A DNA stretch of 64,000 bases, from NCBI GenBank assembly GCA_030220185.1, contig JASPKZ010005706.1, positions 62,001 through 126,000 on the forward strand, read 5' to 3'. Shown one piece after another: positions 1 through 64,000 of the stretch. The translations under genes and the position numbers were made by a program. Under the pieces are notes generated by a model, which did no database searches, was not told the DNA's origin, and saw nothing but the letters and a program-made list of their open reading frames with translations. The first letter of the stretch is position 1; the number at the start of each line of letters is the position of its first letter. This DNA comes from Diploptera punctata. Lineage: Eukaryota > Arthropoda > Insecta > Blattodea > Blaberidae.

Positions 1-214
1 GCAAAGATTTTTTTCTTTACTTATTTGCATCCAGAATGATTTGAAACCCACTTAGCCTCATATAAAATAATTACAAGGAACTTCTCTACAGGTAGAATGT
101 CCAGTCATAGCGACTAACCATCTTATTTCCTCATTGTTTCCTAATTGATGAGAATATAGAACCATTGTATTCACATACTCACAGACCCAAGGTCGATTGA
201 CGGTGTAATATTTT

Positions 215-480
215 ATATTTGAAGAGGACATGTACCCTTAAATAAGGATTTGAACCCAAGGTCTCTGGTTTTATACACCAGTGCTCTGCAGCTGAGCAAT
301 CTAAATTTAAATGTACATTTTTCTCTCTCTTATTTCCATTTAAATTGAGATGCCTAAGTAACTCAGTGGCATAGCACTGGTCTGTAAAACCAGAGACTGT
401 GGTTCATATTCCTGTTTAGGCATAAGATTTTCTCTTCAAATATAATTTGTCATTCAGTGAGAAGTGATACATAAAATAAA
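215..480. repeat. tRNA-like foldback element
   Basis: Two inverted tRNA-like modules face each other at about 246-300 (minus) and 347-420 (plus). The plus copy has a D-arm-like AGTGGCATAGCACTGG, an anticodon arm whose loop reads CTGTAAA (GTA, Tyr-like) and a degraded T-arm. The outer borders TATTTGAAGAG and CTCTTCAAATAT are inverted copies. The right side continues into a tail (TCAGTGAGAAGTGATA) that recurs beside the tRNA-like units near 13200-13880. Lost pairing and mutated T-loops make a functional tRNA gene unlikely. Confidence 0.6.
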
Positions 481-636
481 AAGTTATTAATATTTTTTTT
501 TATATTATATTTTAACATCAGTAAAAATAAAATCACAATAAGTGTTAATATTAAACTTTTATAAGAAAAAATCACTATGAGGTTTAATTTAAGATTAAAT
601 TAAAATGCTTCATACCTCACCTCATGTCCAGTCTTC

Positions 637-684
637 TAATTATACTGCATTTTCAAAAGCCTTGGCAGCTTCATCTTCAATAAT
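637..684 (-). ncRNA. degenerate hammerhead-like motif, left arm of H1
   Basis: On the minus strand the order is TTGAAGA, a stem-loop with GAAGC and GGCTTT, GAAAA and then GCAGTA. C3 is T and the GAAAC is altered, so this copy is probably inactive. It is the inverted partner of the better copy at 852-896. Confidence 0.4.
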
Positions 685-851
685 ATCTCGTCGACCGATG
701 TTATGTCGATCAGAAGAACTTCTTCCCTCTGTTGGTGGACCGATAAACCTCCGGATCCATGAACTTTGAAATTCCCACGGATTCTGAATGGATCCAGAGG
801 TTTATCAGTCCACCAACAGAGGGAAGAAGTAGTTCTTCTGATCGATGAGAC

Positions 852-896
852 ATTACTGAAGATGAAGCTGCCAAGGCTTTGAAACTGCAGTATAAT
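852..896 (+). ncRNA. hammerhead-ribozyme-like motif, H1
   Basis: The core is CTGAAGA at 856-862, stem II with AAGC (865-868) pairing GCTT (876-879), and GAAAC at 881-885. A TGCA loop and GTA follow, giving the minimal stem III (A-U, C-G) typical of Penelope-type hammerheads. ATTA (852-855) can pair with TAAT (893-896) as stem I around the predicted cut after 892. The first stem II pair is a T-T mismatch, so activity is uncertain. Confidence 0.5.
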
Positions 897-1257
897 TAGA
901 AGACTGGATGTGAGGTGTGGTATGAAGTATTTTAATTTAATCTTAATTGTTTATATATTTATTATTACATTATGAGCTCAACCTCTGGATTGGGGACACG
1001 AGGCCAGAAGATGAAGAATACATGCATTATGCATATTTTTACATAATTTATAAAGCATCCCAGTGTAGTGATGTTCACCTTACTTGTGCTAATGCCACTG
1101 GGTGCTGACTGACCAACTGACTCCTCCTTTCTTACTTCATTTTCTGCTTGCATATACAATGGTCATGTAATTTGATTAATAAAAGTGTCCACATAATTGT
1201 ACTTTTATTTAATTTCTTATTCCTCTAATGCATATTAACCTATGATACAGGTTGTCA

Positions 1258-1948
1258 AATAAAAATTTTTAGTGTTACAGCTAATGCCTTCTTTAACAAA
1301 AGAATATTTCAAATTTAATATAGAAATATCAATTAACAAAACTAAAATTATGGCATTTCATGGGAATGACCCCATACAAAGTAAAATCTGTCTCCAGAAT
1401 AAAATTTTAGAGAGATCTAATCAATTTAAATACCTTGGATATTATCTCTCTATCTGGGATGAAAAAGATATCCCTGAAAAAATTAGTAGTTATAATAAAA
1501 GTTTAGGAATTATTAATCAAGTTATGAACCATCCCTTGTACAAAAAAACACCAGATTATGTTTATATAACACCTTGGCTAGACCAGTGTTGACCTATGGT
1601 AGTGAAGCATGGACACTAAAAAGACAACAAGAAAGCAGAATAACAGCTTGTGAAATGAGATTCATGCGCAGAACAGCAGGTTACACCAGATGGGATCGGA
1701 AAAGGAACACCGATATCTTAAAAGAATTGAAGACTATGCCAATTTTGGAATATATTAAACAGTACCAACTAAATTGGAAACACCATCTTGAAAGAATGAG
1801 TTCAAATCGGATCCCCAAAGCTGTTTATAATTATATACCAAGAGGACGAAGATCACTGGGCCGTCCTATGAAATGCTGGAGGGAAAATTTTCTATAGGAT
1901 CGTAACAGGCCTTGGCCTAATACTTGGAAGGAAGAAGAAGAAGGACAT
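1258..1948 (+). pseudogene. 3' end of a non-LTR retrotransposon (RT C-terminus)
   Basis: Two overlapping reading frames (1272-1592 and 1574-1897) hold the end of a LINE RT. Recognisable pieces are INKTKIMAFHG (after the RT palm), YLGYYLS, VLTYGSEAWTLKRQ, CEMRFMRRTAGYTRWD and RGRRSLGRPMKCW. The frame changes near 1575-1590, so the ORF is broken. The copy ends at a short (GAA)n run near 1932-1947, the 3' tail type shared with the LINEs at 11495 and 22691. It is 5'-truncated and belongs to the same broad family as the LINE at 29364-31798. Confidence 0.85.
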
Positions 1949-2303
1949 AAAATATTTTATTCTGTTGAGAATACATTCTGACAATATTATAAATCACCTG
2001 CTGAAGCTCAAAACATTTTTATGAATGCAAAATTCAATGTTGTTAAGTTTTTTTTTATCCACTTATGTTTCAGTGTTGGCAGATATCATGAAATCACATT
2101 AATAACTTAGGGCCACATACAAATACATTAGTCTCTACTCAAATTACTTCCAATCACTGGTGAGCTGACTCACCATGAGCAATTGCTGAGATCGAATTAA
2201 CGGCCGACTTACCGGTCATGCATGAAAGTCAACGTTTTCGTAATATTGGCAACGAATTACCCAGAATTCTCAGCGATAAAACCACTTCTGTTATTTTCAT
2301 CTG

Positions 2304-2516
2304 CTATATGAGGAACGCATTTACGCTTGCGGTCCGCAAATAATACCGTATACAACGATGTCTGCGTTGCGCAATATTATGCCGATTCTCCTGTTCTTGC
2401 AGTTGAATTCTTTGGTAGACTCTATCAAATTCCTCTTCTCCGCGTATACCGAAAACATGATCGAAGTCTTCAAGGTCCGACATCTTGGATAAAGCTGCAA
2501 AGGTTTCAAACTCCAT
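2304..2516 (-). CDS. unidentified short ORF (70 aa)
   Basis: An ORF starting MEFETFAALSKMSDL is rich in charged residues (EEEFDRVYQRIQLQEQENR) and has more GC and a more coding-like composition than its flanks. I do not recognise the family. A first part of a transposase or a host exon are both possible. No poly-pyrimidine or donor signal convincingly bounds it, and no second exon was seen. Nothing else is recognisable in about 1950-2860. Confidence 0.25.
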   Translation of the reverse strand: MEFETFAALSKMSDLEDFDHVFGIRGEEEFDRVYQRIQLQEQENRHNIAQRRHRCIRYYLRTASVNAFLI

Positions 2517-2864
2517 CGGTTCCCTTCGGGATTTTCACGATAAGTTTCTATCTTGAGCTATGATCTTAAGTTAAATTCAGGTAGCTTACAATTATTATTG
2601 CATGAATAGATTTCTGAGTAAGCAAAATGTATTAGGATAAAACTTTCTCAGCAGAGAACGCCTTTTACGGTCTAATGCATTTATAAATTCGACCTGTGTT
2701 ACTGATAATGATGTTGAGTGTTGTTAAAATGTTAACTTTTACATTGTAATTGTTATAATGCAATGAAGACTAGCTTTAGTATCAGTATTTGATTATATTT
2801 TCCAGACTGTTGTAACTTATTAAGTTTTTAATATTGGTAATAGCACCCATTGTAGCCAAATTAA

Positions 2865-2980
2865 TATCCTCATTATCCATGCAAGTATTATGCTTATGTG
2901 GCTTATTAGGGTCTCAAATAGGAATTTTCCATCCAGTGCTTTTTTGGACGTCCTAGCGGCTAATACTATGAATTTCTAAT
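2865..2980 (-). mobile_element. LINE 3'-end scrap
   Basis: The stretch (CCATCCAGTGCTTTTTTGG, then CGTCCTAGCGG) matches the 3' region of the LINE at 60865-61345 (CAGCACTTTTTTGGAGGTCC). It is a short 5'-truncated copy without coding potential. Confidence 0.5.
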
Positions 2981-3116
2981 AATTTACTCCAAATGTAATT
3001 TCTTGATATATTAACTCTTTATTTACTTTTTATCTTGATGTTCATAGTCTTCTTTATAATTTCAGAATTCAATTTGAATTAGTTCTGCAGAAAAAAATAT
3101 CCCTATAGACATTATA

Positions 3117-3430
3117 GTCCACCGCTGTTGTCTAGAGGTAGCGTGCTCCTTGTCATGCAGCAGGCCTGGGTTCGATCCCCGGTCAGCGCAGTTTTTCTGG
3201 GTGAGGTTTTTATCGGGTTTTTCCTCACTTGTAAGACAAATGTCAGGAAAACATTAAGGCCCAAACGGTCCCCAAAATCATATGGCCATCATCATCATCA
3301 TCATCATAATCATCATCCTTCACCGGTGTGGAAAGCAACGGGAAGTTAACCACACCTACAATTCCCTAGTAAAGCTGCAAGCATAGCAGTGAAGGACCTG
3401 CCTTCAGGCAGAATTACTATGAATGGGTGG
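3117..3430 (+). mobile_element. tRNA-derived SINE, family 1
   Basis: A tRNA-like head (about 3118-3190) has TCTAGAGGTAGCGTGC as box A region and GGTTCGATCCCC as box B. A conserved body follows (TTTTTCTGGGTGAGG, CCTCACTTGTAAGACAAATG, AAGGCCCAAACGG), then a CAT-rich microsatellite stretch and the 3' part ending GAATGGGTGG. A 12-bp target-site duplication, ATAGACATTATA, lies at 3105-3116 and 3431-3442, so the 314-bp copy looks complete. Other copies are at 21808, 42475, 56906 and 60298. Confidence 0.9.
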
Positions 3431-3597
3431 ATAGACATTATATTTACAATTAAAAAATAAATTTTTAACCATGCTCTTACTATATGACTACTTTATCTGT
3501 GGGAAGAAATTGAATCATAGAGATGAGAGTTGGTCAGTCAGGGCTGTGTTTTCTAATATGCTAGAGTTTCTATAGATTTATTTATTACTGATGTTTT

Positions 3598-4150
3598 TTT
3601 ATTATTCATTTCATACATCTCAATGATGGATAAATCATATTTGAAGAGAAAAATTATACATTCAAACCAGGACTTGAACCCAGAACCTTTGGCTTTCTGG
3701 GCCAATACTCTACCAACTGAGCTACCTGAGCGAGTTCCAATCTAAACGCAAATTTTTCTCTTATATATGTTGTTAATTTCCGCACACCAAATGCTATGAA
3801 ATCTTCGTTTCTAACTTTGCAAATGGTGGCTTCTTTATTAAGAAGACATTTTTATTTGGGAATTTTTATATTACATTATAATGCCAGTATGGCTTCTTTC
3901 GATGTTTTTATTATTCATTTCATACATCTCAATGATGGATAAATATTATTTGAAGAGAAAAATTATATGCTCAGACCATCATTGAGATCTTTGAAATGAA
4001 TAATAAAAACATCGAAAGAAGCCGTACTGTCATTACAATGTAATATAATAATTCCCAAAAAAAAATGTCTTCTTAATAAAGGAGCCACCATTTGCAAAGA
4101 TAGAAACGAAGGTTCATAGCATTTGGTGCACTGGAATTAACAACTTATAT
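3598..4150. repeat. tRNA-like foldback element
   Basis: Arms of about 170 bp at roughly 3765-3937 and 3980-4150 are inverted copies. Markers are CACCAAATGCTATGAA and CTTTGCAAATGGTGGC on the left and their complements on the right. The left side also holds a minus-strand tRNA-like module at 3666-3738 with box B (GGACTTGAACCCAG) and box A (CTACCAACTGAGCTACC). The family is the one seen at 4446-4610 and 12780-13881. Confidence 0.65.
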
Positions 4151-4189
4151 TGTATTGTATTGTAAGCCCATGTTTTCCCTTTATAGAGA

Positions 4190-4445
4190 TTTAGGTGCTC
4201 TTCCCCTACAGGGAAGAATTTGAACCATACTAATTTAGTTACACTTGTTTTCGTATAGATGTCATTTTGAGTGGTCCATGGTCAGCGTTCCGCCTCATAC
4301 TGACATCTAGGAAACCAAGGTAGTACTAGGACGGGAAAATTCGGTAAATTTTGCTTAGAGGCCTTTTCATTCAGACTTAAGGACTTTTTACGAGCCTGAA
4401 AATCTTCAGACTCGGGACCCACGGCTTAAAGTCCCTCCGGAGAAC
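4190..4445 (-). mobile_element. SINE-like repeat, family 4 (fragment)
   Basis: On the minus strand the copy contains GGAGGGACTTTAAGCC, CCCGAGTCTGAAGAT and CTCGTAAAAAGTCC. These match the repeats at 35345-35690 and 57335-57660. The tRNA-like head is not visible here. Confidence 0.55.
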
Positions 4446-4610
4446 TTGCTCCTTGAATTTTTCAACGTATATAAGAGAAAAATTTGCATTTATATCGGAA
4501 CTCGCTCAGGTAGCTCAGTTGGTAGAGTATTGGCCCAGAAAGCCGAAGGTCCTGGGTTCGAGCCCCGGTCTGAGCGTATAATTTTTCTCTTCAAATATTA
4601 TTTATTATTG
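4446..4610 (+). repeat. tRNA-like module with inverted borders
   Basis: A 72-nt cloverleaf-like sequence at 4504-4575 starts GCTCAGGTAGCTCAG and ends CCCCGGTCTGAGC. The acceptor ends GCTCAGG and TCTGAGC pair mostly. The anticodon loop CCAGAAA would give AGA, but there is no Ser-type long variable arm and position 33 is C, so it is not a normal tRNA. Borders AGAGAAAAATTTGC and ATAATTTTTCTCT are inverted. Confidence 0.6.
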
Positions 4611-5635
4611 TTTCTCTTTTGTATTGTATCAAGGTATAATAGAATCATTGAAAGTAATATTACGGTGTATTTATTTAATGTTCTGTCATTCAGATGTTGA
4701 CATTAAAGATTACATTAACATTAAATTGATCTGCATTGTAATTAATCCCATGGCTCGTCTTGTAATTATTCTAAGCCAGTTAATTGAGAACCTTAATGTG
4801 CAGTACCTATTCTATACTATACTTGGAGTTTTCTTACCTCGTATGTATTTATTTGTTACATTATCTATTCTTTTCCTTATTCTTGTTCTCTGTATTTTTG
4901 CAGAATCATGATGAGGTATTTATTGTAAAATCTCACTCTTTTTATCACTTACTACCGCATGGATTGGAATGGCTTCACTATGTCACTGAATATATGCCAT
5001 GCTTATAATAAATTTAGATGTTTCTTTCCTGAAGTCCCAAATCACATACATTTACAAATGTATTTCACATATAAACCAATCTTTCATAGAGTGTGTTTTC
5101 TAATTATTACTGTTACAGTGTTGTCACACTTTTATGCTACATAAAAGTTATGTTAAAAAGAAGAAATCTGCACGGTCGTCAGTTATCTGCATGTAAAACA
5201 CGTTATTCATATTTTGTTAATCTTTTTTCATTCATAAATTTGTGTTTTTTTTTAATTTATATGTCATTAAATGTAATTGAACTAGTATTGACAATGTAAT
5301 TTGAAAAATTATTTTTACTTATTTTTAATGTGCTTGCCATTTGCGAAACAAATATGAAAAAATATTTAATGTTAAAATGGGTTACATACATAATTATACA
5401 TAAGATGTTAATCCATGGTTAGAGAGCTGCTAAATGACATTAGGATTATGACAACATATTTAGATAATATAAAATAAAATAATTTACCTTAGTAGTAATT
5501 CTGCTAATCAATATGGGATGCAAATCTGTCTAATTAAAACCACAGATACCAGTAGGAGTGATAAAACAAGAAAAACATACCCAAATTGATGCCAATACAC
5601 GTTTTGCCCTTCAACAGGGCATCATAGGATAATCA
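4611..5635. other. AT-rich stretch, nothing identified
   Basis: Several short ORFs here encode hydrophobic, low-complexity AT-codon peptides without recognisable domains. No TIR, LINE or SINE signature was seen. Confidence 0.4.
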
Positions 5636-6535
5636 CATCATTATCATCTACAAGGTATGGGCCTATTGATGTGTTCCACTCCCTGCTGCACAATATGCTA
5701 CTGGTCTTCCTTTCAACATTGTTTTGGTCTTCCTAGATTTCTTCGGCCTTCAGGTCTATAATGAAGCAGCTGTTTTGATAAACAATTATTTGGCATTCTT
5801 TGTATATTAAGTTATGTAGATAGGAAATAACACTATGAGGTTCTTTAATATTGTTTATTTTTTATTATTTCACTCACCTCATACTTCATAATTCATAGCA
5901 GACCCTGGGTTTCTTCACATAATTTGTGACATTGTCAATGCTGCGTCACGTTCACAACTGACGTCCAACGGCCTTCTATCCTGCAGACTGACCTCCGCGC
6001 CATCTGGTGGCCGACCGAAGAATTTCCAAATCAGTCCTCTTTCTTTATAACCGGGTATTTCAAAATTCATAGTTGTATTTTCATTCTTGCATATGTAAAT
6101 TTTTTCCCAAAAAAAAAAATTTACATATGCAAGAATGAAAATACAACTATGAATTTTGAAATACCCGGTTATAAAGAAAGAGGACTGATTTGGAAATTCT
6201 TCGGTCGGCCACCAGATGGCGCGGAGGTCAGTCTGCAGGATAGAAGGCCGTTGGACGTCAGTTGTGAACGTGACGCAGCATTGACAATGTCACAAATTAT
6301 GTGAAGAAACCCAGGGTCTGCTATGAATTATGAAGTATGAGGTGAGTGAAATAATAAAAAATAAACAATATTCTTTGTATATGTTCAAAACATTTACATT
6401 TATTTCTGTATATTCTCTCATTTAGATTATGTACTTGCAATTTATCTCTGATATCTTGACTTCTCTTTCGAACTCTTGAAGATACTCCTGCAACGGATCT
6501 CAGAAATCTCATTTCTATAGTTTCAATTTTATGTT
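5636..6535 (-). pseudogene. LINE 3' fragment split by a hairpin insertion
   Basis: Minus-strand segments 6383-6535 and 5636-5794 join across the hairpin into one LINE C-terminus. The first encodes MRFLRSVAGVSSRVRKRSQ and the second the GRRNLGRPKQC region. The order and spacing match other insect LINE tails in this window (MRFMRRTAGYTR, then GRRSLGRP). Confidence 0.75.
5808..6369. mobile_element. Penelope-type hairpin element H2 with 13-bp TSD
   Basis: The arms (about 5848-6105 and 6112-6369) look essentially identical over about 255 bp by eye. A 40-nt tail (5808-5847), including GGAAATAACACTATGAGG, lies only on the left. An exact 13-bp duplication, ATTCTTTGTATAT, lies at 5795-5807 and 6370-6382. 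The arm interior can be read as WKFFGRPPDGAEV, like the end-of-ORF peptide in other hairpins. Read outward, each arm ends TATGAGGTGAGTG. The near-identity suggests a recent insertion or ongoing correction between arms. Confidence 0.8.
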
Positions 6536-6689
6536 TATGTTTAGGGTAATAACATCAAAGTAAAAACATTACTAAAAAGAAAAACTACAAGCTCCACCTT
6601 TATATACTGTATGGCGTCATGTGACATCATCCACAGATAAGCCACTTGCAAAAATACATATTAAGAATTGATAATGAGTCCTTAGGAAA

Positions 6690-7045
6690 ATTTTTGGGCC
6701 AGAAAGAGATGAACAGATAGGTGAATGGAAAAAACTACATAATAGTGAACTACATGATATGTATAGGAAGCCAGATATAATAAGAACAGTTAAGTATCAT
6801 AGACTGTGATGGTCAGGACATGTGGCACGTATGGGGGATGAAAGACGTGCATGGAAGCTTCTTGTAGGAAAACCAGAGGGAAATCACCCAGTTGGTAGAT
6901 CAAGAATGAGGTGGGAGAATAACATCCATGATTTGAGGGAAGTTTATTATACAGGGGATGATTGGAAAACATTAGCTCAGGGTAGGGATGTATGGAGAGC
7001 TTATATCTGCATGGCCATGAACCTACAGGTTTGATAAAGCCAATT
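6690..7045 (+). pseudogene. RTE LINE 3' fragment
   Basis: This is homologous to the end of the RTE ORF at 42719-45981. It encodes VARMGDERRAWKLLVGKPEG and a GRSRMRWENN-like stretch, then DDWKTLAQGRDVWRAY, with a frameshift before it. The start is 5'-truncated at the region equivalent to KIFGPKRDEQTGEW. Confidence 0.85.
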
Positions 7046-7639
7046 AGTTGATTGGTTAGTGTCATCGAAACCTTTGGTCTTCAAGAAATCTTCATATATG
7101 AGGTGAGTTATGAATATTCCTACTCCTATAATTATTTTTTTGTTTGAAAATTTTGAGGTGTTCGAAGAGACACATCCGGAAACTCTTATCACACACATGC
7201 AAAACATTATGTTGTTGGGGTGTAAAGAATGGCTTGAATTAATCAAATGTTTAGCAAAATGTGATTTTTCTGGATGGTCATTCTTTCTTTTCTTCTTTCT
7301 TGATTATGTGTATCCAGCCATAATTGATGACACAAATTCATTGCATACTTATGCTATAAGTTGCAATGGGGCATGTATTTGAACATGCAGCTTATGTGGG
7401 CATTCAAGGTGAGTGCCCATAAGTTTAAGAGAAAGAGATATAGAAAAGACATAAATGAACCCTTCGGCCCTAAATACTCTAATATCATCAGGATCGAAGA
7501 AAACAAGAGGTCAGGCACTGGATAGGAAAGTTTAAAGAGGGATCTGGCACCAGAAAAGGAAGAAATACCAGATCGGTATATAACCCACCAAGCTTACCAG
7601 TGGGTAGCCCTTCCCTTTATTTTGTATTGTATAAACAAT
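7046..7639. other. no identified gene
   Basis: AT-rich sequence. A short stretch at about 7465-7615 (CGGCCCTAAATACTC to CCTTCCCTTTATTTTG) has more GC and looks like an old repeat, but I could not assign it. Confidence 0.3.
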
Positions 7640-7845
7640 ATGTTAACAGTTGCACCACGAGAAGGTAGGGATTGGGTGTTGAATTATTGTCCGAGTTGGT
7701 TCCTGTAAGCTTTCAATCTAGAAAGAATTAGAGAGTCTCGTTTTTGGTCATTCTTATATAGGCAACATATTCCTTATATCTAATTTCAAAATTGCGACCG
7801 GTCTGACCAACATAAACCCCATTACAATTTTCACACAGTCCTCAA
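7640..7845 (-). pseudogene. Penelope-like element fragment (GIY-YIG endonuclease)
   Basis: On the minus strand, about 7745-7838 encodes CENCNGVYVGQTGRNFEI followed by RYKEYVAYIR. This is the GIY-YIG signature (VYVGQT) with the preceding CxxC typical of endonuclease-bearing Penelope-like elements. The remainder is broken by stop codons. Confidence 0.8.
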
Positions 7846-8034
7846 TGGCAGAAGATGGAAGAGGCAACCCTCCTTGTGGGGATAAAACACAAGGAAGCAA
7901 GTGCAAAGGCTTTAAGGAGGCAGCCCCTCCAAACGACTAACCCTGCAGAATGTTAGTACCATACTCAGGGGACATTTAAAAATACTTACAAACTCCAAAG
8001 AGATAGTCAGACTGTTCACATCAACCAAAGATTT

Positions 8035-9125
8035 AGTAGATACAATAATATCAGAAGAGCAGACAGGTTTTAGGAAAGGAAGAAGCTGCACAGACAACAT
8101 ATTCACTTTAAAACAAATAATAGAGAAGCGAAGAGAATTCAACTTAGAAATGCACATCCTCTTTATAGATTATAAGAAAGCTTTTAATGAGGTGTCTAGA
8201 CCAAAATTGTGGAGCATATTAAGTGAAAAAGGAATTCCACTACACTTGATAGCAGTGATTAAGGAAATGTATGAGAAAACAAAAATAAAAATAAATCAAA
8301 GGGAACCAATACATATAACAGGAGGTTGTACACTATCAACCGCTCTTTTTAACATTTATTTTGACGACATGATAAGATCATGAAAACAAATGATGACTGG
8401 GAGTATTAACTTAAGAAATATAATAATAAAAACAGCCTTTGCAGATGACCAGATTTTAATAGCAAAAACAGAAGACGAATTACAATGAATGCTATATAAA
8501 CTAAATGAAATTCAAAAAAATACAATATGGAAATATTGTCAGAAAAATGAAAACAAGGGCACTCATTCAGTTCAGACAAAGATAATATTAGAAAATAAAC
8601 CAATAGAACAAGTGGTAAGATATAACTTCCTATGTTGCAAAATATCATACACAACGGAAACAGATATAAATAACAAACTAAATAAGTTTAATTATATAAC
8701 AAGAACACTAAAAAGAACTATGAAAAATAAAGCCAGGAAAGATTCTATAATGAAATTATACAAGACAATGGCAGTTCTTATTATTACTTAAGGATCCAAA
8801 ACGTGAAAAGTGACAACACAACAATCTGCCAGAAACTGCTGAAATGAAATTCCTCAGACCAATAGCAGGATATCAAAGAACAGACAAAAAAACACAACAC
8901 AGAAATAAGACAATTAAAAGTAGAGGAATTAAACACAACAATAGTGAAATACAGAAAAAACTGGAAAGAACACTTATCAAGGATGACTGAGAATAGAATA
9001 CCAAAAGCAGCATACAACTATTCACCACAAAGGAAGTAGTAGTTTGGGAAGACCAAAGAAAAGATGGAAATAGCAACAATTTGGAGCCAGAACAGGCTAG
9101 TAAATAACCCTAAACCATGATGAAG
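8035..9125 (+). pseudogene. LINE RT fragment, divergent subfamily
   Basis: It encodes EEQTGFRKGRSCTDNIF, HILFIDYKKAFNEVSRP (RT motif A) and TAFADDQILIAKTEDE (motif C, FADD). Further on are EQVVRYNFLCCKISY and SLGRPKKRW near 9035-9065. Stops and frameshifts interrupt it after 8383 and 8790. It is a 5'-truncated copy distinct from the 29364 and 22691 LINEs. Confidence 0.85.
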
Positions 9126-9129
9126 ACGA

Positions 9130-11490
9130 CAATTTTCACAGACCAATTTGTAAATACCAGATTTTTTATTTTCCAAATGGTCTTTACCGTTTTAAAGATG
9201 GCAAACTTTTTTGTCTGTTCTGAAAGCAATGAAGATGTTTTTTTTTTCTAAATATATTAAGAATTCTATCAGATATTGTCCTTTAAAAGTTAAAAAAAAA
9301 AAGCTATAAAATGAAGACATACTTATTGAGATATTACTGTACCAAAGTTACATTCTTTTTACACATGTAGCACAATCATGTATCAATATTATCATCTATT
9401 GCACCCTTACAGGCATGGTCTCAATTGGAAAATCCACCTCTTGTGACACTAAGCAAAGCTTTTAACATTAAATTGTGAGATTTTTCTTTTTGCAGACATC
9501 TCTTAAGTATTGAACCCAGTTTGTAGTCTAAGGAGGCAGAGGAACAGTCAACAGTAAAGATAAAATCCAGCACACATGACCTTCAAGTCATATCCATATC
9601 AGGTCAGGTTTAAATGTTGGAGCAGAATCTTGCTGGAAAATTCAAGCTTAATTTAAGGAGATGGTGTTTAATCCTCTCGGTATAGGGTTTGGTTATAAAA
9701 CCAGTATAAAAAGAAGAAGGTTATGGGGTGAGGTGAAACAGAATTTATTTTAAATTTTTTAATTTAAACTCTAAAGGAGTCTGAAAAATTTCAAAAAGGA
9801 TACATTTACTTTATATAAAAATTGTTCTTTGATTTGGCATTGCTAGCATATCTCTATAAAAACACAAAGCTAAAAGTTTTTAAACTACAATTCCAAACTA
9901 TCTCATTCATAACAAATTTAAATCACCCTTGTGGTATCCCATCAAACTCGGGAATCTTAGGGGGTCAAAATTTTAACAGTATTCATGCCATGGTTCATAA
10001 AACTTTTTAGATAAGGTAAGTTTGATTATGTAAGTTTCTTTGGAAAATAGTTAAATGTCTTTGGTTCCATGTCACATAAAAATATGGCACATTTAAAGGT
10101 TTAAAGGACCCTTGGATATGCAAGACAAATTTTTGATAAAATGTTTATAGGATTCCTCTCTCTGGCTCATTGTAGACATAATTATGTGATGTTAAACTCA
10201 CCAAATAAGAACTACTTGAGCATTAGATGGGGTAAATAACATTTTGTATACATTTGTTTGTTTGAAAAATTATTTGGCTGCATTCATTTCATTGCAATAT
10301 GTGGATTTCCAAAGGAAGTGTCATATGGCAGTTCTCTATTAGCTGTTGTCTGCAAGTTAAGTGTAATAAGACAGTACACTACTGAAAGATTTTTTTCTAA
10401 TTATTATAATGTTTGCTCCCATTTAGTGGTATAAATAATAGGATGATACCATGCTTTTGTAACCACTTTAAAAAAAAATTAAAATACATGCTCTTTATAT
10501 AGATAGCTTTCATACCTAAATGTAGGCACATTTCTTGTGTATTTAAAAATTAGTTGGGATTATTATCATGGTTAACTGATAACAGATTTTGAATTTTATT
10601 ATTAAAGTATTAAATTATTTTCAGGCTGCACAATCATACTTTTGGCAAACAATATTAATAAATTTTGTGAGAAAAATCAGTCATCTTATAGTTACCAGTA
10701 CAGTAATTTTATAAGGTGAAAAGGTATTCATATTTTCTTTTTGTCATGTATCAAAATAGTACTAAAATCTTTGGATAATTTAATTATTTCAGAATTACAT
10801 TCATTTATAATTCTTGATTAGCATTTTTAATTTAGGCACAGCTCGCCAGGTGTTGAGTAAGAAGTACCACTTCACCAGCTTTTCATAATACTTTTTTACC
10901 TATGTATTTATATTTATTCAGTTTAACTTTAACAAATCAGTAATTTTAATTAGAAATTATGTTAAAATTGAAAACAGGGCCTTCAAAATTGATTCATTCA
11001 GTTTCACTTTATATCTGATCTATTTTAAATGCTGAACAAGAGTCAGGGCTTGCATGTCTGTTACCATGGAAATGTTATAACAGAGTTGTGTCATTTTGGC
11101 ATATGACAAGCATAGAGCTTGTTGCAAGAGAAGAAGAGTGGCATTGTTACTGTCTCCAGTAGCAAAACTTTTTTATTATTATTTTTTTATTATTACTTTT
11201 TTATTATTGGTGGGCAATAATATGTTTCCACTTAAAGACATGTTAATTTTATTAGACTTCCTCTAATAGTGAAGGACAAACTGTAATTATTCAATGTCAT
11301 TTTATTTTTTTACTTCTTTTATAATAGATAATTCTACTAATATTATAGGCCATGAATTTAGTTTAAAAAATGCTTAAATTCATATCCTTTAACAAGCTTG
11401 GGTCAGCATAATTTAGATCAGTCCTTTTACATTTTCTTTGAGACTTTTTAGTAAGATATATCCTCACAACAGGTTACTGGTCTGAAATGT
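9130..11490. other. long AT-rich stretch, nothing identified
   Basis: No TIR pair, tRNA-like box or RT motif was recognised. A cluster of T-rich runs is at 11168-11212. A GC-richer 30 bp with AG and GTAAG borders near 10838-10865 (GCACAGCTCGCCAGG) could mimic a micro-exon but contains nothing recognisable. Confidence 0.4.
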
Positions 11491-11494
11491 GCAA

Positions 11495-12068
11495 GTCCAG
11501 TGGTGGGGTTGCCACCTTAGGCCTCTGGACAGGTGCAATTATGATAATAAAATAAAATATTAGAACAAATTAACACATTTAACTACCTTGGATACCAAGT
11601 TACATATGAAGAGGAAAAAGATTTTAGTCAAAAAATTTGAAAATTTAACAGAGTAACAGGAATTATAAATGATATTTTCAAGCCAAACACACACGAACTA
11701 GAATTTATAAAACACTGGCCAGATCCATATTATATTATGGCAGTGAGGCCTGGCAATTCAGAGTGTAGATGAACAAAGACTAACTATGGCAGAAGTGAAA
11801 TTTATGAGACGTACTACAGGTTACTCAAGAACAGACCATAAAAGGAATTCTGAGATTCTCAAAGAATTACAAATGGAATCAATCATGGAATATGTACAAA
11901 AATATACAAACAACTGGAAATCTCATGTTAGAAGAATGAGCCAAACAAGAATACCAAGTCAAATCTTAAATTACCAGTCACTAAGCAAGAGATCCTTGGG
12001 CAGATCCTTCAAATATTGGATTGAGACTGTAAAAAACCCCTAGGTCTATCACATGAAAGGAAGAAGAA
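11495..12068 (+). pseudogene. LINE 3' fragment
   Basis: The copy encodes FNYLGYQVTYEEEKD, VKFMRRTTGYSRTDHKRN and a KRSLGRSFKYW tail, with several frame changes, and ends in a GAAGAAGAAAAA run. The first 50 bp (GGTGGGGTTGCCACCTTA) resemble the 5' region of the LINE at 22691-25870 (GTGGGATTGCCACCTTA). The copy therefore seems to join a 5' scrap directly to a 3' part. Confidence 0.8.
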
Positions 12069-12149
12069 AAATGCTTAAAATAAAAATGTTGTATGTTTAA
12101 AGAAGCACATTTTAGTAAAAGCATATCCTGAACACTTAGTCTGAAAGTG

Positions 12150-12310
12150 ATCAGTTGATTCCAATGTTTACCAATACTTTCCTCTGATTCTGAGGTTTGC
12201 AGGTCCAAATCTGGCTGGAATTGGTGGATTTTTTTCAAGGTTTAAAAGTCCTGAGTACGACTTCTTTTGGAAGGGAAGTAAAACTATGGGTAAAGTGTCA
12301 TGCATTTACA
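12150..12310 (+). repeat. SINE-like repeat, family 4 (weak)
   Basis: CAGGTCCAAATCTGGCTGG, GGTGGATTTTTTTC, AAAAGTCCTGAGTACG and GAAGGGAAGTAAA follow the order seen at 35345-35690. The match is degraded. Confidence 0.4.
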
Positions 12311-12897
12311 GAAATATGTTAACTGTTAAAGAGCATCTTTAAATAAAAATACTAGCCATTACCTAACATTGGTCAACTCTTAACATACTAACCCATCGAT
12401 AACTCTTACTGATTTTAATTAATGCTGAGAATAAGATTTATGAGTAAAATTAAACAGGAAGATATCTAGAATATGATAATTTGCATACATTCTTATCATT
12501 CAGAATGAGAGTAAGGAATTAAATGGATATGGGTTTATAAAATCCTCCGTAGTATTCTTACCTTGTCTTGATAGACTGGCAACAGCCAAGAATCATAAAT
12601 ATATGTTCTATTGAGGTAAAATTTTCCGTGGATAAAATAGTCCTCCATTCATGGTATCCAGGCGGGGACTACTTCAGGGAATCCATAGTAAAGGCTCAAA
12701 CAAAGGGACATGTAAATTAATGAGTCATTTTTACATCTTACCTCATATTTCATGTTTCTTTAAACATGGGAACTAGTTTATATTTGAGGAGAAAAATTTT
12801 CGCCTAGACCGAGACTCAAACCCGGGACCCTTGACTTTCCGGGCCAAGTGCTCTACCAACTGAGCTACCGAGGCGAGTTGCGATCTAGATGCAAATT

Positions 12898-13197
12898 TTT
12901 CTCTTGTAGCGTAGTGGTTAAGGCACTGCGCTACAAGTCGGAAGGTCAAGGGTTCGAGTCCCGGTGGGGTCAGGATTTTTAAAATGACCCAAACCTTCTG
13001 GCGGCACTATGGCCCTGGGGTCGACTCAGCCTCTAACTGAAATGAGTACCAGACGCTTGTTCTGGGGTAAAGGCGGCCGTCACGCAGGGCTGACAACCCG
13101 GCTGACATCAAGTGCCGATTGTCAAGAAAAAGTGGGAGCCTTAACCTCCTACTACCCCAAGTGCCTCCTGAGGCCTGTAGTGGGATCACTTTACCTT
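12898..13197 (+). mobile_element. tRNA-derived SINE, family 2
   Basis: A head with GTAGCGTAGTGGTTAAGGC (box A) and GGGTTCGAGTCCC (box B) is followed by a GC-rich body containing CTTCTGGCGGCACTATGG, GGTAAAGGCGGCCGTCACG and CTTAACCTCCTACTACC. The body is unlike family 1. Its GC content contrasts strongly with its surroundings. No separate TSD was found. Confidence 0.65.
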
Positions 13198-13204
13198 TTT
13201 ATAT

Positions 13205-13881
13205 GTTGTAATTCCCTTATATACGTTGTAATTTATCCTTCAATGAGAAGTGATAAATTAATAATAAAATCGTCAATAGAAGCCCTACTGGCTTTATAAA
13301 GTAGTGTGAAATTCCCAATAAATGTCTTCTTAACTAAGTAGCCGCCATTTGCAAAGATAGAAGCTATGGTTTCAAGCATTTGGCACGAGGGAATTACAAC
13401 GTATGTAAGAGAAAAATTTGCGTCTAGATCGCAACTCGCCTCGGTAGCTCAGTTGGTAGAGCACTTGGTCCGGAAAGCCAAGGGTCCCGGGTTCGAGTCT
13501 CGGTCTAGGTGAAAATTTTTCTCTTCAAATATAATTTATCCTTCAATGAGAAGTGTTAAATCAATAATAAAATCGTCAATAGAAGGCCTACTGGCTTTAT
13601 AAAGTAGTGTGAAATTCCCAATAAATGTCTTCTTAACTCAGAAGCTGCCATTTGCAAAGATAGAAGCTATGGTTTCTAGCATTTGGCGCGAGGGAATTAC
13701 AACGTATATAAGAGAAAAATTTGCGTCTAGTTCGCAACTCGCCTTGGTATCTCAGTTGGTAGAGCACTTGGCCCAGAAAGCCAAGGGTCCCGGGTTCGAG
13801 TCTCGGTTTAGGCGAAAATTTTTTTCTTCAAATATAATTTATCCTTCAATGAGAAGTGTTAAATTAATAATAAAATCGTCA
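13205..13881 (+). repeat. tandem repeat of about 302 bp carrying tRNA-like modules
   Basis: GGGAATTACAACGTAT occurs at about 13390 and 13692, giving a period near 302. Each unit has the tRNA-like module, the ATCCTTCAATGAGAAGTG tail region, CTACTGGCTTTATAAAG and GCCATTTGCAAAGATAGAAG. The first unit begins inside the repeat, near 13205. Box A (TAGCTCAGTTGGTAGAGC) and box B (GGGTTCGAGTC) remain intact in the middle unit, so Pol III transcription is conceivable. Confidence 0.75.
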
Positions 13882-14469
13882 ATGGGAACTAGTTTTCAAG
13901 AGAAACATCTCTCTCATTTTCAACCGACATTATGACTACCGGCTTTTCATTGGAATCTCCATCAATAACGTTGCCATCTGGTGTTGATTTGATGAACTTC
14001 GAGATGTCATGTTCCTAGGAACATGGGATGTTAGAAATATTAATATGGGATTTAGATAAATCACCCTTGGATATAGTCACTGTACAGGAGAAGGTAGTCA
14101 GGAATCAGGAAGCTTTACATTACACTATGAGGGTGCACAGCAAAATCTGAATTCTGAATGGGCTTTTAGTTTGAAGGATCCTCTCAGCTATCCAAGATGT
14201 TAAGTTTGTCAGCGATAGGATATCATACATAATTCTAAAGACTAAACAACATGATTTTGTAATTTATAATGTACATGGTTCCACAGAAGATAAGGATGAC
14301 AAGATGAAGGGAGTGAGAGGGAGGAAACATGTAAAATCAAAATGACCAGTATCAGTGTCCAATCCACACTAAGTTAAGCTGATTGATGACAGTCCTGCTG
14401 ACATTTAAACCCAAGTTTGACCCTTCATAGCCCTAGAAGCATGATGAGAAGGGGTGAAAAATAACATTG

Positions 14470-14732
14470 AACTTTTATAGGTAAAATCACTATGAGGTTT
14501 AATTTAAGATTTAAATTAAAATGCTTTACACCTCACCTCATCCAGTCCTCTAATTATACCAGTTTCAAAGCTTAGGCAGCTTCATTTTCAGTAATTTCTT
14601 ATTGACATAACATTAGTCTACAGGAAATTACTGAAGATGAAACTGCCTAAAGCTTTGAAACTGGTATAATTAGAAGACTGAATATGAGATGAGGTATAAG
14701 GCATTTTAATTTAAATCTTGAAAAATAACATG
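14470..14732. mobile_element. Penelope-type hairpin element H3
   Basis: Arms of about 110 bp (14492-14605 and 14628-14730) are inverted copies, and the cap CACTATGAGGTTTAATTTA is on the left only. It is a shorter relative of H1 (shared CTAATTATACC, GCAGCTTCAT and ACCTCACCTCAT). Read outward, the right arm has the core at 14626-14671 and then GATGAGGTATAAGG. Confidence 0.7.
14626..14671 (+). ncRNA. hammerhead-ribozyme-like motif, H3
   Basis: AATTA (14626-14630) can pair with TAATT (14667-14671) as stem I. CTGAAGA is at 14631-14637, a stem II with weak AAA/TTT pairing follows, and GAAAC is at 14657-14661. TG and then GTA (14664-14666) complete the minimal stem III. All invariant core positions are present, and stem II is the weak part. 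Confidence 0.55.
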
Positions 14733-14831
14733 TTCAAAATTACTGATATTAGTGTCTAATTCTAGTTTTTGGAATTGCTAAGCTGATTGGTGACAAGAAG
14801 AAAATTGGAATACATAAATATGTGATAATGA

Positions 14832-14991
14832 TTATATTATTTTTAGTCTGATCGTCTTACCTCAATATTAATGTTGATTGTTTTGAAACATGTCCAAGAA
14901 CAATCAACATTAATATTGAGGTAAGATGATTAGACTAAAAATAATATAATTAAAATAACCTCAAAATATCACTTCCTAAAATTAAATATTA
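14832..14991. mobile_element. Penelope-type hairpin element H4 with 12-bp TSD
   Basis: The exact 12-bp repeat ATGTGATAATGA at 14820-14831 and 14992-15003 flanks a 160-bp insertion. The arms (CGTCTTACCTCAATATTAA and its inverse) surround GAAACATGTCC, a remnant of a GAAAC-AT-GTC element without its CTGANGA half. The one-sided tail is on the right here (AACCTCAAAATATCACTTCC), so the element lies in the opposite orientation to H2. Confidence 0.75.
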
Positions 14992-15149
14992 ATGTGATAA
15001 TGAGCTAGTAACTATTATTTTGAAATTAAATTTAAAATTATCAAATGTTTTTGTTTTATAAGTGAAGAAAACATATACAGAACTGATATTGTACAAGTGA
15101 ATCAAAACTTTATATACACTAGCAGAAATGGACAAGTTTCAGTTTTAAG

Positions 15150-15297
15150 TTATGTAGGTAGGAAATAACACTGTGAGGTTTATTTTAATTTTGTTGTTTC
15201 TTGACTCACCTCATACTTCTTAACTCCTGGATTTCCGGATCTGCGAGGGAGTTAAGAAGTAAGAGGTGAGTCAAGAAACAACTCAACAAAATTTTTA
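15150..15297. mobile_element. Penelope-type hairpin element H5
   Basis: The cap GGAAATAACACTGTGAGG is followed by arms of about 48 bp (15181-15228 and 15247-15295) with GACTCACCTCATACTTC and its inverse AAGAGGTGAGTC. The loop TGGATTTCCGGATCTGCGA has no hammerhead core. No TSD was found. Confidence 0.6.
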
Positions 15298-16067
15298 AAA
15301 AAAGTTGCGTTTTTCCTAATGTCTTAATTGTCTCACTTATGAATAATTAGGTCTTGGTTCTCTGATACATACATGTTATGGACAATTATACCTACATTTT
15401 ATTTTCTTAATTGTTTACTGTTTATTTTTCTTCTTCTTCCTCTATGCATGAAAGTTGGCAGCTTTTTGTGTGTCCATTCACTTCAGGTCCGGGGTATGGT
15501 GACGTTCTTCATCGTAGTTGTGGTCTTCTTAAAGGCCTTTTCTGTTGAGGTGACCAGTCATGTACTTCCTTCACTAATCTACTGTTCTCCATTGTTCCAA
15601 TTTAGTCTTTTATCATTTATTCAGAGGTTTATAGGTTCAATTTAACATTCTTCCCTAATAACAGAACTGCGATTTTCTCTCTCAGCTTTAATTTCGGTTG
15701 TTTCATTAATTTGTTTTTTTTTTTTTTTTTTAGTTTCTGTTCAGCATCACAACCATATGTTAGAACTGGTCTTATTCCAAATTAAATATAAAATATAATG
15801 TGATATTTTTATTTAAATGTATCATTCACCTTCTAGGAAAAAAAAAAAGATAAAATCTATAATTTTATATGATTAAATAAAAATTGAATCAAATTAAAAA
15901 TATAAAAAAAAAATTAAAGTGCATCAGTAATTACCAATAGTGATTTCTGAAATACAATAAAACACAAATGAATTGAAGGAACTATATTTTATTTATGATC
16001 TTGATGAAGATCATCATAGCAACTCCGGCCGTGAAAGTCTACGTGAATACAATATTTTATTTATTCA
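15298..16067. other. no identified gene
   Basis: AT-rich. A 90-aa ORF at 15373-15645 is a run of Phe/Leu/Val residues without recognisable signature. Poly-T and poly-A runs lie at 15714-15733 and 15840-15850. About 15995-16060 carries AACTCCGGCCGTGAAAG, which reappears as ATTCCAGCCGTGAAAG at about 16497-16511, just beyond the hairpin 16160-16492. Confidence 0.4.
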
Positions 16068-16122
16068 TGAGATCGTAACAGACCTCTAGGCCTAAAACTT
16101 CGTTGGATGAAGAAGAAGAAGA
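16068..16122 (+). mobile_element. very short LINE 3' tail
   Basis: GATCGTAACAGACCTCTAGG to GGATGAAGAAGAAGAAGA matches the 3' UTR end of the LINE at 1258-1948 (GATCGTAACAGGCCTTGG, GAAGGAAGAAGAAGAAGG). It is an extreme 5' truncation of about 55 bp. Confidence 0.6.
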
Positions 16123-16159
16123 TTTCACTTTTAGACTTTTTAAGTTAAAAAAAGCACTA

Positions 16160-16492
16160 TTATGAAGATTTCCAGGCTGTTAGCCGTGATCTTGAGGCTT
16201 GAAGTTCCCCGACGTTTCGCCTCAAGGGTTGTCTTGAGATTGGCAATTTTGTCGACTGCCTGCCCTATTTACACCATTCACCACGATGTGTTCTCTTAGA
16301 CAATTTATGACAGAATGGACTGCACAGAGAACACATCACAGTAAATGGTATAAATAGGGCAGACAGTCTACAAAATTGCCAGTCTCAAGACAACCCTTGA
16401 GGATGCCAGACGCAATCTGTGGCAAAACGTCAGGGAACTTCATGCCTCTAGACCACAGCAAACAGCCTGGAAATCTTCTTCAAGATCTTCAT
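16160..16492. repeat. hairpin element H6
   Basis: Arms of about 150 bp (around 16163-16300 and 16325-16490) pair through AAGATTTCCAGGCTGTTAG, CCCTATTTACACCATTCAC and their inverses. Minus-strand GGCGAAACGTCGG and plus-strand CTTGAGGATGCCAGAC to GGCAAAACGTC form a hammerhead-like order in which C3 is T. The shared TGAGG motif of the other caps is not obvious, so this may be a different Penelope-type family. Confidence 0.55.
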
Positions 16493-16494
16493 AA

Positions 16495-18607
16495 TAATTC
16501 CAGCCGTGAAAGCATAAGTTAATATAAAAGTACTATTGCTAATTTTATCCTTTGGTCATTCTTCAATACTTTCATTAATATAATAATGGAAGTACTGTAT
16601 TCCAAATAAGAATATAAACCTCAAAAGAATCAAATACAGTTTTTGTATTTGTGTATTTATTAAATATAAAAAAGATTGCTTTTAATTGTTAATATATTCC
16701 TTATATCTATTTGATTAATGGTATTGATTTCACATCTTGTGCAATATTTCATATTAACATAAAAACTAATATATTTTTAATATGATATTTTATTTGTTAA
16801 AATTTATCAGGGTTGCTCAAAGTTTGCTGGTATAGCTTTTCATTTAATAGTTTTGTAGAAAGATGAAAAACCTTGTTTTGAGTATCAAATCTCATCTGTG
16901 AGAATACACTTTTATTAAAACCTGTACTTAAAAATGTATTTCTCATTAAATAAATTTTGACATTATTTCTTGCTGCAGTTTGACTTTTAGGATGGAATTT
17001 TATACTTGTATGCCTTATTTTATTAATAAAATTGACATGATACAATGAAACTTTTAGAGTTATTTTCATATGTTATATTAATTACCAATAAATATTATGG
17101 AATATATACATTTGTTTATGCATATGACTTGGGACTTCATTGTGTATAGCCTATATAAAGAGAGGTTTGTACCCTATATATGAGAGCACTTTAATCCTCA
17201 GAGTGCTTTCTACTGTTAGCTTATAATATTTTCATGCAAGCCAATGCACCAGTAGGAATAAAAAGCTTGTGCATTTTTGAAGAAATAGCTGTAGGAGTCA
17301 CCAATGACCATGAAATACTGGTAATTATGCTTCAATTCAGCATCCAAGCAGTTACAGGTTTGTTTGTATGGCAAATATTACTCTTTATTGCATGTCACAC
17401 AAACTTTATGCTACCTTTACCACTGATAGATCAGTGATTTGATTTAAATATGCTTATTTAGCAAATTGGATAATAGATAACATTGCCATGAAAGAAGGAA
17501 ATTAATACAATTCATAAAATATATAAAGCATTAATAGAACAGTATTAATTGATTGTTAAATAAGATTATTTCTTTATAGTTATGATCTATACTTTTAGAG
17601 TAGACTAATGTTATGAGAAGTAAAAATTATAGTAATATAATTTCTAGAAATGCTTTATTAAAATATGAACTATTGCATGAAGTTTTTTAATTGTTATGAT
17701 TATATACATGATAAGGATGAACTTTTTATTAGAGAATGATATTTTAAATAACTGATTGCACTTTTCAGTACATTTACAATTTATACAAATTAGAAACGCT
17801 ATGAAGTTCATAATAATAAATGTGTAGATATATGAAAATGGTAGGTAATATGGGTGCATTCTTTTGTTTTATAAGTTACATAGATCTAGTATGATTAAAT
17901 GTGTGTTTATTGCTTATTTGGTCAAAATTAGTTGTCTTCATACAAGAGGACTTTTGAAAACAAAAATTTAATTAAAATTTATAAATATTATTTCTTACAA
18001 ATATGTTAGTAAACAAGTCTGCTGTCCAAACTAAGATGAAATTTTAGCTCAATTTAGATGATAGAAAAAAATATACAAAAGACAGTTTTTGATGTGATCT
18101 TCAGCCATTAATGATAATAGTGCTTGAAGATCATATTAAAATCTGTCTGTTGTATTTTTTCTATCACAAAACACTCAGGAAAATATGCAGGAAATGTATT
18201 AAGTCAGTTACTAAATCCACATTTTTTTTTTCTGTTCCTGATTGTATATAATTAACCACATTTCCATAAGAAATAATACAAAAATCATAGCTAAATCAGT
18301 ATAACATAAAAAAAAACTTCTTATATAAATATTTCAAAAGCTTTTACCAAAATAGCCTGTTAAAGGGTGCACAAAATATATTGGAGGCTTGGGTTGAGAA
18401 AACCTGGCTCATATTCAGAGTTGATGGCCAGTACATTACAAGGAAGTACAACTTGTTACTTGAAAAATATTATCAGATGTTAAGACAGAAAAAAAAGAGT
18501 AATTGTAAATCTGAGCTCTGAGCCAATGTATTGGTAAATACTATGTTGGAACTATATAAGTGTTGATTCATTGAGGAATCAATTTACTATTACAAAATTG
18601 TTTGGTA
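16495..18607. other. long AT-rich stretch, nothing identified
   Basis: Short ORFs at 16797-17069 (minus), 17234-17437 (plus) and 17644-17859 (minus) have no domain I recognise and no convincing splice context. A small palindrome occurs at about 18060-18170 (CAAAAGACAGTTTTTGATGTG and its imperfect inverse TTAAAATCTGTCTGTTG). Confidence 0.4.
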
Positions 18608-18609
18608 TA

Positions 18610-19157
18610 CAGGGTGCTCTAAAATTCCCCTTACAAACTTCTAGGACTTGTAGAAGGGACTGAGTTGATAATATTTAGAGTTGGAAACCATGAACGGAAA
18701 CTTACCGTTTCCGTGCTACAGTCGTTTGAAAACAAGCATTGCCTGAACGTACATTACATGTCTCAGCCAGTAATAGCTTCGCAATTTGTTTAATTTAAAA
18801 TTTCCCTATCGAGTATTCCAAGACTTGGCGTTTTTTTTTTAAATGTCAATTTTTTTCGAAATTTTGAAAACTGCAAAAAATTGATTGTGGAGGGTGTATC
18901 CGGGATTATTAATGCAAGTCATGATTCAGATTCCATTTTGTTTCTTTAGTTAGTAATGAGTTGAATTGTAAAACAAGTGATGTACTGTGTCACGCCTTGT
19001 AATACATTATTTGTGAAGTGGTCGCATTAAAAACATGTTTTCAAATGGCTGTAGCACAGAAACAGTAAGTTTCAGGATATGGTTTCCTATTCTAAATATC
19101 AACTCATTCCCTTCTACAAGCCCTAGAAGTTTGTAAGGGGAATTTTAGAGCACCCTG
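18610..19157. mobile_element. MITE of Tc1/mariner type (TA target)
   Basis: The 548-bp element has terminal inverted repeats of about 80 bp. The left end starts CAGGGTGCTCTAAAATTCCC and the right end is its close inverse. TA flanks both ends (18608-18609 and 19158-19159). There is no transposase ORF inside. The CAGGGTG terminus and TA duplication fit Tc1/mariner-derived MITEs. Confidence 0.85.
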
Positions 19158-19671
19158 TATTTGGTATGGAATGTGCCCATGAGAATATTATTAACATTAT
19201 CAAATGCTTAGTGATCAGTTTTAAAAGTATACATAGATGAATATGAGTGTTATCCTAAGGCATTAAAGTAAATTAATATAAGGATTAAATGTAGAAATAA
19301 TTAAACTGCTTAAATGTTCTTCCCAAATTATCATTTTGTAAATTATTGCAGATATCAGATGTTAAAGAGTCCATCATAATATTCTGCAATTTTTAACTGG
19401 ATAAAAACTTATTAGAATAGTGGGAAGTGTTTTGGAATATTAATTCCTGCTGCTATTCACTCAGAGGTCCAGATTTGATACCCTGATAGTTTTATTTCCT
19501 GATTTAGGGTTTTCAGGAATTTTTCTTCAATTGCAAGATAAAACTAAAAGAGATTTATGGACATTTCTCTATGTGTATTACTTGGCCATCTCTTTCATCC
19601 ATTTACAATCCTATCTATCTACAATCAGTGATGATCTCTGGCCTTAGACACAGACATGCAATGTATAGCCA

Positions 19672-19840
19672 TCTAATATATTAAAATGAACGTTTGTTTG
19701 TTCATATTTTATGTGCTGCTATACCGTTCATCCACTTGTGATCGGCCTTTTGCAAAATGTTCAGTAGTTTCCTGGGAAGGTTATAGGTTGTAAGGGAGTT
19801 TTAATACTCAACCCCTTCACCCTTAAAAAACACCCTTTAG
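19672..19840 (+). mobile_element. Helitron 5' end (truncated)
   Basis: After an A at 19671 the sequence starts TCTAATATATTAAAATGAAC and continues GTTTGTTTGTTCATATTTTATG. It parallels the start of the Helitron at 26335, and the following part (TTTAGTGAAAAAC) matches that element's interior near 27570. A 3' CTAG end is absent because a SINE follows. Confidence 0.6.
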
Positions 19841-19841
19841 T

Positions 19842-19960
19842 GAAAAACCAGTGCAAGTCCTATAGCTTTGCACCAAGGCTTCTTGCCTTAACCACTCGGT
19901 TACAGCGTGCACTTGTTTCTCTAATCTCGCAAAAATGGATGTGTGGTTGAGTGATGCATT
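19842..19960 (-). mobile_element. tRNA-derived SINE, family 3 (fragment)
   Basis: The minus-strand head has GTTACAGCGTG and CCGAGTGGTTAAGGC (box A) and the order AAGGCAAGAAGCCTTGGTGC, as in the full copy at 33157-33507. Only the head remains. Confidence 0.6.
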
Positions 19961-20029
19961 GTGGAAAATTCTACTGGTACAGATGTTGTACAATTCTATC
20001 ATTAGGTCCAAGTTTGCCATAAACTATTC

Positions 20030-21807
20030 TCAACAAATGTATATTCAACCTTATTGTTCTTTAGGCATATTAAATATGAAGTGAAGTGAACCAAGATTCC
20101 AGATTTAAACAGACAACTTATTTAATAGCAAGTGACGTGAAATTTGAAGCAATGCATGTGATTGTAAACAGAAGACATATGCCATGTCTTCACTGAAAAT
20201 ATGCCATCTGTCATGTGGACTATCTTCCCAGAATTGCAGATTTGAAATTTATGTGATATTGGAAAGATTGTAGCATTGAAATGGCATGTTCCAAACATCA
20301 GGGGTCTATCAAAAACTTCATCTACTAAATCTCTTTTACAACCCCTAGAAAGAGTAATAGGAATTCTGAATCATCCTCTATACTGTACATACTTTCATAT
20401 AAATTACTTTTTAAAATTAAAAAAAATAACAAAGTATTTTTTGTATGTAAATAAAACCACCTTAAAAATTAAATCCATTATCAAACTTAATTTTTTGATA
20501 TGTTAAAATTCTCCTTCAACCACTGATACATTTCATACTAGTCTGTATCATTCAAATTCATATAAACTATTTTATCCATGACTATAATAAAAAATGCCCA
20601 TTTTATAAATTGTTTTCGTTTGTAAAATTGAGTTTTTTCAATATTGCTGTATTTCACGTGTGAGATAAACTATATTATTTCACAGTTTGTAGCCTACTAG
20701 AATGCCTCAATACAATGTAATATACATGCAAAAAGCAGAGTTAATAGATCTTAATTTCATCAATCTGGTTATGTCATATCCTTCTTTATCAGATAATGTA
20801 TGTTTCAGCTTGATATACTTGGACCAAAGACTTCATAATTTTAGTGTTTCTGATTTATCCAAAAAAGTTTTAGCAAAACTGTATCCTCACAGATTTGTTA
20901 ACACATCTTGCCCTACACCAATTCTAAAAGCATTCATGTTCTTTATAATAAGTAAGTAATGTGTCTTTTTGAGAGTAAACTTAGCATAGGATTTTAAGCT
21001 GCCTCTAATTTCATCTAGTAAACTGTGACATTTGGAATCACTCATTTTTTCAAGAAACAATTTTTTTTTTATTTTTCCCTCACCTTGGCTATGATTCTTG
21101 ACTATTGAAACAAGCTAAAATTATCACCCCTCTAGTATGATTATCAATTCTTAAATTCACACTATGATATGGAAGGTTCAGAAGCCAACTGGTGTAAATC
21201 AATAAATAATAAAAAAAAGAGGTGATTAGATGTTTTAAATGTGCGACACAGAAAAATACAAGTAATTCTAGAAATTATAATATATTTTATTGAAAAGTAA
21301 TACAACACACTTTTTTTAAGATATTTAAAAACCAAATTTAAATAGTTTAAAAAATAACTTTGATTTAACACAAAAAACTGTGACTTATGGTAACTGCCCA
21401 CTGAACTTTATGACAAATTTAAGCTATGTATTCATCATTGTCACTGCCATTCTCTGCAGGATTGTTCATTTTATTTGTTTTTGAAGAGGATGCACGTGAT
21501 CTGTAGTTTATTGACGGCACACTTTTAAAATGAGTGGTAATTTGGAGGAATATACGACAAAAGTTACAACATATGCATTTGTTTTTAATCTTTTAACGGG
21601 TCTACGATAAGGATACAGGGGATCTTGAACAATACTGATGAAATTACCAGGTCTTCCTTTCGAAGTCGATTTAATGTTGATCTCATAAAATGAAACATCA
21701 TCTTGCAATGTTTCTTTATAGAAAATATAATTTTCTTTATTCTAACCAATTTACTTTATCCTCTTCAGTATTAGTTTTTCAATTGCAAAATTAAATCTTC
21801 CATTTTT
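20030..21807. other. no identified gene
   Basis: AT-rich. ORFs at 20276-20506, 20702-20959, 21162-21401 (minus) and 21508-21708 (minus) are short and unrecognised. Nothing resembling the repeat families elsewhere in the window was seen. Confidence 0.35.
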
Positions 21808-22115
21808 TCCTGGGTGGGGTTTTTTTCAGGGTTTTTCCTCAGCTGTAAGACAAATGTCAGGAAACTTTAAGGCCCAAACGGTCCCCGAACATCATGGCCA
21901 TCACAATCATTATCATTTCATATTACTCTTAGATTAAGCTTAGGATTAAGGACTCTCCTGGCACACCACTGTCATCATCATCACCCATCATATCATCGGG
22001 GCAACGTAACCCTGCCTTCCAGGTGCCCCAACCTCAGAAGTAGGTTACAATTATGCCAATACCAGGAGGGTAATGCCAGAAATGTCCAAAAGGACAACCT
22101 GGGGCATTAAAAGAA
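21808..22115 (+). mobile_element. SINE family 1, 5'-truncated
   Basis: The tRNA head is missing. The body starts TTTCCTGGGTGGGG and runs through CCTCAGCTGTAAGACAAATG, GGATTAAGGACTCTCCTGG, CATCATATCATCGGGGC and CCCAACCTCAGAAGTAGG, ending near GACAACCTGGGGC. It belongs to the longer subfamily represented by 56906-57280. Confidence 0.85.
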
Positions 22116-22679
22116 ATTAAAGTTTATTTCATGCATATTTTTTCCCGCTTCTCTTCAAATTAGCTTTTCCAAAATACCTTTTCCATGAACTTTTGTTCCT
22201 CTTCCATTTTCTTTCTGACTGTGTCACTATATTCTCGTGTTCATTACCTTCATAATGGTTGTCTAGCTTGGTATCATCATCTTTGGCTACATCCAAAAAA
22301 ATTTAATATAAATAACATATTTTGGAAGTCATTCAGTGTAAGTCATCAAACACTAAAATCTTCAACAAAATAATGCCAAATGTTTATACCAATTAAAAAC
22401 TATAAAATGCTACCTTAAAAAAATATTTCTGGGTGGTAAAATGAAATTATTACACATTTTACAGGTTAGAATCTACATACCTGAATTGGATGATTTATTT
22501 TGTGGTAGATATTCAGAAAAAAGTGTTTGGAAAAGGATCATTTTCAACTGGTGGAAAAGACATTCTTAAATTAAAATCACTGATTGTATAGCAGAAACAT
22601 TATTACTTCTAATTGTATGCTACGACAAACAGCAAAGTGTTTCAAACTGACTTACACTAAGTGACTTTTGAACAATTTG
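22116..22679. other. no identified gene
   Basis: AT-rich sequence without recognised signatures, ending at the target site of the LINE at 22691-25870. Confidence 0.35.
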
Positions 22680-22895
22680 GCTTATTTACTTCTTCTTCTT
22701 CTACTACAAGGTTTAGGCTATGCAATGCAGCCTGTTCCTGCAAAGTTAAAAGTGGAGTCCATCTTCTACATGGTCGGCCAACATCTCTCGTTCCTCTGGG
22801 ATTATACAGGAAGGTTCTTTTTGGTATTCTTTCGTTGTTCATTCTCATTAAGTGTTCTGTCCATTTCTTATTATTTTCGCTGATTTTATCTTCAA
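22657..22895 (-). pseudogene. C-terminal tail of the LINE at 22691-25870
   Basis: Minus-strand reading gives MRMNNERIPKRTFLY and GTRDVGRPCRRW, the arginine-rich segment that ends insect LINE proteins of this type, then the GAA-rich 3' tail. The frame is lost relative to the upstream RT block near 22890-22900, where a TA microsatellite lies. The last residues of the open frame run past the element into its flank. Confidence 0.6.
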
Positions 22896-23495
22896 TTATA
22901 TATATATATTTAATTCTTCTCGTATAGTTTCATTCCTTATTCTATCCGCTCTTGTGCATCCTTTCACATTACGTAAAAACAGCATTTCCGCAGTCTGTAT
23001 CCTGCTTTTATCCCTTGATTTCATTATCCAATTTTCACTTCCATACAACAACAAAGGAACAGCCATTGTTTTATATAATTTAAGTTTCGTATCTTTCCTT
23101 GTTTTCCGACCTAAGGTTCTTTTTATGGTTCCACAAATAGCCTGAAATTTATTTACTTTATTTTCTATATCTTTATTTTCTCTATAAGTTATATCACATC
23201 CTAAATATTGGAAATGTGATACTTGTTCTATTATTTTGTTATCCAGTACAATTTTTGATCTAATTCCATATTTACCAATAAATGCCATTACTTTTGACTT
23301 ATTTATTGATATTTTACAATTATATCTATTGGCTATTAATTTAAATTTATATGCTAACATTTGGAGCTCATTTTCAGATTCTGCTAAAAGTACAACATCG
23401 TCAGCGAATAATAAAGCATTTATTTTATCTTTATTATCAATTAATATTCCTTCATTAGTTAAAACCTTCTTCCATTCTTTTAGGATATCGTCCAT
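22896..23495 (-). pseudogene. LINE RT, palm and thumb part (199 aa)
   Basis: It opens MDDILKEWKKV and contains the catalytic motif ALLFADDVVLLAESENE near residue 27, then INKSKVMAFIG, HFQYLGCDITY and LYGSENWIMKSRDKS. It continues the ORF at 23503-25107 after a one-base slip near a seven-T run (23553-23560). The QGC part of RT motif B can be read in the new frame just before it, so the domain was complete before the slip. Confidence 0.85.
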
Positions 23496-23502
23496 ATAAA
23501 TA

Positions 23503-25107
23503 TTAAATAATATAGGTGAGAGTGAACACCCTTGTCGTACTCCTTGGTTTATTTGAAAAAAATGTCTTATTTTTAGTCAACTGAGGGTCAATACAAATAT
23601 TTGTTCCATAGTACAAGCTCTTAACAGTTTCTATAATCTGAATAGGGAGGCCTTTTTCTTTTAGGATATTCCACAATATTTCCCTGTTTACTCGATCAAA
23701 TGCTTTATCTAAGTCTATAAATAACAAATGTGTTTCTAGGTTTTTTTCTTGTCTTTTGTTTATTATCTGATTCAGGGCAAATACTCCATCGGTACAAGAT
23801 CTTCCTTTTCGGAACCCGTTTTGTTCTTCTGCTAGTGTTACTTCAGTAATTCGTTGTATTCGTTTTGCTATTATTCTAGCATAGATTTTATATCCACTAT
23901 TTAGGAGGGTAATGCCTCTGTAATTAGATGGTTGGTTTCTTTCTCCTTTCTTGTAAATTGGTTTTACTATACCTTGCCTCCATGTTGCTGGTATATTATG
24001 ATTCTCCCAACACATATTAAGAAAATTCAAGAATCTTAATTTAAAGAATATATCTGCATATTTAATTAGTTCTGAATTGATGTCATCTGGTCCGCTAGCT
24101 TTTCTATTATTTGTTAATTTGAGCGATTCTTCCAGTTCTTCCATTTGTATTTTATCTACTTTCAAATTCTCACATTTTGGTTCTTCTTCGTTTTCATTCT
24201 CGTTGTACCACAGGTCTCTGAAATATTCTATCCAATGTTCTTCTGATATTGATGTAGGTATATATGCAGCTTCTTTTTCTGATTTATTTAAATATTTAAT
24301 TGTTCTATAAGCAGTCCATTGTCGTCCATGTAGATCATGTTCTAGATTAGATACATATCGTTCCCAACTGTCTTGGTGGGATTTCCTAACAATTTTCTTT
24401 GCTTCCTTTCTTTTGTTATAATATATTTCTTTTGTTTCTTCAGTTTTCTTTTGTAAATATTGTAAATATGCTTTCTTCTTTTCCTCTATAACTGTTTTAA
24501 TTTTGTCATTCCATATTCTTAATCCTCTCTTCTTACAATTTTTCCTTCTTAATCCTAGAACTTCATATGCTGCTTTCTTTAGAGCCCAATCGATGTTGCT
24601 CCATTCTTCTTCTATATTATTATTTATTTCTCGCTGTAATATATATTGAGATAATCTATTTGCATACAACTTTCTTGTACTTTCTTCTTGTAATAAATTC
24701 ACTTTATATGTTTCTTCATTGTAAATTTTTCTTGTTGTTGGTTTCCTCCATCTTTCTAATAATTTTATATTACATGTCAAGAGAAAATGATCTGTTCCTA
24801 CATCGAAACCTCTATATACTCTTACATCTGTGACCCAGGGTATCAATTTTCTGTTTACCAAGAAATAATCAATAATTGATCTTAATCCTCTAGCCGACCA
24901 GGTGTACTTATGTATTTCTTTCTTTCTAAAATAGGTATTAGTAATTCTGTATCCATTAAATATTGCAAATTGTCGAAGTTCTTTTCCACTATCATTTTCT
25001 ATTGTTTCTCCTTGTGTACCAATTATATCAGGTATAGGATGGCACCCTATTCTTCCATTAAAATCACCTCCAATAACTATATAATCATTTTTATTTATTT
25101 TATTCAC
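23503..25107 (-). pseudogene. LINE endonuclease C-terminus and RT (534 aa)
   Basis: Endonuclease motifs GGDFNGRIG (near residue 12) and GTDHFLLTCNI (near 105) are followed by a basic linker and the RT: NRKASGPDDINSELI (near 342), SNYRGITLLNSGYKIYAR (near 400) and LLFIDLDKAFDRVNRE (motif A, near 466). The last residues after KTFFSNK are out of frame because of the downstream slip. The protein would nick DNA and prime cDNA synthesis from the nick. Confidence 0.9.
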
Positions 25108-25123
25108 TACTTTTTGAAGTTCT

Positions 25124-25645
25124 TTATAATTTTTTTTTCAATTTTTTTTCTTTTTTCCCTTGTTCTGGTGCATATATACCTATTATTGTCATATATCCTC
25201 TTTGTATTTTAAACCTGACAATAATTATTCTTTCTGATATAAAAGTATAGCTATGTATTTTCTTCCTCCAAATGGGGTCTATCATTATAGCTACTCCAGC
25301 TGATGCACGTTGTTGTCTTTCTACACCATGATATACAAGGAGGTGATCTTCTATATCCTGTGTCCCTTTCAACTTTTTCTTTGTTTCTGTTAAGAGCATT
25401 ATATTTGCCTTTTTCTTTTTCATTTCATATAAAACTTCTGTCTGTTTATTATTTAACCCTCTTATATTCCATGTTGCCAATAGTAAATTATTCTTTATCA
25501 TTGTCCTTTTCTTGCCTGGTCCATCATCAGTGTTTCCGTCCGGCTTTCTCCTTCGCTTTTTAGTAATAGAAAATTCATCTGGCCGCCTTACAAGGGCTGC
25601 GCAGATATAGTTGGGTGGTGGGATTGCCACCTTACAGCCTCCCAA
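25124..25645 (-). pseudogene. LINE endonuclease N-terminus (173 aa)
   Basis: After a basic stretch (TKKRRRKPDGN) comes the AP-endonuclease start LLLATWNIRGLNNKQ, LLTETKKK and GIYAPEQGKKEK, the normal order for LINE endonucleases. The frame ends within an A-rich run, a likely slippage site, and the domain continues in 23503-25107. A separate 69-aa frame at 25632-25841 overlaps the start and may be an ORF1 relic or chance. Confidence 0.85.
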
Positions 25646-25882
25646 CTTGCTTCAGCTTTGTTTTTAGGGTGCCTTCCCTTAGGTAGATTGCCTTCTCTTC
25701 GGCTCTGAGCTCTACCTGCCCATTATAGCCGTCCAATCTGGAACAGACGCTATGCTGATTTTGGTTCAGCCCGGGTATTTCATTTCCCCGGTACCACCTA
25801 TATTTAGGAGGCATTCCCCTATCCACCACCTGGGGAGGCACCCGATGGGGATCAGCAACCCCTCACGGGAGCTTATTTACTT

Positions 25883-26334
25883 TATTTGTGAATATAGGTG
25901 TTGCAATTTGGTGTTAGAAAAGTAAAATAGTGACCTAAGCATTTTGTTAACTGAAAGTTTTAATAATAGGGAAGCATTTATAAGCTTATAACATGTAAGT
26001 ATTTTTCAGCAAAACTTCAACTTAACACTGATTGACTTCTGAACTCTCCATATATGAAAACTTATTTTCAATATTATTTTTATGTTCATGGAGAAAATTA
26101 CATATGGTACTTGAGAGCATGACATTTAATGTCTCGTGTAATTTAAATGTTCAGCTATTGTCTCGCACTTGAATCTTCTCACACAATAAAGATTCACTTT
26201 TCTCACAAGTACCATAAATAGCTATAATTCTAATGTTTCAGAAATAATCAAACAAATGGAATGTACTTGTAAGTGGTTGGAATCTTATAAATTGATAAAT
26301 TCTGTTAAAATATTGTATCTTAATTCATACATAA
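25883..26334. other. no identified gene
   Basis: AT-rich sequence between a LINE target site and the Helitron start. Only a short hairpin near 26160-26215 was noticed (CTCGCACTTGAATC, then TTCTCACAAG). Confidence 0.3.
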
Positions 26335-26462
26335 TCAAATATATAAAAATTAATGTTTGTTTGTTCGTATTTTATGCGCTGCCATACTATACATCTGATT
26401 TTGATGGGGCTTTTTCCAAAATGTTCAGAGGATCTCTAGGATGAACATAGGCTATGAGAGTT

Positions 26463-27522
26463 CCATCATCATCATAGTACATTCACGAATTTAGGCCATT
26501 TGTTGACCTGTTTCGGCCTCAAGAGAAACACCATCCAGAAGTCTTTTGAGTGGACGTCCTGGTCTTCTTCTTCCTGCAGGTTGATATCTTAACATTAGTT
26601 TGGGTATTCTGTGATCTTCCATTCGATGAACATGTTGTATCCATCTTGACTTATAATCAGAAATTTTGTTTTCTAAAGATTCCATGTGTAATTCTTCTAA
26701 GATGTCTTCATTTTTTTTGTGATCTAGTAGTGTGTATCCTCCAGTCCTCCGAAGATATCTCATTTCAGCAGATCTAAGTCTCTGTATATCCTTCTGTTTC
26801 AACGTCCATACTTCGCTACCATACAAAAGAGTTGGAAGAGCCAGTGTTTATACACTTTCAGTCTTGAATGCTTTTGGACTAACTGTGGCTTGAAGATAGA
26901 ATTTATTAACCCTAAAATTCTTAAAATTTAGATATTTTTGCATTTACATCCTTTCTTCTTCATATGAGATATTGCATCCTAGATATGTAAAATTATTCAC
27001 CTGCTCCAAAATTTTATTGTCCAGTACAATTTTACTTCTGACAGGATCTACACCTTGAAATGCCATAATTTTTGTTTTTTCTGTAGATATCTTTAATCCA
27101 TATTCTTCTGTAATTTTGTTAAGTTCATACAGACCTTTCTGTAGATTATCTTCGGAATTTGCTATTATTATTTGGTCATCTGCAAACAATAGGGTGTTTA
27201 ATTTTCTATTTTCTAATATTCTTATTCCAAATTTATATGTTTTGTTCCAGCAACATATTACTTCATTGATATAAATTGCAAAGAGTGTTGGGGATAGGGG
27301 GCAGCCTTGTCTCACACCATGATTTATAATTCCTTCTTCAGAAAATCTGTTATTTAATTTAATCCTTATGGTGTTGTCTTTGTAAATATTTTGTATGTTC
27401 TGCCGAAGTAAATTTGGTATATTTCTGTCTTCCAATATATTTAAGAGTTTTGATCTCTTGACTGTGTCGAATGCTTTTTCAAAATACAATAGCTCTACAG
27501 CGTTTGAATTCTATTTCATTTT
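26463..27522 (-). pseudogene. LINE insertion with internal deletion and 11-bp TSD
   Basis: CTATGAGAGTT is duplicated at 26452-26462 and 27523-27533. Inside is the 3' half of the family at 29364-31798: MYFEKAFDTVKRSKLL, LLFADDQIIIANSED (FADD motif) and YGSEVWTLKQKD. At about 27486 the sequence jumps from the point equivalent to 30389 to that of about 31080, an internal loss of about 690 bp. Single-base losses near 26840-26950 break the frame. Confidence 0.85.
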
Positions 27523-27639
27523 CTATGAGAGTTGTGATACTTAACTCTTACACCTTTAAAAATTGCCCTTTGTAGTGAAAAACATGAAAAAAGTAGCTTT
27601 TGGGATGTTTAATGGACTGATCTGATCTGTACTATACCG

Positions 27640-28200
27640 ACCGAACATGACTGGACCTGAATGAACCTAATGTAACCTGATATAACTGAACCTAACCTAA
27701 CAACCTGAACCTAACCTTAATCTAACTTGAGCCTAACATTAACCAAATTGAACCTAATCTGTACCTAACCTTAATCTAATTTGAATCTAACTTTAACCAA
27801 ACCTCAATTTAAATTAAACATAACCTGAACATAACTTTAACCACACCTTAACCTAACTTGAACCTAACCTTAACCTAACCTCAACCCAAATTGAACCTAA
27901 AATGAGCCTACACTGACCCTAACACAAACCTAAACCTAACCCAACCGTGCTTAACCTTACCTGAGTCTAACCTAACCTAAACCTAGCCCAAATCCAAAAC
28001 AAAACCAAAACTGAAAGAAAAACTGAACTCAGAACTGAAACCCAAACTGAATTCAAACTGAACCCAAAGACGGATCTGACCCAGACATAAAACTATCCTA
28101 ACGTGGACATAACCTAACCTAACTAACCTATCCTACCCTATCCTAATCTTACCAAACCTGACCTGACCTAACCTAACCCAGACACATAATCTAAAAAGTG
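27640..28200. repeat. degenerate telomere-like CCTAA repeats
   Basis: The stretch is dominated by variants of AACCTAACCT, CTTAACCTAACTTG and AACCTGAACC. AACCT units are the CCTAA/TTAGG insect telomere motif in circular permutation. Spacers such as GAA make units of 6-12 nt, so the array is imperfect. It sits inside the Helitron. Confidence 0.7.
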
Positions 28201-28829
28201 CAACCGATCTGACCAAACTACCCCATACCCAATGAAGTTACCTCTATAACGACCAAATTACCACTAGCTAATATTACTACCTCTATAAAGACTGCCACTA
28301 AACCAATTAAACTAGCTCTAAAACGAGAAATTACCCATAAACCGATCAAGCTACCTCTAAAACAAAATTACCCTAAAACGATCAAATTGCTATAAACCAG
28401 CCAATTTACCTTTTACCCGACCAAACAACTGATATTATCGATATAATTTTTTTTTATTTTTTTTTACTTATTTAACTAAACATAAAAACACAGTTAATTC
28501 ATTTATGTGTAACAGCACATGCTGGGTATTGGCTAGTATGAGATAAATGTAGATGATTGAATTTGTACAATAATATCTATTTCTGCATTTTGATAACTGA
28601 TATATTCAGAAATACTAACAATCTGTCAAAAATTCATTACAATTCCATCCAACAACATAAACAAAAATATTTTATGAATTAAATGGCGTTTCAACTTCAA
28701 TTACTCAGAGCAAAACTAGAAAAAAATGTGAGAAACTTGAGTAACCTAAGAAGAAAATTATGAGTGTAGCCATATTTTTGTTACGTACTACTTAATAAGT
28801 ATTTCAATATGAATTTTTAGTCATAGTGA

Positions 28830-28990
28830 TATGGGAAATAACATTATAAGGTTCTTAATTCATAAATTAATGAGTCATTTTTTTACATCTTTACCTCGTA
28901 TTTTATGTTTTTTTAAACATGGGAACTGCAGTTTTCAAAAGGACACATCCCTTTCATTTTCAACTGACATTTTTAGTCCCTTTTTTCTCA
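28830..28990. mobile_element. single-arm Penelope-type end
   Basis: The cap GGGAAATAACATTATAAGG is followed by ACATCTTTACCTCGTATTTT, AAACATGGGAAC and TTTTCAAAAGGACACATCC. This is the uninterrupted version of the unit split at 12719-14005. On the minus strand TTGAAAATGAAAGGG, GTCCTTTTGAAAACTGCAGTT gives a degenerate hammerhead order (G8 replaced by A). No second arm is present. Confidence 0.5.
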
Positions 28991-29351
28991 TATTCTTATT
29001 TTGATCAGGATACATTTTATCATGAAAAATACAAACCATAAAATAATTTGCAGTAAACATTAATGTATGCTGGCTGTTCCATATACTTCGGTTCTAATAA
29101 TTAGCTTTTGTAAGGTGGTCATTCATCATAATTTTATCTAAGACAGTCCTTCCTTTTAAATGGGTTATCTCAGTAGTTATATTTGCAAAAGTGATATATT
29201 GTTTAAAATGCAGAGACGTTACAGGCGAGAACTTTATGAAGAAAAAGTTCAAAAAATTTGATATTTTGATATATTATAATATATGAAACTATGCCAAAAC
29301 CTGACAGGTTTTTTCTTGATTTCCTTCAAGCGTCAAGCCAAATGCTGCATT
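28991..29351. other. no identified gene
   Basis: AT-rich sequence up to the LINE target site. Confidence 0.3.
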
Positions 29352-29393
29352 ATTTTGTACAGTCATCATCATCATCATAGTACATTCACAAAT

Positions 29394-31010
29394 TTAGGCC
29401 ATTTGTTGATCTGTTTCGGCCTCAAGAGAAACACCATCCAAAAGTCTTTTGAGTGGACGTCCTGGTCTTCTTCCTGCAGGTTGATATCTTAACATTTGTT
29501 TGGGTATTCTGTGATCTTCCATTCGATGAACATGTTGCATCCATCTTGACTTATAATCAGAAATTTTGTTTTCTAAAGGTTCCATGTGTAATTCTTCTAA
29601 GATGTCTTCATTTTTTTTGTGATCTAGTAGTGTGTATCCTGCAGTCCTCCGAAGGTATCTCATTTCAGCAGATCTAAGTCTCTGTATATCCTTCTGTTTC
29701 AACGTCCATACTTCGCTACCATACAAAAGAGTTGGAAGAGCCAGTGTTTTATACACTTTTAGTCTTGAATGTTTTTGGACTAACTGTGGCTTGAAGATAG
29801 AATTTATTAACCCTAAAATTCTTAAAAATTTAGATATTTTTGCATTTACATCCTTTTCTTCTTCATATGAGATATTGCATCCTAGATATGTAAAATTATT
29901 CACCTGCTCCAAAATTTTATTGTCCAGTACAATTTTACTTCTGACAGGATCTACACCTTGAAATGCCATAATTTTTGTTTTTTCTGTAGATATCTTTAAT
30001 CCATATTCTTCTGTAATTTTGTTAAGTTCATACAGACCTTTCTGTAGATTATCTTCGGAATTTGCTATTATTATTTGGTCATCTGCAAACAATAGGGTGT
30101 TTAATTTTCTATTTTCTGATATTCTTATTCCAAATTTATATTTCTTGTTCCAGCAACATATTACTTCATTGATATAAATTGCAAAGAGTGTTGGGGATAG
30201 GGGGCAGCCTTGTCTCACACCACGATTTATAATTCCTTCTTCAGAAAATCTGTTATTTAATTTAATCTTTATGGTGTTGTCTTTGTAAATATTTTGTATG
30301 TTCTGCCGAAGTAAATTTGGTATATTTCTGTCTTCCAATATATTTAAGAGTTTTGATCTCTTGACTGTGTCGAATGCTTTTTCAAAATCTATGAAAGCAA
30401 AATGTGTTTCTAAGTTGAATTCTCTTCTTTTTTCAAGCAATAGTTTAACAGAAAATGCTGAATCAATACAAGATCGTCCTTTCCTAAATCCATTTTGACA
30501 TTCCATAAGGAATTTTTCACTGAAACTTTTCAATTTTCCATTTAAAATGTCTGCATAAATTTTGTAGCATGTGTTTAACAAACTGATTCCCCTATAGTTG
30601 TCCATTTTTCTCTTGTCTCCTTTCTTGAACAGGGGTATAACAATGCTTGTCTTCCATTCTTGTGGTATATCTGCATTTTTGAATACATTATTAAAGAAGG
30701 ACAACAGTCTTTCATGGAACTGTTTGCCTGCATATTTGTACAATTCAGAATTCAAGCCATCTGTGCCAGTTGCCTTCCCATTTTTCAATTTCTTTAAACT
30801 ATTGTTCAATTCTTCCAATGATATTATGGAATCTGTCTCATTATTATTTGGTATATAAATTGTATCTTCATAGCTATTGTCAGTCCAAAGACTTTTATAA
30901 TAATTGAAAAAATCTTCTTTTGTTACTCCGCAATTAATTTTGGTAGATTCTTTAATATCTTTATTCAAATGTTTTAATATTTTGAAGGCATTAGGTTGGA
31001 GCTTATGCAA
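29394..31010 (-). pseudogene. LINE reverse transcriptase (538 aa)
   Basis: All core RT motifs are present: NGKATGTDGLNSELYKYA (near residue 77), DNYRGISLLNTCYKIYAD (near 138), FAFIDFEKAFDTVKR (motif A, near 205), GVRQGCPLSPTLFAIYI (motif B, near 263) and LLFADDQIIIANSED (motif C, near 305). A C-terminal tail has MRYLRRTAGYTLLDH and GRRPGRPLKR. The domain itself is intact; the upstream stop at 31107 separates it from the endonuclease. The copy at 26463-27522 is a close relative. Confidence 0.93.
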
Positions 31011-31106
31011 ATCTGATTCTAAATGTGTAACAAAATTTAACCATGTTTTCCTATGTCTCTTTCTTATTTCCCTCTTAACAATAGCTCTACAGCGTTTGAA
31101 TTCTAT

Positions 31107-31322
31107 TTAATTTTCTACTTTCTTTGTGTTCAAATATTTTTTATAAGCTGCATTTTTCTCTTCAATCAATTGTTTTATTTGATCATCCCAGATTTTTAGA
31201 GTTCTATTTCTTCTTTGTTGTATATTTACTTTTCCTAAAGTTTCATTAGCTGCATTTTGAATTATCATTTTAATGTTTTTCCATTCTTCTTCGACATCAT
31301 TACTTTCTGGAGTTGTAGCCAT
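31107..31322 (-). pseudogene. LINE linker between endonuclease and RT
   Basis: A 71-aa segment beginning MATTPESNDVEEEWKN is basic (KIWDDQIKQLIEEKN) and lies in the same frame as the RT and endonuclease segments. It is bounded by the stops at 31374 and 31107. It corresponds to the EEEWSNIDWALKK part of the LINE at 22691-25870. Confidence 0.8.
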
Positions 31323-31373
31323 ATATTGCTGAATTCTTCTCGAATATAACCATTTAATGCTGTCATCATAAAA

Positions 31374-31829
31374 TCAATTTACCTTGTACTTTTGTTCTAT
31401 GCTCTGTTGTTGTTTCTTCTTTTTTAACCATCTTGGTGGAAATCTTATTTTTGCTTCTACTAGGTAGTGATCTGAACCAATATCATATCCTCTGTAGGCT
31501 CTGACATCGAGAAACAATTTAAAAATCTTACTATTTGCAATGAAATAATCAATGATTGATTTTGAGTCCTGACGATGCCATGTATACTTATGTATGTTTC
31601 TGTGATTATAAAAGGTATTCGTTATTCTCAGTTCATTGTATATAGCAAAATCTGTTAGTCTTGTTCCATTCCTATTGCTGGTTGGTTCGCCAAATGTTCC
31701 AATATTATTGTTGACTTGCGCATTGCCCACTCTGGCATTTAAATCTCCTATTATGAGAATGTAATCATTTCTATTTATTTTGCTATAAATTTCTTGTAAT
31801 TTTGTACAGTATGTAACTAAATTGTTCAT
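31374..31829 (-). pseudogene. LINE endonuclease, C-terminal half
   Basis: Motifs LIIGDLNARVG, NIHKYTWHRQDSKSIIDYF and GSDHYLVEAKI mark the second half of an AP-endonuclease. The catalytic first half is missing because of 5' truncation at about 31798. The leading MNNLVTYC is host flank. Confidence 0.85.
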
Positions 31830-32620
31830 GTCACTAAATCATTCAGTATAATGAACTAGTTCAATGAATGATTCCAAGTATTGAAATTGTGAAAATTGTA
31901 TGCACTGTTTTCTTGTATTTCTATTTTTTTCTTTATACTTTTTTTCTCTATTTCTCTCTCTAATCTTTTCCATCCTTCTCTATTTGTACGGCAGTTCTAC
32001 TTCTATCATCTAATTGTGTACATCTCAAACTACATACATTACTACACCATCTTTTACTTACCTTAGGTTTCAGCGACATATTCTGATCTTTAGTACTATA
32101 CCTTAACACCTCTAGTTATTCAACCACATTAGAAAACTAATATTTTTATTAGCTTTATGGGTATATTCGCCAGTGGGTTTTTGGTAAATTGATAGTGAAT
32201 TTCAAAACTTTTCATGAGATCTAAGATATTCTTCACATTGAAAATACCCTTTATCACAGAGTACCAGAGAAGAAAGTGGACAAGTTTCGCGTACATGCCA
32301 TAAGCGGCGCTAGTGTAGAACAACTAACGACATCTAATTTTTTTTATAATTTTTTTCTGGTACTAATATGAAATTCAGCACCGCCTGGTGGAAAAATTAT
32401 GAATTATAATTATATAACACCATCTGGTGAATAATCATGAAATTGAACTTTTTTAGGAATAAATAACGTATTAATTAATCTTAAATTATGGAATTATTTA
32501 TACCCAGCCTCTCAGACCTAAAGATTTTCTTTAATTTTAACAGAAGGGAAGAATGGAAATAAATAAAACATGTTAATTTATTTTTGTTTATTAAAATTTA
32601 AAAACGTGCATTATGAGCTC
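31811..32620. other. no identified gene
   Basis: AT-rich. At 32360-32450 two short related units contain CACCGCCTGGTGG and CACCATCTGGTG, each near ATGAAATT; they look like a degraded small repeat. Confidence 0.35.
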
Positions 32621-32624
32621 TTTT

Positions 32625-32860
32625 AGATTATTAGATGGTGCTATTCTTATATCACACGTGGTAACCACAGATGAAGATTATCATCCAACCAGTATAAAGG
32701 TGACATGGTTAGTATGTTGGATCCTTCAGCCATTAGAGCTTGTTTTCTCGAGGAACCATTATTTTAATAGCAATCCAAATTCTCATGATATGGGTGGGCT
32801 TTAGTCCCATACTGACTAAATTAACATGAGGAAAATTGGGTAACATCTACTTATATTTAA
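32625..32860 (-). mobile_element. SINE family 3 fragment (no tRNA head)
   Basis: The segment shares GGTGACATGGTTAGTATG, CAGCCATTAGAGC and GGGTGGGCTTTAGTCCCATA with the full copy at 33157-33507, in the same orientation. The head is absent. Confidence 0.65.
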
Positions 32861-32956
32861 ATTAATATTGGGAAGTAAACATTATGAGGTTATATCATTA
32901 ATAGTGAGTGCAGAACATATTTTTAACGACTCACCTCATATGATTTCAAATGTCTT

Positions 32957-32999
32957 TGATACCGGCGGTTTCAGACAATATCTTGTCCCTCTTCAGTCA
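32957..32999 (-). ncRNA. hammerhead-ribozyme-like motif, H8 left arm
   Basis: On the minus strand: CTGAAGA (complement of 32990-32996), stem II GACAA-GATA-TTGTC with perfect 5-bp pairing, GAAAC (complement of 32968-32972), a CGCCG loop and GTA. Stem I is short (TGA with TCA). All core residues are present. Confidence 0.6.
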
Positions 33000-33156
33000 T
33001 GGCTTCCACTGATGAAATTCTATGGTTGTTGATTTCTCTAAGGACATCTGCTGCCATCTTTGGTTGGGATTATAAACTTTGTAATTAAATTTTTATCCAC
33101 CAGAATATCGAAATTCATAGATCGATATTTATTCATCTGAATGAATATATTTTCCC

Positions 33157-33507
33157 GATTCCCGATTGAGGGTCTTTCCACTTTTCAGCGGTTGCCCTTT
33201 TACCAGCCGGCTGCTGGCCCTTCACATCCACATGTGTCAATCACAGAGGTAGATGATCAACAGCCAGTGTAGGGGTGACATGTGGTTAGCATGTCGAGTC
33301 CCCCAGCCGTTATAGCTGGTTCCTCAACCTGGAGCCGCTACTTATTGTAGCTACCCAATTGTCTCACGATGCTGGGTGGGCACCGGTCCCATACTGGCCG
33401 AAATACCACGAGAAAATTTCTTCCCCCATGGAGACTCGAACCAGCGCAAGTCCCGTAGCTCTGCGCCAAGGCTTCCTGCCTTAACCGCTCGGCTACGGCG
33501 CAGGACT
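33157..33507 (-). mobile_element. tRNA-derived SINE, family 3, with TSD
   Basis: TATATTTTCCC is duplicated at 33146-33156 and 33508-33518. The minus-strand head has CCGTAGCCGAGCGGTTAAGG (box A) and GGTTCGAGTCTCC (box B). The body includes CTCGTGGTATTTCGGCC, CCACCCAGCATCGTGAG and CTAACCACATGTCACCCC. About 351 bp; the most complete member, inserted into one arm of hairpin H8. Confidence 0.88.
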
Positions 33508-33798
33508 TATATTTTCCCAAATTGTCAATTTCAACGGTTTATCCAATTGTTTCAAAAGTTTAAGAACATCATAAAATTGAAAGAGAGGCAAAACTTTTGA
33601 AATAATTGGATAAACCGTTGGAATTGACAATTTGGGAAAAGATATTCATTCAGAAGAATAAATATTGATCTATGATCTTCGATATTCCGGTGGATAAATA
33701 TTTAATTACAAAGTTTATAATCCCAACCAAAGATGGCAGCACAAGAGGTGGTGTCCTTAGAGAAATCAACAACCATAGAATTTCATCAGTGGAAGCCA

Positions 33799-33841
33799 TA
33801 ACTGAAAAGGGACAAGATATTGTCTGAAACCGCCGGTATCA
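33799..33841 (+). ncRNA. hammerhead-ribozyme-like motif, H8 right arm
   Basis: CTGAAAA at 33802-33808 (G8 changed to A), the GACAA/TTGTC stem II, GAAAC at 33826-33830 and GTA at 33836-33838. It is the mutated partner of the intact-looking copy in the left arm. Confidence 0.5.
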
Positions 33842-34080
33842 AAGAAATTTGAAATCATATGAGGTGAGTCGTTAAAAATATGTTCTCCACTCACTATTAA
33901 TAACTTCTTCTTATTTATGTCTTACATATTGTAGCCACAAGACAAATGTAAGATAAGCATGAATAATTTTTATTAATTTTTAAGCATAAGACAGATCAGT
34001 TGGCATAGATAAATGAGAGTTTGTGTGTTAGATCTAAAACAGCATAAAGGAGTGATGTCTAATAAATTATCAAAAAATTG

Positions 34081-34172
34081 TTCCCCCATGGGGACTTAAA
34101 CCAGTGTGTGTCTCATTGTTTTGCAATCAGGACATGATGCCTTAGACCTTTTGGCCACAGTATGGGGCTTTA
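34081..34172 (-). mobile_element. SINE family 3 head fragment
   Basis: TTCCCCCATGGGGACTTAAA, ATGCCTTAGACC and TTTTGGCCACAGTATGGGG follow the layout of the family 3 head in minus orientation, with several substitutions. Confidence 0.55.
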
Positions 34173-34436
34173 CTTCCAATAATAGCAAAAAGTCAGTAGT
34201 ATTTTAACACAGTGTACTACAATGATTTTGTATAATTTTGGCAATTTTTCTTCTTATTTTCTTAATAATATTTAATTTCCTTTTGTTCATGTTTAATGTT
34301 GTCAAATGAGTAAGAATATGCCAATTGTAGTATAAATGTAGGACAGCACATAAGCTAATTAAAAATCTTAGATGAAGAAGACTAATTAATAATTTTTATG
34401 TTGGAGTGGTAATAGTTATACAAGAAACAGTGAAAT

Positions 34437-34648
34437 ATTTAGTGATTAAATAAAATAAAACCGTTAAAGTTCTATACGATTTTCATAGTTATTCAAAAAT
34501 ATAAACTCGTTACAGCTGTTTCAGTACACTGTACCTTCTTCAGACAAGTATTCGTCTGTAACGAAACAGCTAACGAGTTTGTATTAGAATAAATATGAAA
34601 ATCGTATAAAACTTTAACAGTTTTATTTTTATTTAATCACTAAAAATA
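34437..34648. mobile_element. Penelope-type hairpin H9
   Basis: Arms 34439-34536 and 34560-34646 pair through TAGTGATTAAATAAAATAAA, CTATACGATTTTCAT and AACTCGTTACAGCTGTTTC with their inverses. A hammerhead-like core lies in the left arm (minus strand); the right arm retains GTAACGAAACAGCTAACGAG. The usual cap and a TSD were not found. Confidence 0.65.
34506..34548 (-). ncRNA. hammerhead-ribozyme-like motif, H9
   Basis: On the minus strand: CTTGT and ACGAG form a 5-bp stem I (one G-T pair). CTGAAGA is the complement of 34537-34543; stem II is AGGTAC-AGT-GTACT with one bulge; GAAAC is the complement of 34518-34522; then AGCT and GTA. This is the most complete fit in the window, with all three stems and every core residue. 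Confidence 0.65.
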
Positions 34649-34649
34649 A

Positions 34650-35344
34650 TGGATTTTCATCAAGTAAACACCAAATCAATTGATTTGTGAAATATTTGTA
34701 TTTATTAGATTTTACTAGAGTAGGTTAGAATAAAAGTTTTAGAGACTACTGAAGTTGTGATGTAGACTAGTAACTGGTGAGCAAGATATTATTAGTTATT
34801 TGCTTCTAGGATTAGATACATATTGTAATTAATTAATTCTAAAAAAATAGTTTAAAATTGTATATATATTTACATATATTAACAATGCTTGTTCTGATTG
34901 TAGGATTGTCTAAACTCGTAAAACCTAATTATATCATTCAAGGAACAATAAAAAATTGTCAGATTTTTTTTACACCAACAAAATTATTTTGTTTATAAAT
35001 GCATATAATTGCATTTATTTCTCAAGACAACTATCATATGATTGATTTAATTTGACGAAAGAAACATTGTGTAAATATTTTAAAATGACACACTCTTTTT
35101 AATATAAAGACTATATTCATATCTATCAGTTCAACTTATTCATTTTAAAATATAATTTTAGCTTATTGATTTTTTAATAATTTCTTCTTCATAAATTTGA
35201 AACTATTGAAGAAGTACTTCCTGAGTAATTTTCTTTTTACTTTTATACAATTGCATTTTTTTTTTTTCTGGCATTGCATATTCATCTTGTTTGTCAATTG
35301 ATTTAGGATAGGCTATATAAAAATGCACAAATTAGTTATTTGTT
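34650..35344. other. no identified gene
   Basis: AT-rich sequence without recognised motifs. Confidence 0.35.
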
Positions 35345-35690
35345 GGTCCTGGTGAACTAGCGATTACCATGTTTGCCTCTTGTTCAAAAGTTCAATCCTG
35401 ACTGGGGTTAGTGGATTTTAAGGACATAAAAATCCTTAGTATGGGTTCATCGAAAGGGAACTAAAGCCATGAGTCCTGTGTTGTAGATTTATGGCAGTTA
35501 GTAGGCAACTGAGGTGTTATTTGGATAGGAAAGGCTGTTCAGAATTTCCTCAGAGGTTCTAATTTAGACTTGAGATTCTTTTATGAGCACAAAAATGTTA
35601 AGGCTCAGGACCTATGGCTTAAAGATCTATGGATTTTTCCATCCTAAAAAATCCATAGACCTCGGACAGGTTCAGGAACTTAACCCCTAG
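35345..35690 (+). mobile_element. SINE-like repeat, family 4
   Basis: A tRNA-like head (GGTGAACTAGCGATTACCATG, then GTTCAATCCTGACTGGGG as box B) precedes GGATTTTAAGGACATAAAAA, GTTCATCGAAAGGG, GGGACTTAAAGC-like words and TTATGAGCACAAAAATG. The 3' part contains CTATGGATTTTTCCATCC and its inverse, a small hairpin at 35625-35665. Related copies are at 4190, 12150 and 57335. Confidence 0.6.
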
Positions 35691-36136
35691 ATCACTGAGG
35701 CTGTTAAAAGTTAAATATTAGAAAGAGTAATATAGTCTAATTTATAAATTTTTTATTACCTTGTATACTACCATTGTCCTCAACTATAATGTTTCTATTT
35801 AAAATTTTTTGTTGATTTCACTCTAGGCCTTTCGAAGCATGCTTCATCTTCTGTAGTTGTTATAGTAGTATTGAATTATATGTATATGTCTAGTAGAGGG
35901 TTTTGCTTATTAGGCATATTTTCATTGAGAATGTTTGTATTCTTGGCCTCCTTGATAATTTTGATTTCTTCTAAGGTGTTATAATTATATACAGAGAAAA
36001 CAACAGACACAAAATTAACATCTAAGAAGAAATCAAAATTATCAAGGAGGCCAAGAGTACAAACATTCTCAAAAATATGCTTAATGAGTAAAACCCTCTA
36101 CTAGACATATACAGATAATTCAATACTACTACAACT

Positions 36137-36174
36137 ACTCCAGAAGATGAAACATGCTTCGAAAGGCCTAGAGT
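36137..36174 (+). ncRNA. hammerhead-ribozyme-like motif, H10
   Basis: ACTC (36137-36140) pairs with GAGT (36171-36174). CAGAAGA at 36141-36147 has A instead of U4, so activity is doubtful. Stem II is formed by GAA and TTC with further weak pairs; in the left arm it reads GAAGC-AT-GCTTC. GAAAG (36161-36165), GC and CTA (36168-36170) complete the pattern. Confidence 0.45.
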
Positions 36175-36243
36175 GAAATCAACAAAAATTTTAAATAGAA
36201 AGATTATAGTTGAGGACGCCCTCCATGGTACCTTTACCTTGTC

Positions 36244-36555
36244 GTGGTGGAGTGGCTTGTGTGCTTAAATGATCCTGAGAGCTATGCCGGCGGTAGCTTT
36301 GCTGCCGATAGGGTTACCCATGCCGGACTGGTCGAAGGTGATAAGCCAGACGAAATAAGTACCTTGGTCGAAAGAGTGACGATCTTTCACCGTAAAAATA
36401 CAACCGTCAAGAAATGCGGACATGGGTTCTATTGGGGTAAAATTTTCCGGAGGTCAAATAGTCCCCCATTCGGTTCTCCGGGCGGGGACTACTTCAGGGA
36501 ACCCATGCCAAAGGCTCAAACACAGGGACATGTTCCTAGGAACATGGAATGTTAG
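36244..36555 (+). CDS. RTE short upstream ORF (103 aa)
   Basis: The ORF starts MVEWLVCLNDPESYAGGSF, is rich in Gly, Arg and charged residues, and overlaps the next ORF in another frame. Copy B has nearly the same ORF (45645-45956), so it survived in both copies. It may be the small ORF1 seen upstream of some RTE elements, or the 5' UTR. No domain is recognisable. Confidence 0.5.
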   Translation: MVEWLVCLNDPESYAGGSFAADRVTHAGLVEGDKPDEISTLVERVTIFHRKNTTVKKCGHGFYWGKIFRRSNSPPFGSPGGDYFREPMPKAQTQGHVPRNMEC

Positions 36556-37297
36556 GACTTTATACAATAGCGGGGCACTAGAGATATTAACGCGGGAATT
36601 GGATAAATCGCCCTTGGATATAGTCGCTTTACAGGAAGTTAGGTGGCCAGGAGAAGGTAGTCAGGAATCAGGAAGCTTTGCATTATACTATGGGGGTGCA
36701 GAAAGACCTGCATTTGGAACAGGTTTTTTAGTCAGAAGGAGGATCCTATCCGCTATCCGAGATATTAAGTTTGTTAGTGATAGGATAACATACATAATTC
36801 TAAAGGGTAAACGACATGATTTTATAATTGTAAATGTACATGCCCCCACAGAAGATAAAGATGACAAGATCAAGGATGAGTTCTATGAAGAATTAGAATG
36901 CTTATTTGATAGCCTTTCACGATATCATATGAAAATTGTCTTAGGAGATTTAAATGCAAAAGTGGGACAGGAAGATATATTCAAACCAACAATAGGCAAA
37001 TTCAGTCTTCATGAAGATAGTAACGACAACGGGGTTAGTTTAGTCACATTTGCCACATCAAAGAATCTCATTGTTAAGAGCACAACATTTCAGCATAAGG
37101 ATATTCATAAATACACCTGGACGTCCCCAGATGGAGAAACTCGGAACCAGATAGATCATGTATTAGTGGATAAACGCTGGCACAGTAGCATCATTGATAT
37201 TAGATCAGTTAGAGGGACAGACTGCAATTCAGATCATCATCTGGTCAAGGTGAAAATCAGACAACGGCTATCGCTTATGGAGAGGAACAAACGCTAA
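36422..37297 (+). pseudogene. RTE copy A, endonuclease part (291 aa)
   Basis: Motifs in order are GTWNVRTLYNSGALEIL (near residue 40), ALQEVRWPGEG, VNVHAPTEDKDD, VLGDLNAKVG and NSDHHLVKVKI (near 270). This is a complete AP-endonuclease. Compared with copy B, one extra G near 37280 shifts the frame and ends it early. Confidence 0.93.
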
Positions 37298-37328
37298 AGA
37301 TGATTCTGTAAAATATGAATTAAAAAAC

Positions 37329-38213
37329 TTGAAAAATGATGAAATGCGGCAAGAATACCAAATCAAAATTGCTAATAGATTTGAAGTACTGGAATCTTCA
37401 GATGACAATGTGGCAAACGAAGAAGAAACTGATATAAATAAAGAATGGGAGGCTATAAGAGATACTATTAAATTGTCAGCATCAGAAAGCATTGGTTGTT
37501 TAAAAAAGAGGCAAAACAAGAAATGGTTTGATGAGGAATGTGCCGACATTGTAAAGAAAAGAAAGCTAGCAAAAATGAAATGGTTACACGAGCCAAATGA
37601 GGTAAATTTAGAGCAATTGGGTAGTGTTAGACGGGAAACCACCAAGTTACTAAAGAGTAAGAAGAGGGAATATTTGAGAGAGAAGATTAATGATCTTGAA
37701 ATGAATGCAAAAAATAGGAACATTAGAGAATTATATCAGGGAATTAGTATAGAGAAGAAAGGGTTTCAGGCTAGAACAAACATAATTCGGAATGAAAATG
37801 GGGATATGATTGCAGATTCCAAGAGTATATTAAATAGATGGAAAAGTTATTTTAATCAGCTATTAAATGTACATACAGAACAGGACATTGAGGAGGATAA
37901 GTTACAGACAGCAGAAATGCTAGTCGCAGAGCCAAGTGCATTAGAGGTTGAAATGGCAATTGAAAAATTGAAGATGTATAAAGCATCAGGTTCAGATGAG
38001 ATCCCAGCAGAACTGATAAAATCAGGGGGAGAAAAATTGATGGACAAGATACGCTGGTTGCTTAGTATGATTTGGGAAAAAGAAGTCTTCCAGATGAATG
38101 GAAGGAATCAATTATCGTACCAATTTATAAGAAAGGAGATAAAACTGATTGCAACAACTATAGGGGCATCTCATTACTTTCAACTTCGTACAAAATTCTT
38201 ACAAATATATTAG
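37329..38213 (+). pseudogene. RTE copy A, linker and RT start (294 aa)
   Basis: It continues the protein through KKWFDEECADIVKK and KLKMYKASGSDEIPAELI. A missing base near 38082 ends the correct frame after IWEKE. Beyond it, RT segments lie in changing frames: about 38080-38215, a stop in SIR*ILEK at about 38312, and another base loss near 38600. Confidence 0.9.
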
Positions 38214-38720
38214 TAAGCAGATTTTTACTCCCTATATTGATGACATTCTAGGAGATCATCAATGTGCATTTAGAAGAAACAGGTCTACAACAGATCAGAT
38301 TTTTAGTATAAGATAGATTTTAGAAAAGAAATGGGAATATAATGGTACTGTACATCAACTATATGTAGACTTCAAAAAAGCATATGATTCAATTAAGAGG
38401 GAGAAGTTATATAGTATCCTGCTGGAGTTCGGAATTCCTAAAAAGTTAGTTAGACTTATACAAATGTGTCTAAATGGCACAAAGAGTAGGGTGCGTGTAG
38501 GCAAACAGTTTTCGGACACTTTTGAAATCCAGAATGGGTTGAAGCAAGGAGATGCACTATCTCCTTTACTATTTAATTTTGTACTAGAGCATGCCATAAA
38601 TCTTTAGAGAATGAGGAAGGCTTACAACTCAATGGTATTAATAAGCTGTTAGTTTATGCTGATGATGTAGTACTACTGGCCGATAGCGAGGAGATACTAA
38701 AGGACAACACGCACACACTA

Positions 38721-39461
38721 TTGAGTAACACTAAGAAATTAGGACTGGAAGTAAATATCAATAAAACTAAATATATGGTCACACTTAGAAATTCATTATA
38801 TAATGGAAATGGACAGCTAATGACAAATGAGGGAAATTTTGAGGAAGTGGCTGAATTCAAATACCTAGGAACAATAATCACAAATAGGAATGAGATGCAC
38901 AAAGAAATTAAACATAGGCTCAATTCTGGAAATGCATGCTATTATGCATTGCAGAGACTCTTGATGCCCCAACTCCTTTCAAAAAACGTTAAACTGAAAA
39001 TATATAAAACTATTATTCTACCAGTTATATTATATGGGTGCGAAACATGGACTCTTACTTTAAGGGAGGAAAGGAGATTACAAGTATTTGAGAATAAAGT
39101 ACTTAGGAAAATTTTTGGACCAAAGAGAGATGAACAGACAGGTGAATGGAGAAGACTACATATCAATGAACTACATGGTCTTTATAGGAAGCCAGATATA
39201 ATAAGAACAGTTAAGTCTCGTAGACTGCGATGGGCAGGACATGTTGCACGTATGGGGAATGAAAGACTTGCATGGAAGCTTCTTGTAGGAAAGCCAGAAG
39301 GAAAACGCCCAGTTGGTAGACCAAGAATGAGGTGGGAGAACAACATTAACTATGATTTGAGGGAAGTAGATTATACAGGAAATGATTGGAAAGCATTAGC
39401 TCAGGATAGGGATGTATGGAGAGCTTATGTCCGTGCGGCCATGAACCTACGGGTTCGATAG
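38721..39461 (+). pseudogene. RTE copy A, RT C-terminus (246 aa)
   Basis: The YADD motif lies just upstream (38655-38690). This frame has LEVNINKTKYMVTLR, FKYLGTIITNRNEMHKE, LYGCETWTLTLREERR and the conserved tail GRPRMRWENNINYDLREV and DRDVWRAYVRAAMNLRV. The tail resembles those of many insect RTE-type proteins. Confidence 0.9.
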
Positions 39462-39529
39462 TGCCAGTGAGTAAGTAAGTATAGTTGAGGACGACGGTAG
39501 TATACAAGGTAATAAAAAAAATATAATTT

Positions 39530-40454
39530 AACATTGTTATAACCTCAACGGTATAAAAAACAATTATGAACTTAAAAAGTATAGTATAGTTTATTAAGAG
39601 TTAAAGTTCCATGAGCTTATGGTAGTTGGCACAACTGTACATGATAGTATAATGTATGTGGATGAGCAGAGCAGTTCCTGATTACAATTCTTTTGAGTAT
39701 CATGTTTATATATATATATCTTATGTGTATGCATTTGTGGGTGTAAATTAATTAACAAGAAATTTACCAGGTTATAGAGGAGTTGCATACAATTTGAGAA
39801 TCCACTATCTCAAACAAAAGATAATCTGAATTATGAATTACTAAATTTGTTTATATGCAACATTAAAATAAAATACAGTGAGTTTACAGTGGCTTGCTGA
39901 TTGTTCAATGGTTGGCAGGCAGCTGGGTAAATGAACTATCTCCGCAACTATAGTCCACAGATGGGAAGAATGAAAGCAAGGGACGAAGGGGGCACAGGGA
40001 ATTGCAAGCAATACAATGGCTTACTACCTGAGAATATAGAAACAGTCCATGATGTCACTCACATCTGTAGTTTGTTTCAGGCGTATTCAATTTTATATTT
40101 TGTGTTTTACTGTAATTAAATTTGCTTTTCTTATTCAGTTTAGTTATTTTATATTTTAATGTTTCGTAGTTCACTGTGAGGTAAGGGTGATGATTAATAT
40201 TTTGAAGTGTGTCCATCAGTCTCTGAACTAACACGCCCGCTCAGCGTCTAAATGAAGGTAAGTTATAGTACAATCCTTCATAATATAATGTGCTGAGTAT
40301 AAAATACCTACTGCTTTCATACACTTCGTCTGTGGACTGTACTTCAGGTTATGGTGCTTCATTGAATTAAAACTTACATACATACTAACTATATTATGTT
40401 GTATTTTATATTGTTTATTATGTTAATATTAATTATTATAGTTTTTTATTATAT
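39530..40454. other. no identified gene
   Basis: AT-rich sequence; a 62-aa ORF at 39931-40119 has no recognised domain. Confidence 0.35.
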
Positions 40455-41176
40455 CAATAAAACAAAATATATGGTCACACATACAAATAGATTATATACT
40501 GGAAATTGACAGCTAGTGACAAATGAGGGAAATTTTGAGGAAGTGGCTGAATTCAAATACCTAGGAACAATAATCACAAACAGGAATGAGATGCACAAAG
40601 AAATTAAACATAGGCTCAATTTTGGAATGCGTGCTATTATGCATTACAGAGACTCTTGATGTCCCAACTCCTTTCAGAAAACGTTAAACTGAAAATATAT
40701 AAAACTATTATTCTACCAGTTATATTATACGGATGTGAAACATGGACTCTTACTTTAAGGGAGGAAAGGAGATTACGAGTATTTGAGAATAAAGTTCTTA
40801 GGAAAATTTTTGGACCAAAGAGAGATGAACAGACAGGTGAATGGAGAAAACTACATAACAGTGAAACAGTGAACTACATGGTCTTTATAGGAAGCCAGAT
40901 ATAATAAGAACGTGTAGACTATGATGGGCAGGACATGTGGCACGAATGGGGAATGAACAACGTGCATGGAAGTTGCTTGTAGGAAAACTAGAGGGGAAAC
41001 TCCCAGTTGGTAGACCAAGAATGAGGTGGGAGAATAACATTAACTATGATTTGAAGGAAGTAGATTATACAGGGAATGATTGGAAAACATTAGCTCAGAA
41101 TAGGGATGTATGGAGAGCTTATGTCTGTGTGCCCATAAACATACGGGTTCATTAGTGCTAGCGAGTTAGTTATAGT
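40455..41176 (+). pseudogene. RTE LINE 3' fragment
   Basis: It begins within TKYMVTHTN and proceeds through FKYLGTIITNRNEMHKE, LYGCETWTLTLREERRLRV and VARMGNEQRAWKLLVGKLEG, ending NRDVWRAY. Frameshifts occur near 40625, 40870 and 40905. It is 5'-truncated and older than copies A and B. Confidence 0.9.
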
Positions 41177-41384
41177 TTTTTATTATATGCTATATTAATT
41201 GCAAAATTCAATACTCAACTTCATGGCAGAAGCTGCTGGTAGTGTTCTCCATCATTCTCTATACATAGATCACATCATTATAAAAAACTGTTAACACCTG
41301 AGAGCTCATCTGCACTAATTTTTCTAATTTCATCACAAATGTTATCCTTAAGTTATAATTAATATAACATTTAATAATCAATAT

Positions 41385-42265
41385 TCTTCTTCTTCTTTAA
41401 TCAAGGATTAGACTCTTAAGCCTGTTCCGGCTTCACATATTTTCCAACCATCATTTCCATGGTCTTCCCAAATGTCTTCTTCCTTCAGATTTATAATAAA
41501 ACATTCTTCTAGGAATAAGACTGTAGCTCATTCTTTCTAGGTGTTCAGTGCATTGATCTCTATAATATTGAATCCTTTCCTCTAATGATATTACATTTAA
41601 TTATTTTCTTATATCCTCATTTTTAAATTCATCTAACCTAGTACAACCCTTAACTGATTTCAAAACCCTCTTTTCTGTAGCCTGCAATTTGTTAATGTCA
41701 TTTCGTGACATGGTCCAAGTTTGTGATCCATGTAGTAAAGCTGGTATTCCTGTCACCATATAAAACTTCATTTGAATTTCCTTTCTCATTTTTCTTTCAG
41801 CATTCTATTTATTGTATCTCATATCTCTTGGAAAATAGGTAGTTTATTTTTACATTCACTAGTATATTTATAAGTTACTTTGCATCCTAAATATTTGAAA
41901 CTTGTGACCTGTTAGAAAGGAATATCATGTAGTATTATTTTTGTACCAACACTATATTTTCTTTGAAAAGCCACTGTTTTTGTTTTTTGTTCTGAAATTT
42001 TAAAATTATATTTCTCACTTTTGTAGTTCATAAATTGATTTTTTTAGTTGATTTTCATTTTTACTTATTAAAACTCGATCATCTGCAAACAGCATTGTCT
42101 TTATAATAAAATTTGGGGCAATTTCTATACCACCAATAGTTTTTAATATTCCATTCTCTAAGAATGTTGTTCATGTATATTAAGAAAAGACTAGATGAGA
42201 TACTGCTACCTTGCCTTACACCTTGATTTATAGGTATATCATCATTGTATTGGTCATGTCCAACA
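41385..42265 (-). pseudogene. LINE RT fragment, degraded
   Basis: Minus-strand pieces include INQGVRQGSSISSSLFLIYM (RT motif B), a damaged motif C region near 42080, SQTWTMSRNDINKLQATEKR and SVKGCTRLDEFKNEDIRK. It ends at a (GAA)n tail near 41385-41398. Stops are numerous, so this is an old copy of yet another subfamily. Confidence 0.8.
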
Positions 42266-42474
42266 TTTGCGTTGATTGTAATGTTTTGGTATAATCAATA
42301 TTTTTAAAACATGTTATAATTAGTATGTATGTAAGTTTTAATTTGGTGAAGCACCGTGCCAGCAATTGCTCACTTACCTAACCACCTGTTGGCTGAAAAC
42401 AAATGGCAAAGCCACTGTGAAACTCTATGCAGAAATATGGAATGGTATGAGATTGCTTTTTGGACCTTAATTGT

Positions 42475-42703
42475 TTCCTGAGTGAGGTTTTTTTTTCGTG
42501 GTTTTTCCTCACCTATAAGACAAATGTCAGGAAGCTTAGGGTTCAACAGTTCCCGAAAATCATCCGGCCATCATTATCATTTTCATCAACATCCTTCACT
42601 GGTATAGAAAGCTACCACACATATAATTCCCTAGTAAAGCTGCAAAGCATAGCATGAAAATGCTATGATTGCATTGAAAGACCTGCCCTCGGCAGAACAC
42701 TGT
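42475..42703 (+). mobile_element. SINE family 1 fragment
   Basis: The head is missing. The body starts CCTGAGTGAGGTTTTTT and continues CCTCACCTATAAGACAAATG, ATCATCCGGCCATCATTATC and CTGCCCTCGGCAGAAC. RTE copy B is inserted at its 3' border. Confidence 0.8.
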
Positions 42704-42740
42704 GGAATGGAATATATACTTACTTACTTACTCACTGGCA

Positions 42741-44396
42741 CTATCGAACCCGTAGGTTCATGGCCGCACGGACATAAGCTCTCCATACATCCCTATCCTG
42801 AGCTAATGCTTTCCAATCATTCCCTGTATAATCTACTTCCCTCAAATCATAGTTAATGTTGTTCTCCCACCTCATTCTTGGTCTACCAACTGGGCGTTTT
42901 CCTTCTGGCTTTCCTACAAGAAGTTTCCATGCACGTCTTTCATTCCCCATACGCGCAACATGTCCTGCCCATCGCAGTCTACGGGACTTAACTGTTCTTA
43001 TTATATCTGGCTTCCTATAAAGACCATGTAGTTCATTGTTATGTAGTCTTCTCCATTCACCTGTCTGTTCATCTCTCTTTGGTCCAAAAATTTTCCTAAG
43101 AACTTTATTCTCAAATACTCGTAATCTCCTTTCCTCCCTTAAAGTAAGAGTCCATGTTTCGCACCCATATAATATAACTGGTAGAATAATAGTTTTATAT
43201 ATTTTCAGCTTAACGTTTTTTGAAAGGAGTTGGGACATCAAAAGTCTCTGCAATGCATAATAGCATGCATTTCCAGAATTGAGCCTATGTTTAATTTCTT
43301 TGTGCATCTCATTCCTATTTGTGATTATTGTTCCTAGGTATTTGAATTCAGCCAATTCCTCAAAATTTCCCTCATTTGTCATTAGCTGTCCATTTCCATT
43401 ATATAATGTATTTCTACGTGTGACCATATATTTAGTTTTACTGATATTTACTTCCAGTCCTAATTTCTTAGTGTTACTCAATAGTGTGTGCGTGTTGGCC
43501 TTTAGTATCTCCTCGCTATCGGCCAGTAGTACTACATCATCAGCATAAACTAACAGCTTATTAATACCATTCAGTTGTAAGCCTTCCTCATTCTCTAAAG
43601 ATTTAATGGCATGCTCTAGTACAAAATTAAATAGTAGAGGAGATAGTGCATCTCCTTGCTTCAACCCATTCTGGATTTCAAAAGTGTCTGAAAACTGTTT
43701 GCCTACACGCACCCTACTCTTTGAGCCATTTAGACACATTCGTATAAGTCTAACTAACTTTTTAGGAATTCCGAACTCCAGCAGGATACTATATAACTTC
43801 TCCCTCTTAATTGAATCATATGCTTTTTTGAAGTCTACATATAGTTGATGTACAGTACCATTATATTCCCATTTCTTTTCTAAAATCTGTCTTATACTAA
43901 AAATCTGATCTGTTGTAGACCTGTTTCTTCTAAATGCACATTGATGATCTCCTAGAATGTCATCAATATAGGGAGTAAGTCTGCTTACTAATATATTTGT
44001 TAGAATTTTGTACGAAGTTGAAAGTAATGAGATGCCCCTATAGTTGTTGCAATCAGTTTTATCTCCTTTCTTATAAATTGGTACGATAATTGATTCCTTC
44101 CATTCATCTGGAAGAGCTTCTTTTTCCCAAATCATACTAAGCAACCAGCGTATCTTGTCCATCAATTTTTCTCCCCCTGATTTTATCAGTTCTGCTGGGA
44201 TCTCATCTGAACCTGATGCTTTATACATCTTCAATTTTTCAATTGCCATTTCAACCTCTAATGCACTTGGCTCTGCGACTAGCATTTCTGCTGTCTGTAA
44301 CTTATCCTCCTCAATGTCCTGTTCTGTATGTACATTTAATAGCTGATTAAAATAACTTTTCCATCTATTTAATATACTCTTGGAATCTGCAATCAT
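42741..44396 (-). CDS. RTE copy B reverse transcriptase (551 aa)
   Basis: The full RT is open: KMYKASGSDEIPAELIKSGG (near residue 57), DKTDCNNYRGISLLSTSYK (near 115), VHQLYVDFKKAYDSIKR (motif A, near 185), GLKQGDALSPLLFNFVL (motif B, near 244) and LLVYADDVVLLADSEE (motif C, near 285). Thumb and tail follow (LYGCETWTL, VARMGNERRAWKLL, GRPRMRWENN). The enzyme would make cDNA from its own RNA at a nicked target. The natural start lies in the upstream ORF; the M used here is internal. Confidence 0.93.
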   Translation of the reverse strand: MIADSKSILNRWKSYFNQLLNVHTEQDIEEDKLQTAEMLVAEPSALEVEMAIEKLKMYKASGSDEIPAELIKSGGEKLMDKIRWLLSMIWEKEALPDEWKESIIVPIYKKGDKTDCNNYRGISLLSTSYKILTNILVSRLTPYIDDILGDHQCAFRRNRSTTDQIFSIRQILEKKWEYNGTVHQLYVDFKKAYDSIKREKLYSILLEFGIPKKLVRLIRMCLNGSKSRVRVGKQFSDTFEIQNGLKQGDALSPLLFNFVLEHAIKSLENEEGLQLNGINKLLVYADDVVLLADSEEILKANTHTLLSNTKKLGLEVNISKTKYMVTRRNTLYNGNGQLMTNEGNFEELAEFKYLGTIITNRNEMHKEIKHRLNSGNACYYALQRLLMSQLLSKNVKLKIYKTIILPVILYGCETWTLTLREERRLRVFENKVLRKIFGPKRDEQTGEWRRLHNNELHGLYRKPDIIRTVKSRRLRWAGHVARMGNERRAWKLLVGKPEGKRPVGRPRMRWENNINYDLREVDYTGNDWKALAQDRDVWRAYVRAAMNLRVR

Positions 44397-44449
44397 ATCC
44401 CCATTTTCATTCCGAATTATGTTTGTTCTAGCCTGAAACCCTTTCTTCT

Positions 44450-45778
44450 CTATACTAATTCCCTGATATAATTCTCTAATGTTCCTATTTTTGCATTCAT
44501 TTCAAGATCATTAATCTTCTCTCTCAAATATTCCCTCTTTTTACTCTTTAGTAACTTGGTGGTTTCCCGTCTAACACTACCCAATTGCTCTAAATTTACC
44601 TCATTTGGCTCGTGTAACCATTTCATTTTTGCTAGCTTTCTTTTCTTTACAATGTCGGCACATTCCTCATCAAACCATTTCTTGTTTTGCCTCTTTTTTA
44701 AACAACCAATGCTTTCTGATGCTGACAATTTAATAGTATCTCTTATAGCCTCCCATTCTTTATTTATATCAGTTTCTTCTTCGTTTGCCACATTGTCATC
44801 TGAAGATTCCAGTACTTCAAATCTATTAGCAATTTTGATTTGGTATTCTTGCCGCATTTCATCATTTTTCAAGTTTTTTAATTCATATTTTACAGAATCA
44901 TCTTTAGCGTTTGTTCCTCTCATAAGCGATAGCCGTTGTCTGATTTTCACCCTGACCAGATGATGATCTGAATTGCAGTCTGTCCCTCTAACTGATCTAA
45001 CATCAATGATGCTACTGTGCCAGCGTTTATCCACTAATACATGATCTATCTGGTTCCGAGTTTCTCCATCTGGGGACGTCCAGGTGTATTTATGAATATC
45101 CTTATGCTGAAATGTTGTGCTCTTAACAATGAGATTCTTTGATGTGGCAAATGTGACTAATCTAACCCCGTTGTCGTTACTATCTTCATGAAGACTGAAT
45201 TTGCCTATTGTTGGTTTGAATATATCTTCCCGCCCCACTTTTGCATTAAAATCTCCTAAGACAATTTTCATATGATATCGTGAAAGGCTATCAAATAAGC
45301 ATTCTAATTCTTCATAGAACTCATCCTTGATCTTGTCATCTTTATCTTCTGTGGGGGCATGTACATTTACAATTATAAAATCATGTCGTTTACCCTTTAG
45401 AATTATGTATGATATCCTATCACTAACAAACTTAATATCTCGGATAGCGGATAGGATCCTCCTTCTGACTAAAAAACCCGTTCCAAATGCAGGTCTTTCT
45501 GCACCCCCATAGTATAATGCAAAGCTTCCTGATTCCTGACTACCTTCTCCTGGCCACCTAACTTCCTGTAAAGCGACTATATCCAAGGGCGATTTATCCA
45601 ATTCCCGCGTTAATATCTCTAGTGCCCCGCTATTGTATAAAGTCCTAACATTCCATGTTCCTAGGAACATGTCCCTGTGTTTGAGCCTTTGGCATGGGTT
45701 CCCTGAAGTAGTCCCCGCCCGGAGAACCGAATGGGGGACTATTTGACCTCCGGAAAATTTTACCCCAGTAGAACCCAT
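44450..45778 (-). CDS. RTE copy B endonuclease and linker (442 aa)
   Basis: AP-endonuclease motifs are in order: GTWNVRTLYNSGALEIL (near residue 40), ALQEVRWPGEGSQ, VNVHAPTEDKDDKIKD, VLGDFNAKVG (near 172) and NSDHHLVRVKIRQR (near 270), then the linker KKWFDEECADIVKKRK. The last 11 or so residues are out of frame after the A-run slip near 44490. The endonuclease would nick the target DNA strand. Confidence 0.93.
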   Translation of the reverse strand: MGSTGVKFSGGQIVPHSVLRAGTTSGNPCQRLKHRDMFLGTWNVRTLYNSGALEILTRELDKSPLDIVALQEVRWPGEGSQESGSFALYYGGAERPAFGTGFLVRRRILSAIRDIKFVSDRISYIILKGKRHDFIIVNVHAPTEDKDDKIKDEFYEELECLFDSLSRYHMKIVLGDFNAKVGREDIFKPTIGKFSLHEDSNDNGVRLVTFATSKNLIVKSTTFQHKDIHKYTWTSPDGETRNQIDHVLVDKRWHSSIIDVRSVRGTDCNSDHHLVRVKIRQRLSLMRGTNAKDDSVKYELKNLKNDEMRQEYQIKIANRFEVLESSDDNVANEEETDINKEWEAIRDTIKLSASESIGCLKKRQNKKWFDEECADIVKKRKLAKMKWLHEPNEVNLEQLGSVRRETTKLLKSKKREYLREKINDLEMNAKIGTLENYIRELV

Positions 45779-45956
45779 GTCCGCATTTCTTGACGGTTGT
45801 ATTTTTACGGTGAAAGATCGTCACTCTTTCGACCAAGGTACTTATTTCGTCTGGCTTATCACCTTCGACCAGTCCGGCATGGGTAACCCTATCGGCAGCA
45901 ATGCTACCGCCGGCATAGCTCTCACGATCATTTAAGCACACAAGCCACTCCACCAC
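45645..45956 (-). CDS. RTE copy B short upstream ORF (103 aa)
   Basis: It starts MVEWLVCLNDRESYAGGSI and differs from the copy A version at only a couple of residues. It overlaps the endonuclease ORF in another frame. Function unknown; possibly a small ORF1. Confidence 0.5.
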   Translation of the reverse strand: MVEWLVCLNDRESYAGGSIAADRVTHAGLVEGDKPDEISTLVERVTIFHRKNTTVKKCGHGFYWGKIFRRSNSPPFGSPGGDYFREPMPKAQTQGHVPRNMEC

Positions 45957-46129
45957 GACAAGGTAAAGATACCATGGAGGGGGAATGGAATATATATATA
46001 TCTTTTTTAGTCTGTTTCAGAAGTGGCAGCCATGATTAAAATCAGGTTGAATATTGAAGGGTGGATAAATACTGTTTTCAGAAAACACTGTTAATTTGAA
46101 AATAAAGATCATGTTGGTACTTACCAAAC

Positions 46130-46265
46130 AGAGGGAAAAGTGCCCAGTAGGCAGTAGGAGGTAAATTATACAGGGGATGATTTGAAAACATTAGCTGGTG
46201 TGGAGTGCTTATGTGCATGTGGCCATGAACCTATGGGGTTGATAGTGCCAGTGAGTTAGTGAATT
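46130..46265 (+). mobile_element. RTE LINE 3' scrap
   Basis: GGAAAAGTGCCCAGTAGGC, then TTATACAGGGGATGATTTG, CATGTGGCCATGAACC and GATAGTGCCAGTGAGTTAG match the RTE 3' end with an internal gap. Confidence 0.75.
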
Positions 46266-46299
46266 AGTTTGTACCTACCACCATTTTGCTCCACCATCG

Positions 46300-46600
46300 A
46301 GAATTGATAAGATCTGAAGCCATCCCACTGCATTCTATACCCTCATCATCATTCTCTTATTGTGCCTCCCTTACTGGAATTTGGTTCCAAATGTGCATTC
46401 ACCCATCTCTATCATCCCAATCTTTCTTCCCAGTTGCATTCCCTGCTGTGTAAATTTGTCTTCACTTGATCAATCCACCTTTCCCATGATTTTCCTTGTG
46501 GTCATTTGTCTTTGACCTTTAGATTAAGCATTCATAGTTGCAGTCTTCCCTTTTCCATTCTTTTGAAATATCCAAACCATTGTAATCTATTTTTTATAGA
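46300..46600 (-). mobile_element. LINE 3' fragment
   Basis: On the minus strand it shares WFG-type and WIDQVK-type stretches with the LINE at 62669-63046: CAAAAGAATGGAAAAGGG, GGTGGATTGATCAAGTGAAG and GGAGGCACAATAAGAG. It is a short, noncoding tail. Confidence 0.65.
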
Positions 46601-46782
46601 TTAGATCTTAATTTTTCTAACCCCATGTCCATTTTGTGGGAGGTGGATAGAACAAATAGGAGAATCGTTGTTTGAATGAAGTACATTAGGAATGTTGTCT
46701 TTGGCATACCCAAAGTAGATGTGAAGGCCTAACAAGAAATCTGATTGAGTGAGTTAAAGGGCTCCAGTGAAGTCATGTTAGA

Positions 46783-47145
46783 TATTAAATATAAAATTGG
46801 TATGTGGTAAGTCAGTCTCCTCAACTAAATTATTAAACTTCATCAAGTAGTTCCAAGTAGTTGGAACTAATGTTTTATTTTAGGAAGTAATATTTTGAGG
46901 TTCTTTTAATCAAATATTTAATCAAGTTCGAAATACTTGATGAAGTTTAATAATCTAGTTGATGACGACTGACTTACCAGATACCAATTTTATATCTTCT
47001 TCTTTTTCTTCTTCTTCTTCTTCTTCACTGGCCTTCCTAGATTCCTTGAACTTCTTGGCTTGTAGTTAAATGTTGCTTTTGGTAATCTTGTTACAACAAT
47101 TTTATATTTAATATATTATTACATAACCTCAAGGGTGCTTTAATA
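46783..47145. mobile_element. Penelope-type hairpin H11 with nested LINE tail
   Basis: Left arm 46785-46850 (GGTATGTGGTAAGTCAG, AAACTTCATCAAGTA) pairs with right arm 46931-46995, continuing after the LINE at 47097-47125. The loop holds a second cap copy (GGAAGTAATATTTTGAGG, 46881-46900). The right flank has ACATAACCTCAAGGG, an inverted tail. Confidence 0.6.
46996..47096 (-). mobile_element. 101-bp LINE 3' tail with 11-bp TSD
   Basis: CAATTTTATAT is duplicated at 46985-46995 and 47097-47107. The insert is a (GAA)n tail followed on the minus strand by GAATCTAGGAAGGCCAGTG, the coding end (LGRP). It is a complete insertion event of extreme 5' truncation. Confidence 0.8.
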
Positions 47146-48159
47146 TGAATTTTAAAAGTATTAACTCATGTTAGGCAAAGTATATTGATGGTGTATGGTG
47201 AAAATGCTTTCAAGAATAAAAAAAATCCTATACTCTATTTAATGTTATTACTGAATTATGAATATGAAATATAAACAGGTGATACTTAAACACGGTACTT
47301 TTTGTCTGCAACTCTTCTATATCCAGGTAATTTTTTTGGTTCAATTCACTTATATATTTTATGTGTGCCAAGCCTCAGAGTAATCAGGATTGTGATATTG
47401 GGTACCAGTAATTCAAAACAATTAATACATGTTGAACTAATTTTATTGAACTTAAATTCAATAAATACATAATTCCATTAAATTATTACTCAGCTAACAT
47501 AAAAATATATTTCTGAATTTAATTTGCATTTTAAATTACTTAATATTTATATACAATTTTTTTACCATGAGCAAGATTTAAATAATAAATGTTTAGGCTG
47601 CACCCTTAGCCCTTCCCCTTTAATTTGTCGCTATGATTGAATATATTGGAGAATTGCAGAGAGTTGAATCCTGGGACATTATAATTAGGTTTTACACTAC
47701 CAGTTAAGATAAAGTATTTAAACTTATTCTAAAAAAACAAGATCTTTTTAAAGTTATTTCTTAATTTTATTTTTTATTCTTGTATAATTCTGTACCTCAG
47801 AACCATATTGCATGTCCAGATATGCTGACTTTGTGATATATAATATTCTTGTATTTCTCAGACTATAACTTAGTAGTCACAGTAGTTCATGTGATCTATA
47901 AAAATACAATATTTTAATTTATCTTCAGTTTATGTAAATACTCTGACACTAAACAACATGAACTGGCAAGTATAACAATATAATATAGTATCTCAAAGTC
48001 TGCAAACATGACATAAGATGGTACAGTTATAGGATATAAAAATAATTTTGTAAAAAACCAGTTTTACTTTAAGAATGGCATTTAAGAAGTTAATTAATTA
48101 GAATATATCTTTGTAGTATTAAATAAATATGTTTGTAATGGTAAAAGAAATGAAGGAAA
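47146..48159. other. no identified gene
   Basis: AT-rich sequence without recognised elements. Confidence 0.35.
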
Positions 48160-49240
48160 TAAGTTAGAATTTGGAATATACAGAAAGAAGATATAGATAA
48201 TTGTATTAAAGCTTCAGAATTTAATCTCATTGCTCACAAAGAAGCAGTTTTCAATAGTCTGACACACAGATTAGTAAACACACCCATGAAAAGAGATTAT
48301 TATGATAAAGAAAAATGAATACCTAATAAATATTTGAGGCCAACCGGAACCTTTATGAATATTATAATAATTACACACATATTATAGAAACATTATTTAA
48401 TTCATTTATTATTCTTACACCAAACAGGATCAAATAATCCTATAGGATTAAATAGAAATATTGATAAAATCCCCTTCCATCCTTACTTTTCTATTAAAGA
48501 CACTTTAATACACTAGCAATAGATAATGGGTTTAAAGAAAGCATGATACACAGAAAAAAAACAAATAAGTTCAAAAGACAAAAATTAATCAATAAAAATA
48601 CATTTCAGAAACAAGAAGGAGGAAATATAAAATTTAAGATGTTTACATATCCATTGAAGCATCACTAAGTTTAAAAAAAAATTCAAAAAGTTCAACATAA
48701 GATTTGCACCAAAAAAGACTTTAACCTCAATAGAATAATAAAATCCAACAAAAACGGGAGAAGAAAATAAATCAAATATTTATTAGATAAAATGTGGAGA
48801 TTATGATAAAATCTACATAGGGAACACAAAAAGAAATTTGAAAATCAGAATGAAGCAACATCTTAGAAATGTTAAAATGGAGAAGTAGGAAAAATCTCAT
48901 ATTCTTTGATTATATTTTTCGTTTCTGCAGTAGGCACTCATGCTTGGTCAAAAATACATCAAATTGAAAGAAAGGCCAAATTAATAAAACAGACAGAAAA
49001 ATCTAAAGAATTTATGGTTTGAGAGAAAATCTACATTCAAAAAATAAGGAAATTAATAAATTTTGAAATTCCTGGGGAAAGTGATTTAGTTTGGTGGTTC
49101 ATTGGTCTACCAACAGATAGAGGAAAAAGCCATGCATCACCATGAAATAACAATGTTGGAATAATTATTCCGAAACCAGTCTAAAAAAAGACAAAATATG
49201 AGGTGAGGTGATTATTTATAATATTAAAAAAATTGTATTG
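48160..49240 (+). pseudogene. Penelope-like retroelement, RT end and GIY-YIG
   Basis: FGIYRKKIDNCIK and HKEAVFNSLTHRLVNTPM (48170-48300) are the end of a Penelope-type RT. KTNKFKRQK follows near 48560. About 48790-48870 encodes CGDYDKIYIGNTKRNLKIR, the GIY-YIG endonuclease. After the ORF comes EIPGESDLVWWFIGLPTDRG (49065-49125), then a hammerhead-like end and AATATGAGGTGAGGTG. Stops and frameshifts make it inactive. It links the hairpin elements to a coding Penelope-like element. Confidence 0.85.
49135..49190 (+). ncRNA. hammerhead-like 3' end of the Penelope-like element
   Basis: The palindrome GGAATAATTATTCC would form stem II, directly followed by GAAAC (49172-49176), CA and GTC (49179-49181). 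The CTGANGA half is damaged (ATGAAATAACA). Position and order match the hairpin cores. Confidence 0.45.
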
Positions 49241-49815
49241 TACTCTAAAATCTAAATACAGTGATATAAATTTTTTATACCATAATAGAACTATTTTCTT
49301 CCCTCTTTATTTCACCCCTTCGTGAATAGTTTAGTCCTTATTGAAACATTAATATTAAAGTAAATATTTGGAATATTTTATTGAACTTAATGTTTTAATT
49401 ATGTAGATGACTAATCCAAATTTTGCATACACTATATAGCATATGAAATAAATTTCTTTTTACAAATAAAATTTTATTTACAAATCTGATTTATTTTCAT
49501 ATGTTAATTTGAACTGATACTTAATTTTATATATTTAGAATATCATATCTCTCAGTTTAATCATCAAAAAGATGTTGAGAGAAATTTAACAAAGTAGACT
49601 AAATGGCATTTTGAAACAAAATTTTGAAAAATAAATGAGGAAAATTATTAAAATAAAATTTCACAACATAACCTCAAAGCACACTCATTTGAATGGAAGT
49701 GAAGGGTGGGCCCTGCGTTAGCATGATAAAGCAAGAATAAATAGTTCTCAATTAAGATTCCTGCAATCTTTAAGTGGAGTAACATTAAGGACAAAATACA
49801 TTGTGAAGATCTTAG
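49241..49815. other. no identified gene
   Basis: AT-rich sequence without recognised features. Confidence 0.3.
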
Positions 49816-49819
49816 AAAT

Positions 49820-50015
49820 AAATGTAAGGTGGAAGAGCTTATAAGGGACTTGTACAAGTGTCAGATTAAATGGAAACAACATGTTTTGAGAATGTCGGAA
49901 GACCAGTTACTGTTGAAAGCACTATGTTACCATCCATTAGACCCTAAAACCCATGGTCTCACCAATTCGCGTAGTCACAGAACATGTGATTTGCCTTCAC
50001 CTGCAAAGAACAGAA
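49820..50015 (+). pseudogene. LINE C-terminal tail fragment
   Basis: EELIRDLYKCQIKWKQHVL and RMSEDQLLLKALCYHP, ending in AACAGAAGAAGA, follow the layout of insect LINE tails (KWKQHVxRMxxxRIP). Short, 5'-truncated. Confidence 0.65.
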
Positions 50016-50291
50016 GAAGATAATTTCAGTTATTAAGATTAGTTTCAAATTTTTAACATACTTCTTAAATGCTTATTCAGTTTTAATGTTCCAAATTAGT
50101 AATTAAGTAGTATTTTTTTATAATTTACTATTCATAATGCAGTTATTGTTTTATGTTATTCTTATAAAAAACTTGAAATAATGTAATTTATATATTTCAG
50201 TAGTTACTTTGCTCGTTATTTAACAATTTTATTTAGAGTATATGAGTAAGTTGTTTTATTTATTTGTATTTTCTTTTTTTTACTCAAGCAG

Positions 50292-50406
50292 AATGTACAC
50301 ATGAAGTTGGAGCTTGCTCTCGATGAGGATAGCATCTTCTACAAGTTGGGAAGTTCTGGTCTCATTACATTCTCAGATTACATTTTCCTCCTCACTGTTC
50401 TCTCCA
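50292..50406 (+). CDS. MICU1: internal exon of MICU1-like mitochondrial calcium uptake gene
   Basis: The 115-bp exon encodes NVHMKLELAL, DEDSIFYKLGSSGLITF and SDYIFLLTVLS. This fits the MICU1 region that precedes the first EF hand (family pattern SIFYxLGxxGLISFSDYIFLxTVLS). A T-rich tract and CAG end the upstream intron; donor GTGAGT starts at 50407. The exon starts in phase 0 and ends after the first base of a codon, which suits the next residue being Thr (A plus CN). MICU1 is an EF-hand protein that gates the mitochondrial calcium uniporter from the intermembrane space. The acceptor is AAGCAG, so a three-base shift (start 50289) is possible. No neighbouring exon was found, as expected for very long introns. 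Confidence 0.85.
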
Positions 50407-50714
50407 GTGAGTATTCATTTACTTTACAAATTAATTTTTTAAAGTATCATAGAAATAGGTTTGAAATGAAAAATTACAACAAGTTGTATAAAATTTTGTT
50501 TAAAAAAATAACATTACCAATATTCAAAATGCAGCATTTGACAAAAAGATATTCCAGAATTGTAGAAAAAAATATATATATATCTAGAAAATGAATTATA
50601 TGTAATTAGTAGTTATATAAAACATAGAATCTGTTTCATAAATTAATTATGGGAAATAACATTATGAGGCTTTCAAATTAGTAAATATATAGTGAGTCGT
50701 ATATAGAATCTCTT
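50407..50714. other. intron sequence with one Penelope cap
   Basis: Intron after the MICU1-like exon. At 50649-50668 it holds the cap GGGAAATAACATTATGAGG and at about 50690 GTGAGTCG, without a matching second arm. Confidence 0.5.
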
Positions 50715-51230
50715 TTATTTTAGAAAGAAAAATTATCACTTGACCGGGATTTGAACTCTGCATCTCTGACTCTGCATGTCATCCAAACTCCGATACAAAC
50801 ATCAATAATTCTTTCCACTTATACAACTCTTAAAAGTAATGTATAAATTCTCAATAAAAATACTTTGAATAGAAGTCGTCAGATGGCATTGTTGGTAACG
50901 ATGGCTACCGGTCTTCTGATGAAGGAGAGTTGTATAAGTGGAAGGAATTGTTGACGTTCGTATAGGAGTTTGGATGGTGTAATCGGTATCATACTGACAT
51001 GCAGAGTCAAAAATCCGGGGTTCAAATCCTGGTCCAAGCATTAATTTTTCTTTAAAATCATTAGGAAGTAACATTATGAGGTTTAATTTAATAATTGAGT
51101 TTGTTTTTTTTAACATTCTTACCTTATATGTCCAACTAAACAGTCATATGATCAATTATTAAATTAATTTTTCTTCCTAAAATAAAACTGTTCAATTCTG
51201 GAAAATGCTAATTTAAAATATAACATCAAA
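50715..51230. mobile_element. tRNA-like foldback element with 12-bp TSD
   Basis: ATAGAATCTCTT is duplicated at 50703-50714 and 51231-51242. Inverted tRNA-like modules lie at about 50742-50795 (minus) and 50966-51040 (plus), the latter with GGTGTAATCGGTATCAT (box A) and GGTTCAAATCCTGG (box B). Between them are imperfect arms (CCACTTATACAACTCT and inverse). A one-sided tail at the right end (51180-51230) parallels the hairpin tails. It is interrupted by H13. Confidence 0.75.
51053..51162. mobile_element. Penelope-type hairpin H13 with 13-bp TSD
   Basis: ATTAATTTTTCTT is duplicated at 51040-51052 and 51163-51175. The 110-bp insert starts with a tail containing GGAAGTAACATTATGAGG and has short arms AATAATTGA and TCAATTATT, plus CTTACCTTATATG. 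It is the smallest hairpin and sits inside another foldback. Confidence 0.75.
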
Positions 51231-51242
51231 ATAGAATCTCTT

Positions 51243-51796
51243 GTTCGAGTTTGAACTCAGATTCAGTTCAACTTTTTTTTTAACTTTCAGACATTTTAAT
51301 CAGAAGTATGAAATTTCAAAGCCTGAATCAAAATCATATTTCTAATTCATTTAAAAGTAAATATATTTGAAACTATGTGAAATCCATGATTTTGGTTTAG
51401 ATTTTATTTTTGCAATCAGGTTGTAATATGTATAGTGCAAATTTTTTCAATTCTGGCACAATCATAATTTTTCATTTCAAGCTTATAGAAATCTTGAGAT
51501 TTTACATTCAAGATTTCTCTCAAGCCATACTCACATTTTTCTTGAGAAAGTTCTAGTGATTGAAATAAAATTATTGCTAAAATATGTGATATACCTGAAG
51601 CATATAAAAAATGGAGGAATGTACCAGTAATAGGAGAGCAAACTTGGATAGGTTTCTCTTTTTACATTCAAGTGTCGCTAGATCTACTGTCAGGAGTTGT
51701 ACAATGTGGTGGTTAATGTATCCTGATTAAACCCAAAATTAATCTTTGCTGGAAAAATTCATCTCCCTTAATTAAAAATGTAGAATCTATTAATAA
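51243..51796. other. no identified gene
   Basis: AT-rich sequence. A short inverted pair occurs near 51490-51550 (ATCTTGAGATTTTACATTC and AAGATTTCTCTCAAGC). Confidence 0.3.
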
Positions 51797-51960
51797 ATTA
51801 TGATAGGAAGTAACATTATGGGGTTCTTCTTAATAAATAAGGTGAATCCAGAATCATTTTACCTCATAAATTGTTGTTTTTATTTGAACATGTTTCGATA
51901 TGCCATGCACATCATCATCAGCTTGTCCAGACTAGCACTGGTTAATTCATTATAGAAACT
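51797..51960. mobile_element. single-arm Penelope-type end H14
   Basis: The cap GGAAGTAACATTATGGGG is followed by TTTTACCTCATAAATTG and GAACATGTTTCGATATGCC. Only one arm is present, with the hammerhead-like core on the minus strand. Confidence 0.6.
51880..51925 (-). ncRNA. hammerhead-ribozyme-like motif, H14
   Basis: On the minus strand: CTGATGA (complement of 51915-51921), stem II GATGTGC-ATG-GCATATC with seven pairs including one G-T, GAAAC (complement of 51892-51896), AT and GTT. Stem I pairing is not evident. The core residues are all consensus. Confidence 0.6.
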
Positions 51961-52088
51961 CTTGGTTTCTCTGAACACAATTTCTCCTGTTATTTATGTA
52001 ACTCCATGCAATAACTCACACACCAGAGTTATAATATCAAATAAATCTGTATCCTTCTTCACTTTTTCAAACAAGTTTTATTTCCCAT

Positions 52089-52316
52089 CAAGTTTTTTGA
52101 GACTGGGAAACATGTTACCTCAAATTAATGTTGATTTATTCTCGAACATGTTTCGATATATTCTTGATATCAGCTTGGGAAAGCTGATGATGATATAGAA
52201 GAATATATCAAAACATGTTCGAGAATAAATCAACATTAATTTGAGGTAAGATGTTTCATAGTCTCAAAAAAATTTGAATAAAAAGAACCTCAAAATATAC
52301 TTTCTAAAATAAACCA
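52089..52316. mobile_element. Penelope-type hairpin H15 with 12-bp TSD
   Basis: TTTATTTCCCAT is duplicated at 52077-52088 and 52317-52328. Arms carry GTTACCTCAAATTAATG and ATTAATTTGAGGTAAG, and TCGAACATGTTTCGATATA with its inverse. The one-sided tail is on the right (GAACCTCAAAATATAC). It is the same family as H4 (shared TTAATGTTGATT and tail). Confidence 0.82.
52180..52225 (+). ncRNA. hammerhead-ribozyme-like motif, H15
   Basis: CTGATGA (52184-52190), stem II TGATATA-GAAGAA-TATATCA, then AAAC, AT and GTT. The invariant G12 is lost here; the left arm retains it on the minus strand (TATATCGAAACATG) but has a damaged CTGATAT. Confidence 0.5.
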
Positions 52317-52371
52317 TTTATTTCCCATATTTAATTTATCTATGAAGTTTTAGTCAAATTAACGATTTGTC

Positions 52372-52599
52372 CTTTTTTTTCTGAAAATGCAATAGGAAGT
52401 AACATTATGAGATTTTACTTATAACTAAGTTTTATCTGTGTATTCTTACCTCATGTGGTTATTTCTGTTGGACATATGTTTAAAGGCATGTTTGCCCCAT
52501 CCAGTCTGTTCTAGCTGAGGATGGGGCAAACATGCTTTGAAACATGTGACCTAACAGAAACAACCATATGACGTAAGAATACACAGACCAAACTTAATT
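52372..52599. mobile_element. Penelope-type hairpin H16 with imperfect TSD
   Basis: ATTAACRATTTGTC flanks the insert at 52358-52371 and 52600-52613 with one mismatch. The tail contains GGAAGTAACATTATGAG. Arms share ATTCTTACCTCATGTGG and GGCATGTTTGCCCCATCC with their inverses. Confidence 0.75.
52511..52552 (+). ncRNA. hammerhead-ribozyme-like motif, H16
   Basis: CTGAGGA (52515-52521), stem II region GGGCA-AACA-TGCTT, GAAAC (52539-52543), AT and GTG. The last base before the cut is G, which hammerheads do not cleave, so this copy should be inactive. Confidence 0.45.
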
Positions 52600-52864
52600 A
52601 TTAACAATTTGTCTTATTTGTATTTGATTAAATTTACTATTTTCAAGGTATATTCTCAACAGATAAAATTCTAATCTTCAAATGTGAATTTGGCTTTGCA
52701 TGCTAAACAAAATATGAGAATTTTCTTTTAGCTTTAACATGTGTTTTTTAAAATGTATTTGTGTACCATAATATTGTTTTTAGATAGCTCATGCAGAAAA
52801 TAGAAATTTCAACATAAAATAAAAACTTAATTTTATTATTATATAATGAGAGATTTTGAACAAT

Positions 52865-53590
52865 TTCTATTAATTATTACTGTCAGGCTTAGGCAAAGGC
52901 TTAAAGATGTTAGTAATTCTTTCCAGCTTTGCCGCTTTTAAAAGGTCTTTCAATTCAGATTGATATTCAGCTGTGAATTCAGCGATAGAATTCTTTATTT
53001 GGTCTTCAGATTTCTTGATGAATTGTACAGTTGATTCATTAGCATTGAAACAGTGTAATATAGATTCAAAAGACTCGTAAACGGTCAAGCATTTCTGTTT
53101 CTACTTTAAGCAGCAACACTATTTTTTTCCTCTTTAGAACTAATTTTCTTTCCTTTTACTGTGCATTATAAATTGGGAACAAAGCAGAAGAGACATGTGT
53201 TATTCAATTAAAATTATTGCAGTGAATGACAAGTTGAAACAATAAAACACCGATTGTGGTGAGGGTGGCATTTATCAACAGACATAGCGGCACATGAAAT
53301 ACGATGGCAGTGGCTTTTAAAAACGAACTTTAGGCTTAGTGACAATAAGGTTTGTTTTACTTTGATATTGCCCATTTGGTTTGAATCACTCTTTGTAAAA
53401 GCCACCTTGGCACGTGCCTGCAATAAAAAAAGTTGCCGATGCGTTAATAAAGGATACTAATCCTTCTAATATACCGACTGTATCTGCAAATATAGAAGTT
53501 TTTATCCGCGAATACAGGAACTATGTCACAATTTTTTAACCTGCGAATATTGAAAATGCGAATAAGGGAACCATGAATGAGCTTTTACTG
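52865..53590 (-). pseudogene. pogo/Tigger-like DNA transposon remnant
   Basis: At the right end the minus strand starts CAGTAAAAGCTCATTCATGG and TTCCCTTATTCGCATTTTC, next to TA (53591-53592), as in Tigger/pogo termini. The minus ORF 52870-53088 (YESFESILHCFNANE, then ERITNIFKPLP) resembles a pogo/Tigger transposase C-terminus ending in a short Phe-Lys-Pro motif. Most of the catalytic part is absent and the left end was not found. Confidence 0.5.
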
Positions 53591-53993
53591 TATATATGTA
53601 TTTATTGATGTCTGCATCAGCTAATTATTACTATTCTTGGATTACTTATATTTCCTATAAATGAAAACTGAATTTTGACTTATATATGTGGTGCAGTGTT
53701 CGTTTTTCTCAGAAAAATGTGGAAATAATATGAAATTAATAATTATAAAATTATATTAACATACCTTCACTAACATGTTAGGGAATGTATTATGATTGAT
53801 TATAAGCACATGAAGACAAATACAAATTTAGAAACCATGACAACCGTGGTGTAATGATTGATTTTAACTCCTAAATTGAAGCTGGATCATGTATTATCTG
53901 AAATATTCTTACTCAGATCAAAAGTCAACATTTCAGTCTTTCAAATAATATATAAAGTGATATTTTCAATCTCCAAGAGGACTTCCCATATAT

Positions 53994-54203
53994 ATTAAAT
54001 TAATGTTGGGAAGTAAACATTATGAGGTATAATCATTAAAATTCATCGGAGAACATTTTGTTTAAACAACTCACCTCATAGGATTCATGCTTCCATGATA
54101 CCGCGGATGAAGAACATGACTGTGTTTGAAACCGCGGTATCATGGAAACATGAATCCTATGAGGTGAGTTGTTTAAACAAAATGTTCTCCGATGAATTTT
54201 AAT
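53994..54203. mobile_element. Penelope-type hairpin H17 with probable 14-bp TSD
   Basis: GACTTCCCATATAT is at 53980-53993 and 54204-54217. The tail of about 41 nt includes GGGAAGTAAACATTATGAGG. Arms of about 65 bp have CAACTCACCTCATAGGATTC and its inverse and look near-identical. Part of the tail (TGGGAAGT) is itself inverse to the flanking ACTTCCCA, so the TSD call is slightly ambiguous. Confidence 0.78.
54100..54145 (+). ncRNA. hammerhead-like motif, H17
   Basis: ATGAAGA (54107-54113), a short stem, GAAAC (54128-54132), CGCG and GTA (54137-54139). Compared with H8 the segment before the core is shortened, so C3 and stem I are lost. The GAAACCGCGGTATCATGG side is intact. Confidence 0.45.
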
Positions 54204-54219
54204 GACTTCCCATATATTT

Positions 54220-54853
54220 ATATTTCATGTGTGTCACCTACCTTCAGTTTAGATGGAGTTTACCGTGACTATTTAACTCATGCCCCAAATGGGAGTCAAT
54301 GATCAATCACGTTACAATGATTTTTGATTTACAACCAATCACAGTCGTGTTTTGCCTAGAATTTACCAACTAAAGTTTATCATAATAAAGAAAGCACCTC
54401 CTTTTAACATTCTGGATAGGTCACAGCATTATTTTGCAGTGACTGACTCACTAAAAAATACGGCTACCAGATTGTATATATAGTGCATGAATGTCAACAC
54501 ATACCGCATGTAGGAGTTAATATAAAAAGATTTGTAGCAATTGATTATACCACCAAAAAAAACCACTGTTTGCACTTTCTTAAATGTATTTTTTTCCCAG
54601 AAAAATATAATTGTCATATTTACATAATAGGACATCAGAAATGAATTAATATACAGTTCGATGTGTTTCATTTTTTCTCCACTAGAGTGCATTCTTACAA
54701 TATTGCATTCCTTTGGCAATAAATAATATGATCTGGTTGCAGTGACGAACAAAATATTTGTTTTCAAACATCGCCGTTTACATTAAATATATAAATATTT
54801 TAAAATAACTATATTTAATAATGATTTGTGAGTAAACAGCTTAATTTTATTCG
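54220..54853. other. no identified gene
   Basis: AT-rich; a 112-aa minus ORF (54429-54767) is unrecognised and low in complexity. Confidence 0.3.
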
Positions 54854-55039
54854 TTAAATAGTCCTAACAAATGCCACTCTTGATTTCCAAATTCCCTAGA
54901 GAAATTGGAAATCACTCGTGGCATTACTTATGAAAACTGATGAATCTAGATGTTTGAGAAATGATACTGAAATAGGATTTTAGATGAATATGAAGTGCCT
55001 GGTGAATCTGAAATTGAGGAAAGTGACTCTAGTGATTCA

Positions 55040-55964
55040 TGGTATTAATAAGCTGTTAGTTTTTGCTGTTGACGTAGGTTATTTTCCTAAATATTGATAA
55101 AATATGTGCCAGCAGTCGCGGTTATACATAGAATGTAAATGAATATTTTTAGTTAATATTGGGTGATAGCGAAGATATACTAAAGACCAACACGCACATA
55201 CTATTGAGTAACTCTAAGAAATTGGGACTGGAAGTAAATATCAATAAAACTAAATATATGGTCACACATAGAAATACAATATATAATGGAAATGGACAGC
55301 TGATGACAAATGAGGGAAATTTTGAGGAAGTGGCTGAATTCAAATACCTAGGAACAATAATCACAAATAGGAATGAGATGCACAAAGAAATTAAACATAG
55401 GTTCAATCCTGAAAATGCATGCTATTATGTATTAAAGAGACTCTTGGCGTCCCAACTCCTTTCAAAAAACGTTAAACTGAAAATATATAAAACTATTATT
55501 TTACCAGTTATATTATATGGATGCGAAACATGGACTCTTACTTTAAAGGAGGAAAGGAGATTATGTGTATTTGAGAATAAAGTTCTTAGGAAAATTTTTG
55601 GACTAAAGAAAGATGAACAGACAGGTGAATGGAGAAGACTACACAACATGAACTACATGGTATTTATATGAAGCCAGATATAATAAGAACAGTTAAGTCT
55701 TGTAGACTGTGATGGGCAGGACATGTGGCACGAATGGGGAATGAAAGATGTGCATGGAAGCTTCTTGTAGGAAAACCAGAGGGAAAACTCCCAGTTGGTA
55801 GACCAAGAATGAAGTGGGAGACTAACATTAACTATGATTTGAGGGAAGTAGATTATACAGGGAATGATTGGAAAACATTAACTTAGGATAGGGATGTATG
55901 GAGAGCTTATGTTCGTGCGGCCATGAACCTACAGGTTTGATAGTGCCAGTGAGTTACTTAGTTA
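55040..55964 (+). pseudogene. RTE LINE 3' part with 15-bp TSD
   Basis: GACTCTAGTGATTCA is duplicated at 55025-55039 and 55965-55979. The copy starts at the INKLLVY region, where YADD would be, and continues to the 3' end. The ORF 55159-55671 holds LEVNINKTKYMVTHR, FKYLGTIITNRNEMHKE and LYGCETWTLTLKEERR. The catalytic YADD segment is replaced by mitochondrial-like DNA (55078-55160). Confidence 0.93.
55078..55160 (+). other. mitochondrial 12S rRNA fragment inside an RTE copy
   Basis: GTGCCAGCAGTCGCGGTTA at 55106-55124 is the universally conserved small-subunit loop in its insect mitochondrial form, followed by TACATAGAATG and an AT-rich stretch with TTTTTAG. It sits between RTE bases that are contiguous in copies A and B (GATGTAG, then GGCCGATAGC). 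About 80 bp. Confidence 0.8.
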
Positions 55965-56175
55965 GACTCTAGTGATTCAAGTGGTATTGATGATATTACT
56001 ATTGCAGGAGTTAATGCGAATTGTGATGAACAGGATATAAATTTTATATGGGAAAATATGGATAATTATATGGACAAAAATGCATTCTTTGCAGTGTTTC
56101 TGGACCCCAGAATGAACCTCAAAATCTCAGTGAAATTGTAGAATGTTTCAGATTTGGGTAGAGACATTGTGTTCA

Positions 56176-56905
56176 AGAAATAAACATATATATATATTTT
56201 TTTTCTTTTTTTTTTTGCGTGCGATAGTGCATTTTGTCATACTTACAGACATGGCGAGCATGATTGAAAGTTCAACTTCCTACATTTCGGGATTGCCAAC
56301 CTAAATAACTATACTGTTTATTACATATTACAAACCACGCGTGGGAAGTAAAACCACTGCCCTCTATGTATACTACATACAATGTATATACAAAAATATA
56401 TCCAAAAATTAGTGTTAATATACATTATACGAAACAGATCACTGCATTTTAAATGAACTGAACTTTATTTGTAACAATATAAAACAATAAATATGTACTT
56501 GCCGCTATTTTATCACTGATTGGTATCATGGCTTCCTGTAGTTTCAACTAATATACATTGCCCACACTGTTAACGTTGGTCAGTTGTTTATAATGAATGC
56601 AAAAATTTCCAACAAAGGTATTATTATACTACTATTTATTGTTTTGAAAACACCATCGCGCAAAAAATGATGTACAACGCATCTTTATGAAGTGCTGTAC
56701 AGAATCTCGGAAATTAAAAACCTTGCTATTGCTCGGTTTTTTAAACATTTCCTCACTTCTGTAAAATCCACTTTCCAACCTCGCATCGTAATATACTATT
56801 AAACAATACAAAAATTCTAAAGCAAACTTTTCATTTCGTTCACCTGTAAAATCTTTGTAGCCTGTCACTATAAATGAAATTTATATAATTCTAGATTTGT
56901 TTATG
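56176..56905. other. no identified gene; one unassigned ORF
   Basis: A minus ORF at 56632-56868 (79 codons, starting MTGYKDFTGERNEKF, with YDARLESGFYRSEEMFKK) has a protein-like composition. I do not recognise it; it could be a transposase scrap. The rest is AT-rich. Confidence 0.3.
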
Positions 56906-57280
56906 TGTCCACCGCTGTGGTCTCGAGGTAGCGTGCTGCCTTGTCACGCAGCGGACCCGGGTTCAATCCCCGGTCGGGACAGTTTTTCTGGGTGAGGTTT
57001 TTATCGGGGTTTTTCCTCACCTGTAAGACAAATATCAGGAAAACTTTAAGGCCCAAACGGTCCCCGAAATCATATGGCCATCGCAATCATCATCATTCAT
57101 ATTCATCTTAGATTAAGCTTAGGATTAGGGACTCTCCTGGCGCACCACTATCATCATCATCACCCATCATATCATTGGGGCAACATAACCCCAACCTCAG
57201 AAGTAGGTTGCAAGTACACCATGCCAGGAGAGAACACCAGGAATGCCGAAAGACAACCTGATGCATTTGCAAAAAAAAAA
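56906..57280 (+). mobile_element. SINE family 1, full-length, 13-bp TSD
   Basis: AGATTTGTTTATG is duplicated at 56893-56905 and 57281-57293. The tRNA-like head has GTGGTCTCGAGGTAGCGTGC (box A) and GGTTCAATCCCCGG (box B). The body has TTTTTCTGGGTGAGG, GGCCCAAACGGTCCCCG, GGATTAGGGACTCTCCTGG and CCCCAACCTCAGAAGTAGG, then an A tail. It is 375 bp and looks young. Confidence 0.92.
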
Positions 57281-57334
57281 AGATTTGTTTATGCTGACAA
57301 GGATATTTCAAATCAGACTACTAAGATTTATTTT

Positions 57335-57660
57335 GTCGATTACAGTGCTTTAGAGGTTATGTTCCTTGCCTGTAATCATGAGGGTCACGAGTTCAAACCC
57401 GGCCTGGGTTAATGGATTTTTAGGAATGAAAAAACCAAGAGACAAGTCCTCTGGGAGGGACTTTAAGCCATGATTCCTGAGTTGGAAGATTGTTGAGGCT
57501 GGTGAAAGAATCGCAAGCCTGAATAAATGGCTTTTGGGGAAAATTTAACCAACCTTCATCTATCCAAGTAATACCTTAGTTGTCTTCGGGATGTCTCATT
57601 GAGATGATGTCCTAATCACCTAACCAATGTTACTCATTGACATCTGTAGATAAATAAGCA
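57335..57660 (+). mobile_element. SINE-like repeat, family 4
   Basis: Head-like TAGAGGTTATGTTCCTTGCC and GAGTTCAAACCCGGCC (box B) precede GTTAATGGATTTTTAGG, GGAGGGACTTTAAGCC, GAGTTGGAAGATTG and AATAAATGGCTTTTGGGG. It shares the order of parts with 35345-35690. Confidence 0.65.
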
Positions 57661-57964
57661 TAACTAAATTAGCTTGGTTAAAAAACTCCTGCTAGGGACA
57701 TATGAGGGACACAGACTTTATTTTACAAAAAGAAAAGTGTAAGAGCAATATCGATTTCGGTTATATCATACACAGAGAAAGTTTTTTTTATAAGTAACTT
57801 TAGATCTGAGATATTTCCTTCTTTCGACCTTCAGATACTTGTGTAACAAACGAGATTATGCATCATCATATTTCACAATATTCAAAACAGGGCTGTCCAT
57901 AGTAGAGTCTATATAACTCACAAAAAAAAATTGTAGTAAAATTCCAATCACAATTTCTTCGCAA

Positions 57965-58710
57965 CTTCACATGCCAATTGTAATGTACTATACATATTTC
58001 TTTTTGATGGAGAAATTCAGGCAATAGAGTTAGCACTAACAACTCCTCTACAGAATAAATACATTTCAGAGAGCAGTTGTACTAAGTGATTCAACATCAG
58101 CTATACAAGCTATAACAACATATAACTCTCCAATCTCCAGAAAAGTGTTGGAAATAAAAAAGATCATAAGATTACTGACCAAACAAAATAAAATTATCCA
58201 GCTCCAATGGATCCCCTCTCATTGCGGGGTACATGGAAATGAAATGGCAGATCTTTTAGCAAAAAAGGGCACCAAAATTTTACAGAAAACAAAATCAATC
58301 CTTGCCCTACCATTCTGCAAAAATTATAATTAAAAGAAATTTCCAGAAAGAACTGATGGAGCACTTCAAATCACAAAGTAATGAGAAACCATGGGCAGCT
58401 ATCTCACAGAATAAAAACTTAATACCTGAACAACCAAGAACGAAGCAGTAGCAACATTCAGACTGTTAAACAGGCCATGACTACCTGGCAGCACACCTCC
58501 ATAAAATTGGAATCTTCAACTCTCCAAATTGTATCCTGTGCCAAGACAATAACACTACCATGAACAAAGATCATCTTGCTAGCTGGTGAGGCTCTGAAGA
58601 TGTCACCTACAAGAACTCTGGCAGGACTCTATTGGGAAGCAAGAAAGCAAATGGAACACATCCAAGCTAATGGGCATTAGACTACTACTACTACTACTAC
58701 TACTATTTCT
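57965..58710 (+). pseudogene. LINE fragment with RNase H domain
   Basis: AVVLSDSTSAIQAITTYN and QLQWIPSHCGVHGNEMADLL (58080-58260) are the DST/S and HCGxxGNExAD motifs of the RNase H domain found in I- and R1/Jockey-related LINEs. Downstream pieces (VATFRLLN, then NCILCQDNNT-like) are frame-shifted. The copy ends in an (ACT)n tail at about 58680-58703. Confidence 0.85.
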
Positions 58711-58779
58711 TTTCTTCGTGTTTTTGTGCAATATTTAGTCCAAATTTCATCACAATTCTGTAATATTTAGCTGAGATGT

Positions 58780-59033
58780 GAAAACGCATAGACTGCAATG
58801 GGCAGGACATGTGTCACGAATGGGAAATGAAAGATGTGCATGAAAGCTTCTTGTAGGAAAACCAGAGGGAAAACACCCAGTTGGTAGACCAAGAATGAGG
58901 TGAGAGAGTAACATTAAATATGATTTGAGGGAAGTAGATTATACAGGAAATGATTGGAAAACATTAGTTCAGGATAGGGATGTATGGAGAACACTATGGG
59001 TTCAATAGTGTTAGTGAGTTAGTTAGTTAGTGA
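58780..59033 (+). mobile_element. RTE LINE 3' scrap
   Basis: CATAGACTGCAATGGGCAGG, CCAGTTGGTAGACCAAGAAT and GATAGGGATGTATGGAGA match the RTE end. The tail is TTAGTTAGTTAGTGAG. Confidence 0.85.
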
Positions 59034-59224
59034 GAATTTGATAATAATCTGCCAAAATAAGTTTTAAATGTATAAATCTCCTCTGTCCATGGCAGTGGGT
59101 ATCGATGTAAAGCCTGCTGTCGTTGAAGGGTCAATAAGAAAATTAATTATGGTAGCAAAACTACATCTCACCATATGATAAACTAATGTCTGGCTTAAAG
59201 AGCTTTCTACCTTCATTTTTAAAT

Positions 59225-60075
59225 GATGATGATGATGTACATTGGTGATGAGTGTTAGCTGACTTGCACCATTCTTTCTCTTGCTTCCCAATAGACACCT
59301 ATAATTTCTTGTTTGAGCTGTTTTCATATGTCCAGTAGGGTGGGCCGAGAAAAAACTCATTTTTTTATTTTTGAAGTTGTAATAGCATGGAAAAGTTGCG
59401 AATTGTATAGCTAAAAAAAAAGAAAAAATATCAAAATCGGTTGACATCTTCCGGTCACGCAAAGGCTCTGAAGTTTGGCAAAATATGAAAAAAACTTCAT
59501 TTTTGCAATTATTTTTTTTTTAATATCAAGTAGGTATTGCTGATCTTTGCTAAGCATGTTTATGTCTATCTGTGGGATCTGACAATCAATACTCTGGAAG
59601 TTATTTATCAAATACCAAAATTCATATAAATATAACTTGTTCATTATTCTGGCAAATTTTGGAGCTTATGCGCGACCGGAAGATATCAACTGATATAAAC
59701 CAAATTAAAACACAATGTTTTTAGGCTCTATTTGAAGACGTTACAAACTATTACATTACGAAAACATCTAATTAAAATATTAAAGAAATAATCTCAAATA
59801 TGAAGTTTATTTCATATTTTGTCAAACTTTAGAGCCTTTGCACGACCGGAAGATGTCAACCGATTTTGATTTTTTTTTCTTTTGTCTATATAATTCACAA
59901 CTTTTCCGCACTATTACAACTTTGAAATAAAAAAGTGAGTTTTTTCGGCCCACCCTAATGTCCAGTCCCTTGCATGTTAGAAAATGTTCCTGGTTGAGTA
60001 TTTAATTTTCTTCATTACATATGCAACACTGAGTATAGTTCACGATTCGCATCTTGTGGAGATGATCAAGTAGGT
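59225..60075 (-). pseudogene. LINE C-terminus split by a hAT MITE
   Basis: Minus-strand pieces, before the MITE CCICNEEN and then HFLTCKGL (about 59970-60050), and after it IIGVYWEARERM (59260-59310), form the zinc-knuckle-like end of an RNase-H LINE. A (CAT)n run at 59225-59237 is the 3' tail. Confidence 0.75.
59336..59957. mobile_element. hAT-type MITE with 8-bp TSD
   Basis: ATGTCCAG is duplicated at 59328-59335 and 59958-59965. The 622-bp element starts TAGGGTGGGCCGA and ends with its inverse. Long subterminal arms of over 100 bp (CCGGAAGATGTCAACCGATT and inverse) can fold back. No transposase. The 8-bp TSD and TAGGG terminus fit hAT. Confidence 0.85.
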
Positions 60076-60297
60076 AATGGTGAACTGTATTTTTAAACAA
60101 TTATTTTTATTAGTTTAGTGCATATATTTAAGTAGAAGGAGAAAGATAAAAATCAAAAGAGGAATTTTGCTGAAAAAAATATGAGCAGGAGACTGTAATT
60201 TATATCTAGAATTTAATTATAAAATTCTTATGATATTCATAATTCTATATTCTATGTCAATAATTTAAAAAAAAACTATAAATTGTCAGGTATACTT

Positions 60298-60673
60298 TTC
60301 TTTTTCAAATGCCCCAGGTTTTGTCTTTCGACATTCCTGGTTTCTTCCCTGGCATGGCGTACTTGTAACCCACTTCTGAGGTTGGGGCGCCTGGAAGGCG
60401 GGATTACGTTGCCCCGATGATATGATGGGTGATGATGATGATAATGGTGTGCCAGGAGAGTCCCTAACCTAAGATGAATATGAATGATGATGATTGTGAT
60501 GGCCATATGATTTCGGGGACCGTTTGGGCCATAAAGTTTTCCTGACATTTGTCTTACAGGTGAGGAAAAACCCCGATAAAAACCTCACCCAGAAAAACTG
60601 TCCCGACCGGGGATCGAACTCGGGCCCGCTGCGTGACAAGGCAGCATGCTACCCCGAGACCACAGCGGTGGAC
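60298..60673 (-). mobile_element. SINE family 1, full-length, 16-bp TSD
   Basis: ATTGTCAGGTATACTT is duplicated at 60282-60297 and 60674-60689. The minus-strand head at 60600-60673 has GTGGTCTCGGGGTAGCATGC and GAGTTCGATCCCCGG. The body matches 56906-57280 closely. Confidence 0.92.
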
Positions 60674-60864
60674 ATTGTCAGGTATACTTGTTCTTGGAAA
60701 TTCAATTTTAGGACAGTAGAAATAATATAGAATCAACTTCTAATTAAATATACATTCATACGTACAACTTCAGTATCACTATTTATTTTGTCACACTTGG
60801 ATATTGTTTGACACAAATTTGAAGTTCAATTTCCTCTGTGATTAATGTGAAGGATAACATTAAA

Positions 60865-61345
60865 TCTTCATCATCATCATCCATGCAATGGTCTCAAAGA
60901 GGAATTTTTATTCAGCACTTTTTTGGAGGTCCCAGCGATCTTTTGCCTTGGGGGCAGTAACAAAGCACGGCTTTTGGAATTCTATGAGACAGCATTCGTT
61001 GAAGATGGGCTTTCCAGTTGTTCTGGTAGTTTTGTATATGGTAAAGAATGGGTTCTACATCTAACTCTTCCATAATTTAATTTCTTTTATGGTCCCATTT
61101 TGTATAGCCTGCTGTATGGCGCATAAATCACATCTTATTTGCTGTTATTCGGCTTTCATCTCTTCTTTGTATTGTCCATGCTTCACTACCATATCTTAAT
61201 ACTGGTCCTGCAAGAACCGTATAAAGCCGTAATCTTGTGTTATTTTGTACTAAAGATGGTTTCATTATATTGTTAATTATCCCTGATGTTTTTGTGAAAT
61301 TTATGATTTTCTTTGATATATCAACTTCATCTTGAAAAGGAAACA
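60865..61345 (-). pseudogene. LINE RT C-terminus fragment
   Basis: DISKKIINFTKTSGIINNIM, VLRYGSEAWTIQRRDESR, FMRHTAGYTKWDHKRN and a GKRSLGPPKKCW-like end are read on the minus strand, with a stop after ITANKM. The 3' end has an ATGATGATGA tail. Confidence 0.85.
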
Positions 61346-61549
61346 TACATTTATTTTAAAATTGAATAAAACAGCTCAATATAAAATCTAGAAATAACTG
61401 AATATGTGAAATGCAGGAATTAGAAATTAGGAAACTAACATGCTACAAATAGGAAACTTACCCAATTAAGTGGAGTTAAAATTCAATCTTTGGTTTTTCT
61501 TAATATCAAACTTCTAAATAACTTTACCTTTAGTATTGAAGTCATATCA

Positions 61550-61745
61550 AATATTCAATGGTGTAACAAACAGCACACTGATGTGTAGAGTCAGAGGTCT
61601 GGGGTTCAATTCCTGGTTCAAGCTTCTATCTGGTCTTGAATGGTGTAACAAATAGTACAGTGACGCTTAGAGTCAGAGGTCTAAGATTCGGTTCCCAGTT
61701 CAAGCATTAATTTTTCTTTTCAAAAAATAAATTTGTCCAGGACTG
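61550..61745 (+). repeat. tandem pair of tRNA-like units
   Basis: Two units of about 80 bp (about 61557-61625 and 61636-61708) each have AATGGTGTAACAAA (box A region), AGAGTCAGAGGTC and a box-B-like GGTTCAATTCCTGG or GATTCGGTTCCCAG. They resemble the module at 50966-51040 and share its AGCATTAATTTTTCTTT border. Confidence 0.6.
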
Positions 61746-62324
61746 GAATATGTTAAACTAAATATATCAAAATATCAAAGCAAGTTTGGGCTAATCACAT
61801 ATTTGCATGGCATGCCAAACACAATAACTGATTTACACTTTAAAAAATAGTATTATAATTTTGTTAAAAGAAATTCGGACAACAAAAAAGATTAAGACTA
61901 TTAACATAATTTTAAATATTAAAAATATATAATAATTTTATATTAATGACAAAGGAAAATGATGAAAGTCTATCATACAGGAAGTGCATAAACTAAATAA
62001 ATTCCTCAGTAAATTGAATTTATGGTTCCTTTTTGCTGGTTTACGGAAAATATCTTTCTTTTGTTAAATTGAAGAAACTCAATTTCTTACGCTAACTTAT
62101 TTAAACATGTTGGACTGCTACGAAAACAAACCTATCATTAACGTAAGTTATTATCTTTTGAATGTTCTATAATTTGAAACAAATTTAAATAATTTTTACT
62201 AATTAATTTTTCTATTACTCTATTAAACATATTAAATTAATTAAACTAATGTATCTACATTGCCAATTTAAGGGTTAATTTAATTGTATTGTATATCGGT
62301 ATACGTTGTTGTTTTCAAATGGCT
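61746..62324. other. no identified gene
   Basis: AT-rich. At 62107-62142 an ATG opens MLDCYENKPIIN directly before GTAAGT; this could be a first coding exon, but there is no independent support. Confidence 0.3.
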
Positions 62325-63110
62325 AGAGCTTGGTTTACACCATTAGTCCTCTTGCTTCCCAATAAAGTCCTGCAATGTCTTTCCTGTCCTTTTTCTCGGG
62401 GTCAAGTTGCCTGCAATTTAGCAAATGATCCTTGCTTAGGAGAACATTTTCTCCACACAAGGAGCATCCCATAGTTCTAGGGACAATTCCCATTCTATGA
62501 AAGTGGTCATCTAGACAGTCATGGCTAGTTTCTAATCTGAAGAGAGCTACTGCTGTTCTTCTAGGGAGATATTTTATTGTTTCAGCATATTTTGCTATGT
62601 CTTTGTATTTCTTATTTTGAAGATCTTTTATATTTTGTTCTCTTCTTTTGAGATGTATTGTGAAGAAGGACGAGCAGAATCGAAACTACCAAAATGAAAT
62701 TCTTATGTGAAATGGTACATAAAACAAGGAGAGATAGAATAAGGAATGACAAAATCAGGGAGACATTAAGTGTAGAAAATTAACAACAGACTTAAAAAGA
62801 AGTAGACTAAAATGGTTTGGACATTTAAAAAGAATGGAAAAGGAAAGACTACCACAAAGACTTAAATTTCAAGATGCAAGAAAAATGACCATGAGAAAGA
62901 TGGATTAATCAAGTGAAGAAAAGTTTACCAGAGAGAGGATATGACTGGGAAGAACTAAAATGAAGCAAAGCATGAGAAGATAGAGATGGTTGGAGGCATA
63001 TTTGGAATCAACCTTCCGAAAGGAGGACACAATAAGAGGATGATGATATTGTGAAGAAGACATCATGATTGCTGCTAGTGAATTTTTTTTAGTTTTGGGT
63101 TTCAGACAAA
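62325..63110 (-). pseudogene. RNase-H-type LINE C-terminus, split by another LINE
   Basis: Minus-strand HLKRREQNIKDLQNKKYKD, PRRTAVALFRLETSHDCL, GCSLCGENVLLSKDHLLNC and IAGLYWEARGLMV form the CxxC...H...C zinc-knuckle-like tail. The reading continues across the insertion at 62669-63046 into 63060-63100. It is the same family as 57965-58710. Confidence 0.8.
62669..63046 (+). mobile_element. LINE 3' end with 13-bp TSD
   Basis: TATTGTGAAGAAG is duplicated at 62656-62668 and 63047-63059. The insert encodes MKFLCEMVHKTRRDRIRND, a damaged GLD-KEW block and RWINQVKKSLPERGYDWEEL. It ends in AAGAGGATGATGA. Confidence 0.88.
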
Positions 63111-63333
63111 ACCCTCACTTCTTATAGTTTGGATTTTACAGATTATTGGAAAATATCTTCCTTATTTTATTTTAATAGCAAATACTGAGTTTTTTGTGAA
63201 ACATAAAAAATTGCAACCGCTAGAGCAATTTTTAAATTTTTGCTTCAGGTCAACTCCTGCACCCAAAGGTCAGATTTTGCTAGTTAACAAACTCGACCTT
63301 ACTTTTTTAATTTATTGCTGTATACTATATTTG
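63111..63333. other. no identified gene
   Basis: AT-rich sequence between a LINE fragment and a SINE. Confidence 0.3.
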
Positions 63334-63632
63334 GTCCCACACCGTAGCTGAGCGGTGTAAGTATGATGCTTTGGTGTAGAGCTATGGGACATACACTGAC
63401 TGGTTCATGACCCTATGGGGGAAGAAATTTTCTCATTGGATTGGTGCTCACCCAGCATTGTGAGAAATTTGGGCAACAACCAATAAGTAATGGCTCCATG
63501 TTGAGAAAACTAGCTATAACAGCTGGGGAACCTGACATTCTGACCACATGTCACCCCTATGGCTAGATGATTGTCCACGTCTGTGATTAACACATGTATA
63601 TATGAGGTTAGCAGACAGCTGGTAGGTCTTCT
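63334..63632 (+). mobile_element. tRNA-derived SINE, family 3
   Basis: The head has CACCGTAGCTGAGCGGTGTA (box A) and a weak box B (CTGGTTCATGACCC). The body has TATGGGGGAAGAAATTTTCT, GTGCTCACCCAGCATTGTG, TAATGGCTCCATGTTGAG and GACCACATGTCACCCC. It is the plus-strand counterpart of 33157-33507. Confidence 0.82.
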
Positions 63633-64000
63633 AGGTCTGTTGCACCATGGAGTTAGTTAGTTATATCAAGTTTGGTTCTGATAAAACAAAAATTGCTGCC
63701 ACCAATGCATTAATGGACACACACAACACACACAGACACACACTCATATATATATAAATTTTGGACATGGTCATTTTTAGTGTCTACCAAATAGAATCGA
63801 TGAAGATCTGCAAAATTTTTCAAAATTATTTTCATGAGAACAACGTCAATAGCTTCATTTCTTTGGAATTCGCTAAAAGGGAGTTTATTTTGAGGGTGGT
63901 TGACACCCAGGAGCTCTACCCCAAAAGCTATACCTGAGTTCATTCATTCATTCATTCATTCATTCATTCATTTTGAGAATTTTCCTCATCATTGAGGTTT
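63633..64000. other. microsatellites and an unassigned repeat
   Basis: CA repeats (about 63718-63740), a short TA run (63748-63755) and an ATTC repeat (about 63942-63972) are visible. Sequence around 63780-63930 (ATCGATGAAGATCTGC, GGTTGACACCCAGGAGC) looks like part of a dispersed repeat I cannot name. A minus ORF here (63710-63943) is probably incidental. Confidence 0.5.

Follow-up and report, generated by a model that had tools for sequence, protein, structure and literature searches.

Tailed head-to-head hairpins in a cockroach genome as probable dead-on-arrival insertions of Penelope-like elements

Two puzzles surround the Penelope-like elements (PLEs): their head-to-head inverted copies that carry one tail, and their introns that outlast retrotransposition. 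The first is raised by a 64-kb stretch of the genome of the cockroach Diploptera punctata (the window, i.e. the whole stretch that was analyzed), where ten head-to-head hairpins follow one common plan. This plan comprises a target-site duplication (TSD) of 12–14 bp, found in eight of the ten, a one-sided tail of 30–42 nt and two inverted arms (Table 1). An initial annotation had proposed a non-autonomous Penelope-type family at about 15 places. Most of the annotated hairpins hold up, and a Penelope-type origin is the right kind of reading for them.

Table 1. Hairpins and related features of the window
Feature	Position	Strand	Details
Hairpin e569	589..946		Tail left, ~545-584; non-tail arm reads into PLE ORF end; no clear TSD
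Hairpin e5808	5808..6369		Tail and two arms; TSDs 5795..5807 and 6370-6382, 13 bp, exact
Hairpin e14470	14468..14718		TSDs 14455-14467 and 14719-14731, 13 bp, exact
Hairpin e14832	14832..14991		Tail right; TSDs 14820-14831 and 14992-15003, 12 bp, exact
Hairpin e15150	15150..15297		Limits of initial annotation; arms 15193-15282; tail left; no clear TSD
Hairpin e32870	32855..33900		Arms with PLE ORF end; TSDs 32841-32854 and 33901-33914, 14 bp, 2 mismatches
Hairpin e51053	51053..51162		Tail arm and short non-tail arm; TSDs 51040-51052 and 51163-51175, 13 bp, exact
Hairpin e52089	52089..52316		Tail right; TSDs 52077-52088 and 52317-52328, 12 bp, exact
Hairpin e52372	52372..52599		TSDs 52358-52371 and 52600-52613, 14 bp, 1 mismatch
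Hairpin e53994	53994..54203		TSDs 53980-53993 and 54204-54217, 14 bp, exact
One-armed insertion	28823..28968	-	Tail arm alone; 10-bp repeats 28813-28822 and 28969-28978
One-armed insertion	51797..51960	-	Tail arm; hammerhead core from 51921; candidate without established TSD
Two leader copies	46783..47145		Tail-to-tail, not head-to-head
Decayed PLE copy	48130..49240	+	RT-thumb-like piece, GIY-YIG piece, ORF end; TATGAGGTGAGG at ~49197
Hammerhead core, e569	856..895	+	End approximate
Hammerhead core, e14470	14631..14670	+	End approximate
Hammerhead core, e32870	32958..32996	-	5' start 32996; other end approximate
Hammerhead core	34505..34543	-	Inside palindrome 34435-34647, which has no such tail
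Palindrome	35776..36217		Degenerate hammerhead-like core by eye; right end adjoins LINE
Palindrome	16164..16478		By eye another PLE-like family; tail test ambiguous; absent from initial annotation

A palindrome scan recovered inverted arms at 569, 5808, 14470, 14832, 15150, 32870, 52089, 52372 and 53994, with arm scores of 112–1012 (the best of two shuffled windows scored 42). As had been claimed, the tail is found on one side only in all nine, with 14–19 of 20 matches there versus 9–11 at the opposite side. The tenth hairpin, at 51053, has a non-tail arm of just ~11–16 nt as judged by eye. The proposed TSD length of 12–14 bp also holds (six exact, one mismatch at 52372, two at 32870), while the test at both 569 and 15150 gave no clear TSD. 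The observed TSD sum was reached in 0 of 100,000 permutations, although for 51053 taken singly the mismatched controls score near its own value (12.5 versus 13). Given these TSDs, the limits first drawn for 5808, 14832, 51053, 52089, 52372 and 53994 are correct to the base.

The outer ends are near-fixed in all eight TSD-bearing hairpins: the tail measures 30–42 nt and the non-tail end lies 5–12 nt before ACCTC. Each arm is a copy of the PLE 5' leader, at times with the upstream ORF end, which is encoded in the arms of e5808 and e32870. The order within an arm is hammerhead, TATGAG/GTRAG, ~35 nt and then ACCTCATA; TATGAGGTRAG had been placed at the outer ends and is actually located ~35–45 nt inside them. 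The arms of e5808 measure 259 nt and are 100% complementary, with 8 nt between. Seven window hairpins were scored for the origin of their unpaired centre: it matches the non-tail arm in five, the tail arm in one and both equally in one, two of these assignments depending on a 3-point score difference. By eye, hairpins of the same family differ in their centre (569/14470, 5808/15150, 32870/53994 and 14832/52089).

The other annotated places proved different. The insertions at 28830 and 51797 are one-armed, and 34437, 35745–39515 and 46783 are something else or doubtful members of the set. The palindrome at 34437–34648 does contain a hammerhead core but lacks such a tail, and its PLE membership is doubtful. 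Most of 35745–39515 is taken up by a LINE, one member of an inverted pair, and is preceded by the palindrome 35776–36217, likewise a doubtful member. The two leader copies at 46783–47145 are arranged tail-to-tail rather than head-to-head.

The reading of the cores as hammerhead-like was right. A stem scan returned four sites with at least 6 pairs in stems I and III together (mean 0.06 and maximum 1 in 100 shuffles), three in hairpins of the set and one in the palindrome 34435–34647. However, no hammerhead was listed by an Rfam search at the gathering threshold and at E up to 10; at the latter, the matches were to tRNAs and miRNA-type hairpin models, along with a few other weak hits. In RNAfold predictions for seven pieces, the hammerhead fold was not recognized as the minimum-energy structure. 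A second stem, between donor and tail, is likely real judging by its pairing: 87.5% of cells pair versus at most 62.1% when slid. Its covariation is not convincing, as the score is reached in 26 of 500 shuffles and one compensatory pair (2 cells) was seen in an alignment of 11 distinct rows out of 13.

The Penelope assignment and the retro-origin rest on the leader and tail, which are common to RT- and GIY-YIG-bearing copies. The GIY-YIG domain (PF01541) is detected in the decayed window copy at 3.7e-6, above the curated cut-off, and its ends are shared with the hairpins, as had been noted. The leader is joined to the start of an RT-type ORF in L045, L078 and L080, and the coordinates place a GIY-YIG match upstream in L080. 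Hence, GIY-YIG and RT occur in end-sharing elements, and the partner whose absence would have spoken against a PLE is present. Other traits of PLEs (EN+) were found as well: the one-sided tail (30–42 nt in 8/8 against an expected ~30–40 nt), minimal type I hammerheads near the pLTR or ORF start (as predicted cores) and inverted pLTR-like arms, in the hairpins as well as in a long head-to-head copy, L073. Tandem units, also typical of PLEs, occur in L007, an array with a unit of ~598 nt. At least 206 matches to P0001 were scored in the genome; PLE membership is based on the copies examined, none of them intact and full-length. The decayed window copy also holds an inserted cytochrome b fragment, and in a search with a mixed PLE and cytochrome b query 119 of the 120 matches listed were cytochrome b.

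The exact tail 14-mer occurs 39,301 times in the cockroach genome (reversed control: 24), whereas viral_contigs contained no match to the tail when scanned. In a genome sample of 79 tail sites on three contigs, an inverted mate is present at 45, yielding 44 distinct hairpins, 43 of which have exactly one tail; 34 tails have no mate within 1.2 kb. The TSD score exceeds the control 95% level at 27 of the 45 sites versus 11 of 360 controls. When hairpins were located by the donor motif rather than by index tails, 19 of 23 carried one tail. Three of these 23 are window hairpins already counted. L073 and L074 refer to one locus, and L080, scored with two tails, proved to be a leader continuing into an ORF. 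L056 carries two tails, and L026 and L073 none. Of 46 hairpins, 17 from families C and J were scored for arm length: five have the longer arm on the tail side, seven on the other side, and in five the arms are equal or capped. L024-3253, L058, L070 and L060, among others, fell below the score limit; by eye these four resemble family C or J, with centres inside or past the hammerhead. The arms of e52089 and L044 look nearly equal by eye.

We consider it likely that the hairpins are separate dead-on-arrival insertions made by an autonomous PLE via double-primed reverse transcription. We infer the steps of nicking, priming and joining as follows. The PLE protein would nick both target strands 12–14 nt apart, and each nicked 3' end would prime reverse transcription at a site internal to the PLE RNA. 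One strand would prime at start site 1, which gives rise to the tail, and its partner at start site 2, 5–12 nt before ACCTCATA, the two internal sites being ~40 nt apart. Both cDNAs would extend toward the RNA 5' end, and the joining of their free ends would complete the head-to-head palindrome. The RNA 5' end seems to fall just ahead of the hammerhead, which would put it only ~100–155 nt from the start sites. Monomer RNA would therefore yield leader hairpins only; any arm extending into the upstream ORF end would derive from a longer, probably tandem, transcript. In about half of the 17 scored hairpins the centre is located 6–20 nt upstream of the hammerhead (likely the RNA 5' end), so that the short hairpins look like leader-only copies. 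Hammerhead cleavage as the source of the centres is not favored overall, because the ends of this short class lie upstream of the core; several shorter arms do, by eye, end inside or just past it (14832, 53994, L025 and L070), and for these cleavage may still apply.

The single tail per hairpin, the fixed outer ends, the TSDs and a loop that derives from either arm count for double priming. Against it count the equal arms of e5808, whose ends inside the ORF lie by eye no more than 3 nt apart, the nearly equal arms of e52089 and L044, a pattern expected from self-priming, the hairpins with two tails or none, and the tails without a mate, the account being built on genome copies. Moreover, copying one RNA stretch twice in the same event calls for a second template or for strand displacement. 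Work on an Anolis PLE shows cutting and extension of both strands and a tail delimited by start sites internal to the RNA (PMC11167929). It saw no strand difference in the start site, and the one-of-each rule is therefore left unexplained. In a rival account, a single PLE cDNA folds back at its 3' end and copies itself. Such self-priming was inferred for Adineta vaga Penelope from palindromes at inverted junctions (PMC3846280), and e5808, with its equal 259-nt arms and tiny centre, suits it well. However, it should repeat the tail in the second arm or enter the target, whereas this arm halts 5–12 nt before ACCTC in 8/8 cases and the loop comes from either arm. Self-priming is thus rather unlikely.

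Double priming also has to be set against readings in which the hairpin itself is the mobile unit. The very high number of short hammerhead-bearing repeats would fit a non-autonomous family propagating in hairpin form, e.g. a type I hammerhead retrozyme of the metazoan kind, for which sizes of 170–400 nt are described (PMC7229834). Yet one-family hairpins differ in their centre by eye among the fetched loci, and the arms of e5808 and e32870 enter the PLE ORF end. The leader runs into a PLE ORF instead of forming a self-contained circular-RNA element. As families and truncation points differ from copy to copy, each hairpin is best read as its own insertion, and the non-autonomous family of the initial annotation becomes highly improbable. 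Long inverted arms and flanking duplications could also recall a foldback element or a DNA transposon bounded by terminal inverted repeats. This reading, next to negligible in probability, is refuted by the ends and the coding content: the termini are asymmetric with a single tail, the TSDs vary between 12 and 14 bp rather than having the fixed length expected of such transposons or MITEs, and the arms hold retroelement ORF pieces.

A further reading, which we hold as tentative and somewhat short of even odds, concerns the leader. Both start sites may lie within a short 5'-leader intron, the splicing of which would decide the fate of the RNA. Given the chosen acceptors, the candidate intron measures 79–87 nt in three copies. 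The start sites would lie between a conserved putative 5' splice site and the candidate 3' splice site, 7–13 nt and ~50 nt before the 3' end of the candidate intron, and therefore perhaps only unspliced RNA can be copied. The putative 5' splice site TATGAG/GTRAG is overlapped by TATGAGGT, which forms the 5' half of what is likely the start-site stem. If this is true, the spliced RNA would serve for protein and not be copyable, while the unspliced RNA would be the sole template. With the start sites so near the RNA 5' end, full copies would come solely from tandem transcripts, and monomer RNA would give leader hairpins. Intron retention in PLEs would then be accounted for without the antisense template favored for Adineta vaga Penelope (PMC3846280).

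Several features are known from other systems. In Adineta vaga, Pen2a and others have head-to-head inverted pLTRs like the hairpins here, and Penelope likewise shows a 31-bp tail on one pLTR, junction palindromes and solo pLTRs (PMC3846280). However, its TSDs measure 8–10 bp (PMC3846280) versus 12–14 bp in the window, and compared with it ORF-less or nearly ORF-less hairpins are common here (44 distinct per 79 tail sites) and the arm lengths look independent. Anolis Poseidon PAc also shows cutting and extension of both strands, a tail bounded by start sites inside the RNA, a hammerhead just before and AT-rich targets (PMC11167929). There the start sites are placed 111–118 nt into an ORF, whereas here they would precede the ORF, between a 5' splice-site-like motif and a candidate 3' splice site; one start of each kind per insertion, as proposed here, is unreported for PAc in the parts consulted. 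Metazoan retrozymes are likewise short, abundant repeats with type I hammerhead cores (PMC7229834), but the repeats here are truncated PLE copies and not a separate circular-RNA element.

The hairpins bear on the movement of a poorly understood class of jumping genes. Tens of thousands of tail copies form a natural record that is able to discriminate double priming from self-priming and, if the start sites are intronic, there would be a testable answer to the PLE intron puzzle. Penelope siRNAs have been suggested to come from long inverted repeats (PMC3136932), and hairpins such as these may feed small-RNA silencing.

The hairpins in the window are inverted pairs of leader copies, arranged head-to-head in each hairpin. 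About 15 elements of one design had been listed in the initial annotation. In a palindrome scan, 12 of these 15 places scored far above two shuffled windows (best shuffled score 42), while the shared motif was found in nine (scores 112-1012; arm identity 0.85-0.985 in local alignment), and the pair at 46783 is tail-to-tail instead. Read in the RNA sense, an arm contains, sometimes after the end of a Penelope-like element (PLE) ORF, a hammerhead core or remnant, the donor motif TATGAG|GTRAG, a loop, ACCTCATA and the tail; 12 of the 13 tail arms have a loop of 28-44 nt. The tail measures 30-42 nt counted from ACCTC, in line with the roughly 40 nt first proposed, and is present on one arm. In the eight hairpins with a TSD, the other arm always ends 5-12 nt before ACCTC. 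These TSDs are 12, 12, 13, 13, 13, 14, 14 and 14 bp long (six exact, one with one mismatch, one with two), and their summed match was reached in 0 of 100,000 flank permutations over ten hairpins, two without a TSD included. The 12-14 bp range given in the initial annotation is borne out, and it is not the fixed TSD length of DNA-transposon TIRs. Other repeats of the window are listed with the PLE-related features in the table.

Repeats and PLE-related features (window positions)
Position	Feature	Observation
3560-4605; 12778-13884	tRNA-derived SINE-like repeats	Some within palindromes (3763-4150)
13229-13883	Tandem repeat	303-bp unit
18607-19160; 59333-59960	Palindromes	MITE-like ends (ACAGGGTG.., AGGGTGGGCC..), without PLE tail
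26464-27251; 29367-30154	LINE stretches	97-99% alike, direct orientation, 2.9 kb apart
27683-28178	Degenerate AACCTAACC-type arrays	Like an eroded insect telomere-like repeat
34435-34647	Palindrome with hammerhead core	Without PLE tail
36219-39481; 42721-45981	Inverted LINE pair	95-100% alike over ~3.2 kb, 3' ends facing; endonuclease and RT domains in 42721-45981
46783-47145	Tail-to-tail leader copies	Perhaps insertion into end of older copy; donor-tail pairing at only 5 of 8 positions; loop 74 nt
48130-49240	Decayed PLE copy	PF01541 (GIY-YIG piece), 3.7e-6
48340-48510	Apparent mitochondrial cytochrome b fragment (nuclear mitochondrial insert)	Inside decayed PLE copy; limits by eye

The Penelope identity, proposed from the GIY-YIG copy, is supported by the domain match in this copy and by pairwise comparison with its ORF end, which is matched by the translated arms of the hairpins e5808 (3e-8, 18/34 identical) and e32870 (6e-11, 25/62 identical). 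In hairpin e569, NFEIPTDSEWIQRFISPPTEG can be read by eye. A search with the decayed copy returned cytochrome b for 119 of the 120 listed matches, many from cockroaches and bugs. The head-to-head plan also occurs in long genome copies, such as locus L073, where an RT-type ORF comes after an antisense tail arm. The leader continues into the ORF start at three genomic loci (L045, L078 and L080), none of which is intact. L045 has a frame change after the ORF start, L078 contains a second leader copy, and L080 is by eye one base short relative to L078.

For the hammerhead-like cores, the pairing supports the initial annotation while Rfam called no hammerhead in the window. Eleven candidate core sites were found, six inside the listed elements (10.4% of bases). 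At least six pairs in stems I+III are formed at four sites, all in listed elements and one in the tail-less palindrome (100 shuffles: mean 0.06, maximum 1). By eye, leader family K of the genome has a cleaner-looking predicted core.

A single-sided tail was found in 9/9 motif-bearing palindromes of the window. None of the nine other palindromes reached the null's 99% level (14) for the tail, the one at 16164 scoring 13 on both sides. The genome sample comprised 60 loci, chosen at some of the first 100 listed places of the exact tail 14-mer, all on three contigs, with 79 sufficiently flanked tail sites. An inverted mate scoring at least 30 was present at 45 of them (reversed controls: at most 24), representing 44 distinct hairpins, and only L056 1324-1566 was two-tailed by the 11-of-14 tail criterion. 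When hairpins were located via the donor motif instead of the tail, 19 of 23 had one tail, three had none (two places, L073 and L074 coinciding) and one, a leader continuing into an ORF, had two; random sequence satisfies the tail criterion in this set at a rate of 3.7%.

How would such hairpins arise? The protein of the Anolis PLE cuts and extends both strands, and the tail of that element is delimited by two start sites (PMC11167929); the outer ends of the hairpins here likewise lie at two template sites. Both the position of the outer ends at two template places and the finding that either arm may be longer speak for two separate priming events. Self-priming of the PLE cDNA, the mechanism favoured for A. 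vaga in PMC3846280, accounts for equal-armed hairpins such as e5808 but fails to account for the absent second tail, and we consider it unlikely. For double priming, the use of one start of each kind per hairpin is apparently new, and unexplained.

For the hairpin centres, 17 of 46 compared hairpins matched the family C and J references well enough; two of these supplied the references, and the values -71 and -200 are alignment limits. In 8/17, the longer arm stops 6-20 nt before the hammerhead CTGA; in the other nine it ends at least 64 nt upstream of this CTGA, on the way to a preceding unit's ORF or within it. Among the 34 arm ends, 11 fall in one 16-nt bin, two in the preceding 40 nt and six inside or past the core. 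We read this cluster upstream of the hammerhead as the RNA 5' end; an initiator-like CAGT is found near this position in the references. The start sites would then be ~100-155 nt from the RNA 5' end, so that monomer RNA would yield leaders only. A tandem array is present at L007 160-3199; its unit of ~598 nt carries the GIY-YIG end as well as hammerhead and donor motif.

The start sites may also lie inside a 5'-leader intron, in which case perhaps only unspliced RNA is copied. Among 11 representative donors, only TATGAG|GTRAG is strongly conserved (later columns all at most 0.63 bits), although the conservation of TGAGGT is partly selected because it was partly used to find the sites. Within GTRAG, R is six A and five G, A is 11/11 and G 9/11; RAG is dispensable for pairing with ACCTCATA. 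Candidate acceptor AGs, weak by eye, follow the GT by 79 nt (L080, L078) and 87 nt (L045). Measured from RT start 1 (set at ACCTC+34), these AGs lie 7 nt (L080, L078) and 13 nt (L045) downstream, and the ORF ATG follows 28-53 nt further on. Alternative AGs at these loci would make the intron 66-92 nt. The persistence of introns in PLEs is already known (PMC3846280); no report of RT start sites inside an intron was found in the open-access papers searched.

In the 3.12 Gb genome, AACATTATGAGGTT occurs 39,301 times against 24 for the reversed pattern, and TATGAGGTRAG 233,090 times against 1,901 for its control. If 44 hairpins per 79 tails applies genome-wide, an extrapolation from three contigs, some 22,000 hairpins would carry an exact AACATTATGAGGTT tail. 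No account of ORF-less PLE hairpins at such scale was found in the open-access papers searched. The hairpins are a real, abundant, PLE-derived insertion class. The family and largely the architecture are already known; the novelty lies in their scale, in the geometry of the start sites and in the overlap with a splice site.
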